NCBI GenBank assembly: GCA_027489355.1
Contig: JAIXZY010000019.1
Location: forward strand, 1-58,706
Length of the DNA stretch: 58,706 nt
Direction: 5' to 3'
DNA from: Paracoccaceae bacterium
Lineage (GTDB): Bacteria; Pseudomonadota; Alphaproteobacteria; Rhodobacterales; Rhodobacteraceae
The notes beneath the pieces were generated by a model. That model did not search any database. It was not told the origin of the DNA and saw only the letters and a list, made by a program, of their open reading frames with translations. Made by a program: the position numbers and the translations under genes. Below are positions 1 through 58,706 of the stretch, piece after piece; within the stretch, counting starts at the first letter, position 1; the number at the start of each line of letters is the position of its first letter.

Positions 1-257
1 ACCAGCGGCCGACAGTTGAAATAGCGGTCGCAGAGGACGCGAAGGTTGAAGACCACGCGGGGAACGGTCGAGGAGATGATCGCCTCGGTGATCGTCGCCT
101 CGGTCTTCTTCAGCGTCATCAGCGTGGAGAGCCAGACGAAGTATTCGTCCGCAGTGCGCTTGTGGTCGGTGGCGATGCGCCAGGTGGCCAGAAAGCGAGC
201 GCCGTCCCAGATCGAGAAGACGGTATTGGTGTTGCCGCAGTCGATGGCAAGAAGCAT
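1..257 (-). CDS. coaX: Type III pantothenate kinase, N-terminal part
   Basis: Phosphorylates pantothenate, the first step of coenzyme A synthesis, in the cytoplasm. The minus-strand translation from the ATG at 257 begins MLLAIDCGNTNTVFSIWDG, the N-terminal ATP-binding motif (DxGNTN) of the CoaX family. About 85 residues are visible and the gene runs off the window edge, so its C-terminus cannot be judged. It lies 63 bp downstream of birA on the same strand, at the tail of the nuo-birA transcription unit. The order nuoN-birA-coaX is, from memory, common in Rhodobacterales. Confidence 0.92.
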   Translation of the reverse strand, partial: MLLAIDCGNTNTVFSIWDGARFLATWRIATDHKRTADEYFVWLSTLMTLKKTEATITEAIISSTVPRVVFNLRVLCDRYFNCRPL

Positions 258-287
258 GCTGGCTCCGTCAGATGGGTCGCGGACCAT

Positions 288-306
288 GATTTTTCTGCGA
301 AAAATC
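288..306 (-). terminator. Short AT-rich hairpin between birA and coaX
   Basis: GATTTTT (288-294) pairs with AAAAATC (300-306) around a 5-nt loop in the 63-bp gap between birA and coaX. The AT-rich stem stands out in this GC-rich DNA. It could be a weak attenuator or a processing site; there is no clear U-tract after it. Confidence 0.4.
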
Positions 307-320
307 GGAACTGGTCCGGG

Positions 321-1067
321 TCAGAAGAACACTTCGGCGGCGGGGATGGCAAGGGTTCCGGCTTGCGTGCGGAGGATCAGGTTGCCCTGGGCGTCGATGG
401 TCTGGAACGTGCCCTCGCGGGTCTCGGTGCCGGTGCGGGCGCGGATGGGCAGGCCGAGGCGCGCGGCGTGGGAGAGCCAGGTCTCGCGCAGGGGAGCGAA
501 GCCTTCGGCGGTGAAGGTGGCCTCCCAGCGCGCATAGGCCGGGGCGAGGGCGTCAAGGAAGGCCTCGGGCGTGATCCTCAGGCCGGTTTCCTGCAGAAGC
601 GAGACGGGCGGGACGGCTCCGGTTTCGATCTGTGACGCATCGGGCGCCGCCAGCAGATTGACGCCGATGCCGATGCAGAGAACGGGGGCCGGGCCGTTCA
701 GGCCTTGGGACTCGAGGAGGATGCCGGCGATCTTGCCGCCATTGCAGAGGACGTCGTTCGGCCATTTCAGGGCGAAGGCGCTGGCGAGGCCGGTCAAGTG
801 GACGAAGGCGTCGCGCAGCGCCAGCGCCGCGGCGAAGGATCGGAGCGCCACCGTCTCGGGCGGCTCGGTCGGTTTCAGGACCAGGGTGCCGTGGAAATTG
901 CCCAGGGGGCTGGACCAGGGTCTTGCCCGTCGGCCGCGGCCGGCAGTCTGGACGCCTGCGAGGATCCAGGTGGGACCGGCGAGCGCCGGGGCCCGCCGGA
1001 AGCCTTCGGCGTTGGTGCTGTCGATCTCGGGCAGGGAGATGCGCCCTGCCCCGCCATTACCGGACAA
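321..1067 (-). CDS. birA: Biotin--[acetyl-CoA-carboxylase] ligase
   Basis: Activates biotin with ATP and transfers it to the biotin carboxyl carrier protein of carboxylases. The biotin-binding loop GRGRRARPW is at residues 43-51 and the ligase core [20 protein letters not shown] at 101-120. At 248 aa it lacks the N-terminal DNA-binding domain of E. coli BirA, so it is probably a ligase only and not a repressor. The frame has no upstream ATG. TTG at 1067, inside the last codons of nuoN (11-bp overlap), is the best start because the conserved DSTNAE segment follows about 15 residues later. It is co-transcribed with nuoN. Confidence 0.93.
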
Positions 1068-2493
1068 GCGCTTCGGCGGCGATGGCGGCCGCGGGCTCGA
1101 TGCCGAACAGGTTGATCACCCCCAGCACCATGATCGCGGCCACGCCAACCAGCATCGCCCATTGCACCGGGGCCATGCGGCTGTCGACGGGTTCCTGTTC
1201 CGCGCCGAAATACATGAAGTAGACGACACGGAGGTAGTAGAAGGCCCCGATCACCGAGGCGATGGCCCCGGCCACGGCAAGCCACACCCAGCCCGCGTCC
1301 ACGGCGGCTTTCAGCACGTAGAACTTCCCGAAGAAGCCGACCATCGGCGGCACGCCCGCAAGAGAGAACAGCAGGACCAGCATAGCCAGCGCCTTCAGGG
1401 GTTCCTTCTTCGCGAACTGGTTCAGGCCGGCGATGTCCGAAACCGGACGCCCGTCGCGTTCCATCGACAGGATGAAGGCAAAGGTGCCGACGTTCATGGT
1501 GACGTAGATCGCCATGTAGATCAGCGTGGCCTGCACCCCGTAGGCGGTGCCGACGCAAAGGCCGATCAGGGCGTACCCCATGTGGGCGATCGAGGAATAG
1601 GCCATCAGCCGCTTGATGTCGCGCTGGCCGATCGCGGCCACGGCACCGAGGAACATCGACGCGACCGACAGCGCCGCCAGCACCTGGCCCCACTGGCCGG
1701 GAATGCCGCCGAAGGCATCCTGCACCAGCCGCGCAATCAGGGCCATCGCAGCCACTTTCGGCGCGGTGGCGAAGAAGGCGGTCACGGGGGTGGGCGAGCC
1801 TTCGTAGACGTCGGGCGTCCACATGTGGAAGGGCGCGGCGCTGACCTTGAACGCAAGACCCGCCAGCATGAACACCAGCCCGAAGAGAAGGCCCAGCGGA
1901 ACGCCATCCTGCACCGTCGTCAGGATGCCCGCGAACTGGGTCGTCCCGGCATAGCCATAGACCAGCGACGCGCCATAAAGCAGCAGGCCCGAGGACAGCG
2001 CGCCGAGGACGAAGTACTTCAGACCCGCTTCCGACGAGCGCGCGCTGTCGCGGCGCAGCGAGGCCACGACGTAGAGGGACAGCGACTGGAGTTCGAGCCC
2101 CATGTAAAGCGTGATCAGGTCGGCAGAAGAAACCATGACCATCATCCCGATCACCGCCAGCACGGCGAGGACAGGGTATTCAAAGCGCAGAAGCTCGCGC
2201 CGGGTCATGTAGTCCTGGCTCATCACCAGCACAGCGGCGGCTGAAATCAGGATCGTGACCTTGGCGAAACGCGCGAAGGGGTCGTCGGTGAAGAGGCCGG
2301 AGAAGACCGTCCGCTCGCCCTCACCAGTGCCGCCGATGTAGAGCGCGAGCGCCACGAACAGCCCTGCCGTGGCCCAGACGAGCGTGGCGGCAAGCTTGTC
2401 CTTGCCGGTGTAGACCGCGACGATCAGCGCGATCATGGCATAGGCGGCCAGTGCGATCTCGGGCAAGAGGGTCTGGAAATCGGCGGAGGTCAT
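1057..2493 (-). CDS. nuoN: NADH-quinone oxidoreductase subunit N
   Basis: An antiporter-like membrane subunit of respiratory complex I that takes part in proton pumping. At 478 aa with about 14 hydrophobic segments, its length is typical. The lysine-containing antiporter core is visible ([20 protein letters not shown], then [20 protein letters not shown]). Its start overlaps the nuoM stop by 4 bp (ATGA) and its end overlaps the start of birA, so it is part of one long nuo transcript. Confidence 0.97.
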
Positions 2494-4037
2494 TCCGAAT
2501 GTCCTTCGTTCAGGGCCAGGCCGTCAGCCGGTTGGGCGGCCTGGTAGTCGGTGACAAGAGCTTCCACAGAGGGCCCAATGATATCGGTCACGAGGCTCGG
2601 GTAGACGCCAAGGATCAGGGTCATGGCGATGAGGGGGGCGAAGATCGCCTTCTCGCGGCGGTCCATGTCGGTGATGGACTTCAGCGCCTCCTTGATCAGG
2701 TCGCCGAAGACGACGCGGCGGTAGAGCCAGAGCGCGTAACCGGCCGACAGGATCACGCCGGTGGCGGCGACAGCGGCGACCCAGGTGTTGACCTGGAAGA
2801 TGCCCATCAGCGTCAGGAATTCGCCGACGAAGCCACTCGTGCCCGGCAGACCCACGTTCGCCATGGTGAAGAACATGAAGACCAGCGCATAGGCCGGCAT
2901 CCGGTTCACGAGGCCGCCGTAGGCATCGATCTCACGCGTATGCATCCGGTCATAGATCACGCCGACGCAAAGGAACAGCGCGCCAGAGATGAAGCCGTGC
3001 GAAAGCATCTGGAAGATCGCCCCGTCCACGCCCTGCTGGTTCGCGGCGAAGATGCCCATCGTCACGTAACCCATGTGCGCAACCGAAGAATAGGCGATCA
3101 GCTTCTTCATGTCGGTCTGCGCCAGCGCCACCAGCGAGGTGTAGACGATGGCAATGGCCGACATCCACAGGACCAGCGGTGCCATGACATCAGACCCCAC
3201 CGGGAACATCGGCAGGGAGAAGCGCAGGAAGCCATAGCCGCCCATCTTCAGAAGGATCGCGGCCAGCACCACCGACCCCGCCGTCGGGGCCTGCACGTGC
3301 GCGTCGGGCAGCCAGGTGTGGACCGGCCACATCGGCATCTTCACCGCAAAGGACGCGAAGAAGGCCAGGAACAGCATGGTCTGCAACCCGCCCACGACCT
3401 GGAAGCCCAGGAGGCTGAACGTCTCATGCCCGAAGTCATGCGCCAGAAGCTTGACGATGTCCGTGGTGCCCGCATCCAGATACATCGCGATCATCGCGAC
3501 CAGCATCAGGACGGAGCCGAGGAAGGTGTAGAGGAAGAACTTGAACGCCGCGTAGATGCGGTCCTTGCCGCCCCAGATGCCGATGATCAGGAACATCGGG
3601 ATCAGCCCTGCCTCGAAGAAGAGGTAGAAGAGCACGAGGTCCAGCGCGCAGAACACGCCGAGCATCAGCGTCTCCAGCACCAGGAAGGCGATCATGTATT
3701 CCTTGACGCGGGTTTCGACGCCCCAGCAGGACCAGATGGTGATCGGCATGAGGAAGGTCGTCAGCATCACGAAGAGGATCGAGATCCCGTCGACGCCCAT
3801 CTTGTAGGAAAGGCCCAGGATCCACTGGCGTTCCTCGACGAACTGGAAGCCGGTGTTCGACGGGTCGAAGCGGAACAGGATGAACAGCGAGATGACGAAG
3901 GTCGCCGTGGTGGTGAAAAGCGCAAGCCACTTCGCCCCCTGCCGCGCCGCCGCGTCGTCGCCACGCATGAAGAGCGCGAGGATGATCGCCGCGACCAGCG
4001 GCAGGAAGGTGATGATCGAGAGGAGTTGGTTTTCCAT
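2490..4037 (-). CDS. nuoM: NADH-quinone oxidoreductase subunit M
   Basis: An antiporter-like proton-pumping membrane subunit of complex I. It is 515 aa. The motif [22 protein letters not shown] and the segment [20 protein letters not shown] are characteristic of NuoM. The conserved glutamate of the early helix is within [10 protein letters not shown]. It starts 12 bp after the nuoL stop and overlaps nuoN by 4 bp. Confidence 0.97.
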
Positions 4038-4049
4038 TATGCGCGCCCC

Positions 4050-6482
4050 TTACTTCGCGCCGCCGAAAAGCGTCATCCAGGTGACCAGGGCAACAAGCCC
4101 CAGCACCATCGCGAAGGCGTAGTGGAACAGGTAGCCGGACTGCGCGCGGCCTGCGAGGCGAGTGAAGAAGGGGATGATCCCCATCGCCACCCCGTTGATC
4201 GAGCCGTCGATGACGTTGCCGTCGCCCCTCTTCCAGAGGAAGCCCCCCAGCCACTTGGCGGGACGGACGAAGATCACGTCGTAGAGCTCGTCGAAGTACC
4301 ACTTGTTCAGGAGGAACAGGTAGAGCGGGCGCTGCTGCGCGGCCAGGCGGCGCGGCAGGCTCGGGTCGCGGATGTAGAAGAGCCAGGCCACGGCGAAACC
4401 GATCAGCATGGCGATGAAGGGCGAGACCTTGACCCAAGTCGGCACCAGGTGGGCCGCGTTGATGATCGTGGTCGGCGCGTGTTCGGCCTTGGCGGCCTTG
4501 TCGGCGTCAAGCCGGGTGTCGACCACGGCCTGCTCTTCCGGCGTGAAGGGCAGCATCAGGAGCGCGCCCTTGGGGGCGACGCCTGCGGCATGAACCTCGG
4601 CGGCGGCGTGACCCTCTGCTTGGGCGGCCTCGGTTGCAGTCGGTTCAGCCGGAGCGGCCTCGGTCGCAACGGCGGTTCCTTCGGCCGGAGCCGCCTCGGT
4701 GGTCGCGGTTTCCGCCGGCGCGGCCTCGGTCGTTGCCGGTGCGGTCGTCTCGGCCGGAGCGGCCTCGGTTGCAGCCGTTGCCGCCGAAGCCGTTTCGGTG
4801 GCGACCGGAGCAGCCTCGGTCGTGGCGGCCGGAGCGGCTTCGGTCACGGCAGTCTCGGTGCCATGCGCGGCGGTTTCGCCATGCGCCTCGCCGTGGGCGA
4901 CCTGCTCCATCCCGAACCAGTCGCGGACGGCGGTCTCTTCGCCGAAGAAGACCTTGTACCACAGCATGCCCGAGAAGATCGCGCCCAGAGCCAGAACGCC
5001 CAGCGGGATCAGCATGACCATCGGGCTTTCGTGCGGCTCGTGATGGCCGTGGCCGTGGTCATCGTGCCCATGCGCGTCATGGCCATGTCCATGCGAGTCG
5101 TGCCCGTGACCATGCGCCCGGCTCTCGCCGAAGAAGGTCAGGAACATCAGCCGCCAGGAATAGAAGCTGGTGAAGCAGGCCGCGACGACCAGAAGCCCGA
5201 AGGCGAAGCTCGAGCCGACCCAAGCGGATTCAATGACCGCGTCCTTCGACAGGAAGCCCGCGAAGCCGTAATGGGTCAGCGGGATGCCCACGCCGGTGAT
5301 GGCGAGCGTGCCGATCAGCATGGCGTAGAAGGTCAGCGGGATCTGTTTCCGCAGGCCCCCGTAGTTCCGCATGTCCTGTTCGTGGTGGGTCGCGTGGATC
5401 ACCGAGCCCGCCCCAAGGAACAACATGGCCTTGAAGAAAGCGTGAGTGAAAAGGTGGAACATCGCCACCGAATAGACGCCCACACCGGCTGCCACGAACA
5501 TGTAGCCGAGCTGCGACATGGTCGAATAGGCGATCACGCGCTTGATGTCGTTCTGCACCAGACCGATCGTCGCCGCGACGAAGGCCGTGCAGGCACCCAG
5601 AATGGTGATGAAGGCGGTCGCCTGCGGGGCGTATTCATACAGCGGCGACATCCGGCAGACGAGGAAGACCCCCGCCGTCACCATCGTTGCCGCGTGGATC
5701 AGCGCGGAGACCGGCGTCGGGCCTTCCATCGCGTCCGGCAGCCAGGTGTGCAGGAACAACTGCGCCGATTTCCCCATCGCGCCGATGAAGAGAAGGACGC
5801 CCACCAGGTTCGCCGCGTTCCAGTCCGACCAGAGGAAGGTCAGGTTCGTCTCGGCCAGCGCCGGGGCGGCGGCGAAGACGTCGTCGAAGCGGATCGAGTC
5901 GGTCAGGTAGAACAGCGCGAAGATGCCAAGCGCAAAACCGAAGTCGCCGACGCGGTTGACGATGAAGGCCTTCATCGCGGCCGCGTTGGCCGAAGCCTTG
6001 CGATAGTAGAAGCCGATCAAGAGGTAAGAGGCGACGCCCACGCCTTCCCAGCCGAAGAACATCTGGACCAGGTTGTCCGAGGTCACCAGCATCAACATCG
6101 AGAAGGTGAAGAACGACAGGTAGGCGAAGAAGCGGGCCTTGTAGTGCTCGCCCTCGTGCCAGTTGTCGTCATGCGCCATGTAGCCGAACGAGTAGAGGTG
6201 GACGAGCGCCGAGACCGAGTTCACCACGACCAGCATGATCGCGGTCAGGCGGTCGAGGCGGATCGCCCATTCCGAGCCCATCGTGCCGGATTCGATCCAG
6301 CGCAGAAGCGTGATGTGCTGCGTCTCGCCGTCGAAGGTCAGGAAGATCTGCCAGCTGAGGGCGGCCGCAAGGAAGACCAGGGCGGTGGTGATGACCTGCC
6401 CGGCCTTCTCGCCGATCAGCCGCCAGCCGAAGCCGCAGATGATGGCCCCGATCAGGGGGGCGAAAAGTATGATCGTTGCCAT
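4050..6482 (-). CDS. nuoL: NADH-quinone oxidoreductase subunit L with His-rich and TEAAP-repeat insert
   Basis: The largest antiporter-like subunit of complex I, containing the long lateral helix. At 810 aa it is about 200 residues longer than E. coli NuoL (roughly 613 aa). The excess lies between the antiporter core and the C-terminal helices. Residues 456-484 form a His/Gly/Asp loop with 13 histidines. Residues 531-632 are an Ala/Thr/Glu/Pro tract with six TEAAP units and one TEAAQ. Core motifs are normal: [21 protein letters not shown] (residues 237-257) and [20 protein letters not shown] (310-329). The conserved segment after the insert resumes near residue 680, so this is a length polymorphism inside a functional gene and not a frameshift. 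Confidence 0.96.
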
Positions 6483-6487
6483 CTGGG

Positions 6488-6793
6488 TCAGCCTTTCATC
6501 ACGTTCACGTCTTCCACCTCGATCGTGCCGCGGTTGCGGAAGAACACGACCAGGATGGCCAGACCGATCGCGGCCTCAGCCGCGGCCACGGTCAGGACGA
6601 ACATGGTGAAGACCTGCCCCACCAGATCGCCCGAGTAGCTGGAGAAGGCGACGAGGTTGATGTTGACCGCCAGAAGCATCAGTTCGATCGACATCAGGAT
6701 GACGATCACGTTCTTCCGGTTCAGGAAGATCCCGAAGATCCCGATGACGAACAGCGCCGCGGCCACCGTCAGGTAATGTTCAAGTCCCACCAT
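6488..6793 (-). CDS. nuoK: NADH-quinone oxidoreductase subunit K
   Basis: A small three-helix membrane subunit of complex I, the MrpC homologue that carries intramembrane glutamates. I chose the ATG at 6793 (101 aa, [15 protein letters not shown]). It matches the family length of about 100 aa and has a GAGGGAACGAGAG Shine-Dalgarno-like stretch. A longer in-frame start at 6865 would translate through the intergenic palindrome and is unlikely. The conserved segment [20 protein letters not shown] is present. It is 5 bp upstream of nuoL. Confidence 0.96.
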
Positions 6794-6834
6794 CTCTCGT
6801 TCCCTCTTGGGCTCTAGCGGCCCGCATTTCGTGA

Positions 6835-6871
6835 CCCACCCCGTAGGGTGGGCAATATTGCCCACCCTACG
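6835..6871. repeat. 30-bp perfect palindrome with an alternative overlapping hairpin
   Basis: Positions 6842-6871 form a perfect 30-bp palindrome (arms CGTAGGGTGGGCAAT and ATTGCCCACCCTACG) that ends directly at the nuoJ stop codon. An extra CCCACCC arm at 6835-6841 can instead pair with GGGTGGG at 6846-6852, giving two mutually exclusive hairpins. The arm CGTAGGGTGGGC recurs exactly at 40615-40626, so this is a dispersed family. It sits in the 78-bp nuoJ-nuoK gap, the natural place for an mRNA-stabilising or attenuating structure. Confidence 0.8.
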
Positions 6872-7486
6872 TCAGAGGCCCTGACCGGGTTTCACATCCT
6901 TGAGCTCCATCGCCTTCGCCGGGTCGCGCCACATCTGCTGGAGCACGTTCTGGCGCTTGACGTCCTTGCGGTGGCGCAGCGTAAGCACGATCGCGCCAAT
7001 CATCGCGACCAGCAGGATCAGGCCCGCGAGCTGGAACAGCAGAAAGTACCGGTCATAGATCAGCATCCCCAGCGCGCGGGTGTTCTCGATCTCGGAGGGC
7101 GCCGGGGCCACGGCCTGCCGAAGCCCCTCGGCCCCGTCGGCCACCTGCCAGACGCCCACGCCAATCGCGACCTGCATCAGAAGGACCACGCCGATCAGAA
7201 GGCCCAAGGGCATGTAGCGCGCCAGTTCCCCCTTCAGCGCGGCAAAGTCAATGTCGAGCATCATCACGACGAACAGGAACAGCACCGCCACGGCTCCCAC
7301 GTAGACGATGACCAGCAGCATCGCCACGAACTCGGCCCCGAGCAGCACGAAGAGGCCCGAGGTCGACAGGAACGCGAGGATCAGCCAGAGCACCGAGTGC
7401 ACCGGGTTCCGCGACAGGGTGACCATCAGACCGGCCGTCACCGTGATCACGGCGAACATGTAGAAGGCAAAGCTGAAGACGGTCAT
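6872..7486 (-). CDS. nuoJ: NADH-quinone oxidoreductase subunit J
   Basis: A membrane subunit of complex I (ND6 type). It is 204 aa with five predicted hydrophobic segments. The conserved stretches [13 protein letters not shown] and [20 protein letters not shown] are present, the latter including the pi-bulge helix. The first codon overlaps the stop of the preceding CMD-family gene by 4 bp, so translation is probably coupled. The gene ends against the palindrome at 6842-6871. Confidence 0.96.
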
Positions 7487-7896
7487 GCGTCTTTCTCCTC
7501 AGGGGTCTCGGCGAAGACGGACTGGGCGATTTCCAGCGCCTTCTGCATGGCGGGGACGCCGCCGAACATGGACATCTGCCAGATCACTTCCGCGATCTCG
7601 CGCTTCGTGGCCCCGGCCGCAAGGCCGTTCTTGATCGTCATCCTGAGCTGCGGCTCACCCACCGGGCCAAGGACCGTCAGCGCCGCGATGGTCACCAGGA
7701 ACCGGGTCCGGGCGTCGAGGCCCTCCGGGTTGAAGGTCTTGCCGAACCACATTTCCAGAAGCTCCTTCGGCATCGCCGGGAAGAACTTCTCCATCGCCTT
7801 CGCGTCGAAATTCTCCATGCCCGGCATGAAAGCCTGGGCCATCTTCTGGCCCTGCTCCATCCAGGCGGAAAACATCTTGGCGAAGTCGTCGGTCAT
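7483..7896 (-). CDS. Carboxymuconolactone decarboxylase-family protein in the nuo operon
   Basis: A 137-aa protein of the AhpD/CMD helical fold: residues [23 protein letters not shown], then [34 protein letters not shown]. The usual CxxC of peroxidase-type members is absent. In the position expected for CMD active-site residues the sequence keeps the helix but shows no cysteine anywhere in the protein, so an AhpD-like redox role is unlikely. It overlaps the nuoI stop (TGATG) and the nuoJ start (ATGA). Its function is unknown; the position suggests expression with complex I. An equivalent unidentified gene in Rhodobacter/Paracoccus nuo clusters is recalled from memory. Confidence 0.85.
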
Positions 7897-8390
7897 CAGC
7901 GATACGGGGCGTCGATTTCAAGGTTGCGGGCGATCTCGGCCTCCCAGCGGGCGCCGTTCTCCAGGAGCTTCTCCTTGGTGTAGAACAACTCTTCCCGCGT
8001 CTCGGTCGAGAACTCGAAGTTCGGACCTTCGACGATGGCATCGACCGGGCAGGCCTCCTGGCAGAAGCCGCAGTAGATGCACTTGGTCATGTCGATGTCA
8101 TAACGCGTGGTGCGGCGCGAGCCATCCTCACGCGGTTCGGCGTCGATGGTGATGGCCTGCGCCGGGCAGACGGCCTCGCAGAGCTTGCAGGCGATGCAGC
8201 GTTCCTCACCGTTCGGATAGCGGCGCAGGGCGTGCTCACCCCGGAAACGGGGCGACAGCGGCCCCTTTTCGTGCGGGTAGTTCACCGTCGATTTCGGCGC
8301 GAAGAAGTACTTCATCCCCAGGCCGAAGCCCTTGATGAAGTCCATCAGCAGGAAATACTTCGTGGCGCGGGTCCAGTCGATATTGGACAT
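7896..8390 (-). CDS. nuoI: NADH-quinone oxidoreductase subunit I, 2x[4Fe-4S]
   Basis: Peripheral-arm subunit carrying clusters N6a and N6b, which pass electrons toward N2. It is 164 aa. Two ferredoxin motifs are visible: [12 protein letters not shown] and [12 protein letters not shown]. The N-terminal segment ([17 protein letters not shown]) is the amphipathic membrane-contact helix. It follows nuoH by 3 bp and overlaps the CMD-family gene by one base. Confidence 0.97.
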
Positions 8391-8393
8391 GGG

Positions 8394-9431
8394 TCAGCCT
8401 CCAATCGCCCAGCGGGCCCAGAAGCCGCCAAGCACTTCGAATTTCGCAAGGAACGCCACGATCACCACCCAGGCGAGCGACATGGGCAGGAAGACCTTCC
8501 AACCAATCCGCATCAGCTGGTCGTAGCGGTAGCGGGGGACGATGGCCTTCACCATGGCGAACATGAAGAAGAACACCCACATCTTGGCGACCATCCACCA
8601 CCAGCCGTCGGCGAGGCCAGGGATCGGCGACAGCCAGCCGCCGAAGAACAGAAGGCTGATCAGCGCGCACATCAGGAAGATCGCGATGTATTCGCCGGCC
8701 ATGAACAGAAGGTAGGGGGTCGAGGAATACTCCACCATGAACCCGGCGACGAGTTCCGATTCCGCTTCCGGCAGGTCGAAGGGCGGGCGGTTGGTCTCGG
8801 CCAGCGCCGAGATGAAGAACAGCGCCACCATCGGCAGGTGCGGCAGCCAGTACCAGTTGAAGAGGCCCCAGTCCCCGTCCTGCGCGGCCACGATGGCGCC
8901 GAAGTTCATCGCACCAGTGGAGATGATGACACCGATGATGATCAGGCCCAGCGAGACCTCGTAGGAGATCATCTGCGCCGCCGACCGGAGGCTCCCAAGG
9001 AAGGCGTATTTCGAGTTCGAGGCCCAGCCGCCCATGATGACGCCGTAGACTTCAAGCGACGACACCGCGAAGACGAACAGGATCGCCACGTTGATGTTGG
9101 CCAGCACCCAGCCATTGTCGAAGGGGATCACCGCCCAGGCCAGGATCGCCAGCACGAAGCTCAGCATCGGGGCCAGGAAGAACACCGGACGGTCGACGCC
9201 GGCCGGGATCACGATTTCCTTGACGACATACTTCAGCGCGTCGGCCACCGACTGGAGAAGCCCGAACGGCCCCACCACGTTCGGCCCGCGCCGCATCTGC
9301 ACCGCGGCCCAGATCTTCCGGTCGCCGTAGACGAGGAACAGAAGGCTGATCATCACGAAGGCCACGATCAGCAGCGACTGCGCCGCGATCAGCACCGCCG
9401 TCCCGAACCCCGTGGCAAGAAACCCGTCCAT
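8394..9431 (-). CDS. nuoH: NADH-quinone oxidoreductase subunit H
   Basis: ND1-type membrane subunit of complex I that forms the quinone chamber with NuoB and NuoD. It is 345 aa with eight or more hydrophobic helices. The signature [20 protein letters not shown] is present, as is [16 protein letters not shown]. It lies between the extra lipoprotein gene (29 bp upstream) and nuoI. Confidence 0.97.
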
Positions 9432-9460
9432 GTCAGTCCCTCATCCTCAATCCGCCAGTC

Positions 9461-9868
9461 TCACCGGCCCGGTATTCCAAGCTCTGCGCAGTCGTTCGCC
9501 ACCACTTCGGCGTCGATGGTCCGCAGGCCCTCGGGCAAGCTGGCAGAGATGAGGTAGACCGCATCCCCGTACCATGTCCCACCCGTCTTCGTCACGATGG
9601 TCCGCACTTGCCGTGCGAAGCCAAACCCTTGATCCAGCGCATATTGCGCGGCAGCACAGCGGCCATAGGCATCGACGTCGGACCGGTTCTTCGCCCCGGT
9701 CATCGCGACCGAGAAGCTGACCAGATCGTCGTCGAGCAGGATCGTCGAAACCCCCTGGTAGACCGCCTGACTGCCGCGCTCCTGTGGCACCTCTCCGGCG
9801 GGCGCGCAAGCCCCAAGCGCCGCTGTCGCGGTGCTGAAGGACGCGAGCAGGGAGAGGCGCTGCGCCAT
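9461..9868 (-). CDS. Putative lipoprotein of unknown function within the nuo operon
   Basis: A 135-aa protein starting MAQRLSLLASFSTATAALGAC. This is a hydrophobic signal ending in ALGAC, a good lipobox, so it is probably anchored in a membrane facing the periplasm. The ATG at 9868 follows the nuoG stop by one base (TAAGATG), which fixes the start. The rest contains an isolated pair of cysteines and no family I recognise. It ends 29 bp before nuoH. Being embedded between nuoG and nuoH implies co-expression with complex I; a role in its biogenesis is only inference. Confidence 0.75.
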   Translation of the reverse strand: MAQRLSLLASFSTATAALGACAPAGEVPQERGSQAVYQGVSTILLDDDLVSFSVAMTGAKNRSDVDAYGRCAAAQYALDQGFGFARQVRTIVTKTGGTWYGDAVYLISASLPEGLRTIDAEVVANDCAELGIPGR

Positions 9869-9869
9869 C

Positions 9870-11879
9870 TTATTCCGCCGCAATCGGGGCCGCCGCGCGG
9901 GCCTTGGCCATCGCGGACAGCTCCGCCATGACGCTGGAGGCGCGCGCAATCGGGTTCGTCAGGTAGAAATCCTTGATCGCATTGCGGAAGGTGGCCTTGG
10001 CCGGAGCCTTCACCGGCAAGGGCTGCCATTCGTTCTCGGGCACCTCGTCGATGCGGCCGAGGTGCGGGTGCTTGGCCACCAGCTGCGACCGCAGGGCTGC
10101 CAGCGAATCCCACGGCAGCTGCTTGCCCACTTCCGCGGACAGGGCCCGCAGGATCGCCCAGTTCTCCTTGGCCTCGCCCGGCGCAAATCCGGCGCGGAAG
10201 GCCAACTGCGGCCGCCCTTCGGTGTTGACGAAAAGCCCGTTCTCTTCCGTGTAGGCCGCCCCCGGCAGGATGATGTCCGCCCGGTTGGCGCCCCGGTCGC
10301 CGTGGCTGCCCTGGTAGATCACGAAGGGACCCGGCGCGATCTCGACCTCGTCCGCCCCGAGGTTGTAGATCACCTCTGCCCCCTCGGTCGCGGCGGCAAG
10401 ACCACCCTCGGTCACAGCGCCCACGTCCATCGCGCCGACGCGCGATGCCGCCGTGTGCAGGACCATGAACTTCGCGCCCGCGCCGGTGGCATAGGCCATC
10501 GCCTGGCTCAGCACCGCCTCGCCATCGGCCTCGTTGATCGCGCCCTGGCCGATGATGACCAGCGTATTGTCCTTCGGGGTCACGCGGCCCACCAGGTCGA
10601 CCAGCGCCGCACGGTCCGAGCCCATGAACTTGTAGTCATAGGTCAGATCGACCTGCTCTCCGAACAGACCCACCATCGCGCCATTGGTCCAGGCCTTGCG
10701 GATGCGGGCGTTCAGGACCGGGCTTTCCACCCGCGGGTTGGTGCCGATCAGCAGGATGACCTTGGCGGTATCGATGTCCTCGATCTTCGCCGTGCCGACA
10801 TAGGCCGAGCGGTTGCCCGCCGGAAGCTTCGCGCCATCGGTCCGGCACTCGACATGACCGCCCAACGATTCGACCAGCGTTTTCAAGCTGTAAGCGGCTT
10901 CCACCGGCACCAGGTCGCCGACCAGGCCGGCCACCTTCTTGCCCTGCGTCGCGGCGGCGGCCTTGGTCAGTGCCTCGGCCCAGGTCGCCTTGCGGAGCTT
11001 CCCGTTCTCGCGGACATACGGCACGTCCAGACGCTGGCGGCGGAGGCCGTCCCAGACGAAGCGGGTCTTGTCGCTGATCCACTCCTCGTTCACGCCGTCA
11101 TGGTTGCGCGGCAGGAAGCGCATGACTTCGCGGCCCTTGGTGTCGATCCGGATGTTCGATCCCAGAGCATCCATCACGTCGATGGATTCGGTCTTCGTCA
11201 GCTCCCACGGACGGGCGGTGAAGGCATAAGGCTTCGAGGTCAATGCGCCCACGGGGCAAAGGTCGATGATGTTGCCCTGCAGGTTCGAATCCAGCGTCAT
11301 GTTCAGGTAGCTGGTGATTTCGGCATCTTCCCCGCGCCCGGTCTGGCCCATCTGGGTGATCCCGGCGACCTCGGTCGTGAAGCGGACACACCGGGTGCAA
11401 GAGATGCAGCGCGTCATCGCGGTCTTGACCAGCGGGCCAAGGTTCAGGTCCTCGGACGCGCGCTTCGGCTCGCGGTAACGGGAGAAATCAACGCCATAGG
11501 CCATCGCCTGGTCCTGCAGGTCGCACTCGCCGCCCTGGTCGCAGATCGGGCAGTCGAGCGGGTGGTTGATGAGCAGGAACTCCATCACCCCCTCGCGGGC
11601 CTTCTTCACCATCGGCGACTTGGTCTTGACGACCGGCGCCTGCCCTTCCGGCCCGGGCCGCAGGTCGCGCACCTGCATCGCGCAAGAGGCCGCGGGCTTC
11701 GGCGGGCCGCCGACCACCTCGACCAGGCACATCCGGCAGTTCCCGGCGATCGACAGGCGTTCATGGTAGCAGAAGCGCGGGATCTCGATCCCCGCGACCT
11801 CTGCCGCCTGGATGATGGTCATCGCGCCATCGACCTCGACCTCGATCCCGTCGATGTTGATTTTCTTGAGGTTGGTCAT
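9870..11879 (-). CDS. nuoG: NADH-quinone oxidoreductase subunit G
   Basis: Large Fe-S subunit of the NADH-dehydrogenase module. It is 669 aa. The N-terminal ferredoxin domain has [19 protein letters not shown] ([2Fe-2S] N1b). Next come the HxxxCxxC cluster N5 region ([19 protein letters not shown]) and the [4Fe-4S] N4 motif [11 protein letters not shown] molybdopterin-oxidoreductase-like domain without a cofactor follows (for example [19 protein letters not shown]). The length is close to mitochondrial NDUFS1 and shorter than E. coli NuoG. The C-terminal stop abuts the lipoprotein gene. Confidence 0.97.
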
Positions 11880-11960
11880 GGCCTTACTCCGCCGTCCCTT
11901 GCAGGCGGCCGTGGGGTCCCACAGCCGCGCGTCCTTGATGTGTCTGTTGCCCGCCGAGGC

Positions 11961-12359
11961 TCACTTCTTCGACCTCAGCAGATAGCCGATCAGGCTTTCC
12001 TTGGCGATTTCCGCTTCGCCGATCTGGCAGTAGGCCTCGGCATTGCCCGGTTCGGCACCCTTGGCCTTCAGCCATTCCGCGGCCTCGGCCTTGAACTTCG
12101 CCTTCTCCTCTTTCGAGGTGACGAACTCCCGCACCACACCTGCCTCGTAGCCCTGCTTCAGCGCATAGTCGCGCAGGTTGTTCAGCTCTCCAAGCGCGCG
12201 CAGGTTGCGCGGTTCGATGGTCGGGCAGTTGTCGGCAATGGCGTCCCCGATGAAGCCCATCAGAAGCTTTTCGTGGATCACCGGTTCCTCATTGATCGGC
12301 ACCAGCGCCAGCGCGGGCGTTGCGGCGAGGGTCAAAGCGATCGTGAAAGTGCGAAGCAT
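11961..12359 (-). CDS. DUF5333-like exported protein in the nuo operon
   Basis: A 132-aa protein from the ATG at 12359. The signal peptide is MLRTFTIALTLAATPALA, with predicted cleavage after ALA, so it is periplasmic. The mature part has one conserved-looking Cys pair (NCPTIEPRNLRAL and EAYCQIGEAEIAKESLIGYLL) that could form a disulfide. The pattern matches, from memory, the Rhodobacterales-specific DUF5333 family, also found in nuo operons. It lies 81 bp before nuoG and 107 bp after the 80-aa gene. The longer upstream reading frame overlaps that gene and was not used. Function unknown. Confidence 0.78.
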   Translation of the reverse strand: MLRTFTIALTLAATPALALVPINEEPVIHEKLLMGFIGDAIADNCPTIEPRNLRALGELNNLRDYALKQGYEAGVVREFVTSKEEKAKFKAEAAEWLKAKGAEPGNAEAYCQIGEAEIAKESLIGYLLRSKK

Positions 12360-12466
12360 GGTGCTCTCCTTGGCTGCTCGTGCGGCCGAGAAGGGACCAA
12401 ATGCCCTTGATATGCCATGACAAAAGCCCGTCATCAGGCCCTTGTGACCGAAGGTGACTGCATTCG

Positions 12467-12709
12467 TCATGCGCAGCCCCCCGGATAGACCCATTCGCCG
12501 GTCCCCCGGTCGAAACGGTCGTAGATCGAGACGTTGACAGCGCCGCCGCAGGCCGCATCCGCCGCCTTCCGGGCCAGAGCGCCCTCCCACATCTGGAACG
12601 GCTGGCCGCCATTCGACACCCGCACAGGCTCACGCGCAGCGGGAACGGACGGAGCCGTCGCCACGCAGGCCGCCTGGGCAAGGACCGAAAGGGCCAGCGC
12701 CATCCGCAT
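12467..12709 (-). CDS. Small exported protein (80 aa) following nuoF
   Basis: Starts with an ATG that overlaps the nuoF stop (TGATG), indicating translational coupling. The N-terminus [15 protein letters not shown] is a short export signal; Cys15 could be a lipidation site, although the lipobox (AQAAC) is weak. The rest (RKAADAACGGAVNVSIYDRFDRGTGEW is split by several Gly/Asp) keeps two further cysteines. It belongs to no family I recognise. With the DUF5333-like gene it forms a pair of exported proteins between nuoF and nuoG. Confidence 0.65.
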   Translation of the reverse strand: MRMALALSVLAQAACVATAPSVPAAREPVRVSNGGQPFQMWEGALARKAADAACGGAVNVSIYDRFDRGTGEWVYPGGCA

Positions 12710-14004
12710 CACTCCGCCGCGACCGCGCTGATGCGGCCGGTCCGCTTGGCCTTGATCCGGTCCTCGATCTCGTCCCGGAAGGCGCGGATCAGGCCCTGGA
12801 TCGGCCAGGCGGCCGCGTCGCCAAGCGCGCAGATCGTGTGGCCCTCGACCTGCTTCGTCACGCTGAGGAGCATGTCGATCTCCTCGACCTCTGCCTCGCC
12901 GCGGACGAGCCGGTCCATGACCCGCATCATCCAGCCCGTGCCTTCGCGGCAGGGGGTGCACTGGCCGCAGGACTCATGCTTGTAGAACTTCGACAGCCGC
13001 CAGATCGCCTTGATGACGTCCGTCGACTGGTCCATCACGATCACCGCCGCGGTGCCCAGGCCCGACCGCTGCTCGCGCAGCCAGTCGAAGTCCATGATCG
13101 CATCGTCGCACTGCGCCTGCGTCAGCAAAGGCACCGAGGACCCGCCCGGAATGACCGCCTTCAGGTTCTTCCACCCTCCGCGCACGCCGCCGCAGTGACG
13201 TTCCAGCAGTTCCTTCAGCGGGATCGACATCGCCTCTTCGACGACGCAGGGCTGCATGACATGGCCCGAGATGCCGAAAAGCTTGGTCCCGGTATTGTTC
13301 GGGCGGCCAAAGGAAGCGAACCAGTCCGACCCGCGCCGCAGGATCGTCGGCACCACCGCGATGGATTCGACGTTGTTCACCGTGGTCGGGCAGCCGTAGA
13401 GGCCCGAGCCCGCCGGGAACGGCGGCTTCATCCGGGGCATGCCCTTCTTGCCTTCGAGGCTTTCCAGCAGGGCCGTCTCTTCCCCGCAGATATAGGCCCC
13501 TGCCCCGTGGTGGAGGAACAGGTCGAAGTCCCAGCCTGACTTGGCCGCGTTCTTGCCCAGCAGGCCCGCGTCATAGCATTCGTCGATGGCGGCCTGCAGC
13601 GACTCGCGCTCGCGGATGTATTCGCCGCGGATGTAGATGTAGCAGGTGTTCGCCCCCATCGCGAAGGAAGCGATCAGCGCGCCCTCGATCAGCGTGTGGG
13701 GGTCGTGCCGCATGATCTCGCGGTCCTTGCAGGTGCCAGGCTCGGACTCGTCGGCGTTGATCACCAGGTAGGACGGGCGACCGTCCGACTGCTTCGGCAT
13801 GAACGACCACTTGAGGCCCGTCGGGAAGCCCGCGCCGCCCCGGCCGCGCAGGCCCGAGGCCTTGACCTGCTCGATGATCGTGTCGCGCCCGCGCTTGATG
13901 ATGTCGGCGGTGCCATTCCAATGGCCACGCTTCATCGCGCCCTTCAGGCTGCGGTCATGCATCCCGTAGAGGTTGGTGAAAATGCGGTCCTGATCCTTGA
14001 GCAT
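12709..14004 (-). CDS. nuoF: NADH-quinone oxidoreductase subunit F (NADH- and FMN-binding)
   Basis: Binds NADH and FMN and carries [4Fe-4S] cluster N3: the electron entry point of complex I. It is 431 aa. The FMN/NADH glycine-rich motif [16 protein letters not shown] occurs near residues 54-69, and the cluster motif [13 protein letters not shown] with a later conserved Cys ([13 protein letters not shown]) near the C-terminus. It is 9 bp downstream of the DUF5337-like gene. Confidence 0.97.
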
Positions 14005-14013
14005 CTTGTCTTC

Positions 14014-14241
14014 CTAACCCCGGCGTGCGCGCCAGATCTGATACGTCACCACCAAAGCCCAGACGAAGGCCGCGATGGCTGCAAGGTCGAAGAGGAACAC
14101 GAAGCGCGTCTCCAACCCCAGTTGTCCGCCAAAGAACTGCGCGCCCATCCACAGCACCATCGTCACCGCCAGCACGATGCCCACCAGCCGCGCCTGCCGG
14201 GCGCGCTGAAGGTCGGTCTGATCGGGACGGGTCTGCACCAC
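14014..14241 (-). CDS. DUF5337-like two-helix membrane protein
   Basis: A 75-aa protein with two hydrophobic segments (VGIVLAVTMVLWMGAQFF and FLFDLAAIAAFVWALVVTY) and short charged ends. It resembles, from memory, DUF5337, a family restricted to Rhodobacterales. It is 5 bp from the upstream HhH gene and 9 bp before nuoF. Function unknown; it could be a small accessory or assembly factor of complex I (inference). Confidence 0.72.
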   Translation of the reverse strand: MVQTRPDQTDLQRARQARLVGIVLAVTMVLWMGAQFFGGQLGLETRFVFLFDLAAIAAFVWALVVTYQIWRARRG

Positions 14242-14246
14242 GGGCC

Positions 14247-15107
14247 TCAGTAGCTGTTGGTCTTGGCGCGTTCCCGGAACGCATCAAGCCCTTCGTTGAC
14301 GATGATCCGGGCCTGCTCCACCCACCTGTCGCGGGTGATGCGGCCCTTGAATTTCTTCATTTCCGCGTCGATCAGGGCGACGTCGGCGTCGGTCCAGGCA
14401 GCGATCTGATCGAAGTGGAAGAACCCAAGCGAGTTCACCAGCTTTTCCAGAGCCGGACCGATGCCCTCGATCTCCTGCAGGTCGTCGGGCTTGCCGTCGC
14501 GGGGGGCCTCAAGCCGGACAAGGGCCTGCGGCTTCGACTTGGCAACCTTCGGCATTGCAGCCTTTTCGGCCTTGGGCTTTGGCTCTGCCTTGGCCTTCGC
14601 CGCCTTCGGCTTCGGTTCGGCCTTGGGCTTTGCAGCTGCCTTGGTTTTCGGCTTCTTTTGCGGGGCTTCGACGACCTCTGCCGCCACGTCCTCGACAGGG
14701 GCGGCCATCGACGTTGGAACGATGACCGGCGGCGCCTCGACTGCTGCCAGCGGCGTCACCACGGGCGACGGGCCCTGCGGCGCGACGGGCAGCTCGGAAC
14801 GCACGGGCACCGCCATCGCCGCGGGCGTCGCGCCCCCGGCACCTGCGGTCTGGACCCCGACCTCTGCCGCCGGAACCACCTTGCGCACGCGCTTTGCCTC
14901 TTCCGCGTCGTCGTAGCGGTTCACCGCCTCGGCCAGACGGTACAGCAGCAGCATCACCATAAGCGCGATCGCGGCCGAGAACAGGCCCGCCGGCAGCGGA
15001 TGATAGAACATCCAGCCCCGCAGCACGGCAAAGGTCACGACGGCAGAGAGCACCACCAGTGCCCACCCGCCCGTGCCGATCGTCGTGTCGTCGTCGCCGT
15101 CCATCAT
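14247..15107 (-). CDS. Membrane-anchored protein with C-terminal HhH-like domain
   Basis: A 286-aa protein. The N-terminal 60 residues hold two hydrophobic segments (GWALVVLSAVVTFAVLRGW and AGLFSAAIALMVMLLLYRL). A low-complexity Ala/Pro/Lys linker follows (repeats of KPKAEPKPKAAKAK type). The C-terminal domain begins KPDDLQEIEGIGPALEKL, a helix-hairpin-helix-like IEGIGP motif. That last 65-residue domain is about 60% identical to the tail of NuoE encoded just upstream, so the module was duplicated within the operon. It may bind nucleic acid or act as a protein-docking fold. It ends 5 bp before the DUF5337-like gene. Confidence 0.8.
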   Translation of the reverse strand: MMDGDDDTTIGTGGWALVVLSAVVTFAVLRGWMFYHPLPAGLFSAAIALMVMLLLYRLAEAVNRYDDAEEAKRVRKVVPAAEVGVQTAGAGGATPAAMAVPVRSELPVAPQGPSPVVTPLAAVEAPPVIVPTSMAAPVEDVAAEVVEAPQKKPKTKAAAKPKAEPKPKAAKAKAEPKPKAEKAAMPKVAKSKPQALVRLEAPRDGKPDDLQEIEGIGPALEKLVNSLGFFHFDQIAAWTDADVALIDAEMKKFKGRITRDRWVEQARIIVNEGLDAFRERAKTNSY

Positions 15108-15162
15108 CCTGCGTCACTTTTCCCCGTCGGCGCTGCCGCCAACCGGTCGAGCCACCTTTCCG

Positions 15163-16341
15163 TTACGCCTTCGCCGCCGCTTCCGCCTCGGCCACCGTGC
15201 CGCCAGCGGCCAGGACCTTCGCCTGGGCCACCCACTTGTCGCGCGTCACCCGGCCCTTGAATCCTTCCAGGTTCGCATCGACCCAGGCGATCTCGCCCTC
15301 GGTCCAGTTCGCGATCTGGTCGAAATGGTAGAACCCCAGGCTGTGGCACAGCGCCTCAAGCCGCGGGCCGATCCCCAGGATCAGCTTCAGGTCATCCGGC
15401 TTGCCGCCCTTCGGCGCGTCGAGACCCGCGGGCTTCACGCCGCCCGCCTGCCCTGCCGCCTTCGCTTCGGGCGTCGCAAGCGGGGTCGCGTTCGGCGCGT
15501 TCCCGTCCGACTTCGGCTTGCCACGGGACGAGGCCTTCGCCTCCTGCACCGTCGCGCCGGTCGCATCCGCCACCGCCCCGGCACCGGGCTTCGGTTCGAC
15601 CTGCCGGCCCTGCGCCGGGGTCGCCGCTGCGGGCTTGCCCAACCACGGCGTCGTCAGCGGCACCTCGGTCCCGTCGATCCGCTTGACCGTATCGCCGATG
15701 TCCACCGCCAGTTGCGCGCTGGCATTGTACTGCTTGCGGCCGGACTCGAACTCCTTGAGGCTGGTCAGCCCTCCGATCGGCTCTGCCGCATAGCGTCCGT
15801 TCTGCGGACCCGGCACCGGAACCTCGCCCTTCGAGAACCGCCCGATCAGCTCGCGCAGTTTCTCGGCGGTCAGGTCCTCGTAATAATCCTTGCCGATCTG
15901 CGCCATCGGAGCATTGGCGCAAGCCCCCATGCACTCGACCTCTTCCCACGAGAACTTGCCGTCCGCCGACAGCGTGTGCGGGGTCGGAGCGATCAGCTCT
16001 TTCGCGACGGCGACCAGGTCCTCGGCGCCGCAGATCATGCAGCTGGTGGTGCCGCAGATCTGGACATGCGCGACCGAGCCCACGGGCTGCAACTGGAACA
16101 TGAAGTAGAACGTCGCCACTTCCAGCGCCCGGATATAGGCCATGCCCAGCATATCCGCGACATATTCGATCGCCGGACGGCTCAGCCAGCCTTCCTGCTC
16201 TTGCGCGCGCCACAAGAGCGGGATGATCGCGCTGGCCTGCCGGCCCTCGGGATACTTGGAAATCTGGCCCTTGGCCCAGGCCAGGTTCGCCGGGGTGAAG
16301 GCGAACGAGGCAGGCTGGTCTTTGTGAAGGCGGCGGAGCAT
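15163..16341 (-). CDS. nuoE: NADH-quinone oxidoreductase subunit E with C-terminal HhH-like extension
   Basis: Carries [2Fe-2S] cluster N1a; the ligands Cys96, Cys101, Cys137 and Cys141 are present ([21 protein letters not shown]). At 392 aa it is more than twice the usual length of about 165 aa. Residues 1-172 are the thioredoxin-fold subunit. Residues 173-314 are a flexible Pro/Ala/Lys-rich linker. Residues 315-378 are an HhH-like domain ([16 protein letters not shown]) nearly the same as the end of the next gene. It starts 3 bp after the 52-aa ORF. Long NuoE proteins are recalled from Rhodobacter capsulatus. Confidence 0.95.
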
Positions 16342-16344
16342 GGT

Positions 16345-16503
16345 CTAGAAATATCCCCTGGCGATAGTCAGGATTACGGCGGTTGCGGCACCGGCGACGG
16401 CACCCATGACAAGACGATTTCCCAGCTTGGTCGCCATGACCCCGGCCAGGCCAGAGGCCGCGCCAAGGATCAGGGTCCAGAGGTTGATCGTCACGTCCGG
16501 CAT
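16345..16503 (-). CDS. 52-aa membrane protein between nuoD and nuoE
   Basis: The ATG at 16503 overlaps the nuoD stop (TGATG) and the TAG at 16345-16347 is 3 bp before the nuoE ATG, so the frame exactly fills the gap. The product starts [20 protein letters not shown] and has two Gly/Ala-rich hydrophobic segments (about residues 8-24 and 32-48) separated by KLGNR. It looks like a small inner-membrane hairpin protein. No family recognised. The precise coupling at both ends argues that it is translated. Confidence 0.68.
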   Translation of the reverse strand: MPDVTINLWTLILGAASGLAGVMATKLGNRLVMGAVAGAATAVILTIARGYF

Positions 16504-17738
16504 CAGCGGTCGACCTCGCCGAAGACGATGTCCATCGTGCCGATGATGGCGCTGACGTCGGCCAGCTGGTGGCCCTTGCAGATGTAGTCCATCGACTGCA
16601 GGTGCAGGTAGCCCGGCGCGCGGATCTTGGCGCGGTAGGGCTTGTTGGTCCCGTCCGACACCAGGTAGACCCCGAACTCGCCCTTCGGCGCCTCGACCGC
16701 GGCATAGACCTCGCCCGCGGGGACGTGGAAGCCTTCGGTGTACAGCTTGAAGTGGTGGATGAGCGCCTCCATCGAGGTCTTCATCTCGCCCCGCTTCGGC
16801 GGCGTGATCTTGCCGCGCGCCAGCACGTCGCCCTTTTCCACCCGCAGCTTCGCACAGGCCTGGCGGATGATGCTGGTCGACTCGCGCATCTCGGCCATCC
16901 GGCAGAGGTAGCGGTCATAGCAGTCGCCATTTTTGCCGACCGGGATCTTGAAGTCGAACTCGTCGTAGCACTCATAGGGCTGGGCGCGGCGCAGGTCCCA
17001 GGCCAGGCCCGAGCCGCGCACCATCACGCCCGAGTAGCCCCATTTCTGGATGTCGTCCTCGGTCACGACGCCGATGTCGGCGTTCCGCTGCTTGAAGATG
17101 CGGTTTTCCGTGAGCAGCCCGTCGATGTCGTCCAGCACCTTCGGGAAGGCTTCCGCCCAGGCGTCGATATCCTCGATCAGCTGGGGCGGCAGGTCCTGGT
17201 GCACGCCGCCGGGCCGGAAATAGGCCGCGTGCAGCCGCGCGCCGCAGGCCCGCTCGTAAAAGACCATCAGCTTCTCGCGTTCCTCGAAGCCCCAGAGCGG
17301 AGGCGTCAGGGCGCCCACGTCCATGGCCTGCGTGGTCACGTTCAAGAGGTGGTTCAGCACCCGGCCGATCTCGCTGAACAGCACCCGGATCAGGCTGGCG
17401 CGGCGCGGCACCACGGTCCCGGTCAGCCGCTCGATCGCCAGGCACCAGGCATGCTCCTGGTTCATCGGCGCCACATAGTCGAGGCGGTCGAAATACGGCA
17501 GGTTCTGCAGGTAGGTGCGGCTTTCCATCAGCTTCTCGGTGCCGCGGTGCAGAAGGCCGATATGCGGGTCGCAGCGTTCGACGATCTCGCCGTCCAGCTC
17601 CAGCACCAGGCGCAGCACGCCGTGCGCCGCCGGATGCTGCGGCCCGAAGTTGATGTTGAAGTTGCGGATGCGCTGTTCGCCGGTCTCGAAATCCTTCGAG
17701 CCGTCGTCGTAGGTGTTCACGCGGATATCGCCGTCCAT
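16503..17738 (-). CDS. nuoD: NADH-quinone oxidoreductase subunit D
   Basis: The 49-kDa-type subunit that forms the quinone-binding site with NuoB. It is 411 aa, collinear with family members. Motifs [22 protein letters not shown] and [17 protein letters not shown] contain the conserved HxxH region; the C-terminus ends [16 protein letters not shown]. It starts directly after the nuoC stop. It is separate from nuoC, unlike the fused NuoCD of E. coli. Confidence 0.97.
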
Positions 17739-18344
17739 TTACTTGGCCCCCGCCTTCTGGTCGCCGGGAAGGATGTATTCGGCCCCTTCCCACGGGCTCA
17801 TGAAATCGAACTGCCGGTATTCCTGCACCAGCTTCACCGGTTCGTAGACAACGCGCTTCAGCGCCTCGTCATAGCGGACCTCAGTGTAGCCCGTGGTCGG
17901 GAAGTCCTTGCGCAGCGGATAGCCGCGGAAGCCGTAGTCGGTCAGGATGCGCCGCAGGTCCGGGTGGCCCGAGAACAGGATGCCGAACATGTCGAACACT
18001 TCGCGCTCGAACCAGTTCGCGCTGGGGTGGATCTCGACCAGCGACGGCACCATCTCGTCCTCGCGGACGGCCACCTTCACGCGGATGCGCTGGTTCCGGT
18101 ACATCGACAGGAAGTGGTAGACCACGTCGAACCGCTGCGCGCGCTCCGGGTGATCGACGGCGGTGATGTCCACCAGCGTCGAGAACCGGCACGAGGCATC
18201 GTCGCGCAGGAATTCGACAAGGGCTTCCAGGTTCGCCAGGTTCGCGACCAGCGTCAACTCGCCAAAGGCGACCGAGGATGAAACGACGGCCTCGGGCTGC
18301 TTCAGCTCGATGATTCCGGCCAGTTCCTGCAGGGCTTCGGACAT
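17739..18344 (-). CDS. nuoC: NADH-quinone oxidoreductase subunit C
   Basis: The 30-kDa-type peripheral subunit. It is 201 aa. The family signature is ERE-FDMFGI ([22 protein letters not shown]) followed by [12 protein letters not shown]. It sits 2 bp after nuoB and abuts nuoD. Confidence 0.97.
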
Positions 18345-18346
18345 GA

Positions 18347-19236
<890 letters not shown>

Positions 19237-19306
19237 GAGAAGACTCCTTCAATGCTGGCGGCGCGCGTGCTGCGGATGCGATCAGGCACCCGTTCGTTTC
19301 CCCGCC

Positions 19307-19335
19307 CGTTTACTCTGCGGCCTTTCCGGGGTCAA
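19307..19335 (-). promoter_or_regulatory. Candidate nuo operon promoter
   Basis: TTGACC (19335-19330, minus strand) is separated by 17 bp from TAAACG (19312-19307), about 70 bp before the nuoA GTG. The -35 is good and the -10 weak. It is the only reasonable sigma-70 pair I could find in the 251-bp gap to the divergent gene. Confidence 0.35.
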
Positions 19336-19487
19336 CCGAACGCGGGTGAGAATCCGGGGGCATGGCGAGCAGAAAATCAGGTCGCCCAAGCGTTTCTGTC
19401 AGGATGGTCCGGGGCCGGTTCCCCTTACCTTGACCCTTGCCGCGAAGCCGCCTTTGCTGCCGCAAGCCAAGAAAGGACCCCTCCCCC

Positions 19488-19919
19488 ATGCGCCTTGCCA
19501 CGTGCCCTGCCATGCGCCTAGCCCTGATCCTTGCCCTGACCGCCGGCACCGCCAGCGCCCAGACCTGCGAGATCGACATAGCCGCCGTCGAGTCGCGGAT
19601 CGCCGAGCTTGAGCCCTCCTATGGCCTGGTCCTGTCGGACATCGGCTGCGACGCGCCGACGGTTCCTGCGCATGTCCTGATGTGCGACGCGGCGCTGAGC
19701 CCCGAAGCACATCTCTGGCGCATGGAACGTCTCGACGACCTGGCCTGGATCCACGCGGTCGAGAACGCGACCGGGCAGGACGTGGACGAGACGAACCCGC
19801 CCCGCGACGAGGATTTCCTCGCCCGCCGCGACGCCTGCACTGACGCGGCCTGTCTTTGCGAGGTGCTGATCGGGCACACCAATGACAGTCTGGGTGGGAC
19901 CTCGCCCTATCCGCAGTGA
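19488..19919 (+). CDS. Small exported protein, Cys-rich, unknown function
   Basis: A 143-aa protein starting MRLATCPAMRLALILALTAG, with a signal peptide probably cleaved after ASA (before QTCEIDI). The mature part has six cysteines, including CDAPTVPAHVLMC and RRDACTDAACLC, suggesting disulfide bonds in the periplasm. AAGGA lies 12 nt before the chosen ATG; a second ATG at 19512 has no Shine-Dalgarno. It diverges from nuoA and converges on the metallo-hydrolase gene. No family recognised. Confidence 0.65.
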   Translation: MRLATCPAMRLALILALTAGTASAQTCEIDIAAVESRIAELEPSYGLVLSDIGCDAPTVPAHVLMCDAALSPEAHLWRMERLDDLAWIHAVENATGQDVDETNPPRDEDFLARRDACTDAACLCEVLIGHTNDSLGGTSPYPQ

Positions 19920-19930
19920 CGGGCGGTTTG

Positions 19931-20049
19931 CAGATTGAGCGCTGACGCGCAAGTCATTCCTCTCGTCGTCGGGGCTTGCGCCCTCCTCCTCGGGCGATGG
20001 GGGCATTCTGCCCCCAAACCCCCTGATGATATTTGCAGAAGGGAAAGCT
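19931..20049 (-). repeat. Modular intergenic repeat, copy 1 (full)
   Basis: Read on the minus strand: module A GCTTTCCCTTCTGCAAATAT, beginning at the metallo-hydrolase stop; module B, a hairpin TGGGGGCA-TTC-TGCCCCCA (plus positions 19998-20016); and module C, GAGGAGGAGGGCG followed by CCCGACGACGAGAGGAA and TCAGCGCTCAAT. The same order occurs at 35884-36002 and 43883-44002. The hairpin sits between two converging genes and could terminate both. Confidence 0.75.
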
Positions 20050-20836
20050 AGCGCGAAACAGGATGGAAGGCGTAGACCGTCCCGTCCCGATTCAGCCGAC
20101 CGATCCCCGGATGCGGCAGGTGGGCACCCGCGACGAGCCAGCCCTCCTCGACAACGCTATGGAAAAGCCGCGCCCGCGTGGTCCGGGCCTGGTCGGGATC
20201 CTCGTCGAACTTCCATGTCACCTGGGGGTGCGCGAACTGGACCGGATGATGCACCAGGTCCCCCCAGATCAGAAGCCGCCCCTCGACGAGGAACGCCATA
20301 TGCCCCGGCGAATGGCCCGGAGCATTCACCGCCACCACCCCGGAGATGGGTCCGTCCCCCTGCTCAAGCGGGATCAGGCGCGGCAGGACCGGGGCCATCC
20401 GCGGCTCGGCCCGGACGGCCATCAGCTCTTCGGTCGCCACGAACACCCGCTCGGCGTTCGGAAAGGCCAGGCCACCCTCCGCATCGATCAGTCCCGAAAG
20501 ATGGTCTACGTGGCTGTGACTCAGCGCCACGATGTCAACCTCCTGCGGCGCCATTCCCGCCTCGGCCAGCGCCTCGGGCAGCCGCCCCAGCCCGTTGTGC
20601 CAGGCATCCCCCGCGCCCGCGTCGATCAACAGGCACCCGGCCTGTCCCCGCACCAGGAAAGCCCGGACCGGCAGCGGCAGGCACCCCTCCACCAGATCGT
20701 CGGGGGCAAGCGCGAAGCCCTCCGGTCCGCGCAGGCAATCCGCCGGCATCGACGTCTCGCCGTCCAGAAGCATCGTGACCGACAGCTCGCCCAGTTCCAC
20801 CGTCAGGCTCAGCGGCGTCTCCCGCACGACCCTCAT
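20048..20836 (-). CDS. MBL-fold metallo-hydrolase
   Basis: A 262-aa metallo-beta-lactamase-fold hydrolase. The zinc motif SHSHVDHLSGL (HxHxDH), the later histidine in NAPGHSPGHMAF and the aspartate in LLIWGDLVHHP are present. The substrate is not evident. The start is the ATG at 20836 with GGGAG upstream, overlapping the nuclease stop by 4 bp (ATGA); a longer frame exists but overlaps the nuclease gene. It is the last gene of a coupled four-gene set. Confidence 0.88.
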   Translation of the reverse strand: MRVVRETPLSLTVELGELSVTMLLDGETSMPADCLRGPEGFALAPDDLVEGCLPLPVRAFLVRGQAGCLLIDAGAGDAWHNGLGRLPEALAEAGMAPQEVDIVALSHSHVDHLSGLIDAEGGLAFPNAERVFVATEELMAVRAEPRMAPVLPRLIPLEQGDGPISGVVAVNAPGHSPGHMAFLVEGRLLIWGDLVHHPVQFAHPQVTWKFDEDPDQARTTRARLFHSVVEEGWLVAGAHLPHPGIGRLNRDGTVYAFHPVSR

Positions 20837-21351
20837 GCGCACCAGCTCCCCCGCAGCCCGCCGCCGTACTGCCGCGCATGGCCATCCCGGATCATCGCCC
20901 GCGCCACATCGACCCCATCCAGCGTCAGCCGCACCAGAAGCCGCCCGTAACGGTCGGTCCCTTGGTGTGTCAGCTCCAGCCGGTCCGCCTTCTGGATCAG
21001 CGCCCGCAGGTGCCACGACGCCCGCTCGGCCGCCAGAAACTCGTCCAGGCACTGCGGCGCGTATTTCTCGGGCGTGTCAAAGCCCAGAAGCCTCGCACTG
21101 ACCATGCCGTCCTCGGGGCAGATCAGCGAGACGGTATCCCCGTCCACCACCCGCAGGATGCGGCACGGACCCTGCTCGCTGCCCACCGTCTTCATAGCCG
21201 CGTTCACCAGGTCCGCCAGCGTCGGCAGCAACACCAGACCGCCCACCCCGACCCCGATCACCGCCTTCAGGTAAAACCGCGGATCGACCAGCCGCCGCAC
21301 GGCCCGCGTCACCGCGCCCGCAGGCCGCGCCGGGCCGAGAAGCCAGCCCAT
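20833..21351 (-). CDS. Thermonuclease (SNase-like) family protein
   Basis: A 172-aa protein with an N-terminal membrane segment (YLKAVIGVGVGGLVLLPTLA). The SNase core follows: RILRVVDGDTVSLICP, ARLLGFDTPEKYAPQC, then TDRYGRLLVRLTLDGVDVARAMIRDG. The usual catalytic Arg and Asp positions appear to be kept (DGDT, GFDTPE, DRYGR). Probably an envelope-anchored nuclease or nuclease-like protein. The ATG at 21351 overlaps the aminotransferase stop (TGATG) and its end overlaps the metallo-hydrolase. Confidence 0.85.
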   Translation of the reverse strand: MGWLLGPARPAGAVTRAVRRLVDPRFYLKAVIGVGVGGLVLLPTLADLVNAAMKTVGSEQGPCRILRVVDGDTVSLICPEDGMVSARLLGFDTPEKYAPQCLDEFLAAERASWHLRALIQKADRLELTHQGTDRYGRLLVRLTLDGVDVARAMIRDGHARQYGGGLRGSWCA

Positions 21352-22583
21352 CAGTCCGCCACGGGGGCCGCCACCGGCTCCAGCGCCTCGGCCCCCGCCG
21401 CCTCGGCCGCTTCCTCGGTCAGGATGCGTCCGATCTGCGCCACATCCTCTTCGGTAAAGGTCAGCGGCAGGCGCATGTCGATCAGCCCGGCCAGCACCCG
21501 GTCGGTCTGCGGCAGAGGCGTGGGGTTGGCATACTGCCAATGCGCATAGCGGCTGGTGAACCCCGCCGGGTCCGCCGCACCGAACCACTTCAGCTCCACC
21601 CCGCGCGCCGCCGCGCCCGCGACGAAGCGGGCGACCCGCGCCGGCTCCCAGCCCGGCAGCAGGAACTGGAAAGACGAGCCCACATAGTCCTCGGCCTGTG
21701 GCCGCGGGATCAGCTTCACCCCCGGCGCCCCCGCAAGGCCCCGCTCCATCCCCTGATAAAGCGCCCGCCACCGCGCGCGCCGGTCGTCCAGAAGCGCGAT
21801 CTGCGGCCGCAGGATCGCCGCCCGCAGGTTGTCCATCCGGCTGGACACGTTCGGGACCTCCAGCCGAAGGCCTTCGAACACCTCCGCAGGCGGCGCCGCC
21901 CGATGGCGCGCGTACAGCATGTAGGACCCGGACAGAAGCACCGCCCGCGCCGCCAGCTCGGGGTCGTCCGTCACCAGGAAACCGCCCTCGCCGCTGTTCA
22001 TGTGCTTGTAGGTCTGCGTCGAATAGCAGCCGATCGCGCCATGCCGACCTGACGGCACGCCCTTCCACTTCGCGCCCATCGTATGCGCGCAATCTTCCAC
22101 GACCCGCAGCCCCAGCCGGTCGCACAGCGCCATCAGCGCCTCCATGTCGCAGACATGGCCCCGCATATGCGACAGAAGCAGCACCCGCGCCCCCGTCGCC
22201 CGGGCCTGCGCCTCCAGATGCGCCAGGTCGATGGTCAGGTCCTCCGTCACTTCGACGAAGACCGGCCGCGCTCCGATAGAGGCGATCGCCCCCGGTACCG
22301 GTGCCAGCGTGAAGGCGTTGGACAGGACCGCCTCTCCCGGCTTCACCTGCAAGGCCCGCAGCGCGCAGGCCATCGCCGCCCCGCCCGAGGCAAGCGCAAG
22401 ACAGTATCTCGCGCCGACATAGGCCGCGAATTCCTCCTCCAGCAGCGCGGTTTCCGCCACTTCGCCCGCCACCGTGTTGTAGCGGTGCAGCCGCCCGTGC
22501 CGCAGCACGGCCATCGCCGCATCGATCCCGGCCTCGGGGATCGGCTCCTGCTGGGTGAAACTCCCCGTGAAGCGTTCGCTCAT
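21351..22583 (-). CDS. DegT/DnrJ/EryC1/StrS-family PLP aminotransferase
   Basis: A 410-aa PLP enzyme of the sugar aminotransferase type. The PLP lysine lies in TQTYKHMNSGEGGFLVTDD, the aspartate in VVEDCAHTMGAKWKG, and the glycine-rich segment is ALASGGAAMACALRAL. Such enzymes transfer an amino group to keto-sugars, but there are no other sugar-nucleotide genes here. The C-terminus is Ala/Glu/Pro-rich. It overlaps the MFS gene by 4 bp upstream and the nuclease downstream. Confidence 0.88.
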   Translation of the reverse strand: MSERFTGSFTQQEPIPEAGIDAAMAVLRHGRLHRYNTVAGEVAETALLEEEFAAYVGARYCLALASGGAAMACALRALQVKPGEAVLSNAFTLAPVPGAIASIGARPVFVEVTEDLTIDLAHLEAQARATGARVLLLSHMRGHVCDMEALMALCDRLGLRVVEDCAHTMGAKWKGVPSGRHGAIGCYSTQTYKHMNSGEGGFLVTDDPELAARAVLLSGSYMLYARHRAAPPAEVFEGLRLEVPNVSSRMDNLRAAILRPQIALLDDRRARWRALYQGMERGLAGAPGVKLIPRPQAEDYVGSSFQFLLPGWEPARVARFVAGAAARGVELKWFGAADPAGFTSRYAHWQYANPTPLPQTDRVLAGLIDMRLPLTFTEEDVAQIGRILTEEAAEAAGAEALEPVAAPVAD

Positions 22584-23839
22584 GCCTTTTCAGACCTCTT
22601 CAACATCAGGAACAGGACCGTGGTCACGCCCAGGAACCCCGCCGCCACCCAGAAGGCGACGTCCGTCGACCGCCAGGCGCGGTCCTCGGCCCAGAAATGC
22701 CCGAAGATGAAGGCGAAGAACACCGTCCCGAACAGCATCGCCACATTGGTCACGGCCGAGATTCCGCCCTGCAACTCGCCCTGCGCATCCTCCGGCACGC
22801 GCTTGGTCAGAAGCGAGGTCAGCAACGGATGCACAAAGCCCTCCGGCCCGTGCAGGATCATCAGCGCGATTACCCCGGCCAGAGTGCCGACGAACCCATA
22901 GCCCAGCACCACAAGCGTCGCGCAGACCATCCCGAACAGCGCCACCGACCATTCGCCGAACCGCTTGGTCGCGGGGCCGGTCAGCACGCCCTGAAAGCCC
23001 CCCGCGATCAGCCCGAAGACCGCCAGTGTCGCGCCCACCATCGCCTCGGACCAGCCGAACTTGGCAATGCCCCAGAAGGTCCAGATCGCCGGGTAGACCG
23101 AGGTGGCAAAGAAGAACAGCCCCAGCACCAGCACCATGGGCAGGACGCCACGATAGGTAGCGAACACCCGGAACGCGCCGAACGGGTTCGCGCGCCACAA
23201 CTCAAAGCTGCGGCGGTTTTCTGCCGATAGCGACTCGGGCAACACGAAGAACCCGTAGGCGAAATTGATCAGCGAGATGCCCGCCGCGACCCAGAACGGC
23301 ACGCGCGGCCCCAGTTCTCCCAGCAATCCGCCGATGGCCGGGCCGATCACGAAGCCCACGCCGAAGGCCGCACCCATGTAACCGTAAGCCTTGGCCCGGT
23401 CGTCCGGCGCGGTCACGTCGGCGATATAGGCGCTCGCGATGATCCAGCTCGCCCCGCAGACCCCGGCAATGATCCGCCCCGCAAAGAGCCACCCCAGCGA
23501 GGGCGCCAGCGCCATCAGGATGAAATCCATCCCCAGCCCGAAGATTGCCAGCAAGAGCAGCGGCCGGCGCCCGAAGCGGTCGGCGAGGTTCCCCATCAGC
23601 GGCGCGAAGACGAACTGCGCCAGCGAAAAGGCCGCGAACATCCACCCGCCGATCACCGCCGCATGGGCGATGTCAACATGCCCCACCTCCTCGATCAGCT
23701 TGGGCAGGACCGGCATGATCAGGCCAAAGCCCACCATGTCCAGAAAGACGGTGATCAGCACAAAGGTCACCGCATGACGGCTCACCGGTCGAGGCGCCTC
23801 GGTCGCGGTCGGTTCGGGCAGGTCGGGGGCCTCGGTCAT
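22580..23839 (-). CDS. MFS transporter, TetA/TCR-like
   Basis: A 419-aa inner-membrane transporter with 12 predicted helices. MFS motif A is [13 protein letters not shown], and the first helix carries [15 protein letters not shown], typical of tetracycline-resistance-type (TCR/Tet) drug/H+ antiporters; [17 protein letters not shown] is the antiporter motif C. The substrate is unknown and resistance is not implied. First gene of a coupled set with the aminotransferase, nuclease and metallo-hydrolase. Confidence 0.9.
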
Positions 23840-24200
23840 GGGGCGCGACCCTATGGGTCGGGACCGGAACTGTCAAACCGGCGCGGACGCATCCCCTGAC
23901 CGCCAGCCCATGCCTTTCCCTTTCCGAAATATCCCCGCCGGAGGCACGTCCGAGCCGGTTGCGCGCCCTTCGCGCGCGGCCGGCGAGACAAAGGCTTGCG
24001 CCGAAAGGCGCTCAATCTGAAAACCGTCCGTCGGACGAGCGAAGGTGAAAGGCCAAGGCACCCGCCGCTTGCGGGAAGGAAACGGATCGGGCCACGACGG
24101 CCGCAAAGCCGGGGGAACTCAAGACCTTGAGAAATCCCTAACGCCCAAGACCAAGCCATTGATTTCGCTTGAGATACGGCGAATGTCCACCGTGGACGGA
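23840..24200. repeat. Gene-free 361-bp gap holding partial copies of two repeat families
   Basis: Positions 23916-24019 resemble the modular element: CTTTCCC...AAATATCCCCGCCGGAGG (module A variant), a GCGCG-ccctt-CGCGC hairpin, then GGCGAGACAAAGGCTTGCGC and AGGCGCTCAATCTG (module C variant). A near twin lies at 32388-32492. The remainder (24020-24184) shows no ORF. Positions 24131-24170 loosely match the stretch next to phoB (rc CAATGGCTTGG...GCGTTAGGGATTTCTCAAG). Confidence 0.55.
24185..24197 (-). terminator. GTCCACCGTGGAC dyad directly after the phosphatase gene
   Basis: A near-perfect 13-bp dyad three bases beyond the gph stop. The same GTCCACCGTGGAC follows the phoB stop at 44088-44100. 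Placement at two minus-strand gene ends suggests an RNA 3'-end structure or a protein-binding site; there is no U-tract. Confidence 0.5.
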
Positions 24201-24851
24201 TCAGCCGATCAATCGCCCCGCCAAGCACGGCAGGTCCTCGAACCGGTCCAAGAGCGCGGCCGGCGCGAACCGCTCCACCCCCCGCCCCTCCGGCCCGAAG
24301 GTGACCAGCGCCACCGGCACCCCCGCCGCCACCCCCGTCTTCGCGTCGGTCTCGGTATCGCCCACCAGCATCGACCGGCCGACCACCCCTCCGGCCCGTT
24401 CCACCGCCGCCCGGTAGGGCGCCGCATCGGGCTTTCTCACCGGCAGCGTGTCCGCCCCGATCAGCGCCCCGAAGGCCCCCCGCACTCCCAGCGCCGTCAG
24501 CAGCCCCTCGGCCAGCCCCTCCGGCTTGTTCGTGCAGATCGACACCGCGAACCCCGCCGCCTTCAGCCGCTCCACCGCCTCCATCGCCCCGGGATACAGC
24601 CGGGTATGGACCGCAATTGCCTCCCCATAGGCCTCGAGCAGCCGCGGGTAGGCCGCGTCGACGTCGGCCTCCGTCCAGTCCATCCCCAGCCGGCCGAACC
24701 CCAACCGCAGCATCGCACGTCCCCCGTGGAACGCCGTCAGCGCGTCCTCGGGCCCCAGGCAAGCCTGCGGCAGGCAGGCATTCGCCGCCGCCAGCAGGTC
24801 CGCCGAGGTGTCTGCCAAAGTTCCGTCCAGATCGAAGACTACACAGCGCAT
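24201..24851 (-). CDS. gph: HAD-family phosphatase, phosphoglycolate phosphatase-like
   Basis: A 216-aa HAD-IA hydrolase. Motif I is FDLDGTLADTSADLL, motif II SICTNKPEGLAEGLL, and motif IV MLVGDTETDAKTGVAAG. The cap region fits Gph, which removes 2-phosphoglycolate; a broader sugar-phosphate specificity cannot be excluded. I chose the ATG at 24851 because the HAD motif begins five residues later; the 34-residue upstream extension is not conserved in style. It diverges from glmU with an 85-bp gap. Confidence 0.88.
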   Translation of the reverse strand: MRCVVFDLDGTLADTSADLLAAANACLPQACLGPEDALTAFHGGRAMLRLGFGRLGMDWTEADVDAAYPRLLEAYGEAIAVHTRLYPGAMEAVERLKAAGFAVSICTNKPEGLAEGLLTALGVRGAFGALIGADTLPVRKPDAAPYRAAVERAGGVVGRSMLVGDTETDAKTGVAAGVPVALVTFGPEGRGVERFAPAALLDRFEDLPCLAGRLIG

Positions 24852-24936
24852 CTCTGTAACCTGTCGTGAGCGGACGGCCCCTTGCCACCCTTCGCCACGG
24901 GGGTAAAACGGCCGCAACGATAAAGGAAGGGGCAGA

Positions 24937-26289
24937 ATGCAGGTTTCAGTCATCGTCTTGGCCGCGGGTCAGGGGACCCGGATGAACTCCGATATGCCCA
25001 AGGTCCTGCACCAGGTCGCCGCCGCCCCCCTTCTCCACCACGCGCTCTCGACCGCCGCCCGGCTGGAGCCGTCGCGCATCGTCGCCGTCACCGGCCACGG
25101 CGGCGAGGCTGTCGCGGCCTCTGCCACCGCCTGGTCCGAGATGGTCGAAACCGTGGTCCAGGACCCGCAGCTCGGCACCGCCCACGCCGTCGCCCAGGCC
25201 GCCCCCCTGCTTTCGGACGCGCCGGGCGAAGCCATCGTCCTTTACGCCGACACCCCCCTCATCCGTGAGGAAACCCTCCGCGCGATGCTGGAAGCGCGGG
25301 CGAAACACGCCGTCGTCATCCTTGGCTTCCACGCCAGGAACCCCGGCCGCTACGGCCGCCTCCTCACCCAGGGCGACGAGCTTCTCGCGATCCGCGAATT
25401 CAAGGATGCGACCGAGGCCGAACGCGCCATCACCCTCTGCAACTCCGGCGTCGTCTGCGCCGAGGCCCGCACCCTCTTCTCCCTCATCGCCGAGGTGAAG
25501 AACGACAACGCCGCGCAGGAATACTACCTGACCGACATCGTGGAACTCGCCCGCAAGCGCGGCCTCTCCACCGGCGTGGTCCTCTGCGACGAGGCCGAGA
25601 CGCTGGGCGTCAACACCCGCGCGCAGCTGGCCGAGGCAGAGGCTGCCTTCCAGTCCCGCGCCCGCGCCGAGGCGCTGGAGAACGGCGTCACCCTGACCGC
25701 GCCCGAAACCGTCTTCTTCGCGCTCGACACCCATATCGGCCGCGACGCGATCATCGGCCCGAACGTCCTCTTCGGCCCCGGCGTCACAGTCGAATCGGGG
25801 GCCGATATCAAGGGCTTCTGCCATCTGGAAGGCTGCCACATCAGCCGCGGCGCGACCGTCGGCCCCTTCGCCCGCCTGCGCCCCGGCGCGGAACTGGCCG
25901 AGGACGTGCATGTCGGCAATTTCGTGGAAATCAAGAACGCCATCCTCGACGAAGGCGTGAAGGTCGGCCACCTGACCTATCTTGGCGACGCCCATGTGGG
26001 CGAGCACACCAACATCGGCGCCGGCACCGTCACCTGCAACTACGACGGCGTGATGAAACACCGCACGACCATCGGCAAGCGGGCCTTCATCGGCTCGGAC
26101 ACCATGCTGGTGGCCCCGGTGACCGTGGGCGATGGCGCGCTGACCGGGTCGGGGTCGGTCATTACCGAAGACGTGCCGGCCGAAGCCGTGGCCATCGGAC
26201 GGGCACGGCAGGTGACGAAACCGGGTCTGGCAACCAGAATGTTCGAAAAGTTGAAAGCCATGAAGGCTGCAAAGGCGAAAGGACACTGA
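24937..26289 (+). CDS. glmU: Bifunctional GlmU: N-acetyltransferase / uridylyltransferase
   Basis: Makes UDP-GlcNAc from glucosamine-1-phosphate in two steps. It is 450 aa. The pyrophosphorylase domain has LAAGQGTRMNSDMPKVLHQV (residues 7-26). The C-terminal left-handed beta-helix carries hexapeptide repeats (IGPNVLFGPGVTVESGADI, NIGAGTVTCNYDGVMKHRT). GGAAGGGGCAG lies before the ATG. The stop is 2 bp before glmS, so the two precursor-synthesis enzymes are co-transcribed. Confidence 0.97.
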   Translation: MQVSVIVLAAGQGTRMNSDMPKVLHQVAAAPLLHHALSTAARLEPSRIVAVTGHGGEAVAASATAWSEMVETVVQDPQLGTAHAVAQAAPLLSDAPGEAIVLYADTPLIREETLRAMLEARAKHAVVILGFHARNPGRYGRLLTQGDELLAIREFKDATEAERAITLCNSGVVCAEARTLFSLIAEVKNDNAAQEYYLTDIVELARKRGLSTGVVLCDEAETLGVNTRAQLAEAEAAFQSRARAEALENGVTLTAPETVFFALDTHIGRDAIIGPNVLFGPGVTVESGADIKGFCHLEGCHISRGATVGPFARLRPGAELAEDVHVGNFVEIKNAILDEGVKVGHLTYLGDAHVGEHTNIGAGTVTCNYDGVMKHRTTIGKRAFIGSDTMLVAPVTVGDGALTGSGSVITEDVPAEAVAIGRARQVTKPGLATRMFEKLKAMKAAKAKGH

Positions 26290-26291
26290 AA

Positions 26292-28109
26292 ATGTGCGGT
26301 ATTGTAGGGGTCCTGGGCAACCATGAAGCAGCACCGCTGCTGGTCGAGGCGTTGAAGCGGCTGGAGTATCGCGGCTACGACAGCGCGGGCATCGCCACGG
26401 TGAACTCGGGCAAGCTCGACCGGCGCCGGGCGGTGGGCAAGCTTGTCAATCTTTCCGACCTCCTGGTCCACAACCCATTGGCCGGAAAGGCCGGCATCGG
26501 ACATACCCGCTGGGCGACCCACGGGGCCGCGACGGTCGCCAACGCCCATCCCCACCGCGCCGGGGGCGTTGCCGTCGTCCACAACGGCATCATCGAGAAC
26601 TTCCGCGACCTGCGCACCGAACTGGCCGCCGAAGGCTACACCCAGGAATCCGAGACCGACACCGAGACCGTGGTCCTGCTGGTCAAGCGCGCGATGGACC
26701 GGGGCGCCTCTCCGGTCGAGGCGGCGAAGGACACGCTGTCCCGCCTGCACGGGGCCTTCGCGCTGTGCTTCCTGTTCGACGGGCAGGACGACCTGATGAT
26801 CGCTGCCCGCAAGGGCAGCCCCCTGGCCATCGGCTGGGGCGAGGGCGAGATGTTTGTCGGCTCGGACGCCATCGCGCTGGCGCCGATGACCGACCGGATC
26901 ACCTATCTGGAAGAAGGCGACTGGGCCGTCATCACCCGCGCCGGGGCCGAGATCTTCGATGCCCGCAACGCCCGCGCCAACCGCGCCGAGACCCGGATCC
27001 AGCTGGACGCGACCCGGATCGAGAAGGCCGGCTACAAGCACTTCATGGCCAAGGAGATCGCCGAGCAGCCGGTGGTCATCGCCGATGCGCTGAAGCATTA
27101 CACCTCGGCCGACGGGACGCTGCACCTGCCGGACGCCCTTGATTTCACCGGCATCGACCGGGTGACGCTGGTCGCCTGCGGCACCGCCTCCTACGCCTGT
27201 CACGTCGCGAAATACTGGTTCGAGCAGATCGCGGGCCTGCCCGCCGACATCGACATCGCGTCCGAGTTCCGCTACCGCGACCCGGTCCTGTCCCCCGCAA
27301 GCATGGCGATCTTCGTCAGCCAGTCGGGAGAGACGGCCGACACGCTGGCCGCGCTGCGCCACGTCAAGGAGCAGGTCGCCAAGGTCGTTTCGGTGATCAA
27401 CGTGCCGACCTCGTCCATCGCGCGGGAGTCCGACCTTGCCCTGCCGATCATGGCGGGGGTGGAGGTGGGCGTCGCCTCGACCAAGGCCTTCACCTGCCAG
27501 CTGACCGTGCTGGCGCTGATGGCGTTGAAGGCCGCGCAGGACCGGGGCCGGATCGATCCGGCGACGCTGCTCGACCGGCTTCAGACCCTGCGCGCGGTGC
27601 CGGGGCTGATGAACGCGGCGCTCTCGCTGTCCGAACCGATCGCCAAGGTCGCCGAGGAGCTGGCCAAGGCGCAGGACGTTCTCTTCCTGGGGCGCGGGCC
27701 GATGTTCCCCCTGGCGCTGGAAGGCGCGCTGAAGCTGAAGGAAATCAGTTACATCCACGCCGAAGGTTATGCATCGGGCGAACTGAAGCACGGCCCCATC
27801 GCGCTGATCGACGCCGCGGTTCCGGTGATCGTGCTGGCGCCGAAGGACGGGCTCTTCGACAAGACGGTGTCCAACATGCAAGAGGTCATGGCGCGGAACG
27901 GGAAGGTGCTGCTTCTGTCCTGCGCCGCCGGGGTCGAGGCCGAGGGCCAGGGAACCTGGATGACGCTGACCCTGCCCGACGTGAACCCGCTCTGGGCGCC
28001 GATCCTCTATGCGGTCCCGGCCCAGCTTCTGGCCTATCACACCGCCATCGCCAAGGGGACGGACGTGGACCAGCCCCGCAACCTGGCGAAATCGGTGACG
28101 GTGGAATAG
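26292..28109 (+). CDS. glmS: Glutamine--fructose-6-phosphate aminotransferase (isomerizing)
   Basis: Converts fructose-6-phosphate and glutamine into glucosamine-6-phosphate. It is 605 aa. The N-terminal Ntn glutaminase has catalytic Cys2 (MCGIVGVLG), then two SIS domains (VACGTASYACHVAKYWFE, SQSGETADTLAAL, ASTKAFTCQL), and the C-terminal LAKSVTVE. No glmS ribozyme is needed or seen; the 2-bp gap to glmU leaves no leader. Three hairpins follow its stop. Confidence 0.97.
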   Translation: MCGIVGVLGNHEAAPLLVEALKRLEYRGYDSAGIATVNSGKLDRRRAVGKLVNLSDLLVHNPLAGKAGIGHTRWATHGAATVANAHPHRAGGVAVVHNGIIENFRDLRTELAAEGYTQESETDTETVVLLVKRAMDRGASPVEAAKDTLSRLHGAFALCFLFDGQDDLMIAARKGSPLAIGWGEGEMFVGSDAIALAPMTDRITYLEEGDWAVITRAGAEIFDARNARANRAETRIQLDATRIEKAGYKHFMAKEIAEQPVVIADALKHYTSADGTLHLPDALDFTGIDRVTLVACGTASYACHVAKYWFEQIAGLPADIDIASEFRYRDPVLSPASMAIFVSQSGETADTLAALRHVKEQVAKVVSVINVPTSSIARESDLALPIMAGVEVGVASTKAFTCQLTVLALMALKAAQDRGRIDPATLLDRLQTLRAVPGLMNAALSLSEPIAKVAEELAKAQDVLFLGRGPMFPLALEGALKLKEISYIHAEGYASGELKHGPIALIDAAVPVIVLAPKDGLFDKTVSNMQEVMARNGKVLLLSCAAGVEAEGQGTWMTLTLPDVNPLWAPILYAVPAQLLAYHTAIAKGTDVDQPRNLAKSVTVE

Positions 28110-28112
28110 GGG

Positions 28113-28179
28113 CCGATTTCTTCGAAGAAATCGGGACGGAGCCTTCAAAGGCTCCGATGCGGAGTCTTTGAAAACTCCG
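28113..28179 (+). terminator. Three consecutive hairpins after glmS
   Basis: Starting 3 bp after the glmS stop: a perfect 22-bp palindrome at 28113-28134 (arms CCGATTTCTTC/GAAGAAATCGG), a hairpin CGGAGCC-ttcaaa-GGCTCCG (28137-28156), and CGGAGT-ctttgaaa-ACTCCG (28160-28179). The latter two are similar to each other in sequence. They probably end or stabilise the glmUS transcript; no U-tract is visible. Confidence 0.7.
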
Positions 28180-28231
28180 CGCGCCTGATCCACCGGCGCT
28201 CGGCTTCCGTATCCTCACCAGATCGGAGACC

Positions 28232-28768
28232 ATGATGCAGCGCAGAACCCTTCTTCTTGGCCTCGCGGCCCTTCCTCTTGTCGCCTGCGCCACCACCCCC
28301 GCCCCACCGGCCATGCAAGGCCCGCCCATCACCCTGGTCTCTGCCTTCCAGGGCCGCACCACCGGCCGCGGCCATTTCCGCATCTGGCTGACCGGCGACG
28401 AACGGCGCTTCACCGCCCGGCTGAACGGCACCGTCAAAGGTCCCGACGGCGCGCGGACCCTGACCGTGGTCGAGGATTTCGCCTATGACGACGGCCAGAA
28501 GGACCGGCTGACCTGGGTCTTCCGCGAACAGGGTCCCGGCCGCTGGACCGGCAAGCGCGAGGACACGGTGGGCGAGGCGACCGTGGTCGAGGACGCGGGC
28601 CGCATCCGCCTGTCCTACACCGCCGACTTCCGCTCGCCCTCGGGCGTGAACCGGCTGGGGTTCGAGGACATCCTCTACGCCCGCCCCGACGGCGCCATCG
28701 TAAACGACGCCGTGGTGTCGAAAGCCGGGATCGCCGTCGCCTCGGTCCGCTTCCTGATCCGGCGCTGA
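28232..28768 (+). CDS. DUF3833-like lipoprotein
   Basis: A 178-aa protein starting MMQRRTLLLGLAALPLVAC, a twin-Arg-like N-terminus ending in a lipobox (PLVAC), so it is a likely membrane lipoprotein. The body has the DUF3833-type pattern: FQGRTTGRGHFRIW, VVEDFAYDDGQKDRLTWVF, GKREDTVGEATV, and a FRSPSGVNRLGFEDILY tail. Function of the family unknown to me. The next gene starts 53 bp downstream on the same strand. Confidence 0.8.
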   Translation: MMQRRTLLLGLAALPLVACATTPAPPAMQGPPITLVSAFQGRTTGRGHFRIWLTGDERRFTARLNGTVKGPDGARTLTVVEDFAYDDGQKDRLTWVFREQGPGRWTGKREDTVGEATVVEDAGRIRLSYTADFRSPSGVNRLGFEDILYARPDGAIVNDAVVSKAGIAVASVRFLIRR

Positions 28769-28821
28769 CTTGCCCTTGCGCGTCTGCGCTGGCAGGTAGG
28801 GTCGTCGACCAGGAGGCCCCG

Positions 28822-29493
28822 ATGACCCCGCTTGAAGAGTTGCAGTCCCTTGCCGACCCCGCGAAAGCGGAAGGGATGGAGGCCTACCACAAAGTCGCCC
28901 GGCCCTATCTTGGCCTCTCGGTCCCCCAGATCGAGGAGCTGACCGACCGCTGGCGGGCCGAACTCACGCTGGACGACCGCCTGGCGCTGGCCGACTCGCT
29001 TTGGCAGACCAACATCCACGAGGCGCGGATCGCGGCGGCCAAGCTCCTGACCCAGGCGCGCATCCGACCGGACGACGAGGCCTGGAGACTGATCGTCTCC
29101 TGGGTTCCGCAGTTCGACGCCTGGGCGATCGCCGACCATGTCTCGATCGCCGGGCAGAAGCGGCTGGTCGCCGAGCCCTCGCGGCTGGACACGGTCGAGA
29201 CCTGGCTCGCCAGCCCGCACATGTGGACCCGCCGCGCTGCGCTGGTGATGACCCTGCCCTGGACCAAGCAGAATTTCCCGAAGCCCCAGGACCTTGCCAT
29301 CCGCGCCCGCGTGCTGGGCTGGTGCGCGACGCTGGCGCCGGACCGGGACTGGTTCATCCAGAAGGCCATCGCCTGGTGGGTGCGCGACCTGTCGAAACAC
29401 GACCCCGCGGCCGCGCGCGGATTTCTCGACGCGTATGGCGCCGACCTGAAATCCTTCGCCCGAAAGGAAGCGGCGCAATATCTGACAGACTGA
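28822..29493 (+). CDS. DNA alkylation repair protein, AlkD-like
   Basis: A 223-aa HEAT-repeat-type protein: LADSLWQTNIHEARIAAAKLL, then SWVPQFDAWAIADHVS and RRAALVMTLPWTKQ. This fold is typical of AlkD, a DNA glycosylase that removes positively charged alkylated bases such as 7-methylguanine. The length matches AlkD-like members. AGGAGG precedes the ATG. The 169 bp after its stop hold nothing I could identify. Confidence 0.82.
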   Translation: MTPLEELQSLADPAKAEGMEAYHKVARPYLGLSVPQIEELTDRWRAELTLDDRLALADSLWQTNIHEARIAAAKLLTQARIRPDDEAWRLIVSWVPQFDAWAIADHVSIAGQKRLVAEPSRLDTVETWLASPHMWTRRAALVMTLPWTKQNFPKPQDLAIRARVLGWCATLAPDRDWFIQKAIAWWVRDLSKHDPAAARGFLDAYGADLKSFARKEAAQYLTD

Positions 29494-29662
29494 GCGGTCC
29501 GGGGACGATCCGACCCCGCGACGGCGCTGCGATCAAAGACCGGCGCGTGGGCCCCGCCCGGGAGCGCAAGAAGTCACCGTCCGCCTCCCCCACCGGCTCC
29601 AGGCCTCGGTACACGGACGGACTTTCCAGCGGGACACTCCCCGCACAGGCGACGCCCCAGTG

Positions 29663-30424
29663 TCATGTCGCGTCGACCCTCAATTCCGCAATGAAATCAT
29701 AGATGTCGCCGCGATAGAGGCCGCGGGTGAACTCGATGGGTCGGCCCGAGGGCAGGTAAGCCGTCCGGTCGATCCGCAACACCGCCGCGCCTTCGGGAAG
29801 CAGCAGCAGCTTCGCGTCGGCGGCGGTCAGGTTCACCGCCGTGATCCGCTGCACCGCCCGCGTCGGCGCCCTGCCCGACGCCCGCAGCACGTCGTAAAGC
29901 GAGGTCTCCACCGCCTCGGGGTCCGGCAGCACGTCCGTGTGCAGCGACGACCATTCCAGCGCCAGGGGCGTGTCGTCGGCAAAGCGCAGCCGTTCCACCC
30001 GCGCGACCCGATCTCCCGGCGACAGGCCCAGCGCCATCATCTCGTCAGGGCTCGGCAGGAAAAGCCCCCGGCGCATGATCCGGCTGGACGAGGTCTTGCC
30101 GCGCTGGCGCATGTGGTCGGTGAACGACAAAAGCACAGAGAGCGACTGTTCGATCTTCGACTTCGGCGGCCGCACGAAAGTCCCCGCCCCCCGCCGCTGC
30201 TCCAGCACGCCGTCCTCGACCAGCCGGCTGACCGCCTTGCGCACCGTCACGCGGCTGACTTCCGCGATCAGCGCCAGTTCCCGCTCGGCAGGCAGCCGGG
30301 TCTCGGGTTGCAGTTCTCCCGCTGCAATGGCAGCCGAGAGGTGGCGGTACAGCTGCTGGTACCGCGGCCCCCGCGCGGCGCGGAACCAGGCCTCGGGACG
30401 GTAGAGCGTCAGGTCCTTTTCCAT
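29663..30424 (-). CDS. GntR/HutC-family regulator of amino-sugar genes
   Basis: A 253-aa repressor. The winged-helix HTH is near residues 20-85 (LPAERELALIAEVSRVTVRKAVSRLVEDG, then RRGAGTFV), followed by a UTRA ligand-binding domain. UTRA members such as NagR bind GlcN-6-P or GlcNAc-6-P. The ATG at 30424 is chosen because the HTH follows directly; longer frames extend through the operator region. It diverges from the amino-sugar cluster and is flanked by TTGGTAT half-sites, so it probably controls both sides. Confidence 0.88.
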   Translation of the reverse strand: MEKDLTLYRPEAWFRAARGPRYQQLYRHLSAAIAAGELQPETRLPAERELALIAEVSRVTVRKAVSRLVEDGVLEQRRGAGTFVRPPKSKIEQSLSVLLSFTDHMRQRGKTSSSRIMRRGLFLPSPDEMMALGLSPGDRVARVERLRFADDTPLALEWSSLHTDVLPDPEAVETSLYDVLRASGRAPTRAVQRITAVNLTAADAKLLLLPEGAAVLRIDRTAYLPSGRPIEFTRGLYRGDIYDFIAELRVDAT

Positions 30425-30436
30425 CGGAAGCCTCGC

Positions 30437-30464
30437 AATTGGTATATTATTTATCATACCAATT
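30437..30464. promoter_or_regulatory. Candidate GntR operator (inverted repeat)
   Basis: AATTGGTAT (30437-30445) and ATACCAATT (30456-30464) form a perfect inverted repeat with a 10-bp AT-rich spacer, 12 bp before the regulator's ATG. This is a strong AT-rich island in GC-rich DNA. The half-site TTGGTAT resembles known NagR-type operator halves (from memory). Confidence 0.7.
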
Positions 30465-30544
30465 TCATCACCTGCCGTAAAGATGACCTCAGCAACCGAC
30501 AGTAAAGCCGACGCAAATTTGGACCACTTTAATGGCTGCCGCAG

Positions 30545-30585
30545 ATTGGTACTATACTGATAGCGTCGCCAGGCTTTTTTGGTAT
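30545..30585 (+). promoter_or_regulatory. Candidate promoter with additional TTGGTA half-sites
   Basis: ATTGGTAC (30545-30552) is adjacent to TATACT (30553-30558), a good -10 for the plus strand with a weak -35 upstream. A further TTGGTAT lies at about 30579-30585. The half-sites match those of the inverted repeat at 30437-30464, so the same regulator could block this promoter. Confidence 0.5.
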
Positions 30586-30652
30586 CGTCCGGACGACACG
30601 ATTCGACCCGCGCCGCCCGCCAGGCGGCGCAAGGCAGAACAGGGGGAACCGC

Positions 30653-31122
30653 ATGACGCTTGTCGCCGAAGGGGCCACACCGGACCGGATGCAGTCGCGC
30701 GCTCTGTCGGAGCGTGCCTTCCCCTGGCTCAACCTCTCCCCCGAGATGTCCGGCACCGACACCCCCCGCCATCCTTCCGTCGATCCGATGCTGTCGGACG
30801 CCAAGCCCGACCTCTACTGCGCCTTCTGGCCGAACGTCTTCCACCACGATCAGATCCGCCTTGGTCTTGAAGCGGGGGGCCAGGACTTCACCGAAAAGCC
30901 CGTCGTGGTCTCCATCGATGAAACCCTCGACCTCGCCCGCGACCTGGCGAAACACGGTGGCGTCAACCGAGCGATGGTCGGCCTCGTCCTGCGCTCTTCG
31001 CAGCACATGGTCGACGCGATGGAGGCCGGCATCGCCGCCATCGCCCTTGACCAGGCCCGAACCACCGGCCAAGTCTTTCACCGACGCCTGGGTCCAACTC
31101 GACAAACACGGTCTCCGCTAAT
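30653..31122 (+). pseudogene. Decayed Gfo/Idh/MocA-family oxidoreductase remnant
   Basis: The frame from 30653 contains a recognisable central piece of a Gfo/Idh/MocA dehydrogenase (HHDQIRLGLEAGGQDF, then TEKPVVVSIDETLDLA, then RAMVGLVLRSS). The N-terminal nucleotide-binding GxGxxG part is missing, and the catalytic domain is cut short after about residue 125. Near 31065 the frame shifts: another frame reads AKSFTDAWVQLDKHGLR and stops at 31120, which looks like the natural C-terminus. So there are at least one large internal deletion and one frameshift. The first about 50 residues resemble nothing I know. It lies first in the amino-sugar cluster, after the promoter. Confidence 0.75.
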
Positions 31123-31136
31123 GACCCGCCAAGCCC

Positions 31137-31365
31137 TTCATATTGGCCCAAATATCCCCGCCGGAGGCTCCCCCCTCGCCCCCCGCGCTGCGGCCATGCG
31201 CAAAGCACGCCACCCCATTCCTCTTTGCGCAAACATCCCCGCCGGATGCGTCACAGTCCGAATCCACGCGCCGCGGCAGGACTTTCCCGCACGCCACCCC
31301 ATCCGCCTTCCCATCCCCTCTGCGGAGAAAGGCCGGGGATGGCGGGCTATGACGGAAGCCAGGGA
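31137..31365 (+). repeat. Two partial module-A repeats and a hairpin before the SIS gene
   Basis: CAAATATCCCCGCCGGAGG at 31148-31166 and CAAACATCCCCGCCGGATG at 31230-31248 are variants of the intergenic module A, here as a direct pair 82 bp apart. A hairpin CATCCCC...GGGGATG (about 31313-31340) follows. No ORF is supported in this gap between the pseudogene and the SIS gene. Confidence 0.5.
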
Positions 31366-32373
31366 ATGACCGACCTCCCCGCAGACGCCGGCCAGCACAT
31401 GGCGCGCGAGATAGCGGAGGCCCCGCAGGTCTTCGCCACCGCCGTCGCGCAACCCGTCACCCTGCCCGACCTCACCCACCTCCGCGCGATCTACACCGTC
31501 GCCCGCGGCTCCTCCGATGCCGCCGCCAACATCCTCGCCTACGAACTGATGCGGGAAACCCGCCTCCCCGTGACATCCCTCCCCCCGTCGATCTTCTCCC
31601 TCGGCCTGGGCGTCCGCCTCACCGACAGCGCCGTCCTCGTCGTCAGCCAATCCGGGGCCTCCCCCGACCTCGTCCGCTCCACAGAGGGCGCGCGCGACGC
31701 AGGCGCGACCGTCCTCGCCCTCACCAACGCCCCCGGCAGCCCGGTCGAGGTCAAGGCCCACACGACCCTCAAGATCAGCGCAGGTCCCGAACAGGCCGTC
31801 CCCGCCACCAAATCCGTTGTCGGAGCCATCGCCGCCGGCATGGCCCTGCTCTCAGCCCTTTCCCCCTCCTACGCCCCCCGCGCCGAGGCTTCCGCGCAAG
31901 CCATCGCCGCCCTCCAGGGCAAGACCCTCCCCCAGACGAAAGCTCTCCTGGCCGCCCTCCTGCGCTCCAGCCACGTCTATGTCATCGGCCGCGACACCGG
32001 CTTCGGCGCGGCCCAGGAACTGGCGCTCAAGCTCAAGGAGTGCTGCGCGCTCCACGCCGAGGCCTATTCCTCCTCCGAAGTCCTCCACGGCCCCCTTCAG
32101 CTCGTCACAAACCCCCTCCTCATCTTGATCCTCGATACCGAACAGCCCGAGGTCCAGGACTCGCTCGACACCGCCGAAGCCCGCTTCAAGGCTGCCGGTG
32201 GCACCACCTTCCGCCTCCGCCCCTCCGACGTCGGTGCCAAAAACCTCTCCCCCGCCGCCGCGGCTGCGGCCCTTCTCATCCTCACCTACCCCCTCGCCCT
32301 CCAGGCCGCCCTCGCCCTCGGTCACGACCCCGACCGCCCAACAACCCTGGCCAAGGTCACCCAAACCAGATGA
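31366..32373 (+). CDS. SIS-domain protein, GlmS-like isomerase/deaminase
   Basis: A 335-aa protein with two SIS domains and no glutaminase domain: VARGSSDAAANILAYELM, VVSQSGASPDLVRSTEG, then KLKECCALHAEAYSSSEVLHGP. This layout fits the NagB-II or GlmS-isomerase-domain group, which deaminate or isomerise amino-sugar phosphates. The ATG at 31366 follows AGGGA; the frame is open further upstream but runs through repeat sequence. Probably converts GlcN-6-P (or GalN-6-P) to a ketose phosphate (inference from the nagA/ROK context). Confidence 0.85.
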   Translation: MTDLPADAGQHMAREIAEAPQVFATAVAQPVTLPDLTHLRAIYTVARGSSDAAANILAYELMRETRLPVTSLPPSIFSLGLGVRLTDSAVLVVSQSGASPDLVRSTEGARDAGATVLALTNAPGSPVEVKAHTTLKISAGPEQAVPATKSVVGAIAAGMALLSALSPSYAPRAEASAQAIAALQGKTLPQTKALLAALLRSSHVYVIGRDTGFGAAQELALKLKECCALHAEAYSSSEVLHGPLQLVTNPLLILILDTEQPEVQDSLDTAEARFKAAGGTTFRLRPSDVGAKNLSPAAAAAALLILTYPLALQAALALGHDPDRPTTLAKVTQTR

Positions 32374-32387
32374 CCCACGCCCTGCCA

Positions 32388-32492
32388 TTCCCTTCGCCAA
32401 ACATCCCCGCCGGAGGCCCCCCGAGCCGGTTAGCCGCGGGCCAGAGGCGAGACAAAAGGCTTGCGCCGCAGGCGCTCGATTTCCTCACCGCC
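32388..32492 (+). repeat. Modular intergenic repeat, variant copy
   Basis: CAAACATCCCCGCCGGAGG, then GAGCCGGTTAGCCGCGGGCC, then GGCGAGACAAAAGGCTTGCG and AGGCGCTCGATT. It is nearly collinear with 23916-24019 and lies directly after the SIS gene stop. Confidence 0.55.
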
Positions 32493-32557
32493 CCAAACGC
32501 CTCCCGTGCAGAGGGGCCAAGGGTCGCGAGCACAACGCCAAACCAGGCAGAGCAACG

Positions 32558-33616
32558 ATGACCGACCTCACCCGCCACGCGACCTTCCGCGAAATCCTCG
32601 CCCAGCCGGCCATCTGGTCCGCCTGGGGCGCGCAACTCCCCGTGGCCGCCCTCCGCGACTGGATCGCCCAGACCCGAACCGACGAAGTCTGGTTCTGCGG
32701 CGCGGGCACTTCCGCCTATATCGGCGACATCCTCGCCGCGGGGCTGGAGGGCCAGGACGGCCCCCGCCTCCGCGCCACCCCGACCACCGACATCGTCGCC
32801 CGTCCCCACGCCTATCTGCGCGGGCAGCCCAAACTGATCGTCAGCTTCGGCCGCTCCGGCAACTCGACGGAATCCATCGGACTCCTCACCGCGCTGGACG
32901 CCCTCGCGCCCCACTGGCCCCGGCTCAACATCACCTGCAACGCCGCCTCGGCCCTGGGCACGGACCCCAAAGCCCGCGTCATCACCCTGCCCGAAGCCAC
33001 CCACGACCAGGGCTTCGCGATGACCTCCAGCTTCTCCACCATGCTCCTCACCGCCGCCGCGCTTTTCGACACGAGCCTCGCGCCCACGGATACCCCCAGG
33101 CGCCTGACCGCCCTGGCCGACACGCTCCAAACCCTTCTCCCCGCCTTCACCGAAGCCGCCCGCACCGCCCGCACGCCCCGGCGCGCCGTTTTCATCGGCT
33201 CCGGCCCCCTCGCCTTCGCCGCCCGCGAGGCCGCGCTCAAGGTCATGGAGCTCGCCGCAGGCCAGATCCCCGCGCTCTGGGACTCCACCCTGGGCTTCCG
33301 CCACGGCCCGAAAAGCTTCACCGTAAAAGACACCGACCTCTGGCTCTTCCGCTCCTCAGACCCTCACACCCGCGCCTATGACGAAGACCTCCTCGCCGAG
33401 CTGCGCACCCAATACCCCGCAAGCCACATCACCGCCCCCGACCTCCCCCAACCCTTCACCGATCTCTGGTCCGCCCCCCTCTACGTCGCCCTCGCCCAAC
33501 TCCTCGCCGTCCACTGGTCCGACGCCCTCGGCCTCGCCGTCGACGACCCCTTTGCCGGTCAGGGCACCCTGACCCGCGTCGTCTCGGGCGTCAAACTCCA
33601 CCCGGTGACCCCATGA
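32558..33616 (+). CDS. AgaS-like SIS-domain sugar-phosphate isomerase/deaminase
   Basis: A 352-aa two-SIS-domain protein. The N-terminus TRHATFREILAQPAIWSAW and the segments WFCGAGTSAYIGD, SFGRSGNSTES and GFRHGPKSFTVKDT are like AgaS, which acts on galactosamine-6-phosphate or related tagatose phosphates. The ATG at 32558 follows the repeat; longer frames run through upstream DNA. The stop overlaps the ROK kinase start (ATGA). Together with the preceding SIS protein it gives two deaminase-like activities in one locus, suggesting use of both GlcNAc- and GalNAc-type sugars. Confidence 0.85.
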   Translation: MTDLTRHATFREILAQPAIWSAWGAQLPVAALRDWIAQTRTDEVWFCGAGTSAYIGDILAAGLEGQDGPRLRATPTTDIVARPHAYLRGQPKLIVSFGRSGNSTESIGLLTALDALAPHWPRLNITCNAASALGTDPKARVITLPEATHDQGFAMTSSFSTMLLTAAALFDTSLAPTDTPRRLTALADTLQTLLPAFTEAARTARTPRRAVFIGSGPLAFAAREAALKVMELAAGQIPALWDSTLGFRHGPKSFTVKDTDLWLFRSSDPHTRAYDEDLLAELRTQYPASHITAPDLPQPFTDLWSAPLYVALAQLLAVHWSDALGLAVDDPFAGQGTLTRVVSGVKLHPVTP

Positions 33617-34518
33617 TCGCCGGCGGAATAGACCTCGGCGGCACCAAGATCGAGGCGCAGGTCTTCGCTCAGGACTGGAGCCTCACGGCCCGCAATCGCT
33701 GGCCCACGCCCAGGGACTACCCCGCCCTCGTCCAGGCCATGACCGAGGCCATCCGCTGGTGCGAGACCCACGGTCCCGCCCCCATCGGCATCTCCGCCGC
33801 GGGGCTCATCAACCCTGCAACCGGGCTCGCCCTCACCTCGAACCTCTCTGCCACCGGCAAACCCTTCCCCGCCGACATTGCCCAGGCCGCCAACCGAAAG
33901 ATCGCCTGGATCAACGACTGCCGCGCCCTCACCCTCTCCGAAGCCACCCTCGGCGCGGCGAGGGGAGCGGACCCCGCCGTCGGCCTCATCCTCGGCACCG
34001 GCGTCGCCGGCGGCGTCGTCACCGGCGGCAAGCTCCTCCCGTCACCTGCCCAAACGGGGGGCGAGTTCGGCCACTTCCCCCTCGCCGCCCCGCCCATCGC
34101 CGCCCACAACCTGCCCTTCCTGACCTGCGGCTGCGGCCGCCAGGGATGCGTCGAGACCTACCTCTCCGCCCCCGGCCTGTCCCGCATCGCCGCCCACCTG
34201 ACCGGCACCCGGCACAGCCCCGAAACCATCGTCGAGGACCGCGCCACGAACCCGCGGTTCGCCGAAGCCTGGGACATCTGGCTTGACCTTGCGACGGAGT
34301 TTCTCATCACCCTCTGTCTCACCATCGACCCCCAGGTCATCGTGCTGGGCGGCGGCCTCTCCCGTGCCCCCGGCCTGACCGACGACCTCACCTCCCGCCT
34401 CACCCGGGCCACGCTCAAGGGCTTCCCGGTCCCCGCCATCCGCCTCGCCGAAGGCGGCGACGCCTCGGGCGCCCGCGGTGCCGCCCTCCATGCCCTGAAC
34501 GAGGCGCACCATGCCTGA
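33613..34518 (+). CDS. ROK-family sugar kinase (probable N-acetylhexosamine kinase)
   Basis: A 301-aa kinase. The ATP-binding motif is GIDLGGTKIEA at the N-terminus, the catalytic WINDCRALTLSE holds the Asp, and the ROK zinc motif is CGCGRQGCVETYLS after GGEFGHFPL. In the context of nagA it probably phosphorylates GlcNAc or GalNAc brought in unphosphorylated. It overlaps the AgaS-like gene upstream. Confidence 0.88.
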   Translation: MIAGGIDLGGTKIEAQVFAQDWSLTARNRWPTPRDYPALVQAMTEAIRWCETHGPAPIGISAAGLINPATGLALTSNLSATGKPFPADIAQAANRKIAWINDCRALTLSEATLGAARGADPAVGLILGTGVAGGVVTGGKLLPSPAQTGGEFGHFPLAAPPIAAHNLPFLTCGCGRQGCVETYLSAPGLSRIAAHLTGTRHSPETIVEDRATNPRFAEAWDIWLDLATEFLITLCLTIDPQVIVLGGGLSRAPGLTDDLTSRLTRATLKGFPVPAIRLAEGGDASGARGAALHALNEAHHA

Positions 34519-34726
34519 CCCTGTCCCGATCAGGTTCCGACACGAAGTCTCGAAAGCCTCCAGGCGGCGCCCGAATGTCCTCACTGCCCCTCAGCGCCCC
34601 GATCCAGCTCTCGCCGCCAAGATTGCCTCCGCCTGCCGCAAAGACTGTGCCGCGCCCCGCGTCCCGGCCCCGGTCCGGGTACAGAGCGCTCTTCGCCCCC
34701 CAATCTGCACGGGACCCCGGCCATGA
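34511..34726 (+). CDS. Possible small protein (71 aa) between ROK kinase and nagA
   Basis: The ATG at 34511 overlaps the kinase end, and the stop overlaps the nagA start (ATGA), so the frame fits exactly between both genes. The product is Pro/Arg-rich with three cysteines and no recognisable family, and its third-position GC is visibly lower than in the neighbours. It could be a real coupled ORF or noncoding filler. Confidence 0.25.
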   Translation: MPDPVPIRFRHEVSKASRRRPNVLTAPQRPDPALAAKIASACRKDCAAPRVPAPVRVQSALRPPICTGPRP

Positions 34727-35874
34727 CCGCCACACCCGACTTCTGGCTCCTGCCCGACGCCATCTTCGACGGAACCCGCCTCCGCCCCGGCGCGGCCCTG
34801 GGCATCGCGACGGGCGGCAGCCTCGCGCTCATCGACACCCCTCCCCCCGGCGCGCCGATCCGCCGCGTGACCGGGACCCTTGCCCCCGGCTTCCTCGACC
34901 TTCAGGTCAACGGCGGCGGCGACGCGCTCCTCAACAACGACCAGTCGCCGCAGGCGCTGCACCGCATGGCGGCCGCCCACCGCCGCTTCGGCACCGTCGG
35001 CATCCTGCCCACCGTCATCACCGATGCCCCCGAAGTCCTGGCCCGCGCCGTGGATGCGACCCTCGCCGCCTTCGCCGAGCCGCAGCCCGACCGCAGCCTC
35101 CTCGGCCTGCACATCGAGGGCCCGCACCTGTCGATCCCCCGCAGGGGCACCCATGCCGCCGAATACATCCGGCCCTTCGACACCACGACCCTCGGCCATG
35201 TCCAGCGCCTCCGTGCCGCAGGGATCTTCGTCAAGATCACCCTCGCCCCCGAAAGCGCCACGCCCCAGGACGTTGCCCGCCTCGCCGGCCTCGGGGCCGT
35301 CGTCTCCATCGGCCACTCCGACGCCACGGCGGACGAGGCCCGCACCCTCCTCGATGCCGGGGCCACCTGCTTCACCCACCTGTTCAACGCCATGTCCCCG
35401 ATGCTGAGCCGCGCCCCCGGCGTTACCGGCGCCTGCATCAACTCGACGGCCTACGCGGGCATCATCTGCGACGGCATCCATGTCGCCGATGAAATGGTCG
35501 GCCTCGCCATCCGCGCACGTCCCGTCCCCGGACGCATGTTCCTCGTCTCCGACGCGATGTGCACCGTCGGCGGCTCCGACCACCTGCGACTTTACGGCAA
35601 GGACATCTGGCTCAAGGACGGCCGCCTCGTGAACGCCGAAGGCTCGCTCGCCGGGGCGCATGTCACGATGGCCGAGGGCCTGCGCCGCCTGATCACCCTG
35701 GTCGGCACCAGCCCCGAGACAGCCCTCGACATGGCCACCGCCGCCCCCGCCCGCCTGCTGAACCGCCCCGACCTCGCCACGCCCGAGCATCGCGATGCAG
35801 CCGACCTTTTGCTGCTCGACGCCGACTGGCGCGTCATCGCCACGGTGGCCGAGATCCTGGCCCAGCCAGGCTGA
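34723..35874 (+). CDS. nagA: N-acetylglucosamine-6-phosphate deacetylase
   Basis: Removes the acetyl group from GlcNAc-6-P in the cytoplasm. It is 383 aa of the amidohydrolase fold. The metal and active-site segments are FLDLQVNGGGG-type (QVNGGGDALLN), HIEGPHLSIPRRG, SIGHSDATADEA, HLFNAMSPM and the catalytic LVSDAMCTVGG. Its end is followed within 10 bp by module A of the intergenic repeat. Confidence 0.95.
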   Translation: MTATPDFWLLPDAIFDGTRLRPGAALGIATGGSLALIDTPPPGAPIRRVTGTLAPGFLDLQVNGGGDALLNNDQSPQALHRMAAAHRRFGTVGILPTVITDAPEVLARAVDATLAAFAEPQPDRSLLGLHIEGPHLSIPRRGTHAAEYIRPFDTTTLGHVQRLRAAGIFVKITLAPESATPQDVARLAGLGAVVSIGHSDATADEARTLLDAGATCFTHLFNAMSPMLSRAPGVTGACINSTAYAGIICDGIHVADEMVGLAIRARPVPGRMFLVSDAMCTVGGSDHLRLYGKDIWLKDGRLVNAEGSLAGAHVTMAEGLRRLITLVGTSPETALDMATAAPARLLNRPDLATPEHRDAADLLLLDADWRVIATVAEILAQPG

Positions 35875-35883
35875 CCTGCGCAG

Positions 35884-36002
35884 GCTTTCCCTTCTGCAAA
35901 TTTCCTCTGGGGTTTGGGGGGCGAAGCGCCCCCAACGGACCGAGGAGGAGGGCGAAGTCCCGGCGACGAGACAGAAGCCTCGCGCGCCAGCGCTCAATTC
36001 GA
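35884..36002 (+). repeat. Modular intergenic repeat, copy 2 (full)
   Basis: Module A GCTTTCCCTTCTGCAAATTT begins 10 bp after the nagA stop. Module B is the hairpin GGGGGCG-AAG-CGCCCCC (35917-35933). Module C is GAGGAGGAGGGCGAAGTCCC and GGCGACGAGACAGAAGCC ending CAGCGCTCAATTCGATG. Likely the 3' end of the nag transcript. Confidence 0.75.
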
Positions 36003-36024
36003 TGACCGCCCCTCAGCCCGAAGC

Positions 36025-36501
36025 CTACGGCCCGTAGACCGTCACCTGCGGCAGCTCGGTCAGGCTCAGGCCCAGCGCCTGAAACGCCGCCAGAGACAAG
36101 AGCGCCCCGCCGGTTCCCGGGCGCAGTTCCAGCGCAAGCGACTTGCCCGCCGCCGTCACGATCCGGCCCTGCGCCTTTTCCTTGACCAGCGAGGACGACA
36201 GCCAGATCCCCTGCTCGGCCGGCGGACCCAGCGCCACAACCACTTTCCCAAGCTCCCGCTCGCCCCCCGCAGCCGGAGCCGCCAGCGCCGCCGCCTTTTC
36301 CTCGGCCGTGGTCTTGTCTAGCGCCGCCGCACTTACGGCCCGGGTCGTGCCCAACGCGCTCGTCGACACCGCCGGCGCGAATTCCGTCGCCGGTTGCGGC
36401 TCGGCCGGACCGGTCACACCGGACCGCTCCCCGTCCTTCTGGAACAGGGCACAGCCCGAAAGGGCCAGGGCAGCAGCGGCAAGCAGGGCAAGATGTCTCA
36501 T
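36025..36501 (-). CDS. Putative lipoprotein
   Basis: A 158-aa protein. The signal MRHLALLAAAALALSGC ends in a good lipobox (ALSGC). An Ala/Pro/Thr-rich linker follows, then a C-terminal domain (GKVVVALGPPAEQGIWL and ALELRPGTGGALLSL) with no catalytic motif I recognise. Similar Rhodobacterales proteins are, from memory, often misnamed D-galactarate dehydratase; nothing here supports an enzyme. Diverges from moaA with an 85-bp gap. Confidence 0.7.
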   Translation of the reverse strand: MRHLALLAAAALALSGCALFQKDGERSGVTGPAEPQPATEFAPAVSTSALGTTRAVSAAALDKTTAEEKAAALAAPAAGGERELGKVVVALGPPAEQGIWLSSSLVKEKAQGRIVTAAGKSLALELRPGTGGALLSLAAFQALGLSLTELPQVTVYGP

Positions 36502-36586
36502 GGCCCCAGCCTAACCCGCCGCCCGCGACCCCGCAATTGTCGCTCTCGCACTTGTGCGCCCCCCCGCCCGGGCCTACCTTTCCCCC

Positions 36587-37588
36587 ATGACGCCCCTCAT
36601 CGACCCCTTCGCCCGCGCCATCAGCTACCTGCGCGTCTCGGTCACCGACCGCTGCGACTTCCGCTGCACCTATTGCATGTCGGAACACATGACCTTCCTG
36701 CCCAAGGCCGACCTCCTGTCCTTGGAGGAACTCGACCGCCTCTGCTCCACCTTCGTCCGCATGGGCGTGCAGAAACTGCGCATCACCGGCGGCGAGCCGC
36801 TGGTCCGCAAGGGCATCCTCACCTTCTTCGAGGCGATGTCGCGCCACCTTCAGACCGGCGCGTTGAAGGAACTCACCCTCACCACCAACGGCAGCCAGTT
36901 GGCCCGCTTCGCCCAGCCCCTCGCCGATCTCGGCGTCAAACGCATCAACGTCTCGCTCGACACGCTCGACCCGAAGAAGTTCCAGGACATCACCCGCTGG
37001 GGCCGCCTTCCCCAGGTCCTGGACGGGATCCAGGCCGCCAAGGCCGCTGGCCTGCGGGTCAAGATCAACGCCGTTGCCCTCAAGGGCTTCAACGAGGATG
37101 AACTCTTCTCCCTCCTCGCCTGGTGCGCGCAGGAGGACCACGACCTCACCTTCATCGAGGTCATGCCGATGGGCGAGGACATGTCCCCCCTCCGCCTCGA
37201 CCAGTACTGGCCCCTGAAGGACCTCCGCGCCCGCCTTGCCGAACGCTTCACCCTCACCGACCTGGCCGAGCGCAGCGGCGGCCCCGCCCGCTATGTCCGG
37301 ATCGAGGAAACCGGCCAGAAGGTCGGCTTCATCACGCCGCTGACCCACAATTTCTGCGAAAGCTGCAACCGCGTGCGGCTCACCTGCACCGGTGAGCTTT
37401 ACATGTGCCTCGGTCAGGAAGACATGGCCGACCTCCGCGCGCCCCTGCGCGCCAGCCCGGATGATGCGGTCCTGGAACAGGCCATCCGCGCGGCCATCGC
37501 GCGCAAGCCCAAGGGCCACGACTTCGACTACAGCCGCCAGAAGGTCGCGGGCCAGATGACCCGCCACATGAGCCACACCGGCGGCTGA
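36587..37588 (+). CDS. moaA: GTP 3',8-cyclase MoaA
   Basis: Radical SAM enzyme, the first step of molybdenum cofactor synthesis. It is 333 aa. The CxxxCxxC cluster is Cys23/27/30 (CDFRCTYC), [10 protein letters not shown] binds SAM, and the second cluster region is [19 protein letters not shown]. The C-terminal Gly-Gly (SHTGG) is kept. I chose the ATG at 36587 since the conserved [20 protein letters not shown] follows. No other moa gene is present nearby; the modABC locus lies 11 kb away. Confidence 0.95.
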
Positions 37589-37611
37589 CACCTCCCGGAA
37601 AAGCGGCGCGC

Positions 37612-37971
37612 CTACACCAGCGCCTTCTGCTCGGCCACGTGCAGCAGCGCCTCCAGAAGCGCCACCTCCACCACCCGGCCGGTCCCCAGCCCGATCACCT
37701 CGACCTCGTCGCTGCCCCGCGTCTCGCGCAGCGAACAGCGCCAATGGCCGTCCGGCTCTTGCGCCTTTCCGGTCAGCTGGATCGTCCAGCCCGGCAGGCA
37801 GACATCCACGCTGTGCAGAAGCTGGCCGATCACGTCCGCCCCCCCGTTCGGCTCGGGCATCTGCGGAAACACCCGCCGCACCAGCACGGCGGCCTGATCG
37901 AACTGCCCGGGCGTCAGTGCCTCGGCCCCCTGCACCCGTTCCTTCAGGCCGCGGATCTCGCTCTTGCTCAT
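37612..37971 (-). CDS. Unknown protein (119 aa)
   Basis: Soluble-looking, acidic protein starting MSKSEIRGLKERVQGAEALT. The middle part (PGWTIQLTGKAQEPDGHWRCSL) and the C-terminus (GTGRVVEVALLEALLHVAEQ) suggest a small alpha/beta fold. No family recognised. The start at 37971 is chosen because it begins a plausible hydrophilic helix; an upstream extension would run into the ppsA promoter region. It converges on moaA. Confidence 0.6.
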   Translation of the reverse strand: MSKSEIRGLKERVQGAEALTPGQFDQAAVLVRRVFPQMPEPNGGADVIGQLLHSVDVCLPGWTIQLTGKAQEPDGHWRCSLRETRGSDEVEVIGLGTGRVVEVALLEALLHVAEQKALV

Positions 37972-38107
37972 CTGGCGTCTCTCCTGCTGCAATCCTGTTG
38001 AATTAAATCCCTGCCGCCGGGCGCCACCTTGATCCGCATCAAGACCCGCTCCGCGGGCGCGGCGCATCATTCGGCAGGAAGCGATGTCACCCGCAGGGAG
38101 TTCCGCA

Positions 38108-40516
38108 ATGCCGAAGCCATCTGTCAACGTCCTTTGGTTCGAAGACCTTTCCCGGCGCGATGTCGCGCTTGTCGGCGGCAAGAACAGCTCGCTGGGAGAG
38201 ATGGTGCAGCAGCTTGGCAAGAAGGGTATCAAGGTCCCCGGCGGCTTTGCCACGACGGCAGATGCCTACCGCGCCTATCTCGCCGCGAACGATCTGAACG
38301 ACCGCATCGCCGACACCCTCGCACGCTGGCAGGATCACCGGATCACCCTGCACGAGGCCGGAAGCCAGGTCCGCGCGATGATCCTCGACGGCAGCTGGCC
38401 CGCCACGATCGAGGCCGACATCCGCGCCGCCTACCGGCAGCTTTGCCAGCGCGCAGGGACCACCGACCTTCCCGTCGCCGTCCGCTCCTCCGCCACGGCC
38501 GAGGACCTGCCCGACGCCAGCTTCGCCGGCCAGCAGGAAACCTTCCTGAACGTGCGCGGCGAAACGGCGCTTCTCGCCGCCTGCCGCCGCTGCTACGCCT
38601 CGCTCTTCACCGACCGCGCGATCACTTACCGCACGCTGAAGGGCTTCGACCACGCCAGGGTCGCGCTTTCGATCGGCGTGCAGCGCATGGTGCGGTCGGA
38701 TACCGGCGGCTCGGGCGTGATGTTCTCCATCGACACCGAAAGCGGCTTCGACAAGGTCGCGCTCATCACCGCCGCCTGGGGCCTGGGCGAAAACGTCGTG
38801 CAGGGCGCGGTGAACCCCGATGAATACGAAGTCTACAAGCCCTTCCTTGCAAAGAAGTCCCTGTCCCCCATCGTCAAGAAGTCGCTCGGCGCGAAAGAGA
38901 TCAAGATGATCTACGCGGGCGCCGAGGGCGGGACGACGAAGAACGTCCCCACTTCAAGGGCGGAACGGGCAGCCTTCGTCCTCAGCGATCACGAGATCCT
39001 CTCCCTCGCCAGGATGGCCGTGACCATCGAAGACCATTATGGCCAGCCGATGGACATGGAATGGGCGCGCGACGGCGACACCGGCGAGATCTTCATCGTC
39101 CAGGCCCGGCCCGAGACCGTGCAGTCCCGCGCCAGGGCCGGGCTGATCCGGTCCTACACCGTTCAGAAGGCGGGGAAGGCGCTTCTCAAGGGACTCTCTG
39201 TCGGCTCGGCCGTCGCCACCGGCCGCGTCTCGATCCTGGAAAGCGCAAAGGACATCGACCGCTTCGTCGATGGCTCGATCCTTGTCACCTCCACCACCGA
39301 CCCGGACTGGGTCCCGATCATGAAGCGCGCCGCCGCCATCGTCACCGACCACGGCGGCCGCACCAGCCACGCCGCCATCGTCAGCCGCGAGCTTGGCCTG
39401 CCCGCCATCGTGGGCTGCGGGAACGCCACCCATATCCTGCACGACGAACAGGAGGTCACCGTCAACTGCACGGGCGGGGACGAGGGGGTGATCCACGAAG
39501 GTATCGCCGAGTTCACCACCGAGGACCTCCGCCTCGACGACCTGCCAAGGACCAGGACCAAGGTCATGCTCAACATGGCCAACCCGTCCGCCGCCTTCCG
39601 CTGGTGGCGCCTGCCCGCCGATGGCGTGGGCCTGGCGCGGATGGAATTCGTGATCAACAACGCGCTCAAGGTGCACCCGATGGCGCTGGTTCACTTCGAC
39701 AGGCTGAAGGACGAGGAGGCGAAGGCGCAGATCGCCGAGCTGACCCGCGCCTTCCCCGACAAGACCGAGTTCTTCGTCGATGGCCTCGCCCGCGGCCTGT
39801 CGCAGATCGCCGCCGTAGCCTGGCCGAACCCGGTCATCGTCAGGATGAGCGACTTCAAGACCAACGAATACGCCGACCTCCTCGGCGGCCGCGAATTCGA
39901 GCCGCACGAGGAAAACCCGATGATCGGCTTCCGCGGCGCCTCGCGCTATTACTCGCCCCGCTACGAGGCCGGCTTCGCCCTCGAATGCCGCGCGATCCAG
40001 CGCCTGCGCAAGGAGATGGGCTTCGACAATGTCGTCGTGATGATCCCCTTCTGCCGCAGCCCGGCCGAGGCCGACCGCGTCCTCGCCACGATGGCGAAAC
40101 ACGGGTTGAAGCGCGGCACGGACGGCCTCCAGGTCTACGTGATGGGCGAGATCCCCGCCAACGTGATCCTGGCCGAGGATTTCGCCACCCGCTTCGACGG
40201 CTTTTCCATCGGCTCGAACGACCTGACCCAGCTGACCCTCGGCGTCGACCGCGACAGCGGCGATCTCGCCGCGCTCTTCGACGAATCCGACCCCGCGGTC
40301 CTGTGGATGATCGAAAGCCTGATATCCCGCGCGCACAAGGCCGGGGCCAAGGTCGGCCTCTGCGGCCAGGCCCCCTCGAACGACCCGGCCTTCGCCCGGC
40401 TTCTGGTCAAGGCCGGGATCGACTCGATCTCCGTCACTCCGGACAGCTTCATCGCCGTGAAACGCAACGTCGCCGCCGCGGAAGGCGCCGGCAAGGCCGG
40501 CCGACAAAAGTCCTGA
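38108..40516 (+). CDS. ppsA: Phosphoenolpyruvate synthase
   Basis: Converts pyruvate plus ATP into PEP (gluconeogenesis). It is 802 aa, near E. coli PpsA (792). The N-terminal ATP-grasp part has GGKNSSLGEMVQQL and RSSATAEDLPDASFAGQQ. The swivelling phosphohistidine domain has GGRTSHAAIVSRELG with His421, the same number as the E. coli catalytic His. The C-terminal PEP-binding barrel ends with SIGSNDLTQLTLGVDRDS and CGQAPSN. The ATG at 38108 has GGGAG upstream; an ATG at 38084 is less likely. Confidence 0.95.
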   Translation: MPKPSVNVLWFEDLSRRDVALVGGKNSSLGEMVQQLGKKGIKVPGGFATTADAYRAYLAANDLNDRIADTLARWQDHRITLHEAGSQVRAMILDGSWPATIEADIRAAYRQLCQRAGTTDLPVAVRSSATAEDLPDASFAGQQETFLNVRGETALLAACRRCYASLFTDRAITYRTLKGFDHARVALSIGVQRMVRSDTGGSGVMFSIDTESGFDKVALITAAWGLGENVVQGAVNPDEYEVYKPFLAKKSLSPIVKKSLGAKEIKMIYAGAEGGTTKNVPTSRAERAAFVLSDHEILSLARMAVTIEDHYGQPMDMEWARDGDTGEIFIVQARPETVQSRARAGLIRSYTVQKAGKALLKGLSVGSAVATGRVSILESAKDIDRFVDGSILVTSTTDPDWVPIMKRAAAIVTDHGGRTSHAAIVSRELGLPAIVGCGNATHILHDEQEVTVNCTGGDEGVIHEGIAEFTTEDLRLDDLPRTRTKVMLNMANPSAAFRWWRLPADGVGLARMEFVINNALKVHPMALVHFDRLKDEEAKAQIAELTRAFPDKTEFFVDGLARGLSQIAAVAWPNPVIVRMSDFKTNEYADLLGGREFEPHEENPMIGFRGASRYYSPRYEAGFALECRAIQRLRKEMGFDNVVVMIPFCRSPAEADRVLATMAKHGLKRGTDGLQVYVMGEIPANVILAEDFATRFDGFSIGSNDLTQLTLGVDRDSGDLAALFDESDPAVLWMIESLISRAHKAGAKVGLCGQAPSNDPAFARLLVKAGIDSISVTPDSFIAVKRNVAAAEGAGKAGRQKS

Positions 40517-40519
40517 CCG

Positions 40520-40574
40520 GCTTTCCCTTCTGCAAATATCCCACGGGAGGTCCGGAGGGTGTGAAACCCTCCGG
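40520..40574 (+). terminator. Module A plus strong hairpin after ppsA
   Basis: CTTTCCCTTCTGCAAATATC (40521-40540) begins 4 bp after the ppsA stop, followed by hairpin CCGGAGGGT-gtgaa-ACCCTCCGG (40552-40574). Module C is absent. Probably the ppsA 3' end. Confidence 0.65.
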
Positions 40575-40614
40575 GTCCAGCCACCTGCACGCCCCTCAGC
40601 CCCGGCAGCGCGGG

Positions 40615-40638
40615 CGTAGGGTGGGCGATCCGCCCACC
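40615..40638. repeat. Second copy of the GTAGGGTGGGC palindrome family
   Basis: CGTAGGGTGGGC (40615-40626) is identical to an arm of the 30-bp palindrome near nuoJ. It forms GGTGGGCG-atc-CGCCCACC (40620-40638), 5 bp beyond the hemP stop. Confidence 0.6.
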
Positions 40639-40643
40639 ATCCT

Positions 40644-40802
40644 TCACTTGGTCAGGATCAGCTTGCCCGCCCGCGTGATACGCAACGAATAGACCTGCCC
40701 GTCCAGCACGATCCGCGCCAGGCTCCCGCCCTCGGTCAGCACGCGCGCGTCATGCACCGGCGTCGCATCCGCCGTCAGCCACGGCTCAACATGAGCGTTC
40801 AC
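40644..40802 (-). CDS. hemP: Hemin uptake protein HemP-like
   Basis: A 52-aa protein ending VYSLRITRAGKLILTK, the diagnostic C-terminus of HemP (LRxTRxGKLILTK). The start is the GTG at 40802, overlapping the stop of the preceding 40-aa ORF (GTGA). HemP proteins are linked to heme/iron uptake and usually sit near hmu or other iron genes; none lie here. Confidence 0.85.
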   Translation of the reverse strand: MNAHVEPWLTADATPVHDARVLTEGGSLARIVLDGQVYSLRITRAGKLILTK

Positions 40803-40921
40803 CACTCCACCTCCAGCCGGTCGATCATCGCTTCCAGAAGCGGCAGCGGAAACATCCCGGACAGGATTCCGGGCCACAGGTCGACAAGCGCAGCCCGAGC
40901 GGCCGCATCGCGTTGAGGCAT
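40799..40921 (-). CDS. Possible 40-aa ORF upstream of hemP
   Basis: MPQRDAAARAALVDLWPGIL and on to LEAMIDRLEVEW. AGGTGGAG lies about 7 nt before the ATG at 40921, and the stop overlaps the hemP GTG by 4 bases, so hemP translation is probably coupled to it. Amphipathic helical appearance; no family recognised. It is too short for automated calls. Confidence 0.55.
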   Translation of the reverse strand: MPQRDAAARAALVDLWPGILSGMFPLPLLEAMIDRLEVEW

Positions 40922-40985
40922 GGTGAACTCCACCTGATCTGAAGGACACCGGGCGTGCCCCAAGGGGCTGGCTGGGCTTGGCTAT

Positions 40986-41014
40986 ATCCTTACTAAAACA
41001 GTAAACCATGTCAA
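40986..41014 (-). promoter_or_regulatory. hemP promoter with inverted repeat
   Basis: TTGACA (minus strand, 41014-41009), 17-bp spacer, then AAGGAT (40991-40986). Inside the spacer, TTACT-aaaac-AGTAA (40990-41004) is a perfect dyad in an AT-rich island. Placement between -35 and -10 fits a repressor, perhaps an iron-responsive one given hemP (inference). Confidence 0.55.
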
Positions 41015-41064
41015 CGCATATTCCGCTGGCCCCCCGCGCGCCTTTGGCTATCCTGCCGCCGACC

Positions 41065-42087
41065 ATGACCCAGGACCCCGCCGGAAGTCTCCTCTCCCTC
41101 CCCCCGCCGCAGGTTCCTCTGCAGGCGCTGGGGGCCCTCGTCGCCGCCCACTGGGGGATGACCGGCACGCTTCACCCGCTCACCTCGGAGCGCGACCAGA
41201 ACCACCGGCTCGACACGACTCAGGGCAGCTTCATCCTGAAACTCGCCAACCCCGCCGAGCCCGCCGCCCTCACCGACTTCCAGACGCAGGCGCTCCTCTA
41301 CACGGCCCGGAACGCTCCCGACCTTCCCACCCCGCGCGTCCTCCCCATGCGGGACGGGCGCCCCCTCCTGCCCACCCCGGACGGTGCGCTCCGCCTCCTT
41401 ACCTGGCTGCCCGGCACGCCCCTGGCGCACCTGCCCCGCACCCCCGGCCTCGCCGCGGCCATCGGCACCGCCCTCGGCCGACTGGACGCAACCCTCGCGG
41501 ACTTCCGCCACCCCGCCGCCGACCACCACCTCCTCTGGGACATCCGCAACGCCCGCGACCTTGTCCCCCTCATCCCTTCCGTCCCCACGGACCTCCGCCC
41601 CCGCATCGCTGCTTTCCTCGACCGTTTCCAGACCGAAGTCGCCCCCGCCCTCGCCCTGCTTCCCCGGCAGGTCATCCACGGCGACTTCAACCCGCACAAC
41701 CTGCTCGCCGACCCGGCGCGACCCGAGACCCTGACCGGCATCCTCGACTTCGGCGACATGACCCTGTCGCACCGCATCTGCGACCTCGCCGTCGCCGCCT
41801 CCTACCTGATCGAGCCGGCCGACCCGCCCAGCCTCCTTGTCCCGCTCACGCGCGCCTACCACCGCGCCAACCCGCTGACCGCACAGGAAATCGCCCTCCT
41901 GCCCGACCTCATCACCGCCCGCCTGGCGACGACGCTGACGATCACCGCCTGGCGCGCTGCCCGTTACCCCGAGAACGCGCCCTACATCCTGCGCAACGCC
42001 CCCACCTCCCGCGCCGGCCTTGCGGCGATGACCGATCCCAAGGCCCTCATCACCACCCTCCGCGAAGCCTGCGAAAGCCCGACATGA
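41065..42087 (+). CDS. APH-fold kinase, probable hydroxylysine-type kinase
   Basis: A 340-aa phosphotransferase. The catalytic motif is VIHGDFNPHNLLAD with ILDFGDMTLSHRICDLAVA; the N-lobe Lys is in GSFILKLANP. The adjacent coupled gene (4-bp overlap) is a class III PLP enzyme of the AGXT2L type. That combination matches hydroxylysine kinase and phospho-lyase in animals, or ethanolamine-phosphate systems. The start is the ATG at 41065; one at 41008 would overlap the hemP promoter. Confidence 0.82.
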   Translation: MTQDPAGSLLSLPPPQVPLQALGALVAAHWGMTGTLHPLTSERDQNHRLDTTQGSFILKLANPAEPAALTDFQTQALLYTARNAPDLPTPRVLPMRDGRPLLPTPDGALRLLTWLPGTPLAHLPRTPGLAAAIGTALGRLDATLADFRHPAADHHLLWDIRNARDLVPLIPSVPTDLRPRIAAFLDRFQTEVAPALALLPRQVIHGDFNPHNLLADPARPETLTGILDFGDMTLSHRICDLAVAASYLIEPADPPSLLVPLTRAYHRANPLTAQEIALLPDLITARLATTLTITAWRAARYPENAPYILRNAPTSRAGLAAMTDPKALITTLREACESPT

Positions 42088-43397
42088 CCCGTCAGACCAC
42101 CATGCTGAATGCCTACACCCCCGGCGCCGGACACCTCTCTCCCGCGGACGAGGCCCTGGCCAACCGCCGCGCCAGGGCCCTGGGTCCCGCCTACCGGCTT
42201 TTCTACGAAACTCCCGTCCACCTTGTGCGCGGCGAGGGCGTCCACCTCTACGCCCCCGACGGCACGGCCTATCTCGACTGCTACAACAACGTGGCCTCCG
42301 TCGGCCATTGCCACCCCCGCGTCGTGGAAGCCCTGTCGAAACAAGCCGCCACCCTCGCCACCCACACCCGCTACCTGCACGACGGCATCCTGGACTATGC
42401 CGAACGCCTCCTCGCGCTCTTCCCCCCCGACCTCTCCCACGTGATGTTCACCTGCACAGGGTCCGAGGCGAACGACCTCGCCCTGCGCATCGCCCGCGCG
42501 GCCACCGGCGGCACGGGCGTCATCGTCACCGACAACGCCTACCACGGCGTCACCCTTGCCACCGCCGAAATGTCGATGTCCATCGGCCCCGCCGTCGCCC
42601 CCGGCCCCACCGTTTTCCCGATCCCCGCCCCATCCGCGCAGAATTACCCGCAGGGCATCGCCGCAGGCTTCGCGGCAGCCGTCACCGAGGCCTGCGACCG
42701 CATGGCCGAACAAGGCATCAACCCCGCCCTCCTCATCGTCGACACGATCTTCTCCTCCGACGGCGTCTACCCCGACCCCACCGGCTTCCTCGCTCCCGCC
42801 GCCGCGGCGATCCGCGCGAAGGGAGGCCTCTTCCTCGCCGACGAAGTGCAACCCGGTTTCGGCCGCACTGGCTCCCACTTCTGGGGCTTCCAGCGCCACA
42901 GCCTGATCCCTGACATGGTCAGCATGGGCAAACCGATGGGCAACGGCTACCCCCTCGCGGGCCTCGTCCTTAAACCCGACACCATCGCCGAGTTCGGCAC
43001 CAAGGCCCGCTACTTCAACACTTTCGGCGGCAATGCCGTCGCCGCTGCCGTCGGCCTCGCCGTCCTTGACGTGATCCGCGACGAAGCCCTGCAACAGAAC
43101 GCTGCCACTGCGGGTGCTGCGTTCATGCAAGGTCTGAAGTCTCTCGCCCAACGCCATGACTCCCTTGGTGAAACCCGTGCGGCGGGCCTCTTCATCGGCC
43201 AGACCATCCTGACCGATGGCAAGCCCGACCCCGCCCGCACCGCGCGGCTGGTGAACGCTCTGCGCGAGCATCGCATCCTGATCAGCTCCACCGGCCCCAA
43301 GGGCGACAGCCTGAAGATCCGCCCGCCCCTTCCCTTCAGCACGGGCAATGTCGATCAGGTCCTCACCACCCTCGACCGACTCCTGCCGACCCTCTAG
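42084..43397 (+). CDS. Class III PLP enzyme, aminotransferase or phospho-lyase
   Basis: A 437-aa class III fold. YNNVASVGHCHPRVVEALSK, FTCTGSEANDLALRIARA and ADEVQPGFGRTGSHFWGF are typical. The PLP lysine is in MVSMGKPMGNGYPLAG, and THTRYLHDGILDYAERL is close to AGXT2L1/2. Members of that group remove phosphate and ammonia from phosphoethanolamine or phosphohydroxylysine and do not transaminate. The gene ends on the CTAG shared with the convergent gene. Confidence 0.85.
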   Translation: MTRQTTMLNAYTPGAGHLSPADEALANRRARALGPAYRLFYETPVHLVRGEGVHLYAPDGTAYLDCYNNVASVGHCHPRVVEALSKQAATLATHTRYLHDGILDYAERLLALFPPDLSHVMFTCTGSEANDLALRIARAATGGTGVIVTDNAYHGVTLATAEMSMSIGPAVAPGPTVFPIPAPSAQNYPQGIAAGFAAAVTEACDRMAEQGINPALLIVDTIFSSDGVYPDPTGFLAPAAAAIRAKGGLFLADEVQPGFGRTGSHFWGFQRHSLIPDMVSMGKPMGNGYPLAGLVLKPDTIAEFGTKARYFNTFGGNAVAAAVGLAVLDVIRDEALQQNAATAGAAFMQGLKSLAQRHDSLGETRAAGLFIGQTILTDGKPDPARTARLVNALREHRILISSTGPKGDSLKIRPPLPFSTGNVDQVLTTLDRLLPTL

Positions 43398-43798
43398 GCC
43401 CCAGGCAGCAGCCCGCGTCCGGCATGGACGTGATAGGCCTTGGTGACGATCTGCCAGCGGCCCGAAGCATCGGGCCGATCCTTCACCATGACCAGGTAAT
43501 CGGTGAAATCCGTCCCGAAACAGGTGTCCGTCAGCTTCGCCACCGCCACCGTCCCCGTCACCTCGATCGACAGAAGCTCCGCCACTATGGGCGCCCCTTC
43601 AGCTTCCGTCTCCTCCGCCTTCAGCCAGGCAATGAACTCCTCCAGCGGGAAGAACTCGTAGGTCTCGCCGAAATGCCCGACCTGCAAGGCACCGGGATGA
43701 AACGCCCGCCGCAGCTTCGCCTCATCACCCCAGCACATCCCCTCCAGGTAGTCCACCACCACCGCCCGCACCGCATCATGCTCTGCACCCCAGGCCAT
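43394..43798 (-). CDS. NTF2-fold (SnoaL/lumazine-binding-like) protein
   Basis: A 134-aa protein starting MAWGAEHDAVRAVVVDYLEG. The pattern ALRRAFHPGALQVGHFG-type helix plus AVAKLTDTCFGTDFTDYLVMVKD and a final YHVHAGRG fits the nuclear-transport-factor-2 fold, near the Lumazine_bd_2 group. Function unknown. GGGAGGT precedes the ATG at 43798. Its TAG stop shares CTAG (43394-43397) with the convergent aminotransferase. Confidence 0.78.
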   Translation of the reverse strand: MAWGAEHDAVRAVVVDYLEGMCWGDEAKLRRAFHPGALQVGHFGETYEFFPLEEFIAWLKAEETEAEGAPIVAELLSIEVTGTVAVAKLTDTCFGTDFTDYLVMVKDRPDASGRWQIVTKAYHVHAGRGLLPGA

Positions 43799-43882
43799 CC
43801 GTACCTCCCTGTCGACCCCGGTCCAGACTGCACCGCCCCGGCCGGATCGCAAAGCCTTACCCGACCGCCTCCGGTCCGACGC

Positions 43883-44002
43883 CCTTTCATACTGGTGCAA
43901 ATATCCCGGGGAACTCGAGGGGCAGCGCCCCTCGTCAGCCGAGGAGGAGGGCGAAGTCCCGACGACGAGAGGAACGCCTCGCGCGTCAGCGCTCAATTCG
44001 AA
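43883..44002 (+). repeat. Modular intergenic repeat, copy 3 (full)
   Basis: Module A CTTTCATACTGGTGCAAATA, module B hairpin CGAGGGGC-AGC-GCCCCTCG (43916-43934), module C GAGGAGGAGGGCGAAGTCCC, then GACGACGAGAGGAACGCCTC and GTCAGCGCTCAATTCG. It lies in a 304-bp gap between two minus-strand genes; nothing else is apparent in 43799-43882. Confidence 0.75.
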
Positions 44003-44086
44003 ACCCGCTGGAACGGCGCGGGAAAAGGGTTGAAAAACCGTAAACGTCCACGGCCATCGGTTTGACTGGAAACGGAAATCCGGAAA

Positions 44087-44101
44087 TGTCCACCGTGGAC
44101 A
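44087..44101 (-). terminator. TGTCCACCGTGGACA dyad after phoB
   Basis: A near-perfect 15-bp dyad one base beyond the phoB stop; its 13-bp core is identical to the dyad after gph (24185-24197). Upstream flank 44031-44075 also resembles the flank near gph (CGATGGCCGTGGACGTTTAC on the minus strand). Confidence 0.5.
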
Positions 44102-44102
44102 C

Positions 44103-44795
44103 TTACCCCAGCGAATACCCCGCCCCACGCACCGTCCGTACCGGGTCCGACCCGCCGTGCTGCATCAGGCTCTTCCGCAGGCGGCCCACATGGACGTCCA
44201 CCGTCCGGGTATCGACATAGATGTCCCGCCCCCAGACGAGGTCCAGAAGCTGCTCGCGCGAGAAGACCCGCCCCGGCCGCTCCATCAGCGTGACCAGAAG
44301 CTTGAACTCCGTCGGCCCCAGCTTCAGCACCTTGTCCGCCCGGTAGACCCGGTGGCTTTCCGGATCCAGCCGGATATCCTCATGCTCCAGCACCACCCCG
44401 GCGGTCGAGGGCCGCACCCGACGCAACTGCGCCCGCGCCCGGGCCATCAGTTCCAGCACCGAATAGGGTTTCACCACGTAATCGTCCGCCCCGGTCTCTA
44501 GGCCCCGGATCCGGTCCACTTCCTCGGCCCGGGCCGAGAGCATGATGATCGGGATGCCCCGCGTGTCGGGCCGCATCTTCAGCCGCCGGCAGACCTCGAT
44601 CCCGCTGACCTTCGGCATCATCCAGTCCAGGATGATGATGTCCGGCTCTTCCTCGTCAACAAGGACCATCGCGTCCTCGCCATTGTCGGCCTGCGTCACC
44701 GCAAAGCCCTCGGCTTCCAGGTTGTAGGCCAGAACGGTCCGCTGTGCCGGCTCGTCCTCGACCAGCAGGACGCGCGGCTGTCCGCCCTTGCCCAT
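44103..44795 (-). CDS. phoB: Phosphate regulon response regulator PhoB
   Basis: A 230-aa OmpR-type regulator. The receiver domain has VLLVEDEPAQ and the phosphorylation Asp57 in IIILDWMMPKVSG; the winged-helix output domain has LLVTLMERPGRVFSREQLLDLVWG and RTVRGAGYSLG. The ATG at 44795 overlaps the phoU stop as TGATG; a GTG one codon earlier is possible. It activates Pho-box promoters on phosphate starvation, including, probably, its own operon. Confidence 0.94.
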   Translation of the reverse strand: MGKGGQPRVLLVEDEPAQRTVLAYNLEAEGFAVTQADNGEDAMVLVDEEEPDIIILDWMMPKVSGIEVCRRLKMRPDTRGIPIIMLSARAEEVDRIRGLETGADDYVVKPYSVLELMARARAQLRRVRPSTAGVVLEHEDIRLDPESHRVYRADKVLKLGPTEFKLLVTLMERPGRVFSREQLLDLVWGRDIYVDTRTVDVHVGRLRKSLMQHGGSDPVRTVRGAGYSLG

Positions 44796-45496
44796 CACAA
44801 CCCCGCCGTCGTGCTGTCGACCTTCGGCCGGTCATCCCCCGGCATTGCGCCCGTGACCAAGTAGATCACCTGCTCGGCCACGGCCGTCGCATGGTCGCCC
44901 ACGCGCTCGATGTTCTTGGCGATGAAATGCAGGTGCATGCAGGGACCAATCGTGCGGGGGTCTTCCATCATGTGCGTCAGGAACTCGCGGAAGATCGAGT
45001 TGTACATTTGGTCCACATCGCGGTCCCGCCGGCGCACGTCCTCGGCCAGCGTGACGTCACGCCGGATATAGGCGTCCAGCGCATCGGTCAGCATCTGCAC
45101 CACCGTCCGCGCCAGACGCCGGATCGAGCCCGAGGCGCCCGGCACCTGGATCATCTGCGACAGCACCGTCGTCCGCTTGGCCAGGTTCTTCGCATAGTCC
45201 CCGGACCGCTCCAGCGCAGCGGCGATCCGCATCACGGTCAGCACGGTGCGCAGGTCACCCGCCGTCGGCCCCCGCAGTGCCAGAAGCTGGGCGCAGCGGG
45301 TGTGGATTTCCTCTTCCATCGCGTCGATTGCGGCGTCGCCCTTGCGAACGCGCTGCGCCATCTCCTCGTCGCGGGTGTCCAGCGCCTCGGCCGCATCGAG
45401 AAGCGCGGTCTCGACCAGTCCACCCATGCGCACGACAAGCGCCTGCGCGGCCTCGAGATCCCGGTCGAAAGCGGTCAGGATATGTGCGGTGTTCAT
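44795..45496 (-). CDS. phoU: Phosphate signalling protein PhoU
   Basis: A 233-aa helical protein: two copies of a three-helix bundle. The acidic/metal-binding repeats (RKGDAAIDAMEEEIHTRC and ERSGDYAKNLAKRTTVL, then RRRDRDVDQMYN and ERVGDHATAVAEQ) are typical. PhoU links Pst transport to PhoR kinase activity and represses the Pho regulon. It starts 11 bp after pstB. Confidence 0.94.
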   Translation of the reverse strand: MNTAHILTAFDRDLEAAQALVVRMGGLVETALLDAAEALDTRDEEMAQRVRKGDAAIDAMEEEIHTRCAQLLALRGPTAGDLRTVLTVMRIAAALERSGDYAKNLAKRTTVLSQMIQVPGASGSIRRLARTVVQMLTDALDAYIRRDVTLAEDVRRRDRDVDQMYNSIFREFLTHMMEDPRTIGPCMHLHFIAKNIERVGDHATAVAEQVIYLVTGAMPGDDRPKVDSTTAGL

Positions 45497-45507
45497 GGCA
45501 TCCTCCC

Positions 45508-46326
45508 TCAGCCGATCCGGCCGGTGATATAGGCTTCGGTCCGCGGGTCCTTCGGATTGGTGAAGATCTGCGCGGTGTCCGCGTATTCGACCAGGTTCCC
45601 CAGGTGGAAGAACGCCGTCTTCTGGCTGACCCGCGCCGCCTGCTGCATGGAATGGGTGACGATCACCACCGAGAACTGGCTACGCAACTCGTCGATCAGC
45701 TCTTCCACCTGGGCCGTCGCAATCGGGTCCAGCGCCGAGCAGGGCTCGTCCATCAGCAGAACTTCCGGCCCCGTCGCCACCGCCCGCGCGATGCAGAGCC
45801 GCTGCTGCTGGCCGCCCGACAGCCCCGTCCCCGGCGCGTCCAGCCGGTCCTTGACCTCGTTCCACAACGCGGCCTTGCGCAGCGAGGCTTCGACGATGGC
45901 GTCCAGCTCGCCCTTGTTGCGGGTCAGCCCGTGGATCTTCGGGCCATACGCCACGTTGTCGTAGATCGATTTCGGGAACGGGTTCGGCTTCTGGAACACC
46001 ATCCCGACCTTGGCGCGCAGCTGCACCGGGTCGACGCGGGGGTCATAGATGTCCTCGCCGTCCAGCAGGATCTTCCCCGTCACGCGGGCCGAGGCCACGG
46101 TGTCGTTCATCCGGTTCAGACAGCGCAGGAAGGTGGACTTGCCGCAGCCCGACGGACCGATGAAAGCGGTGACCGCCCGGTCCAGGATGTCGACCGACAC
46201 GTCCTTCAGCGCGTGGTTCTGGCCATAATGGACCTGAACCCCGCTGGCGGTGATCTTCGCCACCGTGGCCTGCAGCCCCGGTGCCATCGTGCGCATGTCG
46301 TCCATTGCCTGCTCCACGCCAGTCAT
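45508..46326 (-). CDS. pstB: Phosphate ABC transporter ATP-binding protein
   Basis: A 272-aa ATPase that would power high-affinity phosphate uptake. Walker [10 protein letters not shown], signature LSGGQQQRL, Walker B VLLMDEP and the PstB-specific [19 protein letters not shown] are present. The start may be 46326, or the ATG at 46305, which has GGAG 8 nt before it. Its partners pstS, pstC and pstA are not upstream; rbsK is there instead. Confidence 0.93.
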
Positions 46327-46354
46327 GCAGCCGCTCTAAAACGGCATGATGAAG

Positions 46355-46388
46355 CCTATGCGACGATTGTGTAACAGTCGAATGACAG
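46355..46388 (-). promoter_or_regulatory. Pho box and -10 before pstB
   Basis: CTGTCATTCGACTGTTAC (minus strand, 46388-46371) matches the Pho box plan of two CTGTCAT/CTGTTAC heptamers 4 bp apart. CATAGG (46360-46355) is a plausible -10 at the usual 10-bp distance. It lies directly after the rbsK stop and drives pstB-phoU-phoB. Confidence 0.75.
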
Positions 46389-47312
46389 TCAGCCGCGGGC
46401 CAGAAGCGCGTCGATCTCGGCCCGCGAAGGCATGGCGACCGCCGCCCCGGCGCGGGTGACGGAAATCCCGGCCGTAGCGCAGCCGAAACGGACGGCCTCG
46501 ATCACGTCGCACCCCTCGGACAGGGCCACCGCGAAACCGCCATTGAACGCATCGCCCGCGCCGGTCGTCTCGACCACCGGACCGGCGCTGATGACCGGGA
46601 CATGGACCGACCGCGAGCGGTCCCGGTAAAGCGCGCCGTTGCCGCCCAGAGTGACGATCACTGCGCCCACCCCCCGGGCCATCAGGGCATCGGCGGCACG
46701 TTCGGCCTCGGCCAGAGTGGTGACGGGCAGGCCGGTCAGGGTCTCGGCCTCGGTCTCGTTCGGGGTGATGTAGTCGCAGAGCGCCAGCATCGCGTCGTCC
46801 AGCGCGGCCGCGGGCGCGGGATTGAGGATCGTCGTCACCCCGGCGGCGCGCGCGATCGCCAGCCCCCGGCGCGCGGCCGGGATCGGTTGTTCCAGCTGCG
46901 TGACGAAGACGGCGGCGCTGCGGATCAGCTCGGCCCGGGTATCAAGGTCCTCGGGCGCAATCCGCCCGCCGGCACCCGAGGCGACGATGATCGCATTGTT
47001 CCCCGTGGCGGCCTCCAGGAAGATGAATGCCGCGCCGGTGTGGCTGTCGCGGTCCACGGTGACCTCGGGGGTGACGCCCGCTCGCTCCCAGGTCTGGCGG
47101 GCGGTGCGGGCGAAATCGTCGTCGCCGAGACGGGTCACGAAATGCACCCGCCCCCCGGCCATCGCCGCCGCGACCGCCTGGTTCGAGCCCTTGCCCCCCG
47201 GCCCCAGCGCGAAATGCTGGCCCAGGATCGTCTCGCCGATCCGGGGCATCCGGTCGGCGCGATAGGCGGTGTCGGCGTTGAAGATGCCAAGGACGACGAT
47301 GGGTCTGGTCAT
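46389..47312 (-). CDS. rbsK: Ribokinase
   Basis: A 307-aa PfkB-family kinase for D-ribose. GPGGKGSNQAVAAA is the N-terminal glycine motif and TTGAGDAFNGGFAVAL the catalytic DTxGAGD-type motif (here TTGAGD). It is 2 bp after the rbsD-like gene. No ribose transporter is nearby. Deoxyribose- or fructose-type PfkB kinases are alternatives, but the paired gene supports ribose. Confidence 0.88.
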   Translation of the reverse strand: MTRPIVVLGIFNADTAYRADRMPRIGETILGQHFALGPGGKGSNQAVAAAMAGGRVHFVTRLGDDDFARTARQTWERAGVTPEVTVDRDSHTGAAFIFLEAATGNNAIIVASGAGGRIAPEDLDTRAELIRSAAVFVTQLEQPIPAARRGLAIARAAGVTTILNPAPAAALDDAMLALCDYITPNETEAETLTGLPVTTLAEAERAADALMARGVGAVIVTLGGNGALYRDRSRSVHVPVISAGPVVETTGAGDAFNGGFAVALSEGCDVIEAVRFGCATAGISVTRAGAAVAMPSRAEIDALLARG

Positions 47313-47314
47313 GG

Positions 47315-47767
47315 TCAGGCCTCCGGAGGGATCACGCCCTTGCGCAGCATGAAGCAGCCATAGAAGCGCCGCTCGCCGGTCTGGATGACGGCAAAGGCGT
47401 TACGGGCAAGGTCGTAGAAGGCAAACCGCTCGATCCCCGGCAGCGGGCGGGCGCGGCCCTCGGCCCGGTCGACCTCGGCCTGGACCTCGGCCTGCACGGG
47501 CGGCACCTCATCGGGTTGCCCCACGACCTGCATCCGGCCGGCGAAATCGTCGACGAAGGTGTCCAGCGGCAGGACCGAGAGGATGGCATTCACCGCCTCG
47601 GCCGCGGTCAGGTTTTCCATCCGCAGAAGCTTGCCCGTGACCGTGGCCCGCGCGACGCTTTCGGCGGGGAAATTGGTGTCTACCACGACGATCGTGTCGC
47701 CATGCCCCATCGCGCGCAGGCAGCCCAGCACCTCGGCGTTCAGGCGATTGTCGATCCCTTTGAGCAC
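47315..47767 (-). CDS. RbsD/FucU-family sugar mutarotase
   Basis: A 150-aa protein. The segment LKGIDNRLNAEVLGCLRAMGHGDTIVVVDTNFPA with the conserved His and Asp is typical of RbsD/FucU, which interconvert anomers of ribose or fucose. GERRFYGCFMLRKGV lies near its C-terminus. The GTG start at 47767 has GGAGGGG upstream. Its size is nearer FucU than RbsD, but the rbsK partner favours ribose or a related pentose. Confidence 0.85.
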   Translation of the reverse strand: MLKGIDNRLNAEVLGCLRAMGHGDTIVVVDTNFPAESVARATVTGKLLRMENLTAAEAVNAILSVLPLDTFVDDFAGRMQVVGQPDEVPPVQAEVQAEVDRAEGRARPLPGIERFAFYDLARNAFAVIQTGERRFYGCFMLRKGVIPPEA

Positions 47768-47904
47768 CCGGCCCCTCCCCCGTTTTGTCCCTTTGGTCAA
47801 GGATATGCCCGGCTTCCCGCAGTTAGGCAAGGAAAGCGCGCGCCCCCTTGCGAAGGGTCGGGGGGCGTCGCAGTCTGGCGCCGATCTGACAGGAGCCTTC
47901 CGCC

Positions 47905-48708
47905 GTGACCGACCGCCCGCCCTACCGCTGGCCCGACCCCGACCGCGACTATGCCAACGGAGCCTTCATCCCCGGCGCCGCCGACTATCCCCCCCGCTGG
48001 GCCGAGGCCGCCGCCGCCTTCCGGCAGTCGCTGGGCCAGCGGGCCGAGCTGGACCTTGCCTACGGCCCCTCGCCGCGGGAACGGCTGGACCTCTTCCTGC
48101 CGGAAGGGACGCCGAAGGGTGTGGTCGTCTTCGTCCACGGCGGCTACTGGCACCTGTTTTCCAAGGCCCACTGGTCGCATTACGCCGCCGGTCCGCTTGC
48201 GCGCGGCTATGCGGTGGCGGTCCCGAGCTACACGCTCGCCCCCGCCGCGCGGATTGCCGAGATGACGGCCGAGATCGCGCGGGCCTGCTGGTTCGTCGGC
48301 ACCCGGGTTGCGGGGCCGATGGTGGTGACGGGACATTCCGCCGGCGGGCATCTGTCGGCCCGGATGGGCTGCGCCGACATCCCGGTCCCGGTCGCGCGGG
48401 TGGTCCCGATCTCGCCGCTGTCCGAACTGGGGCCACTGATCGCGACCGGGATGAACGCGACACTGAAGATCGACGTGGCCGAGGCCGCGGCGGAAAGCCC
48501 GGCGCGGCATCGGCTGCGGGACGGGGTCTCGGCCCATGTCTGGGTCGGCGCCGAAGAGCGGCCGGCCTTCCTGCTGCAGGCCCGCATCCTGTCCGAGGAA
48601 TGGAACTGCCCCTGGACCGCCGATCCGGGGCATCACCATTTCAGCGTGATCGACGCGCTTCAGCACCCGGCCTCATCCCTGTGCGAGGTGCTTCTGAAGG
48701 GGCTTTAA
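47905..48708 (+). CDS. Alpha/beta hydrolase, kynurenine formamidase-like
   Basis: A 267-aa hydrolase. The oxyanion motif HGGYWHLFSKAHWSHYA is like arylformamidase/esterase-lipase members, and the nucleophile motif is GHSAGG. The catalytic His is in DPGHHHFSVID. Possible roles are N-formylkynurenine or other ester/amide hydrolysis; no kyn genes adjoin it. The start is GTG at 47905 with CAGGAG 11 nt upstream. Confidence 0.82.
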   Translation: MTDRPPYRWPDPDRDYANGAFIPGAADYPPRWAEAAAAFRQSLGQRAELDLAYGPSPRERLDLFLPEGTPKGVVVFVHGGYWHLFSKAHWSHYAAGPLARGYAVAVPSYTLAPAARIAEMTAEIARACWFVGTRVAGPMVVTGHSAGGHLSARMGCADIPVPVARVVPISPLSELGPLIATGMNATLKIDVAEAAAESPARHRLRDGVSAHVWVGAEERPAFLLQARILSEEWNCPWTADPGHHHFSVIDALQHPASSLCEVLLKGL

Positions 48709-48710
48709 GG

Positions 48711-48771
48711 CCCGGCGTCCGCACCGGACCGCCGGGTCCTGTCGCGTCCTGTCAACGGGTTACGTGCGGAC
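48711..48771. other. Weak hairpins between converging hydrolase and modC genes
   Basis: CCCGGC (48711-48716) pairs with GCCGGG (48731-48736), and GTCCGCAC (48717-48724) with GTGCGGAC (48764-48771). These overlap, so they are alternatives. Possibly a bidirectional terminator. Confidence 0.35.
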
Positions 48772-48773
48772 AG

Positions 48774-49850
48774 TCACGGACTGTCAAGCATCGCCCCCAC
48801 GTCCGACTGCGCCACCGCCACGCTTTTCAGCACCGCGTGGACCGCCAGCCCCGGCACCAGGTCCAGCGCCTGGGCCGAGCGGCGGGTGACGCGGGCCAGC
48901 AGGTACTCGCCCCCAAGGTCCAACCGCACCAGCACGCCCGGACCGTGGCCGTCGTGCAGCGCCGCGACGGTGGCGGGCAGGATGTTCAGCGCCGATAGCC
49001 CCTCGGGCCGGGTCCGCGACAGGATCACGTCCTGCGCCGCGATCCGCACCCGCAACGCACGGCCCGGCTCGCCCGGGACATGCGGCAGCCAGAGCGACCC
49101 CGCCGCCGTGTCCAGTCGCGTCAGCCCATCCGCCTCTTGCGCGGCGATCCGGGCCGTCAGCACCGCGCCCGCATCGCGCAGGCCCAGAAGCGGCGCCGTC
49201 GCGGGGTCGGACAGGATCTGGGCGGCAGGCCCGAAAGCCACCACCCGTCCCGCCTCGATCACCGCGATGCTGGTGGCCAGCCGGGCGACCTCGGGGACGG
49301 AATGGCTGACATACAGGATCGGCAGGCCGGTCTCGTCGCGCAAAGCCTCGATATAGGGCAGGATCTCGGCCTTGCGCCCCTCGTCCAGCGCCGCGAGCGG
49401 TTCGTCCATCAGCAGCAGCCGCGGCCGCGACAAGAGCGCCCGGCCGATGGCGACACGCTGCTTCTCGCCCCCCGACAGCGTGGCCGGTCGGCGTGACAGC
49501 AGCCCGCCGATCCCCAGCAGGGCAACGATCCGGTCCAGACCCTCGGGCGGGACACGCCGGACGCGGGGGCCGTAGGTCAGGTTCTGGGCCACGGTCAGAT
49601 GCGGGAAAAGCCGGGCATCCTGAAACACATAGCCGATGTCCCGCCGGTGCGGCGGCAGGTCGTGCAGCGCCACCCCGTCCAGCGCGATCCGCGCCTCGTC
49701 GGGCCGAAGCAGGCCCGCCACCGCGTTGACGATGCTGGTCTTGCCCGACCCCGACTTGCCGAACAGGCAGGTCAGTCCCCCCGGCAGCGCCAAGCCGACG
49801 TCCAGTCGAAATGCGGGAAAGCGGTGCTCGATGCGGATTTCCAGTGTCAT
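48774..49850 (-). CDS. modC: Molybdate ABC transporter ATP-binding protein
   Basis: A 358-aa ATPase with C-terminal Mop/TOBE domain. Walker A FGKSGSGKTS, signature [16 protein letters not shown], Walker B LLLMDEPLAALD; the last 70 residues (GLSALNILPATVAALHD...) are the molybdate-binding Mop fold. The ATG at 49850 overlaps the modB stop (ATGA). Confidence 0.93.
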   Translation of the reverse strand: MTLEIRIEHRFPAFRLDVGLALPGGLTCLFGKSGSGKTSIVNAVAGLLRPDEARIALDGVALHDLPPHRRDIGYVFQDARLFPHLTVAQNLTYGPRVRRVPPEGLDRIVALLGIGGLLSRRPATLSGGEKQRVAIGRALLSRPRLLLMDEPLAALDEGRKAEILPYIEALRDETGLPILYVSHSVPEVARLATSIAVIEAGRVVAFGPAAQILSDPATAPLLGLRDAGAVLTARIAAQEADGLTRLDTAAGSLWLPHVPGEPGRALRVRIAAQDVILSRTRPEGLSALNILPATVAALHDGHGPGVLVRLDLGGEYLLARVTRRSAQALDLVPGLAVHAVLKSVAVAQSDVGAMLDSP

Positions 49851-50545
49851 CGGCCCGCGATCCTTGCCGCCACACGACGCGAGAGCCATTCCGACAGCGC
49901 CAGCGCCAGCATCGCCACCGCGACCGAGATCAGCACCAGCCGCAGCGCCGCCCCGTCGCCGCCCGGCACCTGCAGGAAGCCGTAGATCGCCGTGGGCAGT
50001 GTCTGCGTCTCGCCGGGGATGTTGGCGACAAAGGTGATCGTGGCCCCGAACTCGCCCATCGCCTTGGCGAAGGCCAGGACCGCGCCCGCGATGACACCCG
50101 GCAGGATCAGCGGCAGCGTGACCGTGGCAAAGACCGTCAGCCGCGTGGCCCCCAGCGTCGCGGCGGCGTCCTCAAGCCGGGGGTCCACCGCCTCGATGGC
50201 AAGCCGGATCGCGCGGACCAGCAGCGGGAAGGCCATTACCCCCGCCGCCAGCGCCGCCCCGGTCCAGCGGAAGGCGAAGGTGACGCCGAACCAGTCCCAC
50301 AGCGGCCCGCCGACCCAGCCCTGCCGACCGAAGGTCAGCAGCAGCAGGTAACCCGTCACCACCGGCGGCAGGATCAGCGGCAAGTGGACGATCCCGTTCA
50401 GCAACCCATGCCCCGGAAAGCGCCAGCGCGCCAGCGCATAGGCCGCGAGAAGGCCGAAGGGCAGGCTGACCAGCGTGGCGACCAGCGACACGCGCAGGGA
50501 CAGGGCCAGCGCCGTCGCAGCCTCGGGGGGGAGCCAGTCGGTCAT
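49847..50545 (-). CDS. modB: Molybdate ABC transporter permease
   Basis: A 232-aa inner-membrane permease with about five helices. The EAA-like loop is DAAATLGATRLTVFATVTLPLILPG. I chose the ATG at 50545; TTG at 50551 is in frame. It follows modA by 27 bp. Confidence 0.92.
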   Translation of the reverse strand: MTDWLPPEAATALALSLRVSLVATLVSLPFGLLAAYALARWRFPGHGLLNGIVHLPLILPPVVTGYLLLLTFGRQGWVGGPLWDWFGVTFAFRWTGAALAAGVMAFPLLVRAIRLAIEAVDPRLEDAAATLGATRLTVFATVTLPLILPGVIAGAVLAFAKAMGEFGATITFVANIPGETQTLPTAIYGFLQVPGGDGAALRLVLISVAVAMLALALSEWLSRRVAARIAGR

Positions 50546-50572
50546 GCGCAAACGCTGACACGCCGGACGGGC

Positions 50573-51316
50573 TTACGGCAAGGGCGTGAAGCCATTGGCA
50601 CGGAAGACCTCTTGCGCCGCGGGGTCCGAAAGATGGTCAAGGAAGGCTGCAGCGTCCTCGCCCGCCTGGGCGGTCAGCGCGCCGGGATAGACGATAGGCC
50701 GGTGGCTGTCCTCGGGGAAGGTGCCCAGCACGGTGACGCCCGGTTCGGCCACCGCGTCCGAGGCGTAGACGATGCCAAGCGGCGCTTCGCCCAGCGTGAC
50801 GAGTTGCAGCGCGGCGCGGACGTTCTCGGACTGCACGACGCTGGCCTCGACCCCGGACCACAGGCCAAGGCTTTCCAGCGCCTCCTTGCCGTACTGGCCC
50901 GCGGGGACCGAATCTACCATCGCCATCGACAGCTTGCCGTCGCCCAGAAGCCCCGGCAGGTCGAGTGTTGCGTCGATGGTGACCGGCGAGGCCGTGCCGG
51001 TCGCCACCAGGATCAGGCTGTTGCCCAGAAGGTCGCGGCGGCTCTCCTGCCGGATCAGCGCCTTCTCCTGCAGGTCGTCCATCCAGGCCTCGGAGGCGGA
51101 GAGGAAGATGTCGGCTGGTGCGCCCTCGGCGATCTGCTTCGCCAGCGCGGGCGTCCCGCCGTAAGACAGGACGACCGGGGTGCCCGTCTCGCCGGTCCAG
51201 TCGGCGGCGATCCGGTCCAGCGCGGTCTTCAGGCTGGCGGCGGCGAAGACCGTGACATCGGCCAGCGCGGCCGGGGCCGACAGGATCAGGGCGAGGGCGG
51301 CAAGGGTCAGGCGCAT
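50573..51316 (-). CDS. modA: Molybdate-binding periplasmic protein
   Basis: A 247-aa solute-binding protein. Signal peptide residues 1-19 (MRLTLAALALILSAPAALA), then DVTVFAAASLKTALDRIAADW and GAPADIFLSASEAWMD, the oxyanion-binding plan of ModA. Two ATATGG hexamers spaced 16 bp apart (51327-51348) precede it; whether they bind the ModE-like protein is open. Confidence 0.93.
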   Translation of the reverse strand: MRLTLAALALILSAPAALADVTVFAAASLKTALDRIAADWTGETGTPVVLSYGGTPALAKQIAEGAPADIFLSASEAWMDDLQEKALIRQESRRDLLGNSLILVATGTASPVTIDATLDLPGLLGDGKLSMAMVDSVPAGQYGKEALESLGLWSGVEASVVQSENVRAALQLVTLGEAPLGIVYASDAVAEPGVTVLGTFPEDSHRPIVYPGALTAQAGEDAAAFLDHLSDPAAQEVFRANGFTPLP

Positions 51317-51372
51317 GCGGGCTCCGATATGGTCGTCGGAACATATGGCCTGCGGCGACGGGCGAGCAAGCG

Positions 51373-51735
51373 TTATTTCTGTCCGGACATATCGCCAAGC
51401 AGCCCGGCGATCCGTGCGACCTGCGGGGCGGCCGCGGCCTCCACGGCCTGCAGCAAGGCGCGGTACGCGGCCAGGACCTCTTGCCCCTCGGCCGTCAGCT
51501 GCGCGCCCCCGCCCCCGGCCCCGCCCCGGGCCGAGGCGACCAGCGGCGCGCGGAAGGCGGCGTTCATCTCCTCGACCAAGGCCCAGGCGCGCTTGTAGCT
51601 CATCCCCATCGCGCGCCCGGCCGCGGCAATGGACCCCGTTTCGGCGATGCGTTGCAGCAGTTCCCCCTTCCCCGGCCCGAAGACGAGCCGGTCGCCGAAG
51701 AGAAGCCGCAGGCGAAGGCTGACGGGGTCGGACAT
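51373..51735 (-). CDS. ModE-type winged-helix regulator lacking the molybdate domain
   Basis: A 120-aa protein equal to the N-terminal HTH half of ModE: LLQRIAETGSIAAAGRAMGMSYKRAWALVEEMN. The C-terminal Mop/TOBE domains are absent. It therefore may bind DNA without sensing molybdate directly, or sense it through another protein. It lies 56 bp upstream of modA on the same strand. Confidence 0.85.
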   Translation of the reverse strand: MSDPVSLRLRLLFGDRLVFGPGKGELLQRIAETGSIAAAGRAMGMSYKRAWALVEEMNAAFRAPLVASARGGAGGGGAQLTAEGQEVLAAYRALLQAVEAAAAPQVARIAGLLGDMSGQK

Positions 51736-51800
51736 GCGGCCAGCATCGCGGGACTGGGCGGCTCTGGCAAGGCGGTGCGAAGAATGGGATTGATTTTTGC

Positions 51801-51818
51801 ATCCGAAATGTTTCGGAT
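51801..51818. promoter_or_regulatory. LacI-type operator before thuR
   Basis: ATCCGAAA-TG-TTTCGGAT, a perfect dyad with a 2-bp centre, 22 bp before the thuR start. The same CCGAAA/TTTCGG arms recur before thuE (52919-52932), so ThuR probably represses itself and the thu operon. Confidence 0.8.
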
Positions 51819-51840
51819 ACAGCCCAAAGGGGTTTGGGTC

Positions 51841-52863
51841 ATGGCGACACTGAAAGACATCGCACGGGCCTTGGATCTGTCGATCACCCAGGTCAGCCGG
51901 GCGCTGAACGACCATTCCGACGTGAACGAGGAGACGCGCCTGCGCGTCAAGGCCACGGCGCGGGCGATGAACTATCACCCCAACGCCTCGGCGCGGAAGC
52001 TGGTGTCGGGTCGGTCGGGGATGGTGGGGCTGGTGGTGCCGAACTATCGCAACATCGGCCAGGATCGGCTGTTCATGGAAGTGGTGGCGGGGCTGTCGAC
52101 CCAGTTCTCTGGCCGGGGGATGCAGTTCGTCCTGCACATGATGGCCGAACACGAGCCTGCCCTGCCCACCTACCAGCGGCTGATCGGCAAGGCGATGCTG
52201 GACGGATTCGTGCTGATCGACCCGCAGGACCAGGACCCCCGGATCGACTTCCTGCGCAAGGCGGGGCTGAGCTTCGTGGTGCATGGTCGCAGCGGAAAGA
52301 CCATCGACTATCCGTATTTTGACATTGAAAATGAACAACTTGCCTATGACCTGACCGCCCATCTGGTGGCGCGGGGGCATCGGCGGATCGCCTTTCTGAA
52401 CGGGGTGGCGGGGCGGTCCTATGTCACGGTGCGGGCACAGGGCTATCTGCGCGCCCTGCAGGACGGAGGTGCCGAAGTACTGCCCCATCTCCACCTGCAC
52501 GGCGAGATGGACGAAGCACACGGGCTGACCGACACGGTCCGGCTCTTCTCGGGCGAGGCGCCGCGTCCCACCGCCATCATCTGCGGCAACGTGCGGCTTG
52601 CGCAGGGGGTCTACCAGGCGCTGGCCGCGCTTGGCCTGTCCGTCCCCGGCGACGTCTCGGTCGTGGCGCATGACGACGAGTTGCCCGCCCTGCGCGCCTC
52701 GGCCTTCTTCCCGTCGCTCACCGTCACCAAGGCACCCTTGCGCGACAGCTGGGAGCCCTTGGCCGACTGCCTGGCCGGGGCGATCGAGGGAAAGCCGCTT
52801 GCAACCCTGCAGCGTATCGGCCGCTACACTTTCATCGAACGCAATTCCGTCGCCGCCCTCTGA
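51841..52863 (+). CDS. thuR: LacI-family regulator ThuR-like
   Basis: A 340-aa repressor. HTH: ATLKDIARALDLSITQVSRAL. The sugar-binding core has RKLVSGRSGMVGLVVPNY and GDVSVVAHDDELPAL. It precedes a trehalose/disaccharide transport operon on the same strand, the arrangement of thuR with thuEFGKAB recalled from Sinorhizobium meliloti. Confidence 0.9.
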   Translation: MATLKDIARALDLSITQVSRALNDHSDVNEETRLRVKATARAMNYHPNASARKLVSGRSGMVGLVVPNYRNIGQDRLFMEVVAGLSTQFSGRGMQFVLHMMAEHEPALPTYQRLIGKAMLDGFVLIDPQDQDPRIDFLRKAGLSFVVHGRSGKTIDYPYFDIENEQLAYDLTAHLVARGHRRIAFLNGVAGRSYVTVRAQGYLRALQDGGAEVLPHLHLHGEMDEAHGLTDTVRLFSGEAPRPTAIICGNVRLAQGVYQALAALGLSVPGDVSVVAHDDELPALRASAFFPSLTVTKAPLRDSWEPLADCLAGAIEGKPLATLQRIGRYTFIERNSVAAL

Positions 52864-52887
52864 CCCAAGTGCGGCGGTTTCGAATCG

Positions 52888-52932
52888 TTGACCGAAAGCG
52901 CTTTGGAGACTATGTTTTCCGAAACGTTTCGG
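52888..52932 (+). promoter_or_regulatory. thuE promoter with LacI-type operators
   Basis: TTGACC (52888-52893), 17-bp spacer, TATGTT (52911-52916). A perfect CCGAAACGTTTCGG operator (52919-52932) lies over the expected start of transcription. A second, imperfect site CGAAAGCGCTTTGG (52893-52906) is inside the spacer. Catabolite-type LacI operators at both positions suggest tight repression. Confidence 0.75.
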
Positions 52933-52994
52933 TAAAACCGGTCGTTTTGCACGTGAGAAGGCACGCCAACCGGCGGCCCAAGGGAGGAAACCAG

Positions 52995-54272
52995 ATGAAG
53001 ATCATAGAGGGCCGCGCGCTTCGCGCGACCGCAACCGCAGCCATGCTTGCCGCCTTCGGCGCGCCGGTTGCCGCTGAAGAACTGTTCTACGTCTCGGGCG
53101 CCGTCGGCAACGCGGTCGAGGATTTCAAGAAGATCGTGAAGCCGTGGGAAGAGGCCACCGGCAACACCGTGACCCTGGTGCCGATGCCGGCCTCGACGAC
53201 AGACCAGTTCGGCCAGTACCGCCTATGGCTTGCCGCCGGGGCGACCGACATCGACCTGTACCAGACCGACGTGATCTGGGCGCCGCAACTGGCCGACCAC
53301 TTCGTCGACCTGACCGAGGCCGCCAAGGACCTGGCGCCCACCCATTTCCCCTCGATCATCGAATCGCAGACCGTGAATGGCAAGCTGGTCGCCCTGCCGA
53401 TCTTCACGGACGCGCCCGCGCTGTACTACCGCAAGGACCTGCTGGAAAAGTACGGCAAGACCCCGCCGAAGACCTGGGCCGAACTGGCCGAGACCGCCAA
53501 GCTGATCCAGGACGGCGAACGCGCCGAGGGCAAGGCCGATCTCTGGGGCTTCGTCTGGCAGGGCAACGCCTATGAGGGCCTGACCTGCAACGCGCTGGAA
53601 TGGGTCAAGTCCTTCGGCGGCGGCCAGATCGTCGAGCCCGATGGCACGATCAGCATCAACAACGAAAACGCCGTCGCCGCGCTGGAGGCCGCGAAGTCCT
53701 GGGTCGGCACGATCAGCCCGGATGGGGTCCTCGCCTACCAGGAAGAGGAAGCCCGCGGCGTCTGGCAGACCGGCAACGCCGTCTTCATGCGCAACTGGCC
53801 CTATGCCTACACGCTGGGCAATGGCGACGACTCGGCGGTCAAGGGCCTGTTTGCCGTGACGACGCTTCCGGTCGGCAAGGAAGGCGACACCTCAGCGGCC
53901 ACGCTGGGCGGCTGGAACGTGGCCGTATCCAAGTACTCGACGAAGCAGGAAGCGGCGATCAGCCTTGCGCTCTACCTCGCCGGCCCCGAGGCGCAGAAGG
54001 AACGCGCGATCATCGCGTCGAACCTGCCGACGATCATCTCGCTCTACGATGACGCCGACATCGCCGCCGCGCAGCCGATCATCCCGCAGTGGAAGGACGT
54101 GTTCCTGAACGCCGTGCCGCGCCCCTCGGCGCCGACGCTCGGCAAGTACAACGAGGTTTCGGCCAAGTTCTGGTCTGCCGTGCACAACACGCTGTCGGGC
54201 AACGGCAGCGCGGCCGAGAACCTGGAACTGCTTGAGGTCGAACTGACCGACATCAAGGGGTCGGGCTGGTAA
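52995..54272 (+). CDS. thuE: Trehalose/disaccharide-binding periplasmic protein
   Basis: A 425-aa solute-binding protein of the CUT1 type. Signal peptide to about residue 27 (APVAAEEL). AGGGAGGAAACC precedes the ATG. The mature protein has the maltose-type binding-protein segments (AAGATDIDLYQTDVIWAP, MRNWPYAYTLG). It delivers trehalose, maltose-like or sucrose-type sugars to ThuFGK (family knowledge; specificity not proven here). Confidence 0.88.
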   Translation: MKIIEGRALRATATAAMLAAFGAPVAAEELFYVSGAVGNAVEDFKKIVKPWEEATGNTVTLVPMPASTTDQFGQYRLWLAAGATDIDLYQTDVIWAPQLADHFVDLTEAAKDLAPTHFPSIIESQTVNGKLVALPIFTDAPALYYRKDLLEKYGKTPPKTWAELAETAKLIQDGERAEGKADLWGFVWQGNAYEGLTCNALEWVKSFGGGQIVEPDGTISINNENAVAALEAAKSWVGTISPDGVLAYQEEEARGVWQTGNAVFMRNWPYAYTLGNGDDSAVKGLFAVTTLPVGKEGDTSAATLGGWNVAVSKYSTKQEAAISLALYLAGPEAQKERAIIASNLPTIISLYDDADIAAAQPIIPQWKDVFLNAVPRPSAPTLGKYNEVSAKFWSAVHNTLSGNGSAAENLELLEVELTDIKGSGW

Positions 54273-54298
54273 GTCCTCCCGGACCTGACTGACCCCAA

Positions 54299-54333
54299 GG
54301 CGGGCGGCTTCTGAACTGCGGGGGCCGCCCGCC
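54299..54333 (+). terminator. Strong hairpin between thuE and thuF
   Basis: GGCGGGCGGC (54299-54308) pairs perfectly with GCCGCCCGCC (54324-54333), loop 15 nt. Such a stem after a binding-protein gene often raises the binding protein over the permeases by transcript processing. Confidence 0.7.
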
Positions 54334-54381
54334 ACGACAAGACCGGGCCTCGGAGGGGGGACCCGACAGGGGAGGGACATC

Positions 54382-55332
54382 ATGACGACGAATTCCGGTG
54401 GGCTCAGTCTCACCCAGCAACGCCAGCGCGCGGCCTTCTGGTTCATCGCGCCCATGCTGGCGGCCCTGTTCTTCGTGGCCGCCTGGCCGCTTCTGCGCAC
54501 GATCTGGTTTTCCTTCACCGACACCACCCTGTCCGACCTTTACGGCGGCGAGTGGATCGGCTTCGACAACTACCTGTCGATCCGGGTGCTGGAGTCCGGC
54601 CGGGTGATCTATCGCGGCACGCTGGCAGATCCGGCCTGGTGGAACGCGGTCTGGAACACGGTACGGTTTGCCTTCGTGTCGGTCTTCTTCGAGACGATCC
54701 TGGGCCTGATCGTCGCCCTGGTCCTGAACGCCGAGTTCAAGGGCCGCGGCCTGGTCCGCGCCGCCATCCTGATCCCCTGGGCCATCCCGACCATCGTCAG
54801 CGCCAAGATGTGGGCCTGGATGCTGAATGACCAGTTCGGGATCCTGAACGACATTGCGCTGAACCTTGGCCTGATCAGCCAGAAGATCGCTTGGACCGCC
54901 TCGACCGACACGGCGATGTACGCGGTCCTGATGGTCGACATCTGGAAGACCACGCCCTTCATGGCGCTTCTGATCCTGGCCGGCCTGCAGATGGTCCCGC
55001 GCGACATCTACGAAGCGGCGAAGATCGACGGCGTGAACCCGGTCAAGGTTTTCTTCAGGATCACCCTGCCGCTGATCCGCCCGGCGCTGGCCGTCGCCAT
55101 CATCTTCCGGATGCTCGACGCCCTGCGGATCTTCGACCTGGTCTACGTGCTGACGCCCAATTCGGCCGCCACCAAGACCATGTCGGTGATTAGTCGCGAG
55201 AACATGATCGACTTCGACAAGTTCGCCTATGGCGCGGCGCAGTCCACGCTGCTCTTCGCGATCATCGCCGTCTTCGTCAGCCTCTACATCTGGCTTGGCA
55301 AGGTCGACCTGTCCGGGGAGGGCCAGAAATGA
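54382..55332 (+). CDS. thuF: Sugar ABC transporter permease
   Basis: A 316-aa MalF-type permease with six helices. The EAA loop is DIYEAAKIDGVNPVKVFFRITLP. AGGGGAGGGA precedes the ATG. It overlaps thuG by 4 bp. Confidence 0.9.
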   Translation: MTTNSGGLSLTQQRQRAAFWFIAPMLAALFFVAAWPLLRTIWFSFTDTTLSDLYGGEWIGFDNYLSIRVLESGRVIYRGTLADPAWWNAVWNTVRFAFVSVFFETILGLIVALVLNAEFKGRGLVRAAILIPWAIPTIVSAKMWAWMLNDQFGILNDIALNLGLISQKIAWTASTDTAMYAVLMVDIWKTTPFMALLILAGLQMVPRDIYEAAKIDGVNPVKVFFRITLPLIRPALAVAIIFRMLDALRIFDLVYVLTPNSAATKTMSVISRENMIDFDKFAYGAAQSTLLFAIIAVFVSLYIWLGKVDLSGEGQK

Positions 55333-56162
55333 CCGCGCAGAAACTTCTGTCCACCATCGGCTTCTACGCGCTGGTCGTGGTGATCGTCGTCTTTTCGGTC
55401 TTCCCGTTCTATTACGCGATCATCACCTCCTTCGCCTCGGGGACCGAGCTGTTCAAGGTCAACTACCTGCCCAAGTCGCTGGACTGGGGCAACTATGCGC
55501 AGGTCCTCGGGCAACCCAACTTCATCCGGTCCGTCGCCAACTCGGTCTTCATCGCCACGACGACCGTCACCTTTGCGCTGTTCCTGGCCGTGACCGCGTC
55601 ATACGCCTTGGCGCGGGTAAGGTTCCGGGGCCGCGGGCTTCTCTTGATGACCATTCTCGCCGTGTCGATGTTCCCGCAGATCGCCGTGCTGGCGGGCCTG
55701 TTTGAACTCGTCCGCTTCCTGGGCATCTTCAACACCCCCTGGGCGATGATCATGTCCTATGTGATCTTCACCCTGCCCTTCACGGTCTGGGTCCTGACCA
55801 CCTTCATGCGCGACCTGCCGATGGAGATCGAGGAGGCCGCAATCGTCGATGGCGCCACCCCCTGGATCATCATCTCGAAGGTTTTCCTGCCGCTGCTGTG
55901 GCCCGCTTTGGTGACGACCGGCCTTCTGGCCTTCATCGGTGCCTGGAACGAATTCCTGTTCGCCCTGACCTTCACTTCGTCGGAAACGACCCGGACGGTG
56001 CCGGTCGCAATCGGGCTTCTGTCCGGCGCAAGCCAGCAGGAAATCCCCTGGGGTCCGATCATGGCGGCCTCGGTCATCGTGACCGTTCCGCTGATCATCC
56101 TCGTCCTCATTTTCCAACGCAAGATCGTCGCGGGTCTGACCGCGGGCGGCGTGAAGGGCTGA
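55329..56162 (+). CDS. thuG: Sugar ABC transporter permease
   Basis: A 277-aa MalG-type permease with six helices. EAA loop: [27 protein letters not shown] overlap with thuF; 4 bp before thuK. Confidence 0.9.
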
Positions 56163-56166
56163 CATC

Positions 56167-57168
<1,002 letters not shown>

Positions 57169-57178
57169 TCCCATCCCC

Positions 57179-57206
57179 GCGCGCCCGGGGTCGCCCTCGG
57201 GCGCGC
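57179..57206 (+). terminator. Hairpin between thuK and thuA
   Basis: GCGCGCCCG (57179-57187) pairs with CGGGCGCGC (57198-57206), loop 10 nt. A potential processing or attenuation site between transport and catabolic genes of the operon. Confidence 0.65.
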
Positions 57207-57229
57207 ATCCATTTTCAAGGAGACTACCC

Positions 57230-58015
57230 ATGACCATCCGCGTCACCGTGTGGGGCGAGAACGTCCACGAGCAGAAGAACAAGGTGGTGGCCGAGGTTTA
57301 CCCCAAGACCATGCACGGCACGATTGCCGAGTTCCTGAACAAGGAGGACGGCATCACCGCCTCGACCGTCACGTTGCAGGACCCGGAACATGGGATGACC
57401 GCGGCGAAACTGGCCGAAACCGACGTGCTGATCTGGTGGGGCCATGCCGCCCACGGCCAAGTGGCAGACGAAGTCGTCGAACGCGTGGCCGAGGCGGTCT
57501 GGGCCGGTATGGGCGTGATCTTCCTGCACTCCGCCCACTTCTCCAAGCCCTTCAAGCGGCTGATGGGCGCGCCCTGCAACCTGTCCTGGCGCGAGGCCGG
57601 GGAACGCGAACGCCTCTGGGTCACTTCGCGCCAGCACCCCATCGCCCGCGGCATCCCGGACCATTTCGAGATCGAATACGAAGAGATGTATGGCGAACCC
57701 TTCGGCGTGCCGGAACCCCTGGAAACCGTCTTCGTCAGCTGGTTCCAGGGGGGCGAGGTGTTCCGGTCCGGCCTCACCTACCGGCGCGGCGCGGGGAACA
57801 TCTTCTACTTCCGCCCGGGGCACGAGACCTATCCGACCTACCACCAGCCGATGGTGCAGAAGGTCATCACCAACGGCGTCCGCTGGGCCTACAACCCCGA
57901 GGCACGGCTGGCGAAACCCACCGACGCCCCGAACACCCCCATCGGCAAGACCCTGGAACCGCTGGAAGAACGCGGGCTCCGGCTCCACCATGACGGCGAG
58001 GCTGGATACCGCTGA
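57230..58015 (+). CDS. thuA: Trehalose utilisation protein ThuA
   Basis: A 261-aa ThuA-family protein: MTIRVTVWGENVHEQKNKVV at the start, then VLIWWGHAAHGQVADEVVERV and a C-terminal TYPTYHQPMVQKVI. AAGGAGA lies before the ATG at 57230. In rhizobia ThuA and ThuB act in trehalose and related disaccharide use through 3-keto-sugars (from memory); the exact reaction of ThuA here is not shown. Confidence 0.92.
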   Translation: MTIRVTVWGENVHEQKNKVVAEVYPKTMHGTIAEFLNKEDGITASTVTLQDPEHGMTAAKLAETDVLIWWGHAAHGQVADEVVERVAEAVWAGMGVIFLHSAHFSKPFKRLMGAPCNLSWREAGERERLWVTSRQHPIARGIPDHFEIEYEEMYGEPFGVPEPLETVFVSWFQGGEVFRSGLTYRRGAGNIFYFRPGHETYPTYHQPMVQKVITNGVRWAYNPEARLAKPTDAPNTPIGKTLEPLEERGLRLHHDGEAGYR

Positions 58016-58706
58016 TGCAACCCGTCCGCATCCTGATCCTCGGCACCGGCGGCATGGCGCGGAACCATGCCGAAGCCTTCGCGGCCATCCCCGACGTCAT
58101 CCTTGTCGCCGGGATCGACACCCGCGCCGAGCAGCTCGCCGCCTTCCAGAAGGCGCACAACATCCCCCACGGCTTTGCCTCGGTGCAAGAGGCCATCGCC
58201 TGGGGCGAGTTCGACGCGGTGACCAACGTCACCCCCGACGCGGCGCATCACCCGACCACCCTGCCCTTCCTGGCAGCGGGCAAGCATGTGCTGTGCGAAA
58301 AGCCGCTCGCGACCAATGCGAAGGACGCCGAGGAGATGACCACCGCCGCCCTGAAGGCGGGGGTCGTCAACATGGTCAACCTCTCCTACCGCAACGTGCC
58401 CGCGCTGCAGCACGCGGCGCAGATGGTGCGCGACGGGGCCATCGGCACGATCCGGCATTTCGAGGCCTCCTACCTGCAAAGCTGGCTCACCCAGCCCGCC
58501 TGGGGCCACTGGGACAAGGAGCCGCAATGGCTCTGGCGGCTCTCGACCAAGCACGGGTCCAAGGGTGTGCTGGGCGACGTCGGCATCCACATCCTCGACT
58601 TTGCCACCTTCATCGCCGGGATGGACGCGACGCAGGTCTCCTGCCTGTTGCAGACCTTCGACAAGGCACCCGGTGGGCAGATCGGCGAGTACGTGCTGGA
58701 CGCCAA
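58015..58706 (+). CDS. thuB: Gfo/Idh/MocA oxidoreductase, ThuB (partial)
   Basis: The ATG at 58015 overlaps the thuA stop (TGATG). N-terminal Rossmann motif ILILGTGGMARNHAEAF and EKP motif CEKPLATNAKDAEEM are present, followed by DVGIHILDFATF. In rhizobia ThuB oxidises disaccharides to 3-keto derivatives (from memory). It runs off the window after about 230 residues. Confidence 0.92.
   Translation, partial: MQPVRILILGTGGMARNHAEAFAAIPDVILVAGIDTRAEQLAAFQKAHNIPHGFASVQEAIAWGEFDAVTNVTPDAAHHPTTLPFLAAGKHVLCEKPLATNAKDAEEMTTAALKAGVVNMVNLSYRNVPALQHAAQMVRDGAIGTIRHFEASYLQSWLTQPAWGHWDKEPQWLWRLSTKHGSKGVLGDVGIHILDFATFIAGMDATQVSCLLQTFDKAPGGQIGEYVLDA

Follow-up and report, generated by a model that had tools for sequence, protein, structure and literature searches.

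In Rho-independent terminators a T-rich tract comes immediately after a GC hairpin, and those that act in both directions are one of the described systems with which the modular intergenic element studied here can be compared. In common with them the element has GC hairpins past stop codons, flanks rich in A/U on either strand and canonical doubles, but its single copies mostly have no T-run beside the stem and it carries a conserved leader outside the hairpin. REP/BIME elements with their RAYT are likewise small extragenic palindromic modules of high copy number that lie after genes and form inverted doubles. REP elements reportedly carry a short fixed tag, in place of which our element has a variable long leader. 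It also differs from them in that none of 20 genomes bearing the element had PF01797, and in that most of its sites are kept between species.

The DUS/USS of Neisseria and Pasteurellaceae reportedly form terminator pairs (PMC1852404; PMC3630211). They resemble the element in being short repeats enriched downstream of genes, with species dialects around a common core, terminator hairpins made by inverted pairs and few copies in head-to-head (divergent) gaps. Many DUS/USS copies, however, lie inside coding sequence, compared with 0 of 80 leader-plus-core copies of the element inside called genes. The structured-RNA motifs HRC-8-4 and uORFC-8-2 come from the same order as the element's host, the Rhodobacterales, and are reported to be tied to single genes (cco operons, cysS), HRC-8-4 resembling a terminator stem (PMC8632094); the element differs from these motifs in following many unrelated genes. 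A literature search found no description of the modular element.

Element architecture and sites in the window

The window, that is, the whole stretch of DNA analyzed, comprises 58,706 nucleotides of a Paracoccaceae contig (JAIXZY010000019.1). The element is a mosaic of parts in which a leader is followed by a hairpin (B) and, optionally, by a module C. The leader is pyrimidine-rich and occurs in several subtypes, with two conserved blocks around a weakly constrained spacer (block 1, then 2-3 free bases, then the terminal AAATAYYC). Leader and core covary, the TTGC leader being found with AAATACTC in 32/32 copies and other leaders with AAATATCC in 46/47. Hairpin B has two forms, a GGA-triloop (B1) and a G/C-run (B2), and module C, in its variants C1 and C2, adds two further hairpins. 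Among the classified copies of the genome sample, leaders, B and C were combined in nearly all ways. Of 56 C-module candidates, 18 were left out as chance matches.

All eight sites named in the preliminary description are real (Table 1). The ordered set that it gave for three full copies, which we re-read at the boundaries in the table, was recovered as leader, G/C hairpin, GAGGAGGAGGGCG and CAGCGCTCAAT, the last two each exact at three places. The sites that it called partial are all present; two of them, however, at 23914 and 32386, proved to be complete, their third module being a different one, C1. Its observation that several copies start near stop codons also held. Pattern matches in the window numbered 3 for the leader, 2 for the core and 3 for the tail, versus means of 0, 0 and 0.04, respectively, in 50 first-order Markov versions. 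The C2 module of the 35885 copy (35940-35998) shared 87% identity with 43939-44008 over 70 nt. Searches of the window against Rfam gave 0 matches at the gathering score, no phage record covered at least 80% of a 34-base query, and neither terminal inverted repeats nor target-site duplications of the element were visible by eye.

Table 1. Copies and modules of the element in the window.
Feature	Position	Strand	Context
Full element, leader CTTTCCCTTC type, B2, C2 (GAGGAGGAGGGCG...CAGCGCTCAAT)	19931..20047	-	Leader directly after TAG of 20048-20827 (-) gene, whose product is a metallo-beta-lactamase-fold protein
Full element, B1 + C1	23914..24019	+	Between two minus-strand genes
Leader (CTTCATATTGG type) + AAATATCC + B1	31135..31168	+	About 13 bases past a stop codon
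Degenerate leader + B1-like unit	31217..31249	+	
Full element, degenerate core (AAACATCC), B1 + C1	32386..32483	+	12 bases past stop of 31339-32373 (+) SIS-domain gene
Full element, leader CTTTCCCTTC type, B2, C2	35885..36005	+	Between convergent 34723-35874 (+, amidohydrolase) and 36025-36501 (-); ten bases past TGA
B2 hairpin of 35885 copy	35909..35933	+	
C2 module of 35885 copy	35940..35998	+	
Leader (CTTTCCCTTC) + AAATATCC + B2 (CCGGAGGG/CCCTCCGG), without C module	40521..40574	+	Four bases past stop (TGA) of PEP-utilising-enzyme gene
Full element, leader CTTTCATACTGG type, B2, C2	43884..44005	+	No close same-strand stop upstream

Hairpin pairing

Compensatory change in the hairpins, which the preliminary description had proposed, was strong in C1 and visible in B1, but thin in the three named copies, since an alignment of 8 full-type copies had a two-sided change in only 1 of 18 predicted pairs. 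In C1, 7 of 12 pairs had two-sided changes and 98.8% of cells were paired, which 0 of 500 shuffles equaled; this count used 7 of 11 "plain" rows, four having been left out for length or fit. With all 11 rows the paired fraction was 0.869, versus 0.582 in shuffles (0/2000 as high), and this set includes two poorly paired rows, in which 2 and 4 pairs out of 9 are formed. Pairing in the GGT/GA class of C1 (12 rows, 4 distinct) was not clearly above shuffles (166/2000). A covariance model from the mixed C1 alignment had 3 base pairs and was set aside because MAFFT had misplaced the variable loops. The stem arms of B1 vary with pairing kept (GCC/GGC, CGC/GCG, CCC/GGG). Of 22 rows in which the arms of hairpin 2 were set by anchors, 17 read GCGC/GCGC, 2 GCGG/CCGC and 1 GTGC/GCAC, and 2 were mis-anchored; one extra row had no tail.

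RNA folding of the window copies was not uniformly better than that of shuffles, with z-scores from -3.1 to +1.1. Copies 1 and 2 fold with their GAGGAGGAGGG tract paired to the pyrimidine leader; copy 3, which has another leader, folds differently.

Taxonomic range and leader dialects

The proposal of a modular family was borne out by many further copies, both in the genome itself and in relatives. The B1 core was found in 137 of 198 genomes of the family (Rhodobacterales) and in none of 237 that represent the class's other families, with 0 to 163 copies per genome within the family. The leader subtype turns over species by species, and we refer to these subtypes as dialects. For example (G numbers denote genomes), CTTTCATCTGTC accounted for 24/27 matches in G191 and 0/68 in G211, and TTGCCCATGT for 37/57 matches in G191 and none among the G203 matches listed. 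Several dialects also occur side by side in one genome. The dialect leader behaves like a putative recognition site.

Genomic placement and terminator-like signals

Genes were called with a home-made codon model, with one region of the window corrected by hand (29660-30505, 30660-31121). In 1,658,706 bp of genome, all 80 leader-plus-core copies lay outside called genes, although called coverage of contig C43 was low (0.653) and some "intergenic" sequence there may be uncalled genes. Gap classes were assigned to 79 copies, these being 90 AAATAYYC sites minus 11 without a recognized leader (a real element, 31150, was among the 11): 33 were tandem-same, 24 tandem-opposite, 20 convergent and 2 divergent, versus 41.6 tandem, 13.5 convergent and 24.0 divergent expected by gap length (divergent deficit, p 3e-10). 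Accordingly, 77 of the 79 were in gaps that hold a gene 3' end. No orientation preference was found among tandem copies (25 vs 19, p 0.45; 33 vs 24 in the 79-copy classification). Head-to-head doubles were represented by 9 pairs in G203, each of one dialect and with a spacing of exactly 6 bases, and by 4 in the own-genome sample, and tail-to-tail pairs with matching leaders occurred at 5 of 117 named loci.

When 28500-46000 was scanned for terminators by a simple T-run rule, none of the elements was picked up. By this criterion the suggestion that the copies are not plain terminators stood for most of them, but not for the doubles, which we read as ordinary bidirectional terminators. Across B and leader, the opposite strand carried a terminator-like signal in 31/79 copies versus 10.1 in mononucleotide shuffles, and a forward signal was present in 13/79 versus 6.0. 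Long-stem terminators followed B1 in 11 of 124 named copies, versus 1.2. These signals showed no dependence on gene orientation, either in reverse (11/33 same-oriented vs 19/44 opposite or convergent, p 0.48) or forward (9/53 vs 4/24, p 1.0).

Conservation between relatives

The preliminary description had suggested a mobile repeat, which was not supported as stated. Five of seven window sites were occupied, with orientation kept, in 25/25 site-relative cases (same-genus relatives keeping the flanking gene or genes), one with a degenerate core. The 23914 site was occupied in G201, G204, G206 and, with the degenerate core, G191; the 31135 site in G201, G204, G191, G206 and G205; the 32386 site in G201, G204, G191 and G206; the 35885 site in 8/8 readable relatives; and the 43884 site in G201, G204, G207, G191, G206 and G205. 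At kept sites the remainder of the intergenic gap was, by eye, largely changed, and the syntenic stretches of relatives held no strict leader-plus-core copy beyond the shared sites. The other two sites vary within the genus: 19931 is empty in G201 and present with a degenerate leader/core in G204, and for 40521 the orthologous gap lacks a strict match in both G204 and G205, the two relatives that keep both flanks. Gain or loss therefore does happen. Between genera, site coincidence was slight, with 150 neighbor matches, many of them paralogous, among 19,215 possible pairs (66 in the same orientation, 52 inverted, 32 odd).

A link to a transposase was not found for the one family tested, the REP-associated Y1 transposase PF01797, which was absent from 20/20 element-bearing genomes and present in 2/20 B1-free genomes of the family; on this absence a RAYT was rejected as driver of the element. 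Comparison of two Leisingera plasmids yielded no clean empty site, as one element, after parB, is common to both and, at the position of the other, the second plasmid carries an extra gene.

Possible roles of the element

The reading that best explains these data, which we hold tentatively and at somewhat less than an even chance, is that the element is a modular, bidirectional gene-3'-end or terminator module of one bacterial family. The data show directly where the copies lie, that the C1 and B1 hairpins pair, that most sites are kept within the genus, that the structure is a mosaic and that leader dialects differ per species. We infer that transcription would be ended or insulated both ways by the element, with GC hairpins provided by B and C, and that the leader may be read by some factor. 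The AAATAYYC core reads as an A-tract on one strand and, on its complement, as a U-rich tract (GRRUAUUU), module C closes with a hairpin and then UC-AUUU, and a head-to-head or tail-to-tail pair of units would make a complete bidirectional terminator. In favor of this reading are the absence of copies from called genes, the deficit in divergent gaps, the five kept sites, the pairing in C1 and B1, the excess of terminator-like signals over shuffles and the doubles. Counted against this reading are the weak U-tracts, the lack of an orientation signal, the uneven z-scores and the two window sites not kept in the genus; nor does a terminator need a sequence-specific leader dialect.

A repeat resembling REP/BIME or MITE elements, slowly moved or copied by a putative enzyme, could survive mainly in gene-3' gaps as insertion elsewhere would be harmful, its dialects being successive families. 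The mixing of modules, the doubles of both kinds, the wide range of copy number, the slight coincidence of sites between genera and the variation at 19931 and 40521 would all suit such a repeat, but we consider it unlikely given the 25 same-genus cases with place and orientation kept, the syntenic stretches without extra copies, the missing PF01797 in the 20 element-bearing genomes and the lack of visible terminal inverted repeats. At most sites examined, the place was kept between related species and the leading sequence changed by species, which looks more like a gene-ending signal than a freely jumping repeat.

It is also distinctly improbable, in our estimation, that the element is a 3'-UTR stabilizer whose hairpins stop 3' exonucleases or form an RNase processing site, with transcription not ended there. 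The position right past stop codons, the two-sided changes and the U-tract missing from many copies are consistent with that role; however, about as many tandem copies lie against the upstream gene as with it, and the dialects would be left without explanation. Much the same low probability attaches to a DNA-level site in which block 1, 2-3 free bases and AAATAYYC are bound by a putative protein of drifting specificity, as an uptake mark, recombination site or nucleoid site. Two conserved blocks around a loose spacer, species dialects such as those of G191, one-dialect doubles at fixed spacing and leader-core covariation point toward such binding, whereas the RNA-like or single-strand-like compensation in B1 and C1 and the several dialects within one genome argue against it.

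Returning to the gene-end module, we speculate, with little confidence, that its leader is a recognition code, read at gene ends by one or more putative, undiscovered and fast-evolving trans-acting factors of the Rhodobacterales with several specificities per genome. Such a code could direct sequence-addressed termination, or it could be a self-mark of DUS-like kind that terminators incorporate, for instance one for gene-transfer-agent or transformation DNA, and all copies in a genome would shift dialect in concert.

If the gene-end reading is true, an apparently undescribed modular element serves as a mark at many gene ends in a large family of ecological importance, and terminator prediction and 3'-end annotation in Rhodobacterales genomes would improve. 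The per-genome change of dialect at mostly conserved sites would then offer a clean natural experiment, either in concerted evolution or in how a binding factor and its hundreds of targets evolve together.

Modular structure and covariation

The three full copies of an intergenic element named in the preliminary description were each confirmed on reading the sequence, and the five further sites that it listed as partial were also real. The blocks common to the three copies lay where they had been placed and were far commoner than in window sequences simulated by a Markov model. A search of this genome (GCA_027489355.1) with copy 3 as query gave 42 matches (E up to 10), across which leader, hairpin and tail each occurred in separate versions, bearing out the proposed modular make-up. 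The element is a mosaic rather than a fixed repeat.

Window positions of the element and neighbouring palindromes, with cases in same-genus relatives (G numbers) that keep the flanking gene(s)
Feature	Position	Strand	Flanking gene ends	Relatives
Copy 1	19931-20047	-		Empty in G201; degenerate leader and core in G204
Further site	23914		23839/24201	4 of 4; one-base core change in G191
Further sites	31135; 31217 (degenerate)		Left of 31339	5 of 5
Further site	32386		32373/32558	4 of 4
Copy 2	35885-36005	+	35874/36025	6 of 6
Further site	40521			No strict element in gap in G204; gap rebuilt in G205
Copy 3	43884-44005	+	43397/44103	6 of 6
GTAGGGTGGGCGATCGCCCACCCTAC-like palindrome	40614-40640
TGTCCACCGTGGACA palindromes	44085-44105; ~24180-24200

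Module A is a leader of ~20-23 bases with AAATAYYC at its end. The main subtypes recognised in this genome were four: CTTGCTCTTTTnnn-AAATACTC, CTTTCATACTGGnnC-AAATATCC, CTTTCYCTTCnnC-AAATATCC and CATTTTCTGTCnn-AAATATCC. The TTGC leader was paired with core AAATACTC in 32/32 copies and the other leaders with core AAATATCC in 46/47, and the 2-3 bases between leader block and core were under far weaker constraint than both adjoining blocks. Two forms of module B occur, a short N3-GGA-N3 hairpin (B1) and one that pairs a G-run with a C-run (B2). Module C reads CGAG-hairpin-CGAGACAAAAGGC-GCGC hairpin-TC(A)ATTT, its first part being GAGGAGGAG[GGCGAAGCCC]CGACGACGAG in C2 and a longer hairpin in C1. 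Leader type, B1 or B2, and presence or absence of module C were combined in many ways in this genome.

Compensatory change was found in module C1 and in B1 arm swaps. In the named copies, for whose hairpin it had been claimed, it was thin: their type had two-sided change at only 1 of 18 pairs (8-copy alignment). In seven gap-free aligned C1 hairpins, 98.8% of cells were paired and 7 of 12 pairs had two-sided changes; none of 500 shuffles reached either this pairing or the covariation score, and slid versions fell to 26-54% pairing. With all 11 rows of the class, including two with a poor fit, pairing was 0.869 vs 0.582 when shuffled (0/2000 as high). A fixed 3x2 internal loop (GGT/GA) was present in 12 of 23 C1 hairpins from this genome and its relatives, and not in the other 11. 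The B1 arms were GCC/GGC in 36 of 43 GGA triloops with three paired bases per side (own-genome sample) and differed in seven, including CGC/GCG (3) and CCC/GGG (1); swaps of the same kinds occurred in two other genomes, G208 and G203.

Distribution and site conservation

The exact B1 core was found in 137 of 198 family genomes (0 to 163 per genome), throughout which the reversed-pattern control gave 0. Some family genomes seemingly had no element even under a looser B1 pattern. Among 240 genomes drawn from the class, two had the exact core; because both belong to the own family, it was found in 0 of 237 genomes of other families. A named-genome scan matched at least 118 stretches; among the 80 listed, 77 had titles in Rhodobacterales or in genera that we placed there, and the other three were metagenome bins with labels other or wider than Rhodobacterales.

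Around the window, we compared six relatives whose proteins are ~60-98% identical to those of the window. At five sites the element was present in all 25 site-relative cases where the relative keeps the flanking gene(s), always oriented as the window copy. Two additional relatives agreed at the 35874 site; in one of these, L199, the core was altered. Strict leader-plus-core copies were not seen elsewhere in the compared stretches, the remaining 8-base matches being leaderless. Between genera, site coincidence was slight and orientation mixed.

The leader at one shared site varied by species: at 35874 it was CTTTCCCTTC in this genome, CTTGCCCATGTCCC in G191, TTTGCGCATTTCCC in G205 and CTTTCATCTTTG in G201, G204, G206 and G207, with a second leader, CTTTCATACTGG, in G201, G206 and G207. 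A recurrent composite (CTTTCATCTTTG leader and B1, ~24-40 bases, then CTTTCATACTGG leader), constant in order in the cases seen, was found there in those three and in this genome at C7:82012 and C7:212246. The dialect shift was also genome-wide, matching the single-site differences: CTTTCATCTGTC made up 24/27 CTTTC leaders in G191 and 0/68 in G211, TTGCCCATGT made up 37/57 TTGC leaders in G191, and TTGC leaders among the matches listed for G203 and G208 were TTGCTCTTTT or close variants.

Genomic location

Across 1,658,706 bp of this genome (the window and 80 stretches), leader plus core occurred 80 times outside called genes and never inside, as did the B1 core (37 and 0); the bare 8-base core occurred 91 times outside and 31 inside. 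Seventy-nine copies had a gene on either side: 57 lay in tandem gaps (33 facing with the genes, 24 against), 20 in convergent gaps and two in divergent gaps, vs 24.0 expected by gap length (p 3e-10). A 34-base leader-B1 query matched 37 plasmid records, 33 of them from Rhodobacterales genera (placed by genus name); in these 33 the best place was under no annotated gene, two records being unannotated. On two Leisingera caerulea plasmids (L272-L277) an element shared by both lies 15 bases after the parB stop, and a perfect canonical terminator hairpin comes after it.

The GTAGGGTGGGCGATCGCCCACCCTAC-like palindrome is a second over-represented intergenic palindrome, seen in other gaps of this genome too (in 859 kb, its 9-mers fall between genes 24-27 times) and adjoining the element in some. 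The TGTCCACCGTGGACA palindromes lie a few bases from the stop of a minus-strand gene and share an upstream TTGATTTC stretch; the arrangement recurs in several relatives.

Known relatives and possible function

Rfam gave no match in the window at gathering scores. No published description was found in the open-licence literature, although subscription papers may hold one. PMC8632094 describes RNA motifs of Rhodobacterales that go with individual genes, and PMC3733652 (REP tags) and PMC2267715 (stem-loop families) contained none of the Rhodobacterales genus names looked for. The closest parallel is with uptake sequences that pair into terminators, a feature of those sequences described in PMC1852404.

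Inverted doubles of one dialect occur in two arrangements. G203 had nine head-to-head pairs, exactly 6 bases apart, and the own-genome sample four; tail-to-tail pairs whose leaders match were found at 5 of 117 named loci. Judged by sequence, both AAAAGAGCAAG-N-CTTGCTCTTTT (head to head) and AAATATCCCCGCCGGAGGC-N-GCCTCCGGCGGGGATATTT (tail to tail) would be ordinary bidirectional terminators, and single copies may hold parts of the terminator found whole in doubles. A hairpin running into a T-rich tract was present on the opposite strand in 31/79 copies and on the forward strand in 13/79, vs 10.1 and 6.0 in mononucleotide shuffles. A T-run terminator scan of 28500-46000 detected no window copy, and the terminator-like signals did not depend on gene orientation.

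Slow mobility of the element, RNA stabilisation and a role as a DNA recognition site are retained as rival explanations. A gene-end signal would fit the position after genes, the rarity in divergent gaps and the site conservation; from this fit, weighed against the T-run and orientation results, we tentatively regard a bidirectional 3'-end module as the likeliest reading of the element, at slightly less than even confidence.
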